A model generated the notes under the pieces. It did no database searches. It was given only the letters and a program-made list of their open reading frames with translations, and was not told where the DNA came from. DNA of 44,326 bases from Candidatus Parvarchaeota archaeon (GTDB lineage Archaea; Nanobdellota; Nanobdellia; WJKC01), in assembly GCA_030615175.1 (NCBI GenBank), contig JAUWZX010000004.1:1-44326 (forward strand), given 5' to 3'. Numbering within the stretch: position 1 is the stretch's first letter; every line of letters starts with the position of its first letter. Below are positions 1 through 44,326 of this stretch, piece after piece. Position numbers and translations under genes: made by a program.

Positions 1-1
1 C

Positions 2-175
2 AGGGAAGGAAAGAATAAAAACTTCTTCTACTTAAACGCTGAAGAAGTGAACAGGCTAAAGAACGTACTAAAACAATTCACAGAACAAAGCGAGCAAACA
101 ACAGCAATAATCAGGAAATGCAGGACATGCAAATGGATAGAAAAACAAAAGAAAAAAGACTTATTCTTTGGGTGA
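2..175 (+). CDS. C-terminal end of an unidentified protein (partial)
   Basis: An open frame enters from the left edge and ends at TGA 173-175, leaving 57 visible residues. They are charged and probably helical (LNAEEVNRLKNVLKQF) and close with a CRTCKW pair of cysteines and a lysine-rich tail. The C-x2-C pair could be half of a zinc site, but nothing identifies the family. The stop lies only seven bases before the conserved 29-bp regulatory element, so this gene and the methylase downstream are probably separate transcripts. Confidence 0.55.
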   Translation, partial: REGKNKNFFYLNAEEVNRLKNVLKQFTEQSEQTTAIIRKCRTCKWIEKQKKKDLFFG

Positions 176-182
176 TTAAAAT

Positions 183-211
183 ATTACCGGACAAGGGGAT
201 ACGGGGTATCC
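183..211 (+). promoter_or_regulatory. 29-bp conserved promoter element, copy 1 (adenine methylase gene)
   Basis: The element opens with ATTACCGGA and ends with the inverted pair GGATAC, three bases, GTATCC (197-211). It matches two other copies (6726-6754 and 30176-30204) without gaps at 22 of 29 positions. Five bases after it comes the TATA-like CTTTAAAAA (217-225), and the methylase ATG follows at 254. Its place directly upstream of the TATA/BRE region suggests a transcription-factor site; this copy has the perfect GGATAC/GTATCC symmetry. Confidence 0.75.
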
Positions 212-253
212 AAACACTTTAAAAATGAAATACATTAAAGAAATGAGAGGATA

Positions 254-1093
254 ATGAAACAAATAAATAGTTATAAAATACCAATTATAGTTAAGTGGGC
301 TGGAGGTAAGACACAATTACTTGAACAATTAAACAAATTCTTTCCCAAAAAAATTGAAAACTACTATGAACCATTCGCTGGCGGCGGAGCCGTGTTTTTC
401 TACATTAAACAAAAATTTAAACCAAAAAAAATAATAATCTCCGACATTAACAAAGACCTAATTAACACATATTTACAAGTAAAGAGTAATACAAACGAAT
501 TATTAAAACTATTAAGAATTCATCAAAAGAAACATTCAAAACAATATTATTATCAAATAAGAGACAGGTTTAACAACAATAAAAAATTAACTGTTCAGCG
601 AGCAGCTGACTTCATTTACTTAAACCATACCTGCTTTAATGGTTTATACAGAGTAAACAGCAAAGGAAAATTTAATGTTCCGATTGGCAGTTACAAAAAC
701 CCAACAATAGCAGACGAAAAAAGACTAAAGAGAGCAAGCAAATTATTACAGGGAGTAATCATAAAATGTCAAGATTACAAAGAAATGATAAAGAATATTT
801 CAGACAAAACCTTCATCTACTTAGACCCTCCTTACTACCCCTTAAATAATACATCCAATTTCACCAGTTACACAAGTAATGGTTTTGGGAAGAGAGAACA
901 AAAAAAACTAGCCATCTTCTTTAATGAATTAAGTAAAAGAGGTGCAAAAGGAATGCTTAGTAATAGCAACACGGATTTCATTAAAGGATTATATTTTAAT
1001 TTTGGTATTCACGAAGTGCTTGCTAAGAGGGCGATAAACTCAAAAGCTGAAGGGCGAGGAGCAATAAGTGAATTACTAATTACTAACTACTAA
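254..1093 (+). CDS. dam: DNA adenine-N6 methyltransferase, DpnM/MboI/Dam type (probably GATC)
   Basis: This 279-residue protein carries the class-alpha D12 methylase signature in order: WAGGK (15-19) and FAGGG (41-45) for AdoMet binding, then the catalytic LDPPYY (190-195). The central segment with TCFNGLYRVNSKGKFNVP and the tail ending SELLITNY closely resemble what I recall of DpnM/MboI methylases, which methylate adenine in GATC. Length is normal for the family. The expected TATA (217-225) puts transcription start near 247, giving a very short leader. It shares the 29-bp promoter element with radA and a DEDD exonuclease. Its A-ending codons match other plus-strand genes, so it does not look newly acquired. 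GATC specificity is inferred from family resemblance and from the scarcity of GATC here. Confidence 0.93.
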   Translation: MKQINSYKIPIIVKWAGGKTQLLEQLNKFFPKKIENYYEPFAGGGAVFFYIKQKFKPKKIIISDINKDLINTYLQVKSNTNELLKLLRIHQKKHSKQYYYQIRDRFNNNKKLTVQRAADFIYLNHTCFNGLYRVNSKGKFNVPIGSYKNPTIADEKRLKRASKLLQGVIIKCQDYKEMIKNISDKTFIYLDPPYYPLNNTSNFTSYTSNGFGKREQKKLAIFFNELSKRGAKGMLSNSNTDFIKGLYFNFGIHEVLAKRAINSKAEGRGAISELLITNY

Positions 1094-1109
1094 AACCACA
1101 TTTTTTCTA

Positions 1110-1595
1110 TCACCTAAAGGTTGCAGCACTTACAACCCTGAAAAGGTCGTCATGGTTTCCTAAGAATGTCTGGAAAAGCCTTAAATTTAGCGTCCCTGTC
1201 GGGTAATTAGTTACTTCTTGGATCATGATTAATTCAATAACTACTAATAAGAATTCAATGGAGTAAACACCAAAATCATTCAATTCTTCGAATTCCTTAA
1301 TGCCTTCCTTATTAAATATTTGTAATTTAGGAGGGAATTCCTTATTGGGCTTAATTTTCTTTATTATGTTACTTATAATGTAATCAACGAAGCTAAGAGT
1401 CAATATTTCATTTCTTGCAAGCTTCATGTAAAGGTCAATAATAACATGAACATGTTTGGGCGTTCTGAGGCGCTTGTTTGGTTCTTTATACCTCACTTTA
1501 AAGTCATGCTTTGATTTCTTACCTTGTTCACAATAAATCTTAACACCATCAGAGGTAATGTATACTAATCCCCTCTGAACCTTAACTTTTTCCAC
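1110..1595 (-). CDS. Hypothetical protein next to the adenine methylase; possible restriction partner
   Basis: This 161-residue basic protein has a beta-rich N-terminus followed by helices containing TPKHVHVIIDLYMKLA. It converges with the methylase, with 16 bases between the stops. I recognise no family and see no clear PD-(D/E)xK or HNH motif. The position beside a DpnM-type methylase makes a restriction-modification role worth testing, but it is much shorter than the roughly 280-residue DpnII or MboI enzymes. Its T-ending codons match the local minus-strand norm. It contains one of the rare GATC sites (1221). Confidence 0.6.
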   Translation of the reverse strand: MEKVKVQRGLVYITSDGVKIYCEQGKKSKHDFKVRYKEPNKRLRTPKHVHVIIDLYMKLARNEILTLSFVDYIISNIIKKIKPNKEFPPKLQIFNKEGIKEFEELNDFGVYSIEFLLVVIELIMIQEVTNYPTGTLNLRLFQTFLGNHDDLFRVVSAATFR

Positions 1596-1758
1596 ATGAA
1601 ATTAAACAAGAAGGTTACTTAAATTAATTTTCATATAACTGAAATCACTTTATTCAAAACTAAAAAATCATAATCCGTAGAAAAAAGCGAAGGTGCTTAT
1701 AAAGCCTTCAGAACCAGACAGTAAGAACTATATTAAACACCTCCTTTTAGTTCTAAAC

Positions 1759-2325
1759 ATGAATCTTAATGAAGTAATGAGTAGAATTAAAAAAAATAAG
1801 GGCAAGGAAATGCCTTCTAAACAAGGGATTTATGTAATCTTTGCAAAAAACCCTTTTAATTTAGTGTTCACCGATGTTTGTAAAGACCAGATAGTTTATG
1901 TTGGTGAAAGCAAAAATCTTAATAACAGACAAGTAAAAAATCACTTTAGAAATGGTAGGACTGGTTCTTCAACATTGCGCAGATCATTAGGTGCAATTTT
2001 TAGAGAAAGTTTTAATTTGAAATGTTACTTACGTGGAAAAAAAATTGATAAGAGTAAAGGTTATAGATTTGATGATAAAGGAGAATCGAGACTTACTAAA
2101 TGGATGATAAAAAATCTTTCAGAATCCTTTTGCGTGACAAGTAATAGTAAAAAAACTAGAGAAACAATTGAGAAAAAAGTTATTGCCTGCTTACCTAAAA
2201 AACCCATTTTAAATTTAAAAAAAATAAAACATGAACATATTAAGCAAATTAGAGAAATGAGAAAAGTTTGTAGAGAAGAAGCTAAGAGAAATGGTCTAAA
2301 GGTTGAACACGTAAAAGAAAAATAA
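1759..2325 (+). CDS. GIY-YIG family nuclease
   Basis: The GIY-YIG fold is visible as QGIYVIF, then IVYVGESKNLNNRQVKNHF with the conserved arginine and histidine, and GSSTLRRSLGAIF. The likely metal-binding glutamate lies in ETIEKKVIACLPKKPILN. The domain is followed by a lysine-rich helical tail. An in-frame GTG at 1693 would add 22 residues, but a TATA-like TTATAAAG near 1697-1704 lies inside that extension, so I prefer ATG 1759 (188 residues). Known relatives include single-domain restriction enzymes such as Eco29kI, homing nucleases and repair enzymes. Unlike most plus-strand neighbours it favours T-ending codons, which suggests acquisition. It may belong to a restriction system with the flanking methylases. 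Confidence 0.85.
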   Translation: MNLNEVMSRIKKNKGKEMPSKQGIYVIFAKNPFNLVFTDVCKDQIVYVGESKNLNNRQVKNHFRNGRTGSSTLRRSLGAIFRESFNLKCYLRGKKIDKSKGYRFDDKGESRLTKWMIKNLSESFCVTSNSKKTRETIEKKVIACLPKKPILNLKKIKHEHIKQIREMRKVCREEAKRNGLKVEHVKEK

Positions 2326-2367
2326 GTGATTAAGAATTTATTAGAGAGGTTGAGAATCAATTAACTT

Positions 2368-2407
2368 TACCGGACAAAGAATCAACCCTTCGAACCTTTG
2401 GTTCGGG
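2368..2407. other. Partial copy of the regulatory element followed by a hairpin, between convergent genes
   Basis: TTACCGGACAA (2368-2378) repeats eleven bases of the 29-bp promoter element, but the GGAYAC/GTATCC half is absent. It is followed by a stem-loop, CGAACC (2391-2396), loop TTT, GGTTCG (2400-2405), extended by two more G-C pairs across a small bulge. The site lies between the 3' ends of the GIY-YIG gene and the second methylase, so it could be a terminator or a scar of rearrangement. Confidence 0.35.
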
Positions 2408-2432
2408 TCCATACCAAAAAAAGATTCTTTTA

Positions 2433-3263
2433 TTAACTTATTTTTAAATTTTCAGAAAAAAACATTACTTCTTCCCCTTTAGTCGTCTTTCCTGCACTAT
2501 AGTTTAATGAAAAAATATCATGTCTATAATTACTGTACAAACTTTTTATTATGTTTGCATTATCGTATGTTAATATCCATTTTTGCTTTTTTATTTTATT
2601 TATCTCTTTACATATGGCCAAATGGTCTTTATACTCATAATAATTAAAATAAAGTTCTTTGCCTTTGGTGTAATAAGGTGGGTCTAAATAGAATAAAGTT
2701 TTTTCTGAAAGTTTTTTACGGAGAATAGGTATCAATTTAATAGCATCCTCATTATGTAATTCAATTTTATCTTTATGTGATGCAATAAATTTAATTTTAT
2801 TAATTAATTCTTTTTTATTATATCTGGAATTTATTTTCCATTTACCTTTTTGTTCTTTCCCACCTATAACTCCTGCGTTTATAATTCCAGAAATATTTGT
2901 CCTATTTAAAAAAAAAGTGGAAAATCCTAAAGAAAGTAAATCAGCATTTTTTTGAGACTTTTGTATCTTTTTTTGTTTTTCCCAATTTTTAATATTAATA
3001 GGGGTTTTTTTAATTAATTCACATAATTTTTCAGTCTTGTTTAATACAGAGTACCAGAATGCATAAATTGAAAGGTCTATATCATTAATAATAATTTGGG
3101 ACGTATAACCTTCAAAAAGAAGTGAAAGAGCTACTGAAGCACCACCCGCATAAGGTTCAATATATACTCCTCCTTTTAAATCATTTTTTTCAATAATTTT
3201 TTTAAAATAATTAACAATCTTATATTTTCCTCCAGGGTATCTAAGTGGAGAATAAAATGTCAT
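2433..3263 (-). CDS. D12-class DNA adenine-N6 methyltransferase (second copy)
   Basis: The methylase motifs appear in order: LRYPGGK (7-13), EPYAGGASV (36-44) and FYLDPPYY (191-198). The target-recognition region (about 95-160) differs from that of the methylase at 254, so specificity may differ. I place the start at the ATG at 3263: it follows a GAGG ribosome-binding site and its ATGA overlaps the stop of the ParB-like gene. The 276 residues are normal for the family. Base composition is visibly more AT-rich than the rest of the window, and the gene is translationally coupled to a ParB-like partner, suggesting a transferred two-gene module. Confidence 0.9.
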   Translation of the reverse strand: MTFYSPLRYPGGKYKIVNYFKKIIEKNDLKGGVYIEPYAGGASVALSLLFEGYTSQIIINDIDLSIYAFWYSVLNKTEKLCELIKKTPINIKNWEKQKKIQKSQKNADLLSLGFSTFFLNRTNISGIINAGVIGGKEQKGKWKINSRYNKKELINKIKFIASHKDKIELHNEDAIKLIPILRKKLSEKTLFYLDPPYYTKGKELYFNYYEYKDHLAICKEINKIKKQKWILTYDNANIIKSLYSNYRHDIFSLNYSAGKTTKGEEVMFFSENLKIS

Positions 3264-4570
3264 TTTTTCCTCTTTTTTTCTATTTCTGCAATCTTTTCCC
3301 AAATTATTTCAAAAAACTCCTGCAAATTATCCCACTTATATATTAAATCAACAGGAACGGGTTGAGTTCTAAACGAATGCACATATTCATGAAAATTATT
3401 AATTGAAAGTATAGAACTCCCTTTATTTGTTACTGCCCTAATATTTTTTAGTTGTTTTTTGTTGACCCCTTCTTTTTCTAAAATTTCTGTTACTTTTGTG
3501 ATTTTTCCTGCAAGTTTAATATTTTTACCAAAAGATGAACCAATTTTTTCAGCATAAAAGTCTAAACTAGTTTCTAAAAAAACTCTAAATAATACTGCAA
3601 TTGCGTTAGTCCCCTTATCTAGTAGAAGAGACTTTAATTCATGATAGATATTATTAATCTTTGTTTCATGTATCCTTAATATACATGTAGAAGGGATAAG
3701 AGTATTTCTGCTACTAGATTTTGGGAGACTTTTCTTACGTTTAATTTTGCTTTTTTCAGCAACTCCTTTAGAGGAAATAAACATCCTTACTCTAGATCTA
3801 TTTGGTTTTTCTCCAAAAAGGTTTTTCATAAATCTAATCTTTTTTTCGGTATTATATACTTCTCTTACAGGAACATTTTCTATAATAATTTTATTAAATA
3901 AAATATCTAATCTTTCAACTACTTCTTTTTTTAGAGCAGTTAAAAAAACCTTTCCATTAACAATATCTAAACCTAAAAAAGATCTAGATTCAGGATTTGT
4001 CAAAATACGTTCAATAGTAGTAACTTTTAATTTATCTGTATTTATTTTAGATTTAGTTTCTCGTTCAAAGAAAGTTATAACTTTCATAGTAGGAGATATT
4101 TTTCCTTCAAATTTAAAACCAAATCTTTCCTGTTCTGCAGTCCCCCATGGATCTAAACCTACCCCTTTATTTTTGCCTGTATGATCTAATTTAATCCATT
4201 TTGAAGCTTCTTCTTCGGTTTTGTATATAAAACAATTTACCTTTTTAGGAATATTTGCCTTTTTGGTAATTTTAACAAATTTTTTCTTTAAAGATTCAAT
4301 TTTTATCAATGAAAGATCCAATAAGCACTTGATAGCTGTAGCCCTTCTATTTCCATCTAAGATCAAAAAGAGATTATTTTTTATTTCTAAAACCCTAAAA
4401 TCTTTTGCTTTATCTAGTCCATTTTCAACAATATGCTTCGCTAAATTTAAAATTTCTGATCCTTTCTCTTCCAACATTAAATTAATGGCCTGGTTCTGGC
4501 CTTCTACAGGATCAAATCGGTAATTATATGGATTAACAATTAGCTTATCAATAGTAATCTTTTTCTTCAT
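3260..4570 (-). CDS. ParB/sulfiredoxin-fold protein with helical C-terminus, coupled to a methylase
   Basis: The N-terminus (1-90) resembles the ParB/Srx nucleotide-binding fold: ITIDKLIVNPYNYRFD, then LFLILDGNRRATAIK (68-81) carrying the family's GxRR-type motif. Residues about 90-270 are basic and unassigned. The C-terminus (about 315-430) is helical, with VLFRVFLETSLDFY and NFHEYVHSF, reminiscent of HEPN-like or DUF4145-like segments (weak inference). It is not a chromosome-partition ParB: no ParA and no obvious HTH. An ATGA overlap couples it to the D12 methylase, so a role in DNA modification or defence is likely. A TATA near 4592-4601 fits a leaderless start. The gene is AT-rich and holds eight GATC sites, while GATC is rare elsewhere. 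Confidence 0.72.
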   Translation of the reverse strand: MKKKITIDKLIVNPYNYRFDPVEGQNQAINLMLEEKGSEILNLAKHIVENGLDKAKDFRVLEIKNNLFLILDGNRRATAIKCLLDLSLIKIESLKKKFVKITKKANIPKKVNCFIYKTEEEASKWIKLDHTGKNKGVGLDPWGTAEQERFGFKFEGKISPTMKVITFFERETKSKINTDKLKVTTIERILTNPESRSFLGLDIVNGKVFLTALKKEVVERLDILFNKIIIENVPVREVYNTEKKIRFMKNLFGEKPNRSRVRMFISSKGVAEKSKIKRKKSLPKSSSRNTLIPSTCILRIHETKINNIYHELKSLLLDKGTNAIAVLFRVFLETSLDFYAEKIGSSFGKNIKLAGKITKVTEILEKEGVNKKQLKNIRAVTNKGSSILSINNFHEYVHSFRTQPVPVDLIYKWDNLQEFFEIIWEKIAEIEKKRKK

Positions 4571-4693
4571 TAATTTTTACTAAAAGACAATAATATTAAA
4601 ACATATCTCTGATTAAATATCTGTTCAAATTATTCTTTTGGGAATATTTTTGTCAATAAAATATTAAGGGATGGGCGCGCTCATGGTTGATTT

Positions 4694-5224
4694 ATGGGTT
4701 TGGAAAAAGCGTTGAAGGATTATGGAAAACACTTGAAGGCGTATCGCGAGGCGCTAAGAGAGGAAGAGGCATTAAAAAAGAGCGAAGAGGAAAGATTCTG
4801 GAATCTGGAGAGAAAGAATTACGGGGAAAAATTAACACAGGCAAAAGAGATATGTGAATGGGTAAAAGCGTTCACGAAAACAAAAGAATACAAAGAAATA
4901 ATAAAGCACTTCGAGGCATACGACTTAATGAAACTAGGCGGGATAAGCGACGGCCTGATAATACACAACGGAGGATGGGGTCACAAACACAAAGACTCAC
5001 GCGGCTGCTGGTCAAGAATCTACCTAAACCAGAACGGAACACTAAACTACAAAGCATGGTATAAATGGCTTGGAATAAAAACCACGCTAAAACTAAAGAA
5101 ACCAGAAGACCTAGCAGGAAAACTAAACCAGGAATACATAAATGAACTGCACAAATCAATAATTACAGGCGAAATAATAAGAACCCTTGACAAAGAAATA
5201 AAAGAAGAAATAAAAAGACTATAA
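4694..5224 (+). CDS. Hypothetical protein with N-terminal coiled coil
   Basis: The 176-residue product begins with a charged helix likely to form a coiled coil (residues 1-60, rich in Glu and Lys). A more globular middle follows, with GLIIHNGGWGHKHKDSRGCWSRIYL and NYKAWYKWLG, and then a charged C-terminal helix. The Gly/His/Trp-rich patch is distinctive but I cannot assign it. The 3' end overlaps the convergent MBL gene by six bases. AC-rich codon use is normal for plus-strand genes here. Confidence 0.6.
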   Translation: MGLEKALKDYGKHLKAYREALREEEALKKSEEERFWNLERKNYGEKLTQAKEICEWVKAFTKTKEYKEIIKHFEAYDLMKLGGISDGLIIHNGGWGHKHKDSRGCWSRIYLNQNGTLNYKAWYKWLGIKTTLKLKKPEDLAGKLNQEYINELHKSIITGEIIRTLDKEIKEEIKRL

Positions 5225-6688
5225 CTGATATTTCTTACCTTCATTCACTAACTTCACTTTCTTATGAACTTCCTTATAGAGCTCAGGGAATTCAGTGTGA
5301 ATAGGAATAAGCAATTTAGGGTTAATGGATTCAACCATTTTGAAAAGGTGATTGCCAGAAGCGTGGCCAGAAGCATGAATCTTATTCTGAGGATACAAGT
5401 TGAACTTGCGAAGCCAGTTATTAATACGCTTCTCATCAAGCTCCATTTCCTCACTAAAAGGCTCGCAAATACTCCTGATGTGAACACTGCCAGGAACAGG
5501 CTGAATGTCAAGCAAGTTATTCAATTGAAAATAATTCATGAAGACAACGTATTTGCCCTGATTCTTACTAATATCCCCCGCAGTCACGACATTAGATTGA
5601 TTCAGATACTCCTTCTCCCAGGACTTGTAATCACGAGCAACCTGCTCCTCAGGCACGCCAGTCCTGCCAATCAAACCCCAACCCTTACGAGGAAAAAAAA
5701 TCTTAATAAACTCATCATCAGAAGCAGGCAGTTCAGTAACGCCCTCCAAACGCAATAAGTCCAATAACAATGCCTGACGCGACTCAATCACAAGAGAACG
5801 ATTATTACTAACCGCAGTCTTATAAAAAGTAAGCAAGCGGTCAGTATCACGAATAGGGAAATTAGCAATCACAACACCCTTCTTATCCTTAATAAGCTTG
5901 GTTGACTGTTTCTCAACATAACCCTCGGTACGGGCAGAGGAATCCTTAATACGCGTGCCCTCAGATAACATGCAAACCGGCTCTGACTCAGCCGCCTTCT
6001 CAACAAAATAATCACTCCAATCCTTATGACGACCATGAAAACGCAAATCACCAGTATAAATAACGTTGCCAATCGAAGTATTAATAACAAAACCAGCAGC
6101 TCCAGGCAATGAATGATCAACACGATAAGGAGTAACCTCTAAATTACCAATCTTAAAAGGCTTATTAAAAGAGAAATCATTAACAACACGCTCCTCCAAA
6201 CCATCACGAGCAGTGCGCCTCTTAACCCCATCACTACGCTTCTTAGGAATGAAAATGAAAGAAGGATTAAACTTGCAGAAATCATTATAAGCCCCTCCGC
6301 CAACAGTATCAAACAAACTCATAATCGCCTTGCTCTCAGGACTAACGTGAACAGGAATATCCCTGCGCAGAAAATGAACATAACCAAGATGGTCAAGATG
6401 AGCATGACTGATAAGGACGCCGTCAACAGAATTCCTCTCAGAATAATTAAGACCATTATGCTTGCAGTAATCACGCCTGTAAATCCCCTTCAAATCAGGA
6501 AGCATGCCCAAAGCAATTAAATCCTTAATACTGGAAAACTTGCGCGGAGGCATGAACTCAGTGAAATAAGACGCCTGCTCTTCAAAATTCATCCCGAAAT
6601 CCAATAGAATACGAGTACCCTTATCCTCCAAAAGAATCTTATTACCGCCAATCTTGCCCACTCCGCCATAAAAAGACAATGAAGTCAT
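5219..6688 (-). CDS. MBL-fold (RNase J/beta-CASP-like) metallo-nuclease
   Basis: The metallo-beta-lactamase motif is SHAHLDHLGY (94-103), with further ligand candidates at RVDHSLPGAAGF and in IYTGDLRFHG. The C-terminus has ASGHASGNHLFKMVESINPKLLIPIHTEFPELY, as in beta-CASP RNases of the RNase J/aCPSF group, which process or degrade RNA. At 489 residues it is near RNase J length. I use the ATG at 6688: TTTATAAG at 6711-6718 puts a leaderless transcript exactly there, whereas the upstream in-frame codons lie between the TATA box and the start. It is divergent from the DEDD exonuclease, with regulatory copy 2 between the two TATA boxes, so both may be controlled together. Confidence 0.88.
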   Translation of the reverse strand: MTSLSFYGGVGKIGGNKILLEDKGTRILLDFGMNFEEQASYFTEFMPPRKFSSIKDLIALGMLPDLKGIYRRDYCKHNGLNYSERNSVDGVLISHAHLDHLGYVHFLRRDIPVHVSPESKAIMSLFDTVGGGAYNDFCKFNPSFIFIPKKRSDGVKRRTARDGLEERVVNDFSFNKPFKIGNLEVTPYRVDHSLPGAAGFVINTSIGNVIYTGDLRFHGRHKDWSDYFVEKAAESEPVCMLSEGTRIKDSSARTEGYVEKQSTKLIKDKKGVVIANFPIRDTDRLLTFYKTAVSNNRSLVIESRQALLLDLLRLEGVTELPASDDEFIKIFFPRKGWGLIGRTGVPEEQVARDYKSWEKEYLNQSNVVTAGDISKNQGKYVVFMNYFQLNNLLDIQPVPGSVHIRSICEPFSEEMELDEKRINNWLRKFNLYPQNKIHASGHASGNHLFKMVESINPKLLIPIHTEFPELYKEVHKKVKLVNEGKKYQL

Positions 6689-6725
6689 AAGAAATGAATA
6701 ACACAATTAACTTATAAACGTTTAT

Positions 6726-6754
6726 ATTACCGGAAAAGAGGACACTAGGTATCC
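6726..6754 (+). promoter_or_regulatory. 29-bp conserved promoter element, copy 2 (exonuclease / MBL divergent promoter)
   Basis: ATTACCGGA begins the element and GGACAC, three bases, GTATCC (6740-6754) ends it. It aligns without gaps to copies 1 and 3. Five bases after it lies the TATA-like TATTTAAAG (6760-6768), about 26 bases before ATG 6790. On the other side, eight bases away, is the TATA box of the divergent MBL gene, so a bound factor could affect both promoters. Confidence 0.75.
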
Positions 6755-6789
6755 GTTAATATTTAAAGTATTAATGAATGACAACACAA

Positions 6790-7383
6790 ATGACTCTCCA
6801 CTACCTGGACATTGAAACATGCAGGAAAACACCTGAGAATGATGAAAGAGACGGATTCAACCCTCATAAAGGAAAAATAATCACCATCCAATACCAGCCA
6901 ATAGATAAAAGAACAGGACAACTAACAGGCAAACTAACAATACTAAAGGAATGGGAATTAGGCGAGAAAACAATGATTCAGCAATTCAAACCAGTATTCC
7001 TAGGATACAATCATCCAATAACATGCTTTGAATTCACGCCAGTTGGATACAACCTGAAATTCGAAATAGACTTCCTAAGACATAAATTAATAGAACACTG
7101 CAACCTCGACAGGAGACCACACCTGTTATGGACTAAAAAACCAATCATAGACTTATTCAGCTCAGTCGTTATTGCAAACAACTGCAACTTCAAAGGAGCA
7201 AAACTAAACAATTTCAGCTCAAAAATACATGACGGAAGCATAATAACACAATTATATGAAAACAAGCAATACGACGAAATCATAAAATACATAAAAGATG
7301 AAGCAGAAGGATTCTCAGAAATACTGAAAAAATTAATCAGAACACTGCCAGGAATACTAACATCAAAAAGCTTAAATACATAA
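6790..7383 (+). CDS. DEDD-superfamily 3'-5' exonuclease (DnaQ/RNase H-like)
   Basis: The protein opens with YLDIET, the first acidic motif of DEDD exonucleases, followed by TPVGYNLKFEIDFLRHKL (motif II with an Asp). A likely third acidic motif is near YDEIIKYIKDEAEG. It is about 197 residues, a stand-alone proofreading-type domain. I choose ATG 6790 over 6778 because TATTTAAAG at 6760-6768 places transcription start there and the protein then begins directly with the domain. It shares the 29-bp element with radA and the methylase, which supports a DNA-repair or processing role. The unknown gene 19 bases downstream is probably cotranscribed. Confidence 0.8.
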   Translation: MTLHYLDIETCRKTPENDERDGFNPHKGKIITIQYQPIDKRTGQLTGKLTILKEWELGEKTMIQQFKPVFLGYNHPITCFEFTPVGYNLKFEIDFLRHKLIEHCNLDRRPHLLWTKKPIIDLFSSVVIANNCNFKGAKLNNFSSKIHDGSIITQLYENKQYDEIIKYIKDEAEGFSEILKKLIRTLPGILTSKSLNT

Positions 7384-7402
7384 AACAAGAAGAATAAACC
7401 CA

Positions 7403-7978
7403 ATGAACAATTATAAACGCGCGCCAGAAGGCGGAATAATAAAATTCGATTACTCAGACCCTGTAAAAGGGATAAGAATCAAGAATGAAATACTCGTTGA
7501 CAGTGAAAAAGCAGTAATGAAAGAAGAAATAGAGCATTACAAGACAAACAAACTAAAAGTAGTAAGGCTGGATAAAGTAAACAGGGAAGAACAATTCCCA
7601 TGCTTCAATGAAACTAAAGGACCAGTAGACATGAAAGCAGAATACACAGAAGAACAATTCCTTAACATAGAAATAGAACTATCACAGGAAAACGGTCAAT
7701 GCTGGCTTCATGAAGAATCAATAAAAAGACTTGAAAACATGATAGGAATCGAACTAACACAACAGGACAACAAGCTTAAAGGAAGCGAATTATACATGAT
7801 GCTAATAAACCAGGATGATGAAGGCAACATGATGCCTAAAAGAAACCTTAGAATCAGCAGGGGAGCAAGCGACCCTCACCCGCCAGGATACTACCAGTTA
7901 TTCATAATAATAATGGATACATGGGAGTACGTCAGAAGACAAGTGAGAGCAGCAATTACAGTAGATTTAATTAAATAA
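7403..7978 (+). CDS. Hypothetical protein
   Basis: This 191-residue soluble acidic protein has no family I recognise. Visible segments include a beta-rich N-terminus (GGIIKFDYSDPVKGIRI), a central Glu/Gln-rich part with QCWLHEESIKRLENMIG, and PHPPGYYQLFIIIMDTWEYV near the end. It follows the exonuclease by 19 bases on the same strand and is likely in the same transcript. Its last 12 bases overlap the convergent amidohydrolase gene. Confidence 0.65.
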   Translation: MNNYKRAPEGGIIKFDYSDPVKGIRIKNEILVDSEKAVMKEEIEHYKTNKLKVVRLDKVNREEQFPCFNETKGPVDMKAEYTEEQFLNIEIELSQENGQCWLHEESIKRLENMIGIELTQQDNKLKGSELYMMLINQDDEGNMMPKRNLRISRGASDPHPPGYYQLFIIIMDTWEYVRRQVRAAITVDLIK

Positions 7979-8935
7979 TCTGTCAAAATTCCTGAAAAAA
8001 ATATTATCCTTATCAACAGAACTAATACTGCAATCACGAATAATACTTAACTGCCCTTCAAGCGGGCTCCAGGCCTCATCAGAACCGAAAAGAATTTTCT
8101 GCGAGCCAACCTCACCAACCATTAACTCAATCACTCTCTCCAGGTTAATAGAAGAACTATTATACAAGTTATCCAGATTCAACAAGTTCTTCACAATAAC
8201 ATCAGTCAGCTTCGCTTTACTTGGAAGATTAATCTCTATTAAATCCCTGAAAGACTCATGAATCCCAATATCAGAATCCTTCCTTATAAATTTAAGAATA
8301 CTCATCTGACTTACCATGTACTTGAAATTATCATGAGTGAACGCGCTCGTATCAAGAAAAGCATTATCATAATCCTTAACAGCCTTCACAATATTATCAT
8401 CCAGGAATCCCAGGTGAGCAATGATGAAATCAACAGCCCCATTACGCATGATTACATCCTTCAAATCACTAGAATGAACAGGTCCCTGATGAATGATTAA
8501 TGGAAGCCCGTAATCCATCGCAGTTTTCACTACCTCATACTCCTCCAGCACTCCCGGCTTAACCATAACGCACCCGAAATGAACTTTCACAGCCCCGGCA
8601 TCATAATCCTTAACGCACCGCTCCACCTCCATCCCTGCACGATAATCCCTCGGGTCAACCATTACTGCAAAAATCATGTTATCATAAGACAAGCATTCAC
8701 TGCCAATCTCATCATTCTTTAATCCATAATTAATTAAAGGGAAATTAGGCTCGTAATCAGCCAGCCACGCGTAAGGCACTGGCTGGGCAAAAGCAACAGA
8801 ATCCATAACAAAAACATCCTTTTTCCCTAAATCCACTAATTTATCAAGATAACCCTCAATAGTGCTGTTAGAACCGCCTCCCTTCGGGTCATAATCCTCA
8901 CCGCCTGCATGAACATGACAATCCTTAATCTTCAT
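7967..8935 (-). CDS. Amidohydrolase-2 family metal-dependent hydrolase (TIM barrel)
   Basis: The metal-binding motifs of the amidohydrolase-2 family are present in order: DCHVHAG at the N-terminus, AVKVHFG in the middle, LPLIIHQGP, DFIIAHLGF and, near the C-terminus, ILFGSDEAWSP. The family covers decarboxylases and lactone or amide hydrolases using one catalytic zinc; the substrate cannot be told from sequence. At 322 residues it is normal in length. CATTTAAAAA near 8961-8970 is a TATA box at the right distance for a leaderless ATG at 8935. No neighbouring metabolic genes hint at the pathway. Confidence 0.85.
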   Translation of the reverse strand: MKIKDCHVHAGGEDYDPKGGGSNSTIEGYLDKLVDLGKKDVFVMDSVAFAQPVPYAWLADYEPNFPLINYGLKNDEIGSECLSYDNMIFAVMVDPRDYRAGMEVERCVKDYDAGAVKVHFGCVMVKPGVLEEYEVVKTAMDYGLPLIIHQGPVHSSDLKDVIMRNGAVDFIIAHLGFLDDNIVKAVKDYDNAFLDTSAFTHDNFKYMVSQMSILKFIRKDSDIGIHESFRDLIEINLPSKAKLTDVIVKNLLNLDNLYNSSSINLERVIELMVGEVGSQKILFGSDEAWSPLEGQLSIIRDCSISSVDKDNIFFRNFDRLFN

Positions 8936-8973
8936 ATCATTAATACTTTGAAAGAATTAATTTTTAAATGTTT

Positions 8974-9387
8974 CTAAAATAATAACGGGATAACCTTGTA
9001 ACACACTGCCTTAGCATCAAGCTGCTTAGTTATTAATTCAGTATTCTTTTCATCAGAAATAATCCTGGCAAGCCAGTAACCAGCATGATAATTAACAGCT
9101 AAATCACAATAATACGCCAAGTACTCAACATCATCAATCTCAGAGAATAACTTATCAAGCTCATCATCAACTATTCTAACCCTGACATCATTACCAAACG
9201 CGCGATGAGCTTTTGCAGTGCTTGGCTTCTCATAAGGAAACTTTAATTTCAACCCATTAGTAATATTAAAAGAATCAGCTAAACCATTATTAACAAAATT
9301 CTCAATTTTCCCCTCTAAATTACTTCTAACAATATCCTCATCAAAAGGAGAATAAATCATCTTGGCAACGTACACTGCTTTACGCAT
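8974..9387 (-). CDS. Hypothetical protein
   Basis: This soluble protein of 137 residues has no recognised domain. The sequence reads as alpha/beta, with YLAYYCDLAVNYHAGYWLARII as the most distinctive stretch, and no signal peptide or membrane segment. Transcription should start at the ATG itself, since GTTTTATATC at 9411-9420 is a TATA box 26 bases away. A perfect palindrome (9422-9440) abuts that TATA box, so this gene is probably regulated, perhaps by the winged-helix protein encoded next door. Confidence 0.6.
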   Translation of the reverse strand: MRKAVYVAKMIYSPFDEDIVRSNLEGKIENFVNNGLADSFNITNGLKLKFPYEKPSTAKAHRAFGNDVRVRIVDDELDKLFSEIDDVEYLAYYCDLAVNYHAGYWLARIISDEKNTELITKQLDAKAVCYKVIPLLF

Positions 9388-9421
9388 AAAACATAATTAA
9401 CTTAATGAATGATATAAAACA

Positions 9422-9440
9422 TTTGTTGTTCCACAACAAA
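9422..9440. promoter_or_regulatory. Perfect 8-bp palindrome upstream of a TATA box (candidate operator)
   Basis: TTTGTTGT (9422-9429), TCC, ACAACAAA (9433-9440) is an exact inverted repeat. It sits immediately upstream of the TATA box of the minus-strand gene starting at 9387 and just after the 3' end of the winged-helix gene at 9445. An operator is the likeliest reading; a terminator hairpin for the winged-helix gene is the alternative. Confidence 0.5.
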
Positions 9441-9444
9441 GATT

Positions 9445-9897
9445 TCACTTACGCTTCCTAAAATAATGAATAACCAGTAACACAGGGACAATGATTAAAA
9501 TAATCCAAGTCCAGTTAAAATCAACAGCAGGGGTTGCGCCAGGACGAGGAGCAGCGAAAACCTGAGGAGTCTGAGGGAAAACAAGCAGTAGAATAATAGA
9601 CAAGTACATGACTGCAACAGCAGCCTTAACCTCAACATCCTTTGAAAGGGAATGAAGCAAGCGCTTCAAATCGCTAACCCACTCACGCTTATAATCACTG
9701 GCAATGAAACAGCGAGTAATCTCGCGATTACCGCGCTTAACCTTCTCAATGTGAATCAAGCCATCACGCTCCATCCGGGATAATAATTTATGAGTATAAG
9801 AATAATAATTACGAGTGCGCTTGGCAACCCCGGCAATACTAATGCCAGGAGAAGCGATTAATAATTTAGTCACTTTATCCTTCAATTTCAAATCCAT
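9445..9897 (-). CDS. Membrane-anchored winged-helix transcriptional regulator
   Basis: Residues 1-75 form a winged-helix domain: VTKLLIASPGISIAGVAKRTRNYYSYTHKLL (helix-turn-helix) followed by the wing MERDGLIHIEKVKRGNREITRCF. Two membrane segments follow (about 92-110 and 128-146), ending in a basic HYFRKRK tail. The order suggests a one-component sensor tethered to the membrane with its DNA-binding domain in the cytoplasm. A TATA box (TTTATATAC, about 9920-9928 on the minus strand) fits a leaderless start. It is divergent from a secreted acidic protein, with an inverted repeat between the two TATA boxes that may be its operator. The ligand is unknown. Confidence 0.78.
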   Translation of the reverse strand: MDLKLKDKVTKLLIASPGISIAGVAKRTRNYYSYTHKLLSRMERDGLIHIEKVKRGNREITRCFIASDYKREWVSDLKRLLHSLSKDVEVKAAVAVMYLSIILLLVFPQTPQVFAAPRPGATPAVDFNWTWIILIIVPVLLVIHYFRKRK

Positions 9898-9932
9898 AAT
9901 GATAGATATTAAGTGAGAAGTATATAAAATTA

Positions 9933-9956
9933 ATGTATAAACAAAAGTTCATACAT
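9933..9956. promoter_or_regulatory. Inverted repeat ATGTAT-N12-ATACAT between divergent promoters
   Basis: ATGTAT (9933-9938) and ATACAT (9951-9956) form an exact six-base inverted repeat with a 12-base spacer. It lies between the TATA box of the minus-strand winged-helix gene and CTATATAAGC (about 9957-9967), the TATA box of the plus-strand secreted-protein gene. This layout is what autoregulation plus control of the divergent gene would look like. Confidence 0.45.
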
Positions 9957-9988
9957 CCTATATAAGCGCTCAGCGCGCATTAATAATT

Positions 9989-10462
9989 ATGAAAAAGGAA
10001 TTAATAACCATGGCAATACTCTTATTGCTATTCCAGCCAGTACTGGCTGAAGGAGTAAGAGAGGATACTGCACTGCAACCAGAAGAAGATATGAAAGTAT
10101 TCATACTGACTGAAGAATCAGGAAGCGAAGAACAAATTGATGCCGGAGAAATAATGACTCGGGAAGACTTCATTGGACTGGCAGAAAATGAAGAAATAAT
10201 GACGGAAAGAGACGAGGATGAAGTGCCAATAATGGAAAGAGATGAGAATGAAGACATAATAATAGGAGAAGGACAAACAATTGGACTGGAAGAAGACGGA
10301 GAAATAATGGCGGAAAGAGACGGGGATGAAGACGTGATAGCAGAGGATAATGAAGAAATAATAATGGCAGGAGAAACTGGTGAAGAGGAAAAGCCATTCA
10401 ACCTGTGGGACGCAATAGTAAACTTCTTCAAAGGAATACTAGCAGTATTCGGAATAAAATAA
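9989..10462 (+). CDS. Secreted highly acidic repeat protein
   Basis: The protein starts with a signal peptide (MKKELITMAILLLLFQPVLA, cleavage likely after Ala-20). A long Glu/Asp-rich stretch follows, with irregular repeats of the form ERDEDE/ERDGDE and EEIMAE, and the chain ends with an amphipathic or membrane-active helix, NLWDAIVNFFKGILAVFGIK. The acidic repeats suggest a cation-binding or disordered surface protein tethered by its C-terminal helix; this is inference. It is probably leaderless from CTATATAAGC and divergent from the membrane-anchored regulator, which may control it. Confidence 0.65.
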   Translation: MKKELITMAILLLLFQPVLAEGVREDTALQPEEDMKVFILTEESGSEEQIDAGEIMTREDFIGLAENEEIMTERDEDEVPIMERDENEDIIIGEGQTIGLEEDGEIMAERDGDEDVIAEDNEEIIMAGETGEEEKPFNLWDAIVNFFKGILAVFGIK

Positions 10463-10489
10463 ATTTTTACTTTCTTTTTTTTCTTTTTT

Positions 10490-11212
10490 TTAATCTATGT
10501 TATGAATGAACACGTAATCACTGCCAAAAGACACTTCATAAAGGTCGCTCATCTTAAAAAGGAATCCAGCACCAATAACTTCAAGCAATCTGGCAGTGAA
10601 ACCCTCAACATCACTGCAGAACTCATAATTAACAATACAGTCATCAAACAAGTCATTAAAACCAGTTGAAGAAAAATCATTAATAATGAAGCCATCATCA
10701 AGCAAATCACTCCTCAAACCATTCACTTTATCAAGATAAAAATTATAACCAACACTATTAAAAGCATATAAATCACCAGTCAAATGACTATTAAGCCGGC
10801 TAATAAGACCTGACAAATCAAAACCCCTAACATTAAAAACGAACAGAAGATAGAACAGGCAGGCAGCAAGACTATTAGAATCACTGCTGTTAACCCCATC
10901 ATCAACGAGTAAATCACGCAGACCTGAAAAAATCCCATAAAACTCATAATCAGATACTAACTTAAGAACAGCATCAGGAACTGACTCTGAAACCTCCTCA
11001 CGCTTAGGCTTATGATACAGCAAGCCAAACAAATCATAACTATCAGCGTAACTCTTAATAAAAGAAGGCTTAAGCACTAATAATTCATCAACAATTGAAG
11101 ACAAATAATCACGAACACCGCCTGAAAACTTAACAGGAACAATGAATTCAGCACCAGACGAGCCTGATAAAACAGACTTGTACACGGAAAGCAAGCCATC
11201 AATTAAAACCAT
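10490..11212 (-). CDS. Hypothetical protein
   Basis: This 240-residue protein of unknown family is rich in Val, Leu, Phe, Ser, Gly and Asp, partly a result of the GT-rich coding strand typical of minus-strand genes here. It has no signal peptide or catalytic motif. Hydrophobic helices such as SLAACLFYLLFVFNVRGF might pack in a globular core or contact the membrane. Its 3' end faces the acidic secreted-protein gene. The kinase-like gene ends 20 bases upstream, so cotranscription with that operon is possible. Confidence 0.6.
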   Translation of the reverse strand: MVLIDGLLSVYKSVLSGSSGAEFIVPVKFSGGVRDYLSSIVDELLVLKPSFIKSYADSYDLFGLLYHKPKREEVSESVPDAVLKLVSDYEFYGIFSGLRDLLVDDGVNSSDSNSLAACLFYLLFVFNVRGFDLSGLISRLNSHLTGDLYAFNSVGYNFYLDKVNGLRSDLLDDGFIINDFSSTGFNDLFDDCIVNYEFCSDVEGFTARLLEVIGAGFLFKMSDLYEVSFGSDYVFIHNID

Positions 11213-11232
11213 TACTATTTATTACTAAATGA

Positions 11233-11886
11233 TTATACTAAAAGTTTATGATTCAAACCATTAACAGCCATGCTTAAAACCTCATCCTTTGAAGCACTGG
11301 AAGTATCAATCACCAGGTAATCACTGCCAAAAGATTCAAGAACACTCAGGTAAGACTTATCCAGCCTCTTCAAATAACCAAGACGCTCATGAAAATGAGT
11401 GCCTCGCTTACGATAATCCTTCTCAATGCGAAAACGACTAAGAATCCTCTCCAAAGAAGTCACTTCATCAGCACGCAAATAAATAATTAAATCAGGCATC
11501 CGTGAACCAGCAAGAAACCTTGACAGACCAGCCAGATACTTATTACCATAAACACTAGAGTAAGCAAGACTGTCAAGCACAGGATGACGCTCTGATAATA
11601 AGAAATCAGGCTCTCCAATAACAGCAAGACGCCTGGCCAATCTATACATAGCCACGCTCCCGCCAAAACCTAAAGAGATTAAACGCTTATCAGACTTCGC
11701 GTCACCAATAAGAACCACCCTGTCAAGCAGTCCTCCAAGAAAACGCGCCGGCTGAACTGAAGAATCATACCTGGGCATCTTCAAGGAAGCAGTACTATAA
11801 CCACCCTGATTCAACCACTTATCAATCCCTCTAAGAAGACTTGACTTGCCAGTACCATCAACACCAAGGACAGCAACCTCCATCAT
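11233..11886 (-). CDS. Thymidylate-kinase-like P-loop nucleotide kinase
   Basis: The chain begins with MMEVAVLGVDGTGKSSLLRG, a Walker A of the dTMP kinase/deoxynucleoside kinase group. The middle has ERHPVLDSLAYS, the DR[YH]-like substrate region, then IIYLRADEVTSLERILSRFR and a basic lid-like stretch DYRKRGTHFHERLGYL. I use ATG 11886 (217 residues): a TTATAAG box lies at the expected leaderless distance, and the 55-residue upstream extension overlaps the zinc-ribbon gene and has no domain. It is the last gene of an operon with a zinc ribbon and a YkgJ-type protein. The substrate (dTMP or another nucleoside) is not certain. Confidence 0.78.
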   Translation of the reverse strand: MMEVAVLGVDGTGKSSLLRGIDKWLNQGGYSTASLKMPRYDSSVQPARFLGGLLDRVVLIGDAKSDKRLISLGFGGSVAMYRLARRLAVIGEPDFLLSERHPVLDSLAYSSVYGNKYLAGLSRFLAGSRMPDLIIYLRADEVTSLERILSRFRIEKDYRKRGTHFHERLGYLKRLDKSYLSVLESFGSDYLVIDTSSASKDEVLSMAVNGLNHKLLV

Positions 11887-11914
11887 AACAAAAGAAATAA
11901 TTAAAAGAACATAC

Positions 11915-12103
11915 TTATAACTCTTTCTCCTGCTTAATCCATGCGCACGCGTCACGGGCACGCAACGGATTAACATGCCTGAAGAAAACCTTAGACTTGG
12001 AAACCTGATTACTCCTGCCGCACCTCTTGCACTTAAAAACTTTAACAGCACCAGTAACCTGAACTAAACCGCATGAACAGCACTGGACAACACGAAACAC
12101 CAT
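11915..12103 (-). CDS. Small zinc-ribbon protein (DUF1922-like)
   Basis: The 62 residues start MVFRVVQCCSCGLVQV and continue with KCKRCGRSNQVSKSKVFFR, giving two C-x2-C knuckles as in a rubredoxin-type zinc ribbon. The layout, with a C-terminal helix after ARDACAW, resembles the small archaeal DUF1922 proteins (function unknown). Its ATG follows the stop of the YkgJ-like gene by three bases, so the two are translated from one transcript. Confidence 0.68.
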   Translation of the reverse strand: MVFRVVQCCSCGLVQVTGAVKVFKCKRCGRSNQVSKSKVFFRHVNPLRARDACAWIKQEKEL

Positions 12104-12106
12104 GAC

Positions 12107-12601
12107 TCACCAGCAAGGAATCCTCTCAATATAACAATCCTTAAGCGCATCACTAAGAACCTCTTTAAATTCAGGATTAAAAGAGTACTCCTTACCATTA
12201 ATCTCAACACACTTAATACCCTCATAAAACAATATACTGCAAGGCTTAGAAAGGTCGCTAGGGACTTTATGCAACCCGCAAATAAGAGGCTTAAATTCAG
12301 AGTCATGAATACTGCAAAGCAAATGAGTAAGGCACTCATCATCATGCCTAACTTCAAGGAAAGAGCAGGGATTAAATTTATAACCATCATAAGCCACTAA
12401 AGCAACATTTTTATTAACTCCAGTACGATAAACCCCGTCACGCTTCACTACCTTAAACTCATGCACTTTAAGGAAAGCAGCCAGGTCAGGAGCTAACTTA
12501 TGAAACCACTTCTTCCTTGCAATAAAGAAACCCTTATCACGAAAATAATAAAAACAGCAAATGCCGCACTTACCTGACTTGCATAAATCACTTAAAGACA
12601 T
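12107..12601 (-). CDS. YkgJ-family cysteine cluster protein
   Basis: The conserved cysteines are clear: CGICCFYYF near the N-terminus, NPCSFLEV in the middle, and LLCSIHDSEFKPLICGLHKVP, matching the CxxCC...C...C pattern of YkgJ proteins. The family is thought to bind zinc or an iron-sulfur cluster; its biochemical role is not established. It is 164 residues long and heads a tight minus-strand operon with the zinc ribbon and the kinase. The gene is divergent from a small winged-helix protein. Confidence 0.82.
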   Translation of the reverse strand: MSLSDLCKSGKCGICCFYYFRDKGFFIARKKWFHKLAPDLAAFLKVHEFKVVKRDGVYRTGVNKNVALVAYDGYKFNPCSFLEVRHDDECLTHLLCSIHDSEFKPLICGLHKVPSDLSKPCSILFYEGIKCVEINGKEYSFNPEFKEVLSDALKDCYIERIPCW

Positions 12602-12656
12602 GAATTAATAATGAAAAAACTAAGTTATATATATTACCAATTACTGAATCAAGCCC

Positions 12657-12908
12657 ATGGAAATACAGATAGGTGAACCAGAACAGAAAATACTAGAAAC
12701 ACTCATAAAAGAAGGGAAAACACAAATACACAACTTAAGAGATAAATTGGATGTAAAACTAAAAAAAATGAAAAACCACTTACAAACACTAATGCGATAC
12801 GGCCTAATATATAATTCTTACAGTGAAAACTCCTTCAACGATAAATACTTACACTACGAAATCAGTAAATTAGGAAGACTAATACTCAATACGGAAAGTC
12901 AGAAATAA
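12657..12908 (+). CDS. Small winged-helix DNA-binding protein
   Basis: The 83-residue chain is a single winged-helix domain: EQKILETLIKEGKTQIHNLRDKLDVKLKKMKNHLQTLMRYGLI is the three-helix core with a lysine-rich recognition helix, followed by a wing and ISKLGRLIL. It resembles ArsR/MarR-like archaeal regulators without an effector domain. It is divergent from the YkgJ operon (56 bases between starts), which is its most obvious target. Its last ten bases overlap the convergent Dph2-like gene. Confidence 0.72.
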   Translation: MEIQIGEPEQKILETLIKEGKTQIHNLRDKLDVKLKKMKNHLQTLMRYGLIYNSYSENSFNDKYLHYEISKLGRLILNTESQK

Positions 12909-13540
12909 ACACTTACCTCACTCCAATTCACTACAGGCTTTTCAAAAACATCCTCAACAAGGCGCGGGCAGGCAGTGTTAATGAAACAATCAAAACCAGA
13001 AAAATTATTAATGTTAAGAGGGGATAATTCATCAGCAACAAGTATGACTGCAAAACGCTTCTTCCCCTCAAGAACTCTCTTAATCTCCCGGGCAAGACTT
13101 AAATCATGCTGCCCTGACTTCTTTGAAACAAGAATGCCGAAATTATTGGAATTAATTGCCCGGTGAATACGGGCAGCCTGCTTCTTAAGAAATGACTTAA
13201 CAACCACCACGTCAAGAGGCTTAACAGACTTTAAATGAGGATTAACAATGAAAACAGGCCTCTCAGAAGACAAGGCAAGACTAACCGCATGAAAAAAGCC
13301 AGTAGCAATAATAATGACGGCATCACAAGACCTGACAACAGAACGGCAGCCAAGCACTGGATCACAAACATGAACAATGAAGCCCTTACGCTTCAAAAAA
13401 GACTCAAGCACTGGCAGGCGATGAGAGAACTGGACAGTAGAAGTAATTGACAAAGAACTAAAAGACTTAATAAAAGGCAATAACTTAGAAAGACCTGGCA
13501 GAGGAGTTAAATCCTTAACAGGGATGAAAACAGTCCTCAT
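12899..13540 (-). CDS. Dph2-like protein lacking the N-terminal domain
   Basis: Dph2 is the noncanonical radical-SAM enzyme that starts diphthamide synthesis on elongation factor 2. Its second domain is seen in CDPVLGC (Cys-65) and AVIIIATGFFHAVSLAL, and its third in FGILVSKKSGQ, VILVADELSPLNINNF and CFINTACPRL (Cys-191). Those two cysteines match two of the three cluster ligands of the archaeal enzyme. The first domain, with the third ligand, is absent: the protein has 213 residues instead of about 340, and no in-frame coding sequence continues upstream. It may need a separately encoded first domain, or it may have another role. Confidence 0.78.
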   Translation of the reverse strand: MRTVFIPVKDLTPLPGLSKLLPFIKSFSSLSITSTVQFSHRLPVLESFLKRKGFIVHVCDPVLGCRSVVRSCDAVIIIATGFFHAVSLALSSERPVFIVNPHLKSVKPLDVVVVKSFLKKQAARIHRAINSNNFGILVSKKSGQHDLSLAREIKRVLEGKKRFAVILVADELSPLNINNFSGFDCFINTACPRLVEDVFEKPVVNWSEVSVYF

Positions 13541-13582
13541 AAAAAATAATAAATGAATAACGAGTATAAAAAAATGACGTTA

Positions 13583-13621
13583 TTATATTTTAAAGGGGGT
13601 TACTCAAGGGGGGCTTGCCCC
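13583..13621 (+). promoter_or_regulatory. TATA box and G-rich hairpin leader upstream of the trmI-like gene
   Basis: ATTTTAAAG (13587-13595) is TATA-like and runs directly into GGGGG. A short hairpin follows, GGGGC (13610-13614), TT, GCCCC (13617-13621). The predicted transcription start falls close to the hairpin, 20-30 bases before ATG 13642, so this gene probably has a leader, unlike many neighbours. A similar TTTTAAAA plus GGGGGG arrangement precedes the small gene at 14335. Confidence 0.35.
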
Positions 13622-13641
13622 ACTGAAATGAGTTTAAAAAA

Positions 13642-14232
13642 ATGATGGAAAAAGGATTCACAGACTACTTTAAGCAAATGAAAAGAGGACCTCAAATAAT
13701 CACTCTAAAAGATGCAGGAATAATCAGCGCGTACACAGGACTATGCTCAGGCATGAAAGTACTTGACGCAGGAATAGGAAGCGGAGCATTAACCGCTTAC
13801 ATGGCAAACATTGTAAAACCCAAAGGAAAAGTATACGCCTACGATATAAGAAAAGACTTCATAAAAATAGCTGAAACAAACTTAAAGAAAATGAAACTAC
13901 TAAAATACGTAACAATAAAGAATAAAAACGTTTACAAAGGCATAGACGAAAAAGTACTGGATGTTATAACACTAGACTTAAGCGAACCATGGAAAGCACT
14001 AAAACATGCAAAAAAAGCATTAAAAACAGGAGGATTCCTGGTCTGTTACCTGCCAACAATAACGCAGGCAAGCAGATTATGCAAAGAACTGCAAACCGCA
14101 GGGATGACGCTAATAAAAGCAACAAAAGTAATAGAGCACCCATGGATAATAAAAGGAAGAATAGTAAGACCAGAAACAATGATAATAGGGCACACAGGAT
14201 TCCTAATATTCGCCCGCAAACTGCAAAAATAA
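13642..14232 (+). CDS. trmI: TrmI-like tRNA (adenine-N1) methyltransferase, N-terminally shortened
   Basis: The sequence matches archaeal TrmI, which makes m1A57/58 in tRNA: MKRGPQIITLKDAGIISAY, the AdoMet motif VLDAGIGSGALTAYMA, YAYDIRKDF, VITLDLSEPWKALKHA, and the C-terminal IIGHTGFLIFARK. Family members are about 250 residues with an N-terminal beta domain of about 70; here only 12 residues precede the MKRGPQ motif, giving 196 in total. The missing domain normally helps in tetramer and tRNA contacts, so RNA binding may differ. LSEP replaces the commoner LPxP. ATG 13645 is an equally possible start. Confidence 0.85.
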   Translation: MMEKGFTDYFKQMKRGPQIITLKDAGIISAYTGLCSGMKVLDAGIGSGALTAYMANIVKPKGKVYAYDIRKDFIKIAETNLKKMKLLKYVTIKNKNVYKGIDEKVLDVITLDLSEPWKALKHAKKALKTGGFLVCYLPTITQASRLCKELQTAGMTLIKATKVIEHPWIIKGRIVRPETMIIGHTGFLIFARKLQK

Positions 14233-14334
14233 CCCTGCAAAACGCAGTTAGACTAAAAAGTCCATAATAAACCAAAATATTTATAAACCACGCGCATCAA
14301 ATATAATAACACTTTTAAAAGGGGGGCCTTAAAC

Positions 14335-14472
14335 GTGAGAATCAAGATGTACAAACAATTCAGGACTTATAACATCAGGTGCCGCGTTTGCGGCCAGGGA
14401 AAGCCAAAAACATCATACCAAGGCACTTGGCGCGTATGCGCTCAATGCAGAAAGAAAAGCAGCAGAAGATAA
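14335..14472 (+). CDS. Small basic zinc-ribbon protein (ribosomal S14-like resemblance)
   Basis: This short 45-residue frame reads from GTG 14335 (or ATG 14347) to TAA 14470. It has four cysteines as CRVCG, 14 residues later CAQCRKK, and a strongly basic tail, KKSSRR. The pattern recalls zinc-binding S14 ribosomal proteins (CRVCG...CRQC), but the surrounding residues do not match well, so this is only a resemblance. The CTTTTAAAAGGGGGG segment just upstream may serve as promoter or ribosome-binding leader. Confidence 0.6.
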   Translation: MRIKMYKQFRTYNIRCRVCGQGKPKTSYQGTWRVCAQCRKKSSRR

Positions 14473-14475
14473 AAA

Positions 14476-15405
14476 TTAATTCTTAAGCTTCTCATACAAA
14501 TCATTAAAATAACTAATTGAAAAAGCCATAGGAATCTTCAACCCGTTAATGAAAAAAGTAGGCGTGCCCTCAACATCAAGCGACTCAGCAAGAACAATGT
14601 AACCTGAAATTATTCCTGACCATTCATCAGACGCGAGGCATGATATAAAACCGTCCATGAATAAATCAGCATTATAAGCAGCCTCCATCACACTTAAAGC
14701 AGAATCACATTTATTAAATAATTCAGTGAAGAAATCCCAATACCTGCCCTGCATCCCCGCGCATTCAAGCGCGACAGCAGCAACACCTGCCTCCTGAGTT
14801 AAAGGCAGAGGAATGAAAGTGAAACTAACATCATCATATAACTTTAAAAGTTCATCAATAACTAACAATGAAGCCCTGCTGTCATTACAGTAAAAATCAC
14901 CGAACATGACTATATCAACAGATGAATTAACAGCTCCCCTGGAAACTCCCAGACTCTTATTAACAACCGAGTAATCAACTAATTTAAAAGAACCGTTAGG
15001 AGTAACGCGCTCATAAATAAAACCTCTAATTAAATCATTACTCCTGAAAACATAAGCTCCATCAGCCTCCTCTGAACCATAAGACAAGTAGAATTCACGA
15101 AGCTGAGGGTAAAAAGAAAGGTCATGAATAATGACTGCAGGCACCTGCAGGATATCATAAACACTGATTAAGTTAATGCCTGCAGGAGAATTAACATCAA
15201 CCACCTCCTCAACATAAGGAATATTAAATAACTTAAACAAGTTAAAATGCCCGCTCAAATCACTGCACTCAGAGCACTGAGGGTTAACAAGCCCGACAAC
15301 CCTTAAAGGAGCAAGCACCACGTCACCAGTAATACTGGAATTATTAATGAAAAAAGAGAACACTAAAAGAACTATCAAACAAAAAAGGACAAACTTGTAA
15401 TTCAT
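14476..15405 (-). CDS. Membrane-anchored two-domain thioredoxin-fold protein, DsbA-like
   Basis: A signal anchor (residues 4-21) precedes two thioredoxin-like domains. The first has NPQCSECSDL with the redox pair Cys-44/Cys-47. The second resembles DsbA: VDIVMFGDFYCNDSRASLLV, where the usual CxxC has become CNDS (only Cys-171 remains), with the cis-proline loop EGTPTFFINGLKI near 277-289. It should face outside the cytoplasm and act in disulfide formation or exchange. The single cysteine in the DsbA domain argues for an isomerase-like or altered role, with the N-terminal pair as redox centre. The 3' end faces the small zinc-ribbon gene four bases away. Confidence 0.8.
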   Translation of the reverse strand: MNYKFVLFCLIVLLVFSFFINNSSITGDVVLAPLRVVGLVNPQCSECSDLSGHFNLFKLFNIPYVEEVVDVNSPAGINLISVYDILQVPAVIIHDLSFYPQLREFYLSYGSEEADGAYVFRSNDLIRGFIYERVTPNGSFKLVDYSVVNKSLGVSRGAVNSSVDIVMFGDFYCNDSRASLLVIDELLKLYDDVSFTFIPLPLTQEAGVAAVALECAGMQGRYWDFFTELFNKCDSALSVMEAAYNADLFMDGFISCLASDEWSGIISGYIVLAESLDVEGTPTFFINGLKIPMAFSISYFNDLYEKLKN

Positions 15406-15484
15406 AAGAATATATTTAATGCAACAACTTATTTAATAATGTTAAGATAATTTTAAATAAACAGGGAACATTATTAATAAATTA

Positions 15485-16594
15485 ATGCTCATAAGACTCT
15501 ACGCGTGGATTCCAAGAAGTTATTTGCACGTTGTTGAAATCTACGAATCAGTGAAGAAAGGACATGTTGACTTAAAAATCAGCAACCTGAAATTAAATGA
15601 CAAGGTAACCTTCACAATAAATGATTACTCAGACTACAAGGAAATAGAATTCTCACTGGACGATGACGGATTATACACTCTAACAACAAAACTAACAGGA
15701 AAGAAAGTAAACGAGGAAGTAAACAAGTTCTACAATGACGCGAAAAAATTATTATTAAACAAGATAATAAGGAAATGCCACCCAGTAACATACGACCAGG
15801 TAATTGAAAGGATACTGCCGCTCAATCACTCAGTAATCACATTAATAAAGAAACAGGATTATAAACCTAAAGAAAAAGACTATGAAACCGCTAGAATAGG
15901 AAGACTAATAATACACTATAAAAAGGACACGTACACTCATGACTCATTCACTTACGTGGCAGGAATTGAAAAAGAAGACCTGCTTAAACTACTCGACTAC
16001 AAAGCATTCATAGACATAACAGGCCACTTCTACTATGACATGATGAATAAAATGGAAGACTATCATTCAGGAACTAAAGAAGTAATAGACCTGCTGGAAA
16101 ACTTCCCTAAAAGCCCGCTACTCACTAACGCTTACTTAAACCTTGACTTAGTTAAGAAAGATGCAGCTGAAAGCTGGACAAAAATTGAACAGGCAAGCGA
16201 CTCACTGGCAAAAAAGAAAGAAGCATTAAATAAAATAGTAATGGGCGGGCGAAGCAAAGCAGTAACCAGTGAATTAAAAATAAAAGAATCATTCAACAGA
16301 GTGGAAAGCGACGAGGACTATGTTTACTCGCTATGGACTCTACTGCTAAACCACTTAGAAGACGTTGACACAGCAGTTGAAGCAAGAATTAACTTCAAAC
16401 GCATAAAGAAATTATCAATTAATCAATGGCTTTCAAGCATTCAAGGAGGATTCATACTCGCAAGCATACTAATAGGCTTATTCGTGATGCAGACAGGACT
16501 AATTAATAACGTCTACGCATTAGCGGCATTCCTAATAATCTGGATAATAATTTATGAAGTGAGCAGGATAATACTCATGAAAAGATCCTTTTAA
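15485..16594 (+). CDS. Hypothetical protein with two C-terminal transmembrane helices
   Basis: The 369-residue protein has a large soluble N-terminal part (about 1-310) with alternating beta (KVTFTINDYSDYKEIEFSLDDDGLYTLTTKL) and helical segments. Two membrane helices follow, about 318-337 and 342-363, with a short gap containing INN. The tail ends in basic MKRSF. No signal peptide is seen, so the soluble part is probably cytoplasmic and tethered. I recognise no domain. The MazG-like gene starts 18 bases downstream on the same strand. Confidence 0.65.
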   Translation: MLIRLYAWIPRSYLHVVEIYESVKKGHVDLKISNLKLNDKVTFTINDYSDYKEIEFSLDDDGLYTLTTKLTGKKVNEEVNKFYNDAKKLLLNKIIRKCHPVTYDQVIERILPLNHSVITLIKKQDYKPKEKDYETARIGRLIIHYKKDTYTHDSFTYVAGIEKEDLLKLLDYKAFIDITGHFYYDMMNKMEDYHSGTKEVIDLLENFPKSPLLTNAYLNLDLVKKDAAESWTKIEQASDSLAKKKEALNKIVMGGRSKAVTSELKIKESFNRVESDEDYVYSLWTLLLNHLEDVDTAVEARINFKRIKKLSINQWLSSIQGGFILASILIGLFVMQTGLINNVYALAAFLIIWIIIYEVSRIILMKRSF

Positions 16595-16612
16595 ACAGTT
16601 CAATAAGTAATT

Positions 16613-16975
16613 ATGGAAATTAAAACAATTCAGGAATGGGAAAAGGAATTTGCCAAGAAGAAAGGCCTGCCGCCTAAGGATAAAAGTGATGCTGATGAAG
16701 CATTAAAGATTGGTTTCCTAAAATTAAGCGAGGAAGTTGGAGAACTTGCTGAGAAAATATTACGCAAACAGTATGATGAAATGCAGGAAGAAGTTGCTGA
16801 TATTATAATCTTTGCCTGCAAAATAGGCAAGATTGCAGAAGACTACTTTAACCAGCCATCCACCAGCAAGATTATTAAAAAGAAAATTGAATACGCAGAG
16901 GAAAGAGAATACGATAAGAAAACCCTTGACTTTGACAAGCCTAAAGGCAGTTTTAAAGAATGGAATAATACTTAA
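16613..16975 (+). CDS. MazG-like nucleotide pyrophosphohydrolase
   Basis: The all-alpha NTP pyrophosphatase signature is visible: KLSEEVGELAEKILRKQYDEMQEEVADIIIFACKI, containing the ExxE and ExxD metal-binding pairs of MazG and related enzymes. These hydrolyse (d)NTPs to monophosphates and pyrophosphate, often as housecleaning. At 120 residues it is a single-domain form and would work as a dimer or tetramer. Its stop overlaps the 3' end of the convergent unknown gene by four bases. Confidence 0.85.
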   Translation: MEIKTIQEWEKEFAKKKGLPPKDKSDADEALKIGFLKLSEEVGELAEKILRKQYDEMQEEVADIIIFACKIGKIAEDYFNQPSTSKIIKKKIEYAEEREYDKKTLDFDKPKGSFKEWNNT

Positions 16976-18036
16976 GAAAAAATCCTTTTAAACAATAAGT
17001 AAGGACTCCTCTTCTTAAAATCAGCATACTCCTCCAAGTCGCTAACATCCGCGTTAACGCATAAGAACTCAAAAGCCAGCTGCTTAATTAAATCCTTAAC
17101 CCTTACCCTGGTGAAAAGCCATGCCTTAATGAAGCCGGCAGGGTCAGCAAGGAATCCATCAATCAATTTAACACTGACTAAATCCTTCAAATTCAAACCC
17201 TTAACAATTAAACTCCTAACAATCCCTAAATGACTGTGCAATACAACTCTATCCTCCTTAAACCGCTGAAGAATTAACACCTCTCTCAAATCCAGCTCCG
17301 CCTCATTAACAGCTATAAGATTACTCTTCAAGAACACGGACAAGGCATTAAGGATTCCTTTAACATTATTTAATAAAACGTAAACCTTAATGACTGCATC
17401 ACGCAACCCAGCCTTATTACTGGACGCGCATAACCTTAAATTATCAACATTAATTCTTTCAAGCATTGAATCCACCATGCCAGCCTTAATTAATGACTCC
17501 TCGCTAGCGAAGAAGTTCTCAATGATAAAACCCGCTTTATGATTAAGAAAATTAATGATTAAATTACTAATTGAAGCTTCATCAATGTTCAGGACAATCA
17601 TGCCAGAATAAACACTTGAATCCTTAAGAGTGAACCTTAACTCATAATCAATGCCTAAATCAACACCGTAAACAAGCAATGAATTCCTTAAACGCTTTAA
17701 TACTCCATTAAAACGTTCATCAACCAGTTTAGCCCTGTTACGCGCAAGAATTAACTTATTGCCTAACTTAACAATACTGTCAACGCGAATGCTTAAACCA
17801 GCATCAGGCTTTAATAACCTGTCAACCAAGCCATTAAGTAAATCATAATGACTCGTTATCTTCTCAGCATAAGACTTAACCAGCTTACTAAATAAAGAAT
17901 AAGCAACCGGTGACCCAAGCTTGCTTAACAACTCCCTGCCAGACTTGATTAAGGAATTAACAATCATTAACTCCTTCTTAGTTAAAATCACTCCATCACT
18001 CTTCCTTAAATCAGGCAAAAAGTATTCCCCGCTCAT
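16972..18036 (-). CDS. Hypothetical helical protein
   Basis: This 354-residue protein is predominantly helical, with many Leu/Lys/Asp heptad-like runs (for example LLNGLVDRLLKPDAGLSIRVDSIVKLGNKLILARNRAKLVDE broken by loops). A short beta-like part lies near VYGVDLGIDYELRFTLKDSSVYSG. There is no membrane segment, signal or catalytic motif I can name. It is divergent from the zinc-ribbon gene at 18102. Codons show the usual T/G-ending minus-strand pattern. Confidence 0.6.
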   Translation of the reverse strand: MSGEYFLPDLRKSDGVILTKKELMIVNSLIKSGRELLSKLGSPVAYSLFSKLVKSYAEKITSHYDLLNGLVDRLLKPDAGLSIRVDSIVKLGNKLILARNRAKLVDERFNGVLKRLRNSLLVYGVDLGIDYELRFTLKDSSVYSGMIVLNIDEASISNLIINFLNHKAGFIIENFFASEESLIKAGMVDSMLERINVDNLRLCASSNKAGLRDAVIKVYVLLNNVKGILNALSVFLKSNLIAVNEAELDLREVLILQRFKEDRVVLHSHLGIVRSLIVKGLNLKDLVSVKLIDGFLADPAGFIKAWLFTRVRVKDLIKQLAFEFLCVNADVSDLEEYADFKKRSPYLLFKRIFS

Positions 18037-18101
18037 TAAATAATTGATAAGGAGGTTCTAATTAATAAGTTTTAAAAACACTTAATAATTAATTAATCCG
18101 A

Positions 18102-18410
18102 ATGATGAAAGAACCTGACACTGAGAGGAAGATGAAGTACTTCACCAAGCGCTTCATTTACAAGAAAGGAGACTTAAGAGCCAAGACGTTTGAGAAAACA
18201 AGGCATTACGCAATACTATGGGTTTACGATGATGAGCCAGCAATACTTAACATTAATTACAAATGCCCCTACTGCAATCATGAAGACGGCAAGACAGGCG
18301 TTTTTGACAGCACGACAGCAATAAAATTCACATGCAATAACTGCGGCGAGATAATAAACGCGCCAAAATTATACGGCAAGAGAAAGAAGAAAAAGAAGAA
18401 GAAAACTTAA
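18102..18410 (+). CDS. Basic zinc-ribbon protein
   Basis: The 102 residues have a basic beta-rich N-terminus (KYFTKRFIYKKGDLRAKTFEKTRHYAILW in part), then a zinc ribbon YKCPYCNHED...FTCNNCGEII with two C-x2-C pairs 16 residues apart, and a tail of consecutive lysines. The ribbon resembles those of transcription or translation factors, and the tail suggests nucleic-acid contact. A TATA (AGTTTTAAAAAC, about 18068-18079) supports a leaderless start at the ATGATG. The winged-helix gene downstream starts after 26 bases. Confidence 0.62.
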   Translation: MMKEPDTERKMKYFTKRFIYKKGDLRAKTFEKTRHYAILWVYDDEPAILNINYKCPYCNHEDGKTGVFDSTTAIKFTCNNCGEIINAPKLYGKRKKKKKKKT

Positions 18411-18436
18411 AAAGTAATTAGAGGTAGATAAATAAT

Positions 18437-18781
18437 ATGGCAGAGGCAATACCACAATATGTTAAGGATGTATACGTGTTCCTAGGCAAGACTGATAAAC
18501 AGGCGCAGAGAATGATGTTATACCTTCTCAAAAACCCTGCTGAATGGCTAACATGTGATGAATTAGTAGAAAAGATTATTACCCCCAGAATCTATGCATT
18601 CAGGAAATTAGTGGATTTTAAGGAATTTGGTTTACTAGAGCAGGAATATAGAACTAAACCAAGAGATGGCGGAGGGTGGAGTAGAATACAAACCTGGAGA
18701 ATTAAACAAGACCTAGATAAAGACTTCGCATCCCTGCTAAAAGAAGAACTGGAAATAAAACTCCAGAACATGGAAATTTAA
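18437..18781 (+). CDS. Winged-helix DNA-binding protein
   Basis: The sequence AQRMMLYLLKNPAEWLTCDELVEKIITPRIYAFRKLVDFKEFGLLEQEYR reads as a helix-turn-helix with recognition helix, and GGGWSRIQTWRI as the wing. The remaining C-terminal helix (FASLLKEELEIKLQNMEI) may dimerise. At 114 residues it is a minimal regulator with no effector domain. It lies between a zinc-ribbon gene and the rnp4/ribosomal cluster on the same strand. Its target cannot be told from context. Confidence 0.65.
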   Translation: MAEAIPQYVKDVYVFLGKTDKQAQRMMLYLLKNPAEWLTCDELVEKIITPRIYAFRKLVDFKEFGLLEQEYRTKPRDGGGWSRIQTWRIKQDLDKDFASLLKEELEIKLQNMEI

Positions 18782-18826
18782 AAAGAAGTAATTAAAAACG
18801 CATGATGCTTATAGAAAAAATTAATA

Positions 18827-19162
18827 ATGCAGAAAAGAAGATATTTTAAGCAAAGAATTGAAGAACAAGAAATAGCCTTGGAAAGAGTGAAAATACTCTT
18901 TAACCTGGCAGGACAGGAATTCAAGAAGCATCCTGAAAGATCAGACAGGTATGCCAAGATGATACTAAACATTGTGAAGAAGACGAGGATAAAACTGCCA
19001 AAAAACATTAAATTATTCATATGCAAGAAATGCGATAAATACCTAGCTCCAGGACTGAACTTAAAAGTAAGGTCAAAACAAGGTTACACTATTTATGAAT
19101 GCTTAAACTGCGGCAGCAAGAGAAGGCAAGGGTACTTAAAAGAAAAAGGAGTGAAGAAATGA
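18827..19162 (+). CDS. rnp4: RNase P protein component 4 (Rpp21 homologue)
   Basis: Rnp4 pairs with Rnp1 to support the archaeal RNase P RNA in tRNA 5'-end maturation. The features match: an N-terminal helical region with HPERSDRYAKMILNIVKKTRIKLPKNIK, then the zinc ribbon FICKKCDKYLAPGLNLKVRSK and YTIYECLNCGSKRRQGYL with two C-x2-C pairs. At 111 residues it is normal in length. It opens the translation cluster and its TGA overlaps the ATG of the lipoprotein gene, so these are coupled. Confidence 0.9.
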   Translation: MQKRRYFKQRIEEQEIALERVKILFNLAGQEFKKHPERSDRYAKMILNIVKKTRIKLPKNIKLFICKKCDKYLAPGLNLKVRSKQGYTIYECLNCGSKRRQGYLKEKGVKK

Positions 19163-19587
19163 ACGAGTCCTGCAAGGCATTAATAATCATTGGATTAATA
19201 CTAATCCTCGGATGCCTGAATAAAGGAATCCAATACGAATTCAATATTAATATCGTGGCAGACACCATTGGCTGCAGTGCAACAGAAGAATCATACACAG
19301 ACCATTCAATAATGAATAATAAATTAGTGCTCACTACTTACGCAGTAACGCCTAACTTATGCTATGCACTAGAGGAAATAAAACCATTAAGAAACGAGAA
19401 TAACCTAACGCTTAACTTAACAATCGAAGAAGGAATGGCCGGGCTCTGCGGCGACTGCAACGGCTCTATAAGCCTTGTATACGAGATTAGTGAACCGCCA
19501 TTCAATGAAACGAACATAATAATTAATATAGTAATTGAAAACGAATTAAGCGAAACGCACGGCTTCACTATAAAAAAGAATATCTAA
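19159..19587 (+). CDS. Small putative lipoprotein
   Basis: Starting at ATG 19159, which overlaps the rnp4 stop, the 142-residue product has a short basic-poor N-terminus and a hydrophobic core, LIIIGLILILGC, ending in a lipobox-like cysteine. The rest is a beta-rich exported domain with CSATEE, LCYALEE, and LCGDCNGSISLVYE. Four more cysteines could form disulfides. An earlier in-frame ATG at 19099 would place coding sequence inside rnp4 and spoil the signal. A cell-surface lipoprotein inside a translation operon is unexpected. I recognise no family. Confidence 0.65.
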   Translation: MNESCKALIIIGLILILGCLNKGIQYEFNINIVADTIGCSATEESYTDHSIMNNKLVLTTYAVTPNLCYALEEIKPLRNENNLTLNLTIEEGMAGLCGDCNGSISLVYEISEPPFNETNIIINIVIENELSETHGFTIKKNI

Positions 19588-19670
19588 AGTTTATAAAATT
19601 AATGAATGTGTTAAAAAGTAATAATTTAACCAGTAATATTTATAAAGAGCGTTTTAATCTTTGTAAATTC

Positions 19671-20105
19671 ATGACCACAGTGCATGACGTGGAGCCTGAA
19701 AAACTAATAACTGCTATAAGCAAGGACTTCAAAGGCAAAGAAGAATTCAAAGCACCTGAATGGACTAAATGGGTTAAACTAGGAAGGCATAAGGAAAAAC
19801 CGCCAATGAACAGGGACTGGTGGAGCACGCGCTTAGCAGCAATACTCAGAACGGTAAGCGTTAAAGGACCAATAGGAATTGAAAAATTAAGAACAAAGTA
19901 CGGCGGCAGAAAGAAATTCAGCCGAAAACCAAAAAGATTCGTAAAAGCATCAGGAAACATTATAAGGAAGTTAATGCAGCAATTAGAAACGACCGGGCTG
20001 GTAGAAAAGGATAAGAACAAGAAAGGCCGAATCATAACAAAAAAAGGACAATCAATGCTTGACAAAGCAGCAGCCAGACTAGTAAAGGAGGAAAAGAAGA
20101 AATGA
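19671..20105 (+). CDS. rps19e: Ribosomal protein S19e (eS19)
   Basis: Diagnostic segments are VHDVEPEKLITAISKDFK, PEWTKWVKLGRHKEKPP, DWWSTRLAAILRTVSVKGPIGIEKLRTKYGG and the winged-helix end LMQQLETTGLVEK...GRIITKKGQSMLDKAA. eS19 is a head component of the archaeal small subunit required for its maturation. I use ATG 19671 (144 residues, normal) because TTTATAAAG at 19639-19647 sits 26 bases upstream and the longer frame adds an unrelated N-terminus. It heads the ribosomal operon and overlaps the PDCD5 gene by four bases. Confidence 0.95.
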   Translation: MTTVHDVEPEKLITAISKDFKGKEEFKAPEWTKWVKLGRHKEKPPMNRDWWSTRLAAILRTVSVKGPIGIEKLRTKYGGRKKFSRKPKRFVKASGNIIRKLMQQLETTGLVEKDKNKKGRIITKKGQSMLDKAAARLVKEEKKK

Positions 20106-20359
20106 ATCAGGCAGAATATGAAAGACTGTTAGAAATAGAATTAATAAAGAAAGCAGCCACGCTTAATTACATGACAAAAAAAGCCAGGCAAAGGTATAAC
20201 ACTGTAAAACTAGCGCACCCGCAAATAGCGGAACAGGCATTAATGATTATACTAAGAAGCATTGAAACAGGACAAATAAGAATGGTTGATGAAATAATGC
20301 TTAAAAAAATACTATCACAATTAATAAATAACAAACAAGGCCTGATAAAGAGGAAGTAA
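20102..20359 (+). CDS. PDCD5-family DNA-binding protein
   Basis: The segment LNYMTKKARQRYNTVKLAHPQIAEQALMIILRSIETGQI...VDEIMLKKILSQL matches the triple-helix core of the archaeal PDCD5/TFAR19 family, whose genes conventionally sit between S19e and L39e. At 85 residues it is shorter than the usual 110-115, mainly by reduction of the N-terminal helix. It overlaps the S19e gene by four bases (ATGA) and precedes L39e by one base. The cellular function of the archaeal proteins is not settled; nucleic-acid binding has been reported. Confidence 0.85.
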   Translation: MNQAEYERLLEIELIKKAATLNYMTKKARQRYNTVKLAHPQIAEQALMIILRSIETGQIRMVDEIMLKKILSQLINNKQGLIKRK

Positions 20360-20360
20360 T

Positions 20361-20534
20361 ATGGCAAGGAACAAGCACTTAGCAAGGAAGAAAAGATTAA
20401 TGAGCGCTGGCAAGAAATCAATAGCAGGACCAGTATGGGCAATACTGAAGAAGTACGGCAAGCGCAGAACTCACAGGTGGAGATTAAACCCTCACATGAG
20501 AAGGCACTGGAGGAGGAACAGGTTGAAAAAATGA
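20361..20534 (+). CDS. rpl39e: Ribosomal protein L39e (eL39)
   Basis: This 57-residue basic protein begins MARNKHLARKKRLMSAGKK and ends RRTHRWRLNPHMRRHWRRNRLKK, the highly conserved eL39 signature lining the peptide exit tunnel. It is a little longer than the typical 51, with a few extra residues around HRWRLNPHM. The stop TGA overlaps the ATG of L31e (20531). Order and overlaps fit the conserved archaeal operon. Confidence 0.96.
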   Translation: MARNKHLARKKRLMSAGKKSIAGPVWAILKKYGKRRTHRWRLNPHMRRHWRRNRLKK

Positions 20535-20782
20535 TTGAAAGAATATATAATATTAATGTAAGAAGGAAAGCAGTGAAAACTGCAAAGCATAACAGGGCTA
20601 AGAAAACAGTAAAACTGGTAAGGGCGTACGTAGCTAAGCACATGAAAAGCAATGAAGTGAAACTGGACAAGGAATTAAATGAAGAAATATGGAAGCGAGG
20701 AGCCAAGAACCCGTTAATGAAACTGAAAGTTAAAGTAATAAAGGATGATGAAGGCAAAGTAAAGGTGAGCCTGGTAAAATGA
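20531..20782 (+). CDS. rpl31e: Ribosomal protein L31e (eL31)
   Basis: From ATG 20531 the product is MIERIYNINVRRKAVKTAKHNRAKKTVKLVRAYVAKHMK followed by VKLDKELNEEIWKRGAKNPLMKLKVKVIKDDEG, a clear eL31 (83 residues, normal). An earlier in-frame ATG at 20435 would lie inside L39e and can be rejected. Both ends overlap neighbours by four bases, so L39e, L31e and LX are translationally coupled. eL31 sits at the tunnel exit near the SRP docking area. Confidence 0.96.
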   Translation: MIERIYNINVRRKAVKTAKHNRAKKTVKLVRAYVAKHMKSNEVKLDKELNEEIWKRGAKNPLMKLKVKVIKDDEGKVKVSLVK

Positions 20783-20958
20783 AATTCATAATTAAAGGAG
20801 AATTCAGAATGAAAGGAGAGAAACAGAAATTCTGCAAAGAAGTAGCCGCCAGCAATGAAGCACAAGCCATGGAAAAAATATACGCTGACCTTGGAAGCAA
20901 TCATAAAGTGAAAAGGAGATTCATAAAAGTGGAGGAGATAAAACATGCCGAAAAGTGA
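20779..20958 (+). CDS. rplX: Ribosomal protein LX (eL20/L18a type)
   Basis: This short gene encodes 59 residues: MKFIIKGEFRMKGEKQKFCKEVAA, NEAQAMEKIYADLGSNHKVKRRFIKVEEIKHAEK. That is the archaeal LX (eL20) pattern of one beta-alpha-beta unit ending SxHxxKRxxIKIEEI. Its ATG overlaps the L31e stop and its own end overlaps the prefoldin start by 14 bases. In many archaea an eIF6 gene stands between L31e and LX; here nothing separates them. Confidence 0.92.
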   Translation: MKFIIKGEFRMKGEKQKFCKEVAASNEAQAMEKIYADLGSNHKVKRRFIKVEEIKHAEK

Positions 20959-21367
20959 AGAAAAAGTAAAACCCAGTCAAGAAGAATTACAGGAATTAAT
21001 GATACAATATGAATTACTTAAAAGAGAAGTAACAAACATTGATGCTCAAATAAGGGAATTACAATTAAAGCATAATGAATTAGAAATGGTTAAGCAGGGA
21101 ATTAAAGCAATTAAAGGACAATCACAAAACGAAATACTTGTGCCTGCAGGCGCAGGATTATACGTTAAGTCAAAACTCGTTGACGGCAAGAACTGCCTGG
21201 TGAACGTTGGCGCTAACGTGATAATGAAGAAAACAATAACAGAAGCAGTGAAATTAATTAACAAGCAAATAGATAATGCCATGAACGTGATAATAAAACT
21301 TAATGAAGCTGCAGAACAATTAATAAATCGAATGATAGAGATAGAGCCACAAATAATGATGAGATAA
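20945..21367 (+). CDS. pfdA: Prefoldin alpha subunit
   Basis: The coiled-coil arms, EELQELMIQYELLKREVTNIDAQIRELQ and INKQIDNAMNVIIKLNEAAEQLINRMIEIEPQ, flank the beta-hairpin core ILVPAGAGLYVKSKLVDGKNCLVNVGANVIMKKTI. This is the archaeal alpha prefoldin, part of the hexameric jellyfish chaperone that delivers unfolded chains to the thermosome. At 140 residues it is normal. It overlaps LX, and FtsY follows after five bases, the conventional order. Confidence 0.95.
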   Translation: MPKSEEKVKPSQEELQELMIQYELLKREVTNIDAQIRELQLKHNELEMVKQGIKAIKGQSQNEILVPAGAGLYVKSKLVDGKNCLVNVGANVIMKKTITEAVKLINKQIDNAMNVIIKLNEAAEQLINRMIEIEPQIMMR

Positions 21368-21372
21368 TAATA

Positions 21373-22296
21373 ATGGTATTCTCATTCCTTAGAAAAAAGA
21401 TTAAGGAAACAATTAACAGCATTAAGAAAGAGCGAATTATTAAAAAAGTAACTGAAAAAAAGATAACAGGCAAAGAATTCAACAACTTCTTCAACGCCCT
21501 TGAATTAAACCTGCTGCAAGCAAACATTGCATACGAAACAATACAGGCAATCAAGAAATCACTGGAAAAGGAGTTAACAGGCAAACAAGTCAGCAGAAGA
21601 AGTCATGAAAAAGTAATAATGAACGCGTTAAAGAAGGCATTAAGGAAAGTGCTAAAAGAATGTAACAGCAATGAATTACTAACTATTATCAAGGAATCAG
21701 ACAAACCTGTAAGCTTCATGTTCATAGGAGTAAACGGTTCAGGGAAAACTACTTCAATTGCTAAGATTGCTAACTGGCTGAAGAAGAATAAAATATCATC
21801 AGTCATGGCTGCATGCGACACTTTCAGGGCTGCAAGCATTGAACAATTAGAAAAGCACGGGAAAGCATTAGGAATCAAGGTAGTGAAGCATAAGTACGGA
21901 GCTGACGCTGCAGCAGTAGCGTACGATGCATTAGAGCATGCAAGAGCCAGGAACGTGAAAGCAGTGCTCATTGACACTGCAGGCAGAAGCCACGCTAACA
22001 CTAATTTAATGAATGAATTAGAAAAAATAAAAAGAGTAATAAAACCTGACTACACAGTATTCGTTGGCGACGCGTTAACAGGCAATGACATGATTGAACA
22101 ATGCAGGACTTTTAATAACACAACACCATTCAACTTCATGATACTAACCAAAACTGATGTTGACGAGAAAGGAGGAGCAATACTGTCAGCCAGTCACACG
22201 ACAGGAGTGCCAATAATGTTCCTGGGAACAGGGCAATTACACAAAGACTTAAAAGCGTTTAATAAAGAAGAACTAATTAACCAGATAATTAAATAA
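21373..22296 (+). CDS. ftsY: Signal recognition particle receptor FtsY
   Basis: The SRP GTPase motifs are all present: G1 FIGVNGSGKTTSIAKIAN, the DTFRAASIEQL insertion-box motif, G3 LIDTAGRSHAN, G4 LTKTDVDEKGGA and the closing GVPIMFLGTGQLHKDL. The N domain occupies residues 1-110 and there is no long acidic A domain, as in many archaea (307 residues). It docks SRP-ribosome complexes at the membrane together with the SRP54 encoded less than 500 bases away. It ends the ribosomal operon. Confidence 0.95.
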   Translation: MVFSFLRKKIKETINSIKKERIIKKVTEKKITGKEFNNFFNALELNLLQANIAYETIQAIKKSLEKELTGKQVSRRSHEKVIMNALKKALRKVLKECNSNELLTIIKESDKPVSFMFIGVNGSGKTTSIAKIANWLKKNKISSVMAACDTFRAASIEQLEKHGKALGIKVVKHKYGADAAAVAYDALEHARARNVKAVLIDTAGRSHANTNLMNELEKIKRVIKPDYTVFVGDALTGNDMIEQCRTFNNTTPFNFMILTKTDVDEKGGAILSASHTTGVPIMFLGTGQLHKDLKAFNKEELINQIIK

Positions 22297-22302
22297 TTAA
22301 TT

Positions 22303-22725
22303 CTAAAAAATTAATAAAACACCTAACAAGAATATTGAAGTCTCAAAAGCAAGGTAACGCTTATTCTTCACTATGTCCTTAATAAAATTTATAGGATTAT
22401 CATATTTCTTATTACTGCTCTTGTAAATAAAGAACTCCTTATCACTAAGCGGGTAAAATAATTTAATGCCGGGATAAGTTGTTAAGTCAACAAGCAAGTG
22501 AAGCATAATGCCAATAGCCACTGGAATTGAAATAAAAGCAATAATTAACGGAATGAACATTGAATGCAAAAACGTTCTGTGATTCTTACGATAATCAAAG
22601 CCAAAAAAGTAAGGCAAAGCGTCAAAGTCAGGCAGCAAACTGCCAATAATAACTAATAATGGATTCAAATCAGCCAGCCTTGAAAAAATAAGTCCAACAC
22701 CGAAATGCCCTGGGAATGCAAGCAT
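22303..22725 (-). CDS. YdjM/DUF457-type membrane-bound metal-dependent hydrolase
   Basis: The protein starts MLAFPGHFGVGLIF and continues with IIGSLLPDFDALPYFFGFDYRKNHRTFLHSMF and GIMLHLLVDLTTYPG. The His, Asp and HRTxxHS residues are the conserved potential metal ligands of the YdjM (LexA-regulated in E. coli) family. About four membrane segments are visible. The reaction is unknown; a lipid-related hydrolase role is only suspected. The gene stands alone between ftsY and srp54, on the opposite strand. Confidence 0.82.
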   Translation of the reverse strand: MLAFPGHFGVGLIFSRLADLNPLLVIIGSLLPDFDALPYFFGFDYRKNHRTFLHSMFIPLIIAFISIPVAIGIMLHLLVDLTTYPGIKLFYPLSDKEFFIYKSSNKKYDNPINFIKDIVKNKRYLAFETSIFLLGVLLIF

Positions 22726-22782
22726 GATTCAATATCTGATAAACCGAACATTTAAAAAGTTAAAGGATTATTTCTAAAGTCC

Positions 22783-24147
22783 ATGGTCTTAAAGAACTTT
22801 GGAAACGCGTTAAAAGAAAGCATACGTAAGCTAATCTCCAAAGTAATAATAGATAAGAAAAGCATTAATGAATTCATCAGTGACATTCAGCGCGCAATGA
22901 TAACAGGCGACGTTGACGTAAAACTCGTATTCGAACTGACAAAGAAAATAAAAAATGAAATACTGAAAAGCAAGGCATTCTCAAAAAAAGAACAAGTAGT
23001 GAAAATAGTTTATAACAACTTAGTTAAATTCCTTGGCAGTGAAGGAGGAAGGATTGACACAGGCAAGAAACCGCTGAAAATACTGCTGATAGGGACTTTC
23101 GGGTCAGGCAAGACAACGACTTGCGGTAAACTAGCAAAGTACTTCAAGAAAAAAGGATTAAAGACAGCACTACTAGCACTTGACACGTTCAGGCCTGCAG
23201 CAGTAGAGCAATTAGAACAAATAGGAAGCAAAGCCCAGGTAACAGTAATGCTTAACAAGAAGGAGAAAAAAGCTCATAAGATAGTGAAAGAATTCAAAGA
23301 CTCATTTAAGAAATATAACCTTATAATCGCGGACTCAGCAGGAAGAGACAGCCTTGACAAGGACTTAATCAAGGAAATTAAATCAATACATAAAGCATTA
23401 AATCCTGATGAAATATTACTAATCATTCCTGCAGACATGGGTCAGGCAGCGCGCACTCAAGCAGTTGAATTCCACAAAGCACTAGGCATAACAGGAATAA
23501 TAATCACTAAACTTGACGGCACGGCAAAAGGAGGAGGCGCGTTATCAGCATGCGCTGCATCAGAAGCACCGGTAAAATTCATAGGCACTGGCGAAGGACT
23601 TAATGATTTTGAATTATTTAATCCGAAAAGATTCGTGTCAAGATTACTTGGCATGGGTGACTTGGAAACATTACTGGAAAAAGCTCATGAAGAATTAGAC
23701 CTGAATGAAGTAAAGGACTTAGGTGAGAAATTCTTCTCAGGCAAATTTAACTTAATGGACTTATACCAGCAATTACAAGCAGTACGCAAGTTAGGCAGTT
23801 TCTCCAAAATCCTTAACTTAATACCAGGCGCTGGCACGATAAAACTGCCTAAAGGCATGCTTGACTTGCAGGAAGATAACGTGAAGAAATTCAAACACTT
23901 AATGGACTCAATGACTAAGGAAGAATTAGAGAATCCTAAAGTACTGAATACTTCAAGAATTGAACGCGCAGCCAAAGGAGCAGGCAATGAAGTCAAGGAT
24001 GTCAGATTACTCTTAAAACAGTACGGTCAGATGAAAAACATGGTTAAGAAACTGCAAGGCGGCAACTTAAAGAAGATGATGAAGAAACTAGGCATCAAGA
24101 ACTTGAAAGCGCTTGAAGGAATGGACTTAGGAGGCTTAGAAACATGA
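22783..24147 (+). CDS. srp54: Signal recognition particle 54 kDa protein
   Basis: SRP54 binds signal peptides and 7S RNA and targets ribosomes to FtsY. The N domain (1-95) precedes the GTPase motifs: LIGTFGSGKTTTCGKLA, DTFRPAAVEQLEQI, IIADSAGRDSLDKDL, IITKLDGTAKGGGALS. The methionine-rich M domain follows (about 310-454), with PGAGTIKLPKGMLDLQ, RIERAAKGAGNEVKDV and a Met/Lys-rich end. G3 reads DSAGR instead of the usual DTAGR, a mild change. Length of 454 is normal. Its stop overlaps the start of a small cysteine-rich gene. Confidence 0.96.
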   Translation: MVLKNFGNALKESIRKLISKVIIDKKSINEFISDIQRAMITGDVDVKLVFELTKKIKNEILKSKAFSKKEQVVKIVYNNLVKFLGSEGGRIDTGKKPLKILLIGTFGSGKTTTCGKLAKYFKKKGLKTALLALDTFRPAAVEQLEQIGSKAQVTVMLNKKEKKAHKIVKEFKDSFKKYNLIIADSAGRDSLDKDLIKEIKSIHKALNPDEILLIIPADMGQAARTQAVEFHKALGITGIIITKLDGTAKGGGALSACAASEAPVKFIGTGEGLNDFELFNPKRFVSRLLGMGDLETLLEKAHEELDLNEVKDLGEKFFSGKFNLMDLYQQLQAVRKLGSFSKILNLIPGAGTIKLPKGMLDLQEDNVKKFKHLMDSMTKEELENPKVLNTSRIERAAKGAGNEVKDVRLLLKQYGQMKNMVKKLQGGNLKKMMKKLGIKNLKALEGMDLGGLET

Positions 24148-24281
24148 AGTGCACTAAATGCAAGAAGAAAATTAAAACAACATTCCTGAACAAGATTATA
24201 GGCACATACATTAAAGGAAAACCCTACTGCAAGGACTGCCAGAAGAAAATAAATAAGAAAATAAAAAAAATTACTTCTTAA
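24144..24281 (+). CDS. Small lysine-rich zinc-binding protein
   Basis: ATG 24144 overlaps the srp54 stop (ATGA), and the frame runs 45 residues to TAA 24279-24281. It has CTKCKKK at the start and YCKDCQKK later, 23 residues between the pairs, with about a third lysine. It is too short for an automatic gene caller, but the overlap coupling and the paired cysteines argue it is real. A zinc knuckle that contacts RNA is plausible. It overlaps the next convergent gene by 11 bases. Confidence 0.6.
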   Translation: MKCTKCKKKIKTTFLNKIIGTYIKGKPYCKDCQKKINKKIKKITS

Positions 24282-24549
24282 TCAAAGGACACCAAGTTAA
24301 TACACAGTTATAAGTCAATGCGAAAATTAATCCGAAAACGAATCCATCAATAGCAGCCCATAAAGCGCCAATAAAGATTCCAATCAAAGTCACGCTATAA
24401 CCAATGTAAAGACTGCTAATAGAACTCACTAAAGGAGTAGCCCAGCCAAACAAACTAATAACTCCAAGCAATACAATACCAATAGTCCACGTGATTAACG
24501 AAGCACCACTAAAAGCCCACACATTTAATTTAGGCAACCTCGAAGCCAT
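24271..24549 (-). CDS. Small membrane protein (archaeal holin-like family)
   Basis: The 92 residues contain two or three membrane helices, including FSGASLITWTIGIVLLGVIS and VTLIGIFIGALWAAIDGFVFGLIFALTYN. The SSLYIGYSVTLIGIFIGALWAAIDGF block resembles small archaeal proteins that databases often label bacteriophage holin. There is no phage context here, so that name should not be taken as function. The C-terminus overlaps the small zinc-protein gene by 11 bases. Confidence 0.65.
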   Translation of the reverse strand: MASRLPKLNVWAFSGASLITWTIGIVLLGVISLFGWATPLVSSISSLYIGYSVTLIGIFIGALWAAIDGFVFGLIFALTYNCVLTWCPLIKK

Positions 24550-24582
24550 GAAAGATTATTAATCATTAAAGCATTTAATACT

Positions 24583-24942
24583 TTGCTCATGAAAGGCATT
24601 TACATACTGTTAATAAAGATTAAAAAGAACTTAAAAATAAAGATTGGCTCACTCGGAGTCATTGAATTTAACAAAGGCTGCTATGCTTACGTTGGCTCAA
24701 GCCAGAATAACTTAATAAAAAGAGTGCACAGGCATTACTCAAATAATAAGAAGATTCACTGGCACATTGACTACTTACTCAATAATGATGAAACAGTTAT
24801 TAAAAGCGTTTACTGCAAGGAATTAAGCAAGGAATGGGAATGCAGGATTGCCAAGGAATTAAGTGATAAAGGAGAAATAGTGCAAGGATTCGGGAGCAGT
24901 GACTGCAAATGCAGCAGTCACTTAATTAAAATAGGAATGTAA
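24583..24942 (+). CDS. DUF123 (GIY-YIG-like) protein
   Basis: The sequence has the features of DUF123: KGIYILLIKI, SLGVIEFNKGCYAYVGSSQNNLIKRVHRH, KKIHWHIDYLL and the C-terminal GFGSSDCKCSSHLIKI. In several archaea this domain is fused to the C-terminus of an endonuclease III-like glycosylase; here it stands alone (119 residues). ATG 24589 is an equally good start. The conserved YVGS, arginine and HWHIDY suggest a nuclease-like active site, but activity has not been established to my knowledge. Its end is two bases from proS on the other strand. Confidence 0.85.
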   Translation: MLMKGIYILLIKIKKNLKIKIGSLGVIEFNKGCYAYVGSSQNNLIKRVHRHYSNNKKIHWHIDYLLNNDETVIKSVYCKELSKEWECRIAKELSDKGEIVQGFGSSDCKCSSHLIKIGM

Positions 24943-24943
24943 T

Positions 24944-26407
24944 CTAGTACTCCCTTGCAATGTAAACAACGCTTTCAGCCTTACTGCCGCACGCAACGCA
25001 CTTAGTCCACGGCCGCTCCTCAACATCAATCCTCACGCCCCTCACTTCAGCAGTTAAATCACTCTTAATCTTATTAGCGCACTTAAAACCATTCATGCCA
25101 ATAGAACAATAAGATGCCCTGGCAATCCTCCTGTCACCAATCACCTTCTTTAACCCGGAATAATCATTAACAGTCACAATACAATCCTTAAACTCCTTGT
25201 CAGCCTGCCTGATTAAAGTACTGGTGATTTCATCACCCAGCTTCCTAATACCCTTTAATGCAGACCTCTTAATCACCTTCTTCGTTCTCAAGTCACGCCT
25301 ATAAACAGTAACAGTCTTATTTTTAACTTCTTTAACTCCAACCTCAAACCTTACTGGAACTCCCTTCATCTCCCAGTAATAATACTTACTCCCAGGCATT
25401 TTATCACCATCATCAATCACAACCCTTAAACCATTCTTTACTAACTCACCCTTCAAGTCATTACAATACTTCAAAACTGCCTTCTCAGAACCCTTACTGA
25501 TTATTGGAATAATAATGACCTGCACAGGAGCGAGATTGAAAGGCAGTCTTAAACCATTATTATCACCATGCACTGCAATAAGAGAAGCATAAATCCTTGA
25601 AATAGCAGGTCCATAACAAGTCTGCCAGCCATACCTCTTCACCTCATCCTTATCAGTGAAAGTAATATTAAACGGTTTAGAAAACTTCTGTCCAAGCAAA
25701 TGAGTTGAAGGCTGCTGCATTACCTTGCCGTCAGGCATTACCACATCACAAGCATAAGTGTACTCAGCGCCAGGGAACTTATCCCACTCAGGCCTCTTAA
25801 AGTGAATGAATGGAATGCCAAAAACACCACTAATAACCCGCTTGGACATCCCTAAATCCTCCCTCACCTGAGCCTCCGCTTCCTCACGGGAAGCGAAAAC
25901 GTCATGCGCCTCAATCCAGTAAAACTCCCTTGTCCTAATGAACGGTTTAGTGGCCTTAGTCTCCCACCTGAAAACATTAGCGCGCTGATACAACTTTAAC
26001 GGCAAATCCTTCCAACTCCTAACCCATAACTCATACATCTGATAAAAAGCAGTCTCTGAAGTTGACCTGAGCGCATACCTCTGCCCAAGTTTCTTGCGCT
26101 TACCAACCTCTGTAACAAAAATTAATTCAGGCATGAATCCAATAACGTGCTCCGCCTCCTTCCTATAACTTGACTCAGGAATTAATAAAGGAAAATAACA
26201 AGGTTTATGACCAGTTAACTGCAGCTCCCTCTCATAAATATCATACATTAACTCCATCGTTATAACTGACCACGGCCTGAAAACGTAAAACCCCTTAAGA
26301 TTATAACGGTCATCAACTAATTCAGCAACCCTGACAATAGTATTATACCACTTTGAAAAATCCTTCCTCTTATTAATATTAAATGTTTCAACATCCTTCC
26401 CAGCCAT
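24944..26407 (-). CDS. proS: Prolyl-tRNA synthetase, archaeal/eukaryotic type
   Basis: ProS attaches proline to tRNA-Pro. Class II motifs are visible: motif 1 with GFYVFRPWSVITMELMYDI, motif 2 in YQRANVFRWETKATKPFIRTREFYWIEAHDVF, motif 3 in GLRLPFNLAPVQVIIIPI. The anticodon-binding domain follows, and a C-terminal zinc-like domain with CSIGMNGFKCANK and TKCVACGSKAESVVYIAREY closes the protein. The C-terminal aromatic tyrosine is typical of this archaeal form, which lacks the bacterial editing insertion. Length of 487 is normal. Codons follow the T/G-ending minus-strand pattern. Confidence 0.96.
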   Translation of the reverse strand: MAGKDVETFNINKRKDFSKWYNTIVRVAELVDDRYNLKGFYVFRPWSVITMELMYDIYERELQLTGHKPCYFPLLIPESSYRKEAEHVIGFMPELIFVTEVGKRKKLGQRYALRSTSETAFYQMYELWVRSWKDLPLKLYQRANVFRWETKATKPFIRTREFYWIEAHDVFASREEAEAQVREDLGMSKRVISGVFGIPFIHFKRPEWDKFPGAEYTYACDVVMPDGKVMQQPSTHLLGQKFSKPFNITFTDKDEVKRYGWQTCYGPAISRIYASLIAVHGDNNGLRLPFNLAPVQVIIIPIISKGSEKAVLKYCNDLKGELVKNGLRVVIDDGDKMPGSKYYYWEMKGVPVRFEVGVKEVKNKTVTVYRRDLRTKKVIKRSALKGIRKLGDEITSTLIRQADKEFKDCIVTVNDYSGLKKVIGDRRIARASYCSIGMNGFKCANKIKSDLTAEVRGVRIDVEERPWTKCVACGSKAESVVYIAREY

Positions 26408-26487
26408 GAATGCTTAGAAGATGATAATAACTTAAAAAACTTACTTAACACAGCATTTTTTCGAAAAGATTATTAAACTAATCATCC

Positions 26488-27831
26488 ATGATTTATAACT
26501 CAATGATTGAATCAATTAAGAAAACAATAGCTGATAATAACATCAAGTTCGTGCGATTACTATTCACCGACATATTCGGCAAATTAAAAAGCTGCGAAAT
26601 ACCTATAGAACGCCTGCAAAAAGCCTTAAATGAAGGAATTGGTTTTGACGGCTCATCAGTTCAGGGATGGACAAGGGTTCATGAAAGCGACATGCTGTTA
26701 AAACCAGACATTAAAACCTTCAGAATCCTAAGTTATAAAGAACAGCAATTAACGCGCACAGCAGGCATTTTCTGCGACATAGTAACCCCTAACAACCAGC
26801 CATTTGAAGGAGACCCCAGATTCATTCTAAAAAAAGTCCTGGCTGAAGCTGAAAGCATGGGCTTAGAGTACAGGACAGGACCAGAACTTGAATTCTACTT
26901 ATTCAAGAAAACAGACCTTGATGAAGGACGCGTCAAGCCATTAGACGCAGGAGACTACTTTGACCTGGCACCACTAGACAATAGCGCGAGTATTAGGAAA
27001 AGAATAATTAATGCTCTTGAAAGAAGGATAAGAGTGCCTGTTGAAATGAGCCATCATGAATGCGGTCCAGGCCAGCATGAAATTGACATAAAGTACGGGC
27101 AAGCCATTAACATGGCTGACAGCATCATGCTGTCAAAATACCTTATTAAAAGGATTTGCTCTGATGAAGGATTATACGCTTCTTTCATGCCAAAACCCGT
27201 TTACGGCATCCCTGGTTCAGGAATGCACATTCATCAAAGCCTGTGGAGTAAAGGAGTTAACGCATTCCACAAAGAAGATGACAAATACAGGTTAAGCAGA
27301 ACAGCATACAGCTTCCTTGCAGGGCAGTTAAAACACATTAAAGCCATAACCTGCATTACTAACCCAATAATTAATTCTTATAAACGATTAGTCTCAGGCT
27401 TCGAAGCACCAGTCTATATCTGCTGGGCTAGGATGAACAGGTCAGCGCTCATTAGAATCCCATTAAGCAAGAATGATAAAAGCACCAGGCTTGAATTAAG
27501 AAGCCCTGACCCCTCATGCAATCCATACTTAGCCATGGCAGTCATGCTCAAAGCAGGGATTAACGGCATTAAAAACAATCTTAAACCATCAAAACCAATC
27601 GAAGAAAATGTTTATGACTTCAATAAAGCAAAACTAGCCGAGCACTACATTAACACGCTGCCAAAAACAATTCATGAAGCAACCATGGAACTGAAAAAAG
27701 ATGAAACAGTGCAAAGCGTTCTAGGCAAATTCATAACAAACAAGATAATAGAAGCCAATGAAACCATCTGGAAAGAATACAGCACTCAAGTAACTGATTA
27801 TGAAATTAAAAAATACCTGCCAATACTATAA
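26488..27831 (+). CDS. glnA: Glutamine synthetase type I
   Basis: The enzyme makes glutamine from glutamate, ammonia and ATP. Signature motifs are present: IGFDGSSVQGW, GPELEFYLFKK, HHECGPGQHEIDIKYG, PKPVYGIPGSGMHIHQSLW (ATP and ammonium sites) and TRLELRSPDPSCNPYLAMA near the C-terminus. The 447-residue length fits the GSI-alpha dodecamer type. It stands alone with its own promoter and no nearby PII or glutamate synthase gene. The usual adenylylation tyrosine region is not clearly conserved, as expected for GSI-alpha. Confidence 0.96.
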   Translation: MIYNSMIESIKKTIADNNIKFVRLLFTDIFGKLKSCEIPIERLQKALNEGIGFDGSSVQGWTRVHESDMLLKPDIKTFRILSYKEQQLTRTAGIFCDIVTPNNQPFEGDPRFILKKVLAEAESMGLEYRTGPELEFYLFKKTDLDEGRVKPLDAGDYFDLAPLDNSASIRKRIINALERRIRVPVEMSHHECGPGQHEIDIKYGQAINMADSIMLSKYLIKRICSDEGLYASFMPKPVYGIPGSGMHIHQSLWSKGVNAFHKEDDKYRLSRTAYSFLAGQLKHIKAITCITNPIINSYKRLVSGFEAPVYICWARMNRSALIRIPLSKNDKSTRLELRSPDPSCNPYLAMAVMLKAGINGIKNNLKPSKPIEENVYDFNKAKLAEHYINTLPKTIHEATMELKKDETVQSVLGKFITNKIIEANETIWKEYSTQVTDYEIKKYLPIL

Positions 27832-27865
27832 TTAATCATCAAATAATTTACTACTAATATCATGA

Positions 27866-28588
27866 TTAATCATCCAGAAATCTTAAGGACTTCAACTCCC
27901 CTTCCTCCTCCTCCATTAAAGCCTCCTTAACGCCCGCAGTGCATGATAATTTATTCCTTATTAACCATAAATCTGAAGGAATCACCTTCTCTTTACCTAA
28001 CCCTTTAATGCTGAACCATTTAAGTCTTCCATGACCAGACTCCTTAAAACGCGCAGGGCATTGTTCTGGCATCATGACTTTAGTGAAGAATAAAATAAAA
28101 CCATGCTTAATCATGCCGCCATCCATAACCCTCTCATGCAGCACAGCATTCAATGAAGAGTAATTCACATTCAACGAAGTCTTAGTCCTGACCAGCCTTA
28201 ATGCAGCATCCTTAAAACTCTCCTCTAAACCCATCTTGCCCCCAATCATGCCCCAGTAACCCTTATACGGCCTCTTATTCCTCTTAATTAAAAGAATCTT
28301 ATCATCATTAATAATGGCTGCAAGCACGACTGGCAGGACGCCAACCATGCTCCCAGTTATGTAAGGGAACACCGGCATGTACTTCTCAGCATTCTTAGTT
28401 AACTGATAATAATCACCTTTCTTCTCTATTAAACCATGCTCCACTAGTATTCCTAAATGATAAGCAATCATGTTAGAACGTATTCCAACCCCCTTCTCTA
28501 TTTCACTAAACCTCAACCTGGTCTCGTTCAGAAACAATTTAAATATCTGTTCCCTCTCCTCCTTAACAAGACTCCCCGAGTGATTCAT
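27866..28588 (-). CDS. Winged-helix regulator fused to a catalytically dead Nudix domain
   Basis: Residues 8-70 form a winged helix (RSNMIAYHLGILVEHGLIEKKGDYYQLT). Residues about 84-215 have a Nudix fold with VLAAIINDDKILLIKR and WGMIGGKMG. The Nudix box should read G-x5-E-x7-REUxEExGU, but here G117, E123 and R131 are followed by LVRTKTSL, so the metal-binding glutamates are gone. A dead Nudix fused to an HTH is the logic of NrtR regulators (there Nudix first, HTH second; here reversed). It is divergent, 63 bases apart, from an intact Nudix gene, which is the natural target. The ligand is unknown. Confidence 0.85.
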   Translation of the reverse strand: MNHSGSLVKEEREQIFKLFLNETRLRFSEIEKGVGIRSNMIAYHLGILVEHGLIEKKGDYYQLTKNAEKYMPVFPYITGSMVGVLPVVLAAIINDDKILLIKRNKRPYKGYWGMIGGKMGLEESFKDAALRLVRTKTSLNVNYSSLNAVLHERVMDGGMIKHGFILFFTKVMMPEQCPARFKESGHGRLKWFSIKGLGKEKVIPSDLWLIRNKLSCTAGVKEALMEEEEGELKSLRFLDD

Positions 28589-28651
28589 TATTACTCAAAT
28601 TAATTCGAGGAATAACTTAAATACTTTTTCATAATAAATTACAAAATTAAA

Positions 28652-29140
28652 ATGAATATTAACAAAGCGCATTACGTTGTTGTTACAGGCATAATCATAA
28701 AGGACGGGAAATTCTTAATCACTAAAAGAGCGCCAACAGAAAAAGCATTCCCGAACTTATGGACTGTCCCTGGAGGCAAATTAGAATTAAAAGATTATGA
28801 AGGCAGGCAGAAAGACACTAACTCCCACTGGTATAACATATTTGAAGAATTACTGAAAAGAGAGGTTAAGGAGGAAACGAGTCTGGACATTAAGAACATT
28901 AAATACTTAACAAGCCTTGTTTTCATAAGACCTGACGGAATACCAACAGTAGTTGTCAGCTTATTCGCAGAACACTATAATGGTGCAGTAAAATTAAATG
29001 ATGAGTCAATAGATTACGCCTGGGTGACATTAGATGAAGCAAGAAATTATGAATTAATTGACGGGATTTACGAAGAACTGGAAATGCTTGACAAGCACTT
29101 GAAAGGAGGGCAAATAATTGAATGGAAAAAAAGAATTTAA
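28652..29140 (+). CDS. Nudix hydrolase with an insertion in the Nudix box
   Basis: The catalytic half is intact ([12 protein letters not shown], residues 69-80 with Glu-71, 74 and 75) and is preceded by [16 protein letters not shown]. About 16 extra residues (around 47-62, including [12 protein letters not shown]) separate the glycine and the REVKEE helix, longer than the standard box spacing. The substrate is unspecified: [20 protein letters not shown] resembles MutT-like and ADP-sugar-like enzymes. At 162 residues it is a single domain. It is divergent from the HTH/dead-Nudix regulator and its stop overlaps the end of radA by four bases. Confidence 0.86.
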
Positions 29141-30138
29141 TCCTCAATTCCCTTCTCAGTGACCCTGAAAATGCATTCACCGTCAGGAAGGCATGGACTA
29201 TCTATTAAGCGCGCTATCCTCTTATCGCCACGGGACTTGCGCAAGTACAGTCTGTACGTCGAGGCGTGCGCAAGTATGTTCCCACCGACAGCAGTGGTTG
29301 GGTCTCCGAAGAAAACATCAGGACGCGAAATGGCTTGATTAGTCACGAAAACTGCAATATTATAACGGTCAGCAAGCCGTTGAAGCAAGTGCAAGTGCTT
29401 GTTCAGTTTCTGCTGTCGGTCAGCCAGAGTGCCCCTGCCAATATACTCAGCGCGGAAAAGGCCTGTAAGTGAATCAATAATAATTATTTTAATAGGCCTG
29501 CCTTTCTTTTCTATTAAATCAGGAATTTTCTCAGCCAACAGCATTTGATGGTCTGTTGAGAACGCGCGGGCAACATGAATGCGGGATAATACTTTCTTAG
29601 GGTCAAGACCTCTGTGGCGCGCTAATTCATCAATTCGCCTGGTGCGGAAAGTATTCTCAGAATCAATAAGTATTGCGTCACCATCAAGACCGCCATCCTT
29701 CTCAGGTAACTGGACAGTAACGCATAACTGGAATGCTAATTGCGACTTTCCTGAACCAAACTTACCGAATACTTCTGTAATGCTCTGACTTTCAATGCCT
29801 TTACCGCCTAATAACTTGTCAAACTCATTGCTGCCAGTAGTTACGTAAGTCATAGAATCATTCTTCTCCATTAACTCAATGCCTGTTAAGAAATTCATAT
29901 TAAGACGCGAGCGCGCTTCATTAACTATTTTACGAGCAGTTGCCTCGCCAAGGTCAGCAGCGTCAGCAACTTCCCTGACAGGAGCAGTAGCTAAAGCCAT
30001 TAAGTCAATGAATCCTGCCTCTTCAAGTTTTTCAGCAGTCTTCGGGCCAACACCAGGCAAGGTCTCAATATCAACTACTTCAGGACTATCAATTACTTTC
30101 GGACTATCAATTACTTCTTCCTTGTCCTTTTCAGCCAT
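29137..30138 (-). CDS. radA: RadA DNA recombinase
   Basis: RadA is the archaeal RecA/Rad51 homologue for strand exchange. The helix-hairpin-helix N-domain ([25 protein letters not shown], 27-51) is followed by the core with Walker [12 protein letters not shown] (125-135), Walker [16 protein letters not shown] and the L2-region [28 protein letters not shown]. Walker A has GKFGSGKS where GEFGSGKT is usual, a small change. Length of 333 is normal. TTTTTTAAG (30162-30170) places a leaderless start at the ATG, and the 29-bp element ends five bases before it. Confidence 0.96.
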
Positions 30139-30175
30139 GATTAAGAACTTAAAAAGGAGTACTTAAAAAAGATTT

Positions 30176-30204
30176 GGATACCCTGTGTCCTGTTTTCCGG
30201 TAAT
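30176..30204 (-). promoter_or_regulatory. 29-bp conserved promoter element, copy 3 (radA / divergent gene)
   Basis: On the minus strand the element begins ATTACCGGA (30204-30196) and ends GGACAC, three bases, GTATCC (30190-30176). It points toward radA, ending five bases before its TATA box. The divergent plus-strand gene at 30254 has a TATA-like AAATATATT starting about 15 bases from the other end, so it may share the control. Confidence 0.75.
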
Positions 30205-30253
30205 CTGATAGAAAAGCAAATATATTAAAACTAATACTAACTGGAAAACGGGT

Positions 30254-30652
30254 ATGACAGGAGAAGATTATTTTAAAAAATTATTAAAGAAAGCTAAAAA
30301 GGAAGGGAAATCAGTCCCTGCAGAGGAAGTCTTAGAGAAATTCTCAGAAGCAGTCAAGGAAAGACAGCACATGACGAGAGTAGCTCTATGCAATTTACTT
30401 CTTAAACTGGAAATCAGTGACTTAGCGCAGCTAACTAAAAATGATTTCGTTAAAAAAGGAGTTATTGAAAACATTAAAGTCACCATTGACGCCTGCAAAT
30501 TTCTAGAAGACACTTATGAAACGCTTTACCTCCTGACCACGCATCCTGAAAGATATAATACCTGGAAAATTAATGCTGAAGAAGGACCTGTCTACCTTGC
30601 TGACTTAAAGGATGAATATAAAAAGAATGATAACAGTTTCTTATACATATAG
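30254..30652 (+). CDS. Hypothetical protein divergent from radA
   Basis: This 132-residue helical protein has no family I recognise. The N-terminal half is rich in Lys and Glu (EDYFKKLLKKAKKEGKSVPAEEVLEKFSEAVKERQ), and the middle, RVALCNLLLKLEISDLAQLTKNDFVKKGVIENIKVTIDACKFLEDTYETLYLL, reads as helices. It could be a small DNA- or protein-binding partner. The shared upstream region with radA and copy 3 of the regulatory element make a repair-related role possible, but that is inference from position only. Confidence 0.62.
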   Translation: MTGEDYFKKLLKKAKKEGKSVPAEEVLEKFSEAVKERQHMTRVALCNLLLKLEISDLAQLTKNDFVKKGVIENIKVTIDACKFLEDTYETLYLLTTHPERYNTWKINAEEGPVYLADLKDEYKKNDNSFLYI

Positions 30653-30668
30653 ACCTTTATAATCATAC

Positions 30669-33086
30669 TTACTTTGCGCCAGACTCAACGCCATAAATAT
30701 TCAGCGTGCTGAGAAATTTTTCAACTAATTCAGGATTCTTATCCGCCTCAATAACGAATTCCAAGGTTAAAGGTATCATCGTTACCTCTCCCTTCTTAAA
30801 ACCGTCAACAGGCAATCCAACCAAGTAAAAAGAAGTAACTGAACTTGGAAGGGTTTTCATGTACTTATACTCATTATCACCCTGCGTTGAACCATTCTGC
30901 ACTTGTAATGCCCCGTTATAAATAATGTATTTCGGCTTGTGAGTGTGCCCGTTCAAAATAACATCATACTTTAACCTTGCCTTCTCCATAGCACTTATCA
31001 TTAAACGCTCCTCATCATTAGATGAATTATGACTTTTATGCATTGCCAGACAATTATAATCATAACGGTCTTTAATCCCGAAATGATAATACGTAACACC
31101 AGTTCCCTGCCCCTTTGCTCCAACCCTAATCCTGTAATTATCATCCATGTCAAGTCCTAGAAAAAGCCTTGTCTCTCTTGAAAGACTTTCAGGAATTTTC
31201 AGCCCGGTACCCTTAACAGTCTGGAATTCATGCCCTCCACCAACATTCACTTTAATAGGACCATAATACCCTATTTTTTCACCAAAAGCCATCATCCTCC
31301 TATAATCATCACTCCACATTATGACTTCCTTATGAACCCATTGCTTCATCTGATTCTCAATCAAAGGCATATTCTGGCAATCCATGTTCAAGCGAAGCAA
31401 TTCAATTTCACTTGGAGGATGCTCTTTAAAGTGCTGACCTAACTCTCCTTCATAATACCTTTCAAAGTCCCCGCCATCTTCAAGGTTAAGCATCATTTTA
31501 TCAAACTGGAATCCCTCCTTATAATAGTCATGCTCTTCATGATGAATCGGGTAATTAGCTGCCTGCAATAACTCCCCGCAGTCAACTTCACAGACTAAGT
31601 TAGGAATTAAGTGCTTGACCATGTTATACAAGTCATTAGCGTTAATGAACCTGTACCTAAACTCTCTAAATCCAATCCTATTAAAGTTCTCAGCCAATTG
31701 CTCATGCTCTTCATCAATGAAAAACACTTTCTTAGTATGCTGGCTCGTCTCATGCATGTCTCCTTTATGCAAAATCAACATTAAAGGTGAATTAACAAGT
31801 TCTTCCAACTTGCTTTTTGACCATTTATCCTTAAATTTTCTGTCATATATTTCACGAAATTTTTCAAGATATATGAATTGATTAATAGTCTGCGTCTCGT
31901 GAACAAAGCTTGCAAGAACAGCTCCTGAAGTTACTTTAAATTTTTTAAACATTTTAAGCACAGAATCATTCGGGCGTCTTGGCAAATCCATTAACTCCTC
32001 CTTTTTCTTAACAAATGGAGGCATCACGTTTGAGAAGATATATCTTTCAACACTAATACTTGGTATAACAATCTCATCCACCTTATACGTTGAATCATGA
32101 GACACATCCCTTAACGTTCTCTGACTCATAAAACCGTTCAATCCGCCTGATGCAAAATACCTTGGCACAAGCTCTCCTTCAATCATCTTACCTTTCAAGT
32201 AATTCTCTAATTCCACTGCAGCATTCCTGCTTGGAACATCAGTTCCTTGAGTAACGTTATACCTGAATTCAACAGAAGTATTATTTACATCAAATCTTCC
32301 AACGCCATCCAGCAAATGAAGATTAGGTATTGACTCTAAAATATCTTTAAGTTCTTCTTTCTTCTCAGCATATAATATTTTTATTCTATTAAAATTACTC
32401 ATAATAACTCTCTTCTTAAACACATTAAGTTCATCTATCTGCCTCTGATTCCTCCTCATCATCAAATTCTTTGTACGATCCTTCATCCTCCCGTCTTTAC
32501 TTATCTTCTTATTTTTATTTTTAAGCTTTCTAATAGTGTTTTCAACCTTATTCCTGTCTCTCCTCACTTCCTTCCTAATCTCATCATTCGTCAATGATAA
32601 TAGGGTATCATACTCAGAGAATCCTAGCACGAGGTAAATCGGAATCTTATACTTCTTATTTAATTTGAATAAACTAACTAATTCAGATTTTAATGATTCC
32701 AATATCTCCCTTGTCAGTATATACTTTTTACTCCATCCCTCATCTTCAAGTATTTCAGGCAGGTATATGTCCTTGTCTTTAACATAATACTCCTGAGTCT
32801 GCGCTCTCAGTATTTTAAGCTTGCTGTGCTTCCTTAAATCCATGTGAAATAAGTCGCCTGTTATGAATACAGCATCAACATCCCTTAAATTACAATACTC
32901 GAGTAACCCATGAAACTCCTCTCTTGGAAAGTATTCAAGCCCGAATCTAGGAGTGTTTAAGAACATGACTTTAGGGATTTCATTCTTCGTTATAAGCTTC
33001 CTGTAATCAGGATATAATTCACTTTCAGGAAGATTCTCATAATCATACTTTTCAAACTCATCTCTTAATTTAGTATCAAGAGTCAA
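30669..33086 (-). CDS. Large metallophosphoesterase-like protein with degenerate motifs
   Basis: The 805-residue protein has parts of a calcineurin-like phosphoesterase: DAVFITGDLFHMD near the N-terminus (GD motif) and DVILNGHTHKPKYIIYNGALQVQNGS near the C-terminus (GHTH motif). The expected first DxH motif reads FLNTPRFGLE, and the GNH[DE] region may be LVLGFSEYD, so both look degenerate. About 450 residues lie between, including a basic stretch (NKNKKISKDGRMKDRTKNLMMRRNQRQ split by loops). The start is TTG 33086 behind a GGAGG, with an out-of-frame ATG just before it. Its substrate is unknown. Confidence 0.7.
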   Translation of the reverse strand: MTLDTKLRDEFEKYDYENLPESELYPDYRKLITKNEIPKVMFLNTPRFGLEYFPREEFHGLLEYCNLRDVDAVFITGDLFHMDLRKHSKLKILRAQTQEYYVKDKDIYLPEILEDEGWSKKYILTREILESLKSELVSLFKLNKKYKIPIYLVLGFSEYDTLLSLTNDEIRKEVRRDRNKVENTIRKLKNKNKKISKDGRMKDRTKNLMMRRNQRQIDELNVFKKRVIMSNFNRIKILYAEKKEELKDILESIPNLHLLDGVGRFDVNNTSVEFRYNVTQGTDVPSRNAAVELENYLKGKMIEGELVPRYFASGGLNGFMSQRTLRDVSHDSTYKVDEIVIPSISVERYIFSNVMPPFVKKKEELMDLPRRPNDSVLKMFKKFKVTSGAVLASFVHETQTINQFIYLEKFREIYDRKFKDKWSKSKLEELVNSPLMLILHKGDMHETSQHTKKVFFIDEEHEQLAENFNRIGFREFRYRFINANDLYNMVKHLIPNLVCEVDCGELLQAANYPIHHEEHDYYKEGFQFDKMMLNLEDGGDFERYYEGELGQHFKEHPPSEIELLRLNMDCQNMPLIENQMKQWVHKEVIMWSDDYRRMMAFGEKIGYYGPIKVNVGGGHEFQTVKGTGLKIPESLSRETRLFLGLDMDDNYRIRVGAKGQGTGVTYYHFGIKDRYDYNCLAMHKSHNSSNDEERLMISAMEKARLKYDVILNGHTHKPKYIIYNGALQVQNGSTQGDNEYKYMKTLPSSVTSFYLVGLPVDGFKKGEVTMIPLTLEFVIEADKNPELVEKFLSTLNIYGVESGAK

Positions 33087-33210
33087 TTATCATCCCCCCT
33101 CCATATACTTAAAACAAAATCCTCTCATCTTTTTTAAGTTTTTAACTTCTTCACAACATATTTCTATACTAAAGAAATCCTTAAAAGGAAGTCTCATATT
33201 AATCTCACAC

Positions 33211-33735
33211 ATGCCAGAGGAATACAAATTCTGTGATTACATTGATGAGGATGATGATGAAAGGGGCTGCCTGGCTCACCCGTATGAATATATAACTTAC
33301 AGGGAAACAGGCATAGAACCAACCAAATGCTCATTTAAGATGCGCGATATAAGAATTGATGAGAAAGGAGGATATTACATAACTCACAAAGGCAGGCCAG
33401 TAGGGGAATGCATTGACTTCTCAATAGTAATGAATGAACAGGAGAACAAAGAGAAACTTAAGAAATTACTTGAAGAATGGAAGAAAAAACGCGAGTTCTG
33501 CGATTACATGGGTGATAAAGGAATAAAATGCCTTAAAGACGTGCACGAATTAGTATATAATCCAGACATAAAAATGCCTGAATGCAGTTTTAATATTAAT
33601 GAAATCAAGACTGATGAAAAAGGAGAATACTACATAACTCACAAAGGCAAGGGTTTAGGGGAGTGCGTTGACTTCTCAATAGTAATGAATAAGCCTGAAA
33701 ATAAGGCAAAACTTGAAAGATTACTTGAGGACTGA
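33211..33735 (+). CDS. Protein with two tandem cysteine-containing repeats
   Basis: The 174 residues hold two copies of an approximately 80-residue unit. Each has FCDY near its start, a second Cys soon after, (K/E)CSF in the middle, YYITHKG, and GEC(I/V)DFSIVMN followed by a charged helix with LxxLLE. Four cysteines per unit in the same order suggest one metal site per repeat. Repeat 1 is about 5-91, repeat 2 about 95-174. I know no such family. The DUF1599-like gene downstream starts five bases after its stop, so they are cotranscribed. Confidence 0.7.
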   Translation: MPEEYKFCDYIDEDDDERGCLAHPYEYITYRETGIEPTKCSFKMRDIRIDEKGGYYITHKGRPVGECIDFSIVMNEQENKEKLKKLLEEWKKKREFCDYMGDKGIKCLKDVHELVYNPDIKMPECSFNINEIKTDEKGEYYITHKGKGLGECVDFSIVMNKPENKAKLERLLED

Positions 33736-33739
33736 ATAA

Positions 33740-34093
33740 ATGAATGAAGAAGACAATATAATAGAGAAACTTCATGGACACCCAAGGTTTTACGAATACC
33801 TTAATAGGATGGCCAGCATTCACTCAGCCAAGAATCATGACTACGCTAAGAGTGACGACCCGTTAAGCAATCTTAAATTAACCGAGGTAATGGGCTGGGT
33901 TCCCGGATGGCAGAGCGTGATAGTAAGACTAGGCGACAAGTTATGCCGATTAGTTAACTTTGCAAAAAAAGGCGAGTTCAAAGTAACGAATGAATCATTC
34001 ATTGATACGTGTATTGACCTGGCTAATTACGCAATCCTATGCGCAATACTATTTGAAGAGCGCAAAACCCTGTCTGAGAATGATAATAAATAA
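33740..34093 (+). CDS. DUF1599-like nucleotide-modification-associated protein (MazG-type fold)
   Basis: The sequence includes KNHDYAKSDDPLSNLKLTEVMG, VIVRLGDKLCRLVNFAKKGEFKVTNESFIDTCIDLANYAILCAILFEE. The pattern of K..DY, R.GDK..RL and ES..DT..DLANYA fits the all-alpha NTP-pyrophosphatase relatives called DUF1599 or nucleotide modification associated domain. Such proteins are often encoded by phages or in nucleotide-modification loci. At 117 residues it is a single domain. Cotranscription with the cysteine-repeat protein links the two functionally, though how is unclear. Confidence 0.72.
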   Translation: MNEEDNIIEKLHGHPRFYEYLNRMASIHSAKNHDYAKSDDPLSNLKLTEVMGWVPGWQSVIVRLGDKLCRLVNFAKKGEFKVTNESFIDTCIDLANYAILCAILFEERKTLSENDNK

Positions 34094-34120
34094 AGGATAA
34101 CGCAGACGTTTTCTAACTAT

Positions 34121-34147
34121 TATTAAAAAATTTTTACAGGTTTTTTA
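34121..34147 (+). terminator. T-rich putative terminator
   Basis: Downstream of the DUF1599-like gene the sequence is ATTATTAAAAAATTTTTACAGG followed by a run of six T. Archaeal termination typically needs only such T tracts. No ORF longer than 18 residues lies between 34094 and 34240. Confidence 0.35.
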
Positions 34148-34240
34148 CCTTACTTTTAAAGACTATTATAAAATTATTCATAATGGTTTTGCTGTTTTTT
34201 CAAAAATCATTTTTAATAATGGATTGCTATAATCATTAAG

Positions 34241-35395
34241 ATGAACAGGGTTCTTAAAAAAGTGTCAACTCCTTTTGAACAAATAAAGCCAGACGCTGCC
34301 ATCCTAATAGTTAACTTATTTGACCCGCAGATAAACACGATGAAAGTCTTCTTAGAAGCCGTAACGGAATCCGACCTCCCATACTTAGTTATTGGCAATA
34401 AGTTAGACTTAATTAATGGCAACCCAATAATCAATGAAGTTAGGAAAGGAATCAGCCCAGACCTTATCCTAACTTCAATGATGACGAACAGCGGGTTAGA
34501 GCAGGTAAGGAATGAGATTAAGGAAAAGTTCAAGCCAGGCAGTAAAATCATTGTGCTCGGAGTGTTTAACAGCGGCAAGACAAGCCTGATTAGCAATCTG
34601 ACAGGCATGGACTTAAAGATTAGCGACTTACCAGGCACCACACTGGAATTCACGAAACATGAATACAATGATTACACATTAATTGACACGGTAGGGCAAG
34701 TCATTGACGTGAACAAGCCATTAATGGTAAGCATTGACTTCTCAGGATGCAAAACAATAGAGGACAGGGTTTCAAGGGTTTTAAAAGAGGATGCTAATGG
34801 AATACTATCAACCTTGGAACTCGCTGTCCCCAGCATAAAAGAAGCTGTTAAAATTTTAAAAGAAAGGGTTGATAATGGAAATAAAATCATTGTCACTGGC
34901 GCAGGCGCTTCCGCCTTGGTTGCCATGGAAATGGCAGGGCAGGGAATTGAAACAGGTCTGCCAATAATGGTCTTCACTAATAACTTAACTGAAATGCAGC
35001 CAGTCTCCTTTGCAAAAGGGATTGGTGAGGAGGAAGCAGGCCTGTCAAGGTATATTACATTAATCATTAATGAAGGCGACGTCATGATTGGAGTGTCAGC
35101 GAGCGGTGGAACCGGGTTTGTTTATGATGCATTAAGGAAAGCCAGGCATAAAGGAGCAGTTACTATTGCCATCACTGAAAATCCTGACACACCTTTAGGC
35201 AAGTCAGCTGACTACATAATAAAGAGTAATGCCAAGCCAGAAGGTCCTTCCTCATCAAAGATACAGGCAGCTCACTTAGCAATCGGGCATGCCTTAATCC
35301 TGACCCTGGCTGATGAGAGAGGCATTACTGCAGATGAATCAATTAAGTTCATGCTTCATGAGAAAGTTCCAACAAAGAAGATGGGAATAAAATAA
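34241..35395 (+). CDS. Circularly permuted GTPase fused to a SIS sugar-phosphate domain
   Basis: The GTPase motifs come in permuted order: G4 IGNKLDL (51-57), a G5-like TSMMTNSG, G1 GVFNSGKTSL (107-116), a G2-like PGTT, then G3 IDTVGQ (148-153), as in YlqF/RsgA-type ribosome-assembly GTPases. From about 185 to the end there is a SIS fold, with IVTGAGASALVAMEMAG, VSASGGTGFVYDALRKA and AITENPDTPLGKSADY, resembling MurQ/GmhA/phosphosugar-binding proteins. The fusion is unusual to me. TTTTTAATA about 26 bases upstream supports a leaderless start. No known partner adjoins it; a ribosome-linked nutrient sensor is one speculation. Confidence 0.82.
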   Translation: MNRVLKKVSTPFEQIKPDAAILIVNLFDPQINTMKVFLEAVTESDLPYLVIGNKLDLINGNPIINEVRKGISPDLILTSMMTNSGLEQVRNEIKEKFKPGSKIIVLGVFNSGKTSLISNLTGMDLKISDLPGTTLEFTKHEYNDYTLIDTVGQVIDVNKPLMVSIDFSGCKTIEDRVSRVLKEDANGILSTLELAVPSIKEAVKILKERVDNGNKIIVTGAGASALVAMEMAGQGIETGLPIMVFTNNLTEMQPVSFAKGIGEEEAGLSRYITLIINEGDVMIGVSASGGTGFVYDALRKARHKGAVTIAITENPDTPLGKSADYIIKSNAKPEGPSSSKIQAAHLAIGHALILTLADERGITADESIKFMLHEKVPTKKMGIK

Positions 35396-35430
35396 AAAAA
35401 AAATAAAAAAATCTTTCTTTTACACTGAGA

Positions 35431-35781
35431 TTACTTCTTAGCCTTCCCTTCTGGTTCAACTTCCTCTTCTGCAGGAGCAGCCTCTTCTGCTGGTGCTGCC
35501 GGAGGTGCTTCCACTTTTGGAATCTTAGCTGCTTCTTTCTTAATCTCAGCTAACTTCTCTATTAAGAAGTCAATTACGTTGTCATCAACTTGGAATCCTA
35601 AAGACCTCTTATACCTCTTGCTTCCACCCCTATCAGTGTATCCTTTGCTGACACTGATGAAGTGAACTCCATCTCCAGTACTCTTTAGTGCAACTTCTAT
35701 GAAATTGCGTGTTCCGTAATCAACTGTAAAACTTTTTATGGTTATAAAACTTGGTCTCTCGCCTTCCATAAATTCCTTCAC
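35431..35781 (-). CDS. Small protein with PC4/PUR-like N-domain and Ala/Glu/Pro tail
   Basis: Residues 1-82 read as beta strands and a helix: FITIKSFTVDYGTRNFIEVALK, FISVSKGYTDRGGSKRYKRSLGF, VDFLIEKLAEIKKE-like end. The pattern of basic strands followed by an amphipathic helix resembles PC4 or PUR-alpha single-stranded nucleic-acid-binding domains (weak inference). The tail (about 85-116) is rich in Ala, Pro, Glu and Lys, like a disordered linker. An ATG at 35769 is another possible start. The tandem repeat at 35846-35908 lies upstream of it and of cysS. Confidence 0.6.
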   Translation of the reverse strand: MKEFMEGERPSFITIKSFTVDYGTRNFIEVALKSTGDGVHFISVSKGYTDRGGSKRYKRSLGFQVDDNVIDFLIEKLAEIKKEAAKIPKVEAPPAAPAEEAAPAEEEVEPEGKAKK

Positions 35782-35845
35782 CTTCTAAACTCCGTGTTAA
35801 TACGAGGATAATGGGAGAAGGGTTTTTAAAGATTTCGGTAAAGAC

Positions 35846-35908
35846 TTTTTTGATCAAACTTTTCTTTTAAAAGTTTGTTTTTGATCAAACTTTTTTCTAA
35901 AAAGTTTG
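35846..35908. repeat. Tandem 31-bp palindromic repeat carrying GATC, upstream of cysS
   Basis: Two tandem units have the same layout with a 31-base period: TTTTTGATCAAACTTTT, a short spacer, AAAAGTTTG. Each contains an inverted repeat, CAAACTTTT pairing with AAAAGTTTG (35855-35877) and CAAACTTTTT with AAAAAGTTTG (35886-35908). Each has TGATCA at the same position (GATC at 35852 and 35883), and GATC is otherwise rare in this window. It sits between the divergent starts of the PC4-like gene (35781) and cysS (35960), so it may regulate either. Confidence 0.7.
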
Positions 35909-35959
35909 TGATGGAGGGTTTAAATATTTAAGTACTGACTTATTTAAAGGTGATTAATT

Positions 35960-37384
35960 ATGGTATTAAAAATTTATAATACGATGACGCGGAAGAAAGA
36001 AGTGTTCAAGACTTTAAAGCCTAAAGAAGTGAAAATTTATACTTGCGGTCAGACTGTTTATGATGAATTACATGTTGGTAATGCAAAAACGTACGGTATA
36101 TGGGATATTATTGTCCGTTACCTGCGGTTTAAGGATTATGATGTTTTCCACGTTCAGAACTTCACTGACGTCGGCCACTTAACTGATGATGGTGACGAGG
36201 GAGAGGATAAGATTGAGAAAAGAGCTCGTCTGAAAAGGATTGAGCCAATGGAACTCGTTGACCAGCAGATAAGAGAGTACTGGCTTGACATTGATGAATT
36301 AAACATTGCCCGCCCGAACATTAGTCCCAGAGCAACACAGCACATTATTGAAATGCAGGAATTAATTAAGAAATTATTAAGTAAAGGTTATGCTTATGAA
36401 GTAAGCGGCAATGTTTACTTTAACACCAGCAAGTTCAAAGATTACGGCAAGCTAGCTCGCTTATCATTAAAGGATTTGAAGGCAGGAGCGCGGGTAGAGA
36501 TTGACCCTAATAAGAATCATCCAAGAGATTTTGCTTTATGGCTTAAAGCGCCTTCAAAGCACATAATGAAGTGGTCAAGCCCCTGGAGTATTGGCTACCC
36601 TGGATGGCATCTCGAGTGCTCAGTCATGGCTATGAAGTACTTAGGTGACACTATTGACGTTCATGGCGGAGGAATTGACCATATACCAGTACATCACACT
36701 AATGAGATTGCACAGTCAGAGGCAGTTACTGGCAAGACTTACTCTAAATACTGGCTTCACAATGCTTTCATTACTATTAACGGGGAGAAGATGAGCAAGT
36801 CTAAAGGCAACTTCATCACTGCACGCGACGCTATTAATAAGTGGGGTGCCATGGTCGTACGGTTAGCACTGGCCAGCGGTCATTACAGGAGCCAGATTGA
36901 TTATAATAATGGTTTATTAACAACTGCCAAGAATAACTTAGAGCGCGTTCGAAACACTATTGAACATATTAATAATGCTTCACCAGGCAGGAATAATGAA
37001 TTATTAAAGATTGTTAAAGCAGCAAGGAAGGCATTCATTGAAGCAATGGATGATGACTTTAACACTCCTAAAGCCCTGGCAGTTATTTACGCATTCATTA
37101 AAAAAGTTAATAAATCCATTAATAAGGCAAGCAATAAATCACTTAACGCTTCAAAGGATTTAATTATTAAGTTAATGGGCGTGCTTGGAGTTGATTTAAC
37201 GCGCAAAGAAGAGGCAGTTGAATTAACTGATGATTTAATCAAGTTATTAATCAGAATGAGGGATGAGGCGCGGAAGAGAAAGGATTATAAGATTAGTGAC
37301 AGGATTCGCTTAAGCCTTAAAAAATTAGGAGTCATTATTGAGGATTCTCCTAAGGGTTCAAGGTATAAGATTATAAATCCTTAA
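35960..37384 (+). CDS. cysS: Cysteinyl-tRNA synthetase
   Basis: CysS charges tRNA-Cys. Class I motifs are seen: YTCGQTVYDELHVGNAKTY (HIGH variant HVGN), GYPGWHLECSVMAMKYLGDTIDVHGGGIDHIPVHHTNEIAQ (zinc-site residues) and GEKMSKSKGNF (KMSKS). The helical anticodon domain fills the C-terminus. At 474 residues it is normal. The gene uses T/G-ending codons (Ile nearly always ATT), unlike nearly all other plus-strand genes here. The gene for its own substrate, tRNA-Cys, begins 19 bases after the stop, and a palindromic tandem repeat precedes it. Confidence 0.96.
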   Translation: MVLKIYNTMTRKKEVFKTLKPKEVKIYTCGQTVYDELHVGNAKTYGIWDIIVRYLRFKDYDVFHVQNFTDVGHLTDDGDEGEDKIEKRARLKRIEPMELVDQQIREYWLDIDELNIARPNISPRATQHIIEMQELIKKLLSKGYAYEVSGNVYFNTSKFKDYGKLARLSLKDLKAGARVEIDPNKNHPRDFALWLKAPSKHIMKWSSPWSIGYPGWHLECSVMAMKYLGDTIDVHGGGIDHIPVHHTNEIAQSEAVTGKTYSKYWLHNAFITINGEKMSKSKGNFITARDAINKWGAMVVRLALASGHYRSQIDYNNGLLTTAKNNLERVRNTIEHINNASPGRNNELLKIVKAARKAFIEAMDDDFNTPKALAVIYAFIKKVNKSINKASNKSLNASKDLIIKLMGVLGVDLTRKEEAVELTDDLIKLLIRMRDEARKRKDYKISDRIRLSLKKLGVIIEDSPKGSRYKIINP

Positions 37385-37403
37385 AAACAATTAATTAATA
37401 ATT

Positions 37404-37475
37404 GCCAGGGTAGCAAAGTGGTTATGCGCTCGCCTGCAGAGCGGGTTTACGCGAGTTCGAATCTCGCCCCTGGCT
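37404..37475 (+). tRNA. tRNA-Cys (GCA)
   Basis: The cloverleaf folds fully: acceptor GCCAGGG (37404-37410) pairs with CCCTGGC (37468-37474). The anticodon loop CTGCAGA carries GCA, and the T arm is GCGAG, TTCGAAT, CTCGC. The discriminator base is T at 37475, the known identity element for tRNA-Cys. CCA is not encoded and no intron is seen. It follows cysS closely, probably in the same transcript. Confidence 0.96.
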
Positions 37476-37511
37476 TTATTTTTAGAATTATTTATATTTA
37501 TCAACAAAGTA

Positions 37512-37748
37512 ATGCTTTCTATGGAAGTCTTTGAGATTACAATAAAGAAGATTCCATACGCTCCTGATTCATTCAAAAGACGCGTCAGCGAGAAATACAT
37601 TATTACCAGAATATTCAGTAAAGATAAATTAGTGAATAAAAAAGGATTATATCCTGGAATAATTATTCCTGACAATTATAATAAAAAAGTGTTAAGCATT
37701 AATTATAATCAAAAAGTGTTAATCATGAATACTAATAATCAGAAATAG
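37512..37748 (+). CDS. Small hypothetical protein, paralogue of the next gene
   Basis: The 78-residue protein has a basic N-terminal half and the segment KKGLYPGIIIPDNYNKKVLSI, which resembles PEGLYTTIICPEELIGKVVTV in the next protein. Such Ile-x2-Pro and GKxVxV hairpins recall AbrB/SpoVT-like or DUF2080-type small proteins, but the match is weak. The C-terminus IMNTNNQK is encoded by a duplicated 19-base sequence that also contains the next gene's start codon. ATG 37521 is another possible start. Confidence 0.5.
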   Translation: MLSMEVFEITIKKIPYAPDSFKRRVSEKYIITRIFSKDKLVNKKGLYPGIIIPDNYNKKVLSINYNQKVLIMNTNNQK

Positions 37749-37766
37749 TTAATCATGAATACTAAT
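37718..37766 (+). repeat. 19-bp direct repeat spanning a start codon
   Basis: GTTAATCATGAATACTAAT occurs at 37718-37736 and again, identical, at 37748-37766, a 30-base offset. A weaker third copy (GTTAAGCATTAATTATAAT) begins near 37691. The second exact copy contains the ATG (37755) of the downstream gene. The first lies in the C-terminal coding part of the upstream gene, consistent with local tandem duplication. Confidence 0.7.
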
Positions 37767-37952
37767 CTTGAGGGAAAAATAATTAAGAGTTTTAAACAAA
37801 AAGCCAGTAGAAGAAAAATAATCCCTGAAAAAAGCAGGAATTACTATAATGAACACGAATGGATTCATGGCACTTCACCTGAAGGATTATACACTACAAT
37901 AATATGCCCTGAAGAATTAATAGGAAAAGTAGTTACTGTAATGACCTTATAA
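37755..37952 (+). CDS. Small basic hypothetical protein
   Basis: This 65-residue protein has a Lys/Arg-rich N-terminus (KIIKSFKQKASRRKIIPEKS) and a hydrophobic C-terminal hairpin, GLYTTIICPEELIGKVVTVMTL, similar to the protein just upstream. Seven bases separate the two frames. It might bind nucleic acid as a small AbrB-like dimer, but that is a guess. Its last six bases overlap the convergent methyltransferase gene. Confidence 0.5.
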   Translation: MNTNLEGKIIKSFKQKASRRKIIPEKSRNYYNEHEWIHGTSPEGLYTTIICPEELIGKVVTVMTL

Positions 37953-39116
37953 CTTCTCTGAAATGAAAGCCATTCTTTGAGGCGGTTCTTCAGAGTGATT
38001 GCATCCAGACTCTGTTTCTTTTATTAAAGCCAGATATTCTTTAAAGGATTCATAATCTGCTCTTGTTATTTCTTCTATAATCTTCTTATGATTATTAAAA
38101 CCTCTTTTCTCAAGTAATTCAATGATTTCAGGATAATTATAATTCAAATTATTTCCTTTAATAAACCTAAAAGAGTATCCTCCTCCAACAAACACTTTTG
38201 CGTTAGGCAGGTAATCCGTAAGTATTACTGCAGCAAGGTCAGTGCCATCATATTCCGGTCCTAAATCAGCAAGCACTATTTCTATCTTATCTGCTGGAAG
38301 AAGGTCCAATAACTCTCTTCTCCTGATATCCATGTTTAAAAAATGAAAATCTGAAGGATTCATATTATTAACAGACAAGTTCTTCTCTAACCTGCCTGCT
38401 GCTTCAGATTCAATGTCCACGCAAATTATTTTATCCGCCCCATTCCTACTAGCAACTAAACTCAGCACTCCGTCAGCTGAGCCAAGGTCTAAAACATACT
38501 TGTCCTTAAAATCAATATAACTCAAAGCATGCACTGCTAAAGCAGAATACTCTAAAAGACTATAATTACCTAATGAACTATCAAAATGTGACAAGTAAAT
38601 TAGATTATTATTTATTCCTCTTTCAATACTTGCTGGAATCCTTCTTTTTAACCTGTCATCAAGGAATACCCGTTCCCCAACCCTGACATAAAATACTGCT
38701 TCAGGCATTAAGATTACATTATTATATTTAAACCCCTCTTTATAATCATCATTCCTGTATACTTTACTGAAACCGCAGACTTCAAAAGGCACTTTTTCAT
38801 TATTCAATCCTTTAAATGATTTTTTAATCTTTTTAAACTCAAAATCATATTCCTCTATGAATGGTTGATAATCCTCTAATAAAAATTTAATGTCATACTT
38901 AGAAAGAAGTTCGTTTAAGCCGGGAAGTAAATTATTACATAGGTTTGTTGTTATGGAATTCTTTTCCATAACATCATCACTCTCTTTAGGATTAAAATAC
39001 ACTTCTTCTGTGCCCAGAAACTTCTTCATCTCAAAAGCCAATTCCTCAACATTATTATTAAAGTATTTTAAAAACGCATCACAATTCCCTGCTGAAACAT
39101 TACTTTTAATCACCAT
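37947..39116 (-). CDS. Class I SAM-dependent methyltransferase (PrmA-like core)
   Basis: The Rossmann methyltransferase core lies in about residues 205-300: KYVLDLGSADGVLSLVASRNG (motif I), KIICVDIESEAAGRLEKNL (motif II with acidic end), LNMDIRRRELLDLL and IEIVLADLGPEY (motif IV-like). It resembles PrmA/small-molecule methylases but lacks a diagnostic NPP[FY]. The N-terminal 200 residues are unassigned, with many Asn/Asp/Glu and no transmembrane segment. The target is unknown. Codons are T/G-ending as usual for this strand. Confidence 0.78.
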   Translation of the reverse strand: MVIKSNVSAGNCDAFLKYFNNNVEELAFEMKKFLGTEEVYFNPKESDDVMEKNSITTNLCNNLLPGLNELLSKYDIKFLLEDYQPFIEEYDFEFKKIKKSFKGLNNEKVPFEVCGFSKVYRNDDYKEGFKYNNVILMPEAVFYVRVGERVFLDDRLKRRIPASIERGINNNLIYLSHFDSSLGNYSLLEYSALAVHALSYIDFKDKYVLDLGSADGVLSLVASRNGADKIICVDIESEAAGRLEKNLSVNNMNPSDFHFLNMDIRRRELLDLLPADKIEIVLADLGPEYDGTDLAAVILTDYLPNAKVFVGGGYSFRFIKGNNLNYNYPEIIELLEKRGFNNHKKIIEEITRADYESFKEYLALIKETESGCNHSEEPPQRMAFISEKL

Positions 39117-39156
39117 AATAATTTACTTTACTGGTAATTTTCTCTTATAAGTATTT

Positions 39157-39690
39157 CTATAACTTCTTTAATATGTCATATAACTGATTAACTGCCATGC
39201 TTAACTCGCCTGAGTTATCAATAATGAAATCAGCATAATCACAATCCTGACTACTCAGGGCGCGGTTAATCCGCGCTTTAACAGTATAATCATCCTCCCT
39301 TGCACGGGACTTAATGCGCTTAATAATAACGCTCGTAGGAGCCTTAATGAAAACAACCAAAGTATTATGGTATAACTCCCTGGCTAATGGAATAATGTTG
39401 CGGCTAACATTCACGAGAACATTCTTTCCATTACGCAGCAAGGAAAGAACTTCATTACTAACACCATAATTCAAGCCGTAACTGGACCAGTTAAGGAAGA
39501 ACTCGCCCTGCTTAAGCAATGAATCAAAATCTTCAAATGACACGAAATGATTGCTCTCAAAAGAGCTGGGCGCGCGGGTAATGAAGCGCTTAGCAACCAT
39601 GACGCCTGGCAATAAATCCTTAACCCCGCTAATAATTGAATCCTTGCCAGAACAACTATTACCCACAACAAGGATTAACCGTCCATTCAT
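39157..39690 (-). CDS. phnN: PhnN-type ribose 1,5-bisphosphate phosphokinase-like protein
   Basis: The sequence follows PhnN: RLILVVGNSCSGKDSIISG (P-loop), AKRFITRAPSSFESNHFVSFEDFDSLLKQGEFFLNWSSYGLNYGVS, VLVNVSRNIIPLARELY, and IIKRIKSRARED. PhnN is a guanylate-kinase-fold enzyme making PRPP from ribose 1,5-bisphosphate. I use ATG 39690 (177 residues); a TTG start would add MI only, and the TATA near 39711-39720 fits ATG. No phosphonate genes are nearby. In archaea ribose 1,5-bisphosphate belongs to the AMP/RuBisCO III route, a more plausible context. Confidence 0.8.
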   Translation of the reverse strand: MNGRLILVVGNSCSGKDSIISGVKDLLPGVMVAKRFITRAPSSFESNHFVSFEDFDSLLKQGEFFLNWSSYGLNYGVSNEVLSLLRNGKNVLVNVSRNIIPLARELYHNTLVVFIKAPTSVIIKRIKSRAREDDYTVKARINRALSSQDCDYADFIIDNSGELSMAVNQLYDILKKL

Positions 39691-39741
39691 AATCAATAAT
39701 TAAGCTTCAAAAAATTAATATACTTAATCATTTAATAATAT

Positions 39742-40845
39742 ATGGGGGATTTTATGAAAAAGAGCAATACAAAAATAATTATCGCCACAGGCATATCGGG
39801 AAGCGGCAGCAGGAAGTTCTGCGCCTCATATAAGAAATTAAGAAAGAAAGTAAAGATATATAATACTGGAGACATGATACTTGAACTTGCACAGAATGAT
39901 CCTGAAACTCCTAACATACCTAAAGAAAACCTCTTAAACCTTAACCCTAACAAACTGAAACACCTTAGGGATAAAGCCTTTGACATAATCTCTGACGAAA
40001 TAAATAATCACCAGAATAAGTATGAGAGGATAATAATAGATACGCATGCAAAGTTCTTCTGGAATGACATTTACTACAACGCGTTTGACTGGAAGCACTT
40101 GAATAAGATTCCAGTAGACTTATTTTTAACAATAATAGACAAGCCATCAGTAATCAGGGAAAATCAAAAAAAGCACAAAGCAGGCTTATCACAGGACCAT
40201 GACTTCAGAGACCTCCTTTTATGGCAGAATAATGAGGTTGATACAACAGCCGGGTGGGCTTCAAAGTATGGGAAACCATTTTACGTGCTCCCAAGCAGAC
40301 AAAACTTTTCAATAATAGACAGTCTTCTGGAAAGTAAATTCTTAATATACTTCAGCATGCCGATGACGGATGCTGACAGTGAAGCTAATGATATGGTAAC
40401 TAATTTTAAGAAAAAATTGCTTAACCTGGGCGAGGATATTAATTACCTGCCAACACCAATAATAGACCCGAGGCATATTGACATAGAACCTAATGAGTTA
40501 ATAATGGAAAATGTTGATGGAAAAAACTTTTTATTTAAAAAAGCAAAAAGAACAGTAGACCGTCATACAGTGCACAGAGACTTGAATTGGTACATACCAA
40601 AAGCAACACACATCATTGCATACTATCCTCAAGGAACTGAAGTTTCAAAAGGAGTTACAGACGAGTGCACCAGAGCATTCGAAACAGGAAAATACGTGTA
40701 CGTGGTTTTCCACAGGGATAATAAGAGTCCTTTCATGGAATTAGCGCATAATGTTTTCAGGAATGAAGAAGAATTCTTTAAATTCTTCCCAGAACACATT
40801 GAAGAACAGATAAGGAAAGGTGAAAGGAAGAACAATCTTTTATAA
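39742..40845 (+). CDS. P-loop-like kinase domain fused to a deoxyribosyltransferase-like domain
   Basis: The N-terminal half (1-195) resembles an adenylate-kinase-type P-loop domain: IIIATGISGSGSRKFC, YNTGDMILELAQ, RIIIDTHAKFFW. The Walker A reads GISGSGSRK with one extra residue before the lysine, so it is degenerate or shifted. The C-terminal half (about 205-345) resembles nucleoside 2-deoxyribosyltransferase folds: LIYFSMPMTDADSEAND, DRHTVHRDLNWYIPKATHIIAYYPQGTEVSKGVTDECTRAFETGKYVYVV. At 367 residues it is a two-domain fusion, suggesting nucleotide salvage or sensing. ATG 39754 is another possible start. Confidence 0.7.
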   Translation: MGDFMKKSNTKIIIATGISGSGSRKFCASYKKLRKKVKIYNTGDMILELAQNDPETPNIPKENLLNLNPNKLKHLRDKAFDIISDEINNHQNKYERIIIDTHAKFFWNDIYYNAFDWKHLNKIPVDLFLTIIDKPSVIRENQKKHKAGLSQDHDFRDLLLWQNNEVDTTAGWASKYGKPFYVLPSRQNFSIIDSLLESKFLIYFSMPMTDADSEANDMVTNFKKKLLNLGEDINYLPTPIIDPRHIDIEPNELIMENVDGKNFLFKKAKRTVDRHTVHRDLNWYIPKATHIIAYYPQGTEVSKGVTDECTRAFETGKYVYVVFHRDNKSPFMELAHNVFRNEEEFFKFFPEHIEEQIRKGERKNNLL

Positions 40846-40904
40846 CTTTTCTTTTAACCTAATAAGATAATTATATAAGGATAATATTTTTTAAGATTTA
40901 TACT

Positions 40905-42467
40905 ATGGCTGAAGTAGTACTTACCGCGGACAGGACTGTGCTAAGTGAATATAATGACAACCCATTCTACGGCTTCCTAAGCTGCGCGCAGTACGGTTTA
41001 GTTCCTTCATGGCTCTACTGGTGGAAATTAATTCCAAGAGTAGGCTGCCTCCCGAGCGGTGAAGTAACTCATGCAACACTATCACTAAGAAAAGTTGAAT
41101 CCTCACTAATAGATGAGGGAGTAAGCACAGTAGTCACTGATGCTTATAATATTCCAAAAGTAATAACAAAGGAAACAAGAATTGTAGGAGTAAGCGCCAT
41201 AGACCCGATGGGTTACGGTCCTGGCAGCAGGGCAATGAGGTTCTTCTCAGATGAGAAAACAATGTCAATGACTTCCTATGAATTCCTTAAATTAATAAGT
41301 ATAATAAATAAATTAAAGAAAAAATATGATTTCAAGATAATTGGCGCAGGGTGCGGTTCATGGCAGTTACTAAATAAGAAAGAACTAAATATAGACCACA
41401 TATTCATGGGCGAGGCAGAAAAAACTTTTCCAGGAATAGCAAAGAGAATAATTAAAGGCAGCAAAGTTAAGAAAATCATTAAAGGAGAATTGCTCAAGGC
41501 AAGTGAGATACCAGGAATTAAAAAACCAGTAATCGCTGGCATGATAGAAACTGCAAGAGGGTGCGGCAGGGGATGCAAGTTCTGCTCAACAACACTGTCA
41601 GGCAGGATAAGACCATTAAGCATGGATAAAATACTTAATGACGCTAGAATAAACATTGAATCAGGAAGGAAAAATCTTACAATACAGTCAGAGGACTTCC
41701 TGTCATACAAGTGCGGCAGGAACTTCAGGCCTGACGAGGACTCAGTATATAACTTATTCAAGTCATTATATAACGCGGGCGCTCAAAGGATTAGGACAAT
41801 ACACGCTAACCTGGCAAGCATTGCAAGCAGTCCTGAATTAATGAAGAAGCTTACAAAGCTTATGCGCAGGCACGGGCAGAAATCAGGATTCTGCCAGCCA
41901 GGAATAGAGACTGGGAGCACGAGGCTGTTGAAGAAGTTAATGCCTGGCAAATTACTGCCATTCAAAGGCGAGGAATGGTCAAGCATAGTTAAGAAAGCAT
42001 TCAAGACATGCAATTCACTAAACTGGATTATGTGCCCGACAGTGATACTAGGCATGCCTGGCGAGAAAAAAGAAGATGTTCATGAAACAATAAGATTAAT
42101 TAAGGACTTGAAGCCTTACAAGTCAGCCATTGCAACATTATTCTTTATACCAATAACAATAACGAGTCTAGGGAAGGCAAAGGAATTCATTATGAACAAC
42201 ATGTTCAGGGAGCACTGGGAGTTATTAAAGACCTGCTGGAAGCATAACCTGCATCACTTCAGGCATATTAATTTAGGCAAGAATCACTTAACTAATCTCA
42301 TTGGCGGATTCATAGCGAAGAAGGCGTCAGAAAAAGTGATAAAATTCGCAGACGAGCACTTAAAAGGCAGTAAAGCGGATGGAATACCAAACGATATAAT
42401 ATTAAAAATCCTAAACAAACTGCCAATAAGAGACCCTTTAGATAAAATGATTAAATCACTTAATTAA
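40905..42467 (+). CDS. B12-binding-type radical SAM protein
   Basis: The radical SAM cluster motif is ARGCGRGCKFCSTT (Cys-220, 224, 227), followed by the barrel with LTIQSEDFLSYKC, IRTIHANLASIASSPELMKKL and TVILGMPGEKKEDVHETIRLI. The N-terminus (about 60-200) has a fold like B12-binding domains (IVGVSAIDPMGYG, FKIIGAGCGSW, HIFMGEAEKTFPGIAKRII), though I see no clear DxHxxG cobalamin motif. The 520-residue size is usual for this group, which includes BchE- and HpnJ-like enzymes. The substrate is unknown. Its end overlaps the next convergent gene by 12 bases. Confidence 0.86.
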   Translation: MAEVVLTADRTVLSEYNDNPFYGFLSCAQYGLVPSWLYWWKLIPRVGCLPSGEVTHATLSLRKVESSLIDEGVSTVVTDAYNIPKVITKETRIVGVSAIDPMGYGPGSRAMRFFSDEKTMSMTSYEFLKLISIINKLKKKYDFKIIGAGCGSWQLLNKKELNIDHIFMGEAEKTFPGIAKRIIKGSKVKKIIKGELLKASEIPGIKKPVIAGMIETARGCGRGCKFCSTTLSGRIRPLSMDKILNDARINIESGRKNLTIQSEDFLSYKCGRNFRPDEDSVYNLFKSLYNAGAQRIRTIHANLASIASSPELMKKLTKLMRRHGQKSGFCQPGIETGSTRLLKKLMPGKLLPFKGEEWSSIVKKAFKTCNSLNWIMCPTVILGMPGEKKEDVHETIRLIKDLKPYKSAIATLFFIPITITSLGKAKEFIMNNMFREHWELLKTCWKHNLHHFRHINLGKNHLTNLIGGFIAKKASEKVIKFADEHLKGSKADGIPNDIILKILNKLPIRDPLDKMIKSLN

Positions 42468-44326
42468 TTCCTCAATCGCTTCCTTAACAATAATGCATAA
42501 GATAAAGTAAGCAAGTAAATTGTACATTAAATAAGTGTAATCATTAAGGTTTATTGAAATTCCTTCTCCTTCCTCCACTTCTTTTACAGCCGTCTTAATC
42601 ATTAAGTCTAATTTCTTATTAAGAACGTTAATTTTATCGCACGTTAATTCTCTAACATCTTTTAAAGTAATATTCTTCAAACCCTTTGGCTCGCTTGGGT
42701 CAACCCATCTTAATAGAATTAAGTTATCAGCATTTCTGCCGCTTAAAACCTTCTTCACTTCCCTCATTAAATTAATTATGCTAAAACCAGATAATAATCC
42801 CTTAGGATACTTGCTTCTTAAGTATTTTAGCAGGTAACTTTCATTTCCTTTACCTTTATGATACATTAATGCTTTAAAAATTAAGACAATCTCCCGGCCG
42901 CCTAATTCATATTCCTTTTTCTTATAAACCTTCTTCTTAATTAAACTATTAATTTTTGTCCTTAAATCTTCCCAACCCTTTATTAAACTGGTTTTAAGCA
43001 AATTCTGAGCTCTTGTCTTAGCCGTTTCAATATCATAAGGTGATAAGATAAATACTTCAAGCAGTTTATGATAACCCTTAAACTTCTTTAATTCATACTT
43101 CTCTCCATAAACCCTCTTAAACCATCCCTTCCTGAAAGTCGGATGCTTCCTTATTAACGCGCTTACCTGACTTAATAAAACTCTTAAGTTGCCTTCATAA
43201 CCTTCCTCTAATTTAAACGCGTTATCAATTAATTCTAAATTAATCCTTAAAAATAAGTAATAATGAAGACACCTTAATCGCAATTCATTTACTTTATCAA
43301 CTAATTGAGGATAACCCTTAATATCCCTAATCGATGCTCCCCTGGCTTTCTTTTCTTCAAGGAATTTTATAATCCTGCTTTGAATTAACATCTGAATTTT
43401 AAACAAGCATCCATTCTCAATGCCAAAACCACAACCCTTTTCGTACTGCACTCCGCCGCGCGCAGCCTTGGCGTGAAAACTAATTAAGCCAGGCAACTCT
43501 CTCATGCCCTGAACAAATAATCTGCCTTTAGCCCATTCAGGAAAACATTCCATGCTAAATTCTTTAAAGAAAGCCCTGATTTCTTTATCACCAGTAATTC
43601 CTTTCGGAACAATGAATTTAAAACTAGTCTTATCAGATAACTCTGTTAAAGTCTTAAATTCTCTCTGAAAATCAGAATTCTCCTCAAGTAATTTATCATA
43701 ACCGGCAATTAATTTATTATAATCAACACTGGCTTCACTATCCCGCTTAAGCGCCACTAATAAATTCCTGACAGCATATAAATTACTTCTTAATTCATTA
43801 TAAAGAGGAATACAATCATTTTTTAACACTAATAAGTGTTTTTGAATAATCCCGCTTAAATTATGTAAATAATTAATATAATTCTTGATTATGCTTTCAT
43901 CTGACACGTCAAGTAATGCTGTTAATTCCCTGCCAATCACCGGCTTAATCTCATCAGCCCAATTTTCTATTAATTCTTTATACTTTTTAAATAATGAAAC
44001 CTTGTTCTGCTTAATCTTTTTAATTCCTTCATTAATCTCCTTAATTGATTCATCAACATCTTCAGGTTCTTCAATAGTTATTTGGCTGCCGTCACCGCCG
44101 CCACCATCTTCTTCAAACGCTCCTCTTACTTCATCTCTAGGCGCTTCAATTCTTTCTTTGGTGGCTGGCCTTGCCTTTGATAAATTAAGCTTGCTAAACA
44201 ACTTAATAACCGAAATCACTCCAATAACAACCATTATAAAAGTAATCACGCCCTGACCCATCTGACTAGCAATACCAGCCATAGTAAAACTAGCAAAAGT
44301 AAGCAAAACCCAAGCAGAAAACTCAC
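42456..44326 (-). CDS. Large membrane-anchored hypothetical protein (5' end possibly outside the window)
   Basis: The frame stays open to the right edge. The first possible start is TTG 44306 (616 residues), with six to seven more in-frame residues (EFSAWV) before it. The N-terminus has a hydrophobic anchor (FITFIMVVIGVISVIKLF-like, about residues 9-37), then an acidic Gly-rich linker (EEDGGGGDGSQITIEEPEDVDESI). About 500 mostly helical, Lys-rich residues follow, with no domain I recognise. It could be a membrane-tethered structural or enzyme-scaffold protein. Confidence 0.65.
   Translation of the reverse strand, partial: EFSAWVLLTFASFTMAGIASQMGQGVITFIMVVIGVISVIKLFSKLNLSKARPATKERIEAPRDEVRGAFEEDGGGGDGSQITIEEPEDVDESIKEINEGIKKIKQNKVSLFKKYKELIENWADEIKPVIGRELTALLDVSDESIIKNYINYLHNLSGIIQKHLLVLKNDCIPLYNELRSNLYAVRNLLVALKRDSEASVDYNKLIAGYDKLLEENSDFQREFKTLTELSDKTSFKFIVPKGITGDKEIRAFFKEFSMECFPEWAKGRLFVQGMRELPGLISFHAKAARGGVQYEKGCGFGIENGCLFKIQMLIQSRIIKFLEEKKARGASIRDIKGYPQLVDKVNELRLRCLHYYLFLRINLELIDNAFKLEEGYEGNLRVLLSQVSALIRKHPTFRKGWFKRVYGEKYELKKFKGYHKLLEVFILSPYDIETAKTRAQNLLKTSLIKGWEDLRTKINSLIKKKVYKKKEYELGGREIVLIFKALMYHKGKGNESYLLKYLRSKYPKGLLSGFSIINLMREVKKVLSGRNADNLILLRWVDPSEPKGLKNITLKDVRELTCDKINVLNKKLDLMIKTAVKEVEEGEGISINLNDYTYLMYNLLAYFILCIIVKEAIEELIK

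Follow-up and report, generated by a model that had tools for sequence, protein, structure and literature searches.

To our knowledge, archaea have no recognised SOS system, and the archaeal damage responses that have been described, those of Sulfolobus (Orc1-2) and Halobacterium (the radA motif), cover few repair genes. The damage element of Sulfolobus and Saccharolobus is a hexamer, A(N)TTTC, which lies at -39 to -44 from the transcription start site, directly upstream of BRE/TATA, and is bound by Orc1-2, with TFB3 acting as a coactivator (PMC5817253, PMC9738581). This response activates the ups/ced DNA transfer genes, tfb3 and Dpo2; one study reports no rise in repair genes after UV (PMC2246294). 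In Halobacterium NRC-1, an 11-bp motif, TTTCACTTTCA, is located upstream of radA1, top6B, vng17 and vng280 (PMC2556686). In bacteria, damage-response promoters scattered over the genome are activated by the WYL-domain proteins PafBC and DriD (PMC6789036, PMC12340889). No description of a regulon in DPANN archaea of the kind presented here was found in the literature searched, which had many subscription journals outside its reach.

The window, the whole stretch of 44,326 nucleotides that was analysed, contains three ungapped copies of a 29-bp element, at 183..211 on the plus strand, 6726..6754 on the plus strand and 30176..30204 on the minus strand, as proposed in the initial annotation. The copies share a left block, ATTACCGGA, a middle block, GGAYAC, and a right block, GGTATCC, and a recount of the alignment gives 23 identical columns out of 29 rather than the 22 claimed. 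A gap of exactly 5 bp to a TATA-like box had also been claimed, and it is found at all three copies: the boxes are CTTTAAAAA (217..225, plus), TATTTAAAG (6760..6768, plus) and TTTTTTAAG (30162..30170, minus), each with a start codon shortly downstream. At up to three mismatches, the window holds these three matches and 100 dinucleotide-preserving shuffles hold none. The element, whose end lies 5 bp before TATA, is partially palindromic. A simple palindrome was rejected as its description, because only one copy has a perfect GGATAC-N3-GTATCC and the right arm is shifted in the sites of another family, f26.

Similar to A(N)TTTC, the element is positioned directly upstream of BRE/TATA, and a TFB-recruiting activator is proposed for both. 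The main differences from the Sulfolobus system are the length of the element (29 bp rather than 6 bp), its unrelated sequence, with no conserved ANTTTC or GAAANT in the aligned sites of the home genome, and the presence of the site at recombination and repair genes. The Halobacterium system is alike in having a common motif upstream of TATA at radA and at a few co-induced genes. However, TTTCACTTTCA is unrelated in sequence, is 11 bp long, serves four or five genes in halophiles and one methanogen, and has a gene set without a methylase, Hef, NreA or a microprotein. None of the radA promoters listed, from the home genome and from the 27 relatives read, shows it by eye. In the LexA-controlled bacterial SOS response, too, a recombinase and repair genes share one operator with a small conserved protein. 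A repressor operator would sit on the core promoter, whereas the element here is upstream of it, and no LexA-like gene was identified among the genes read. The likeness to PafBC and DriD is in the activation of scattered promoters; those systems differ in their bacterial promoters and WYL-family factors.

Copy 1 lies upstream of a gene for a Dam-family adenine methyltransferase of the D12 class (254..1093, plus; PF02086, E 7e-71; TIGR00571 dam above cutoff). Copy 2 is intergenic, between a divergent gene for a metallo-beta-lactamase/RMMBL nuclease (5219..6706, minus) and a gene for a 201-aa protein (6778..7383, plus), the first gene past the copy. A gene for a 191-aa protein of no assigned function (7403..7978, plus) follows 19 bp behind and is possibly cotranscribed with it. 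Copy 3 lies upstream of radA (29137..30138, minus; TIGR02236, 464 bits, cutoff 361), from which a gene for a 132-aa protein of no assigned function (30254..30652, plus) diverges. The initial annotation raised the possibility that the two divergent genes might be controlled from these sites as well. The named relatives of this RadA are from uncultivated DPANN genomes, and the closest of them, isolate Bin_444, is 73% identical. The initial annotation had a methylase, an exonuclease and RadA, all acting on DNA, downstream of the copies. HMM matches bear out RadA and the Dam-type methylase and are lacking for the exonuclease: the 201-aa protein has no match in Pfam, NCBIfam or PHROG, and it is exonuclease-like by eye only, through the motifs DIET and GYNLKFEIDFL, the latter YNxxFE-like. 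An AlphaFold model of its fold was uninterpretable (pLDDT 41) and was set aside.

The home genome as scanned comprises 1,015,312 bp in five contigs, is 87% complete and contains the window as contig C3. When up to three mismatches are allowed, a 20-base consensus matches six sites in it, versus none for a reversed-pattern control. Of the three additional sites, C2:185 precedes a 109-aa HNH-like ORF (weak PHROG match to endonuclease VII) followed by a C5 cytosine methylase, the latter recognised in the sequence by eye. C5:538783 precedes a gene for a 168-aa putative repair protein, whose DUF4130 match exceeds the gathering score and whose match to TIGR03915 (putative DNA repair) falls short of its cutoff, and C5:68988 precedes Hef (NF010337 equivalog, 621 bits, cutoff 610). 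All six strong sites are intergenic, all have a TATA-like box exactly 5 bp behind them, and all precede a DNA-acting or probable DNA-acting gene. With a sequence-only profile, these six sites score 40-47 bits and the next-best match 13.8 bits, with no degraded series between. This next-best match is a seventh site, at C5:70396, which reads ATTACCGGACGTGGACGCGTGCTCTATCC-GTCGC-CTTATAAAG, has the spacer and TATA of the six strong sites, and lies upstream of the ATG of a 47-aa ORF, MTGFINYWDLMRDLEHRRHELNLIRAWYKQRMELAFKKIKMLKLKNN.

This consensus search, extended to 370 further genomes of the phylum, gave 16 matches versus 13 for the control, which is the level of chance, about 0.04 per genome; two f26 promoters are the exceptions. 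From that rate, the Poisson probability of the three extra home sites is about 1e-5. Because of these near-equal counts, the exact consensus is judged, from the genomes searched, to be specific to the home lineage. None of the 2.9 million viral contigs searched contains the exact home motif, an absence with no direct bearing on whether the regulon responds to foreign DNA. The earlier judgement that chance is a poor explanation is upheld by the shuffles (0 of 100) and by the reversed control (0 versus 6 home sites). The four further home sites, which precede the HNH, TIGR03915/DUF4130, Hef and microprotein genes, lend support to the regulon of DNA repair and modification that had been suggested.

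In other families of the class, the element is found in a diverged form with a GGA-N5-GG core. Across the aligned set, the first GGA keeps a distance of about 28 bp to TATA, and the right arm moves by a few bases. The radA promoter of G001, the only relative within the home taxonomic family, reads ATTAACGGACACGATGACTATACTATAAT-AATGC-TTTTATATT; that of G148 shows the diverged form at a like geometry, ATTATAGGAATAGTGGCACTGCACTATCT-AATTT-CTTTTAAAA, and that of G132 is similar. A second profile, for which 12 sites were used, was applied to 378 genomes of the class. Thirteen genomes were scanned with a core-plus-TATA pattern, GGAWTARNGGAA-N16-TTTWWAA, allowing two mismatches at most. E-values from these models are circular for the sites used in model building, and the non-circular evidence consists of the out-of-sample promoters and their genes; most of the compared genomes are incomplete.

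In five f26 genomes, the core-plus-TATA pattern gave 97 forward matches versus 27 for the reversed control. About 50 of the 97 were read, chosen by sequence and blind to the gene, not at random. Promoter-like sites precede the microprotein gene and a gene for a 227-aa protein of no assigned function in five of five genomes, NreA in four, an SSB-like OB-fold protein in three and RadA in two. An Mrr_cat nuclease, a 63-aa ORF and a BRO-N protein each have the site in two genomes, and a TIGR03916 radical SAM protein, a TIGR03491 RecB-like nuclease, Dcm, a YhcG nuclease and MCM are single cases. Thus, in the f26 sets, the cis-element is conserved at fixed spacing before orthologous genes in different genomes. 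Thermosome, ABC permease, SGNH hydrolase and HD protein genes, which are not repair genes, also appear and are probably chance matches. The second profile adds NreA in f60, the TIGR03916 protein in f90 and a rad3/XPD-type helicase in f63; other weak matches in distant genomes, mostly inside genes, were discarded. Scanning of the home and related genomes has yielded new intergenic sites in the former and diverged versions before repair genes in the latter. Regulon content varies by family: sites at Hef and Dam are seen only in the home genome, and sites at NreA and SSB only outside it, where the promoters of these two genes were examined. Their descriptions link TIGR03915 and TIGR03916 with each other as putative DNA-repair proteins; the former carries the site in the home genome and the latter in f26 and f90. 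The 227-aa protein of f26, which has no solved-structure match, looks like a DUF4130 homologue by eye, an assignment that BLAST and profile comparison did not support.

The best full-length profile matches in other families (f26 and f60) all precede ORFs of 40-46 aa that share the pattern M.G...Y.dlM...-E..-...lEWYK.Ri. Protein similarity led to further homologues in G074, G298 and G001; the genes in G074 and G001 have a recognisable element, that in G298 only a partial one. The 47-aa ORF at the seventh home site scores 13.7 bits with an eight-member profile of the microprotein, which is weak taken alone. The locus is flanked by tRNA-Val(CAC) and tRNA-Gly(CCC) in the home genome, G317 and G001, and the G148 ORF adjoins tRNA-Val(CAC). 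With the score and the neighbours taken together, the home ORF is assigned to this family of 40-47 residue microproteins. In three pairwise codon comparisons, pN/pS is 0.16, 0.27 and 0.50, values expected of a protein-coding gene. There is no meaningful sequence match in Pfam, NCBIfam or PDB. The family, previously unnoticed by annotation, is likely to be a core component of the regulon.

From the site, its spacing, its conservation and the gene content, all read from sequence, we conclude that the common cis-element before the recombinase gene and several repair genes marks a real, if predicted, DNA-repair/modification regulon. Probably, one transcription factor binds the element and controls this regulon as an activator, most likely switched by damage; in related families the element would serve in a diverged form. 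In archaea, activators that recruit TFB/TBP bind upstream of BRE/TATA, and the usual place of a repressor is over BRE, TATA or the start site (see also PMC5817253). An activator role is the most likely because the site is directly upstream of BRE/TATA at a fixed distance. The candidate factor would bind there and, once switched on by DNA damage, would recruit TFB/TBP to promoters that are weak on their own, as the archaeal equivalent of SOS. The five spacer bases at the BRE position have no conserved pattern in the aligned sites, which fits weak promoters in need of an activator. Activation rather than repression and DNA damage as the signal are parts of this reading that we infer, as is, given the extent of sequence divergence, a single orthologous factor whose recognition sequence would have drifted from family to family. 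A wider proposal has a little better than an even chance of being correct: that the regulon is a class-wide SOS equivalent of DPANN archaea (Nanoarchaeia-type), in which an activator would bind a drifting GGA-N5-GG...TATC site, 28 bp before TATA, and control recombination, repair, restriction-modification and a universal, tRNA-adjacent effector or regulator microprotein of 40-47 aa.

The gene content bears on two alternatives to a damage-switched regulon. The regulon could be real and follow replication or the cell cycle (S phase) instead of damage, as the f26 matches include an MCM promoter, and RadA, the SSB-like protein and the nucleases also work at replication forks. This is unlikely: MCM is one match only, promoters of PCNA, polymerase, primase or RFC do not occur among the matches read, and NreA, Hef, rSAM/DUF4130, Mrr, RecB-like and restriction-modification genes belong to repair or DNA processing. 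Less likely still is a response to foreign DNA, from viruses or DNA uptake, with restriction-modification, nucleases and the recombinase switched together. The sites before Dam, HNH/Dcm, Dcm, Mrr-like, YhcG and RecB/Cas4-like genes would suit it, but RadA, NreA, Hef, the XPD-like helicase and rSAM/DUF4130 are repair or repair-linked, and the matches read include no CRISPR or uptake gene.

The geometry of the site bears on a third alternative, to which a similarly low probability is given, namely that a general factor, an alternative TFB/TBP, reads the element as an extension of the core promoter, with no classical regulator involved. The 5-bp spacing to TATA is fixed, at the position of TFB binding, and a conserved BRE is not seen in the spacer; however, 29 bp far exceeds the length of a BRE, and the two GG blocks 8 bp apart together with the right arm suggest a larger or dimeric binder.

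With a damage-switched activator as the preferred reading, an operator conserved in several DPANN families would be the first handle on damage sensing and response in this group of reduced and mostly uncultivated archaea. Recombination would share one switch with DNA methylases and restriction nucleases, and a new microprotein family, missed by annotation, is flagged as a likely core component. The defined site opens a concrete search for the regulator. The only DNA-binding protein seen to carry the site is a winged-helix protein of G300 (L137). It was rejected as the shared factor: the home genome has no homologue, the G373 orthologue has no element before it, and none is recognisable in the partly masked sequence upstream of the G249 orthologue.

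A dispersed repeat, a transposon end or chance similarity has a negligible probability, since, apart from the common upstream sequence that a duplicated gene gives the dam (C3) and HNH/Dcm (C2) sites, the flanks outside the element are unrelated, all seven home sites are intergenic and directly upstream of gene starts with none inside a gene, the reversed control gives no match in the home genome, and promoters of orthologous genes are conserved in other families. The dam and HNH/Dcm sites each follow a copy of one small gene and may have descended from one duplication.

In family f26, the element precedes a gene for a protein of 227-228 residues in five of five genomes (stretches L302, L132, L135, L339 and L321). 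This protein is a candidate new repair protein; those copies that were compared with Pfam, NCBIfam or PDB gave no match. A conserved, lysine-rich ORF of 63 residues lies behind the element in genomes G376 and G300 (L327:729-917 and L337:230-418) and has no match in Pfam. G036 and G249 (both genus g33; 96% and 90% complete) give no RadA match at E 1e-30, although RadA preceded by the site is present in other f26 genomes. In the more distant family f13, a weak site in L106 of genome G052 is followed by an ATPase related to MutS, whose beginning resembles a helix-hairpin-helix; this ATPase is a possible further member of the proposed DNA-repair/modification regulon.

One f60 site, with its TATA box, has no ORF behind it in either L128 or L129 (G132:C41 and G148:C15). 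The stretch that follows is conserved between G132 and G148, contains inverted repeats (GGAGAGCAAAGCTCTCC) and returns no Rfam match; it is possibly a damage-linked small RNA.

In the home genome, the seventh site and the gene for the 47-residue microprotein (L083:3897-4105, corresponding to G000:C5:70396-70604) are located between tRNA-Val and tRNA-Gly. Just upstream, on the opposite strand, is a second, inverted left arm (ATTACCGGACACG), and thus the microprotein promoter at C5:70396 may contain two sites.

The adenine methylase gene Dam has two neighbours, a nuclease of the GIY-YIG type at 1693-2325 and, on the minus strand at 2433-3302, another D12 methylase, so that the start of the window contig, C3, looks like a restriction-modification island. 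Within positions 1-182 of the window and of G000:C2, the first 141 bases of C3 and C2 are identical, and both contig starts share a 22-base overlap with the ends of C1 and C5. A small zinc-ribbon-like gene occurs in two copies, each followed by the element and then by a different DNA-methylase locus: Dam behind one, an HNH gene plus a cytosine methylase behind the other.
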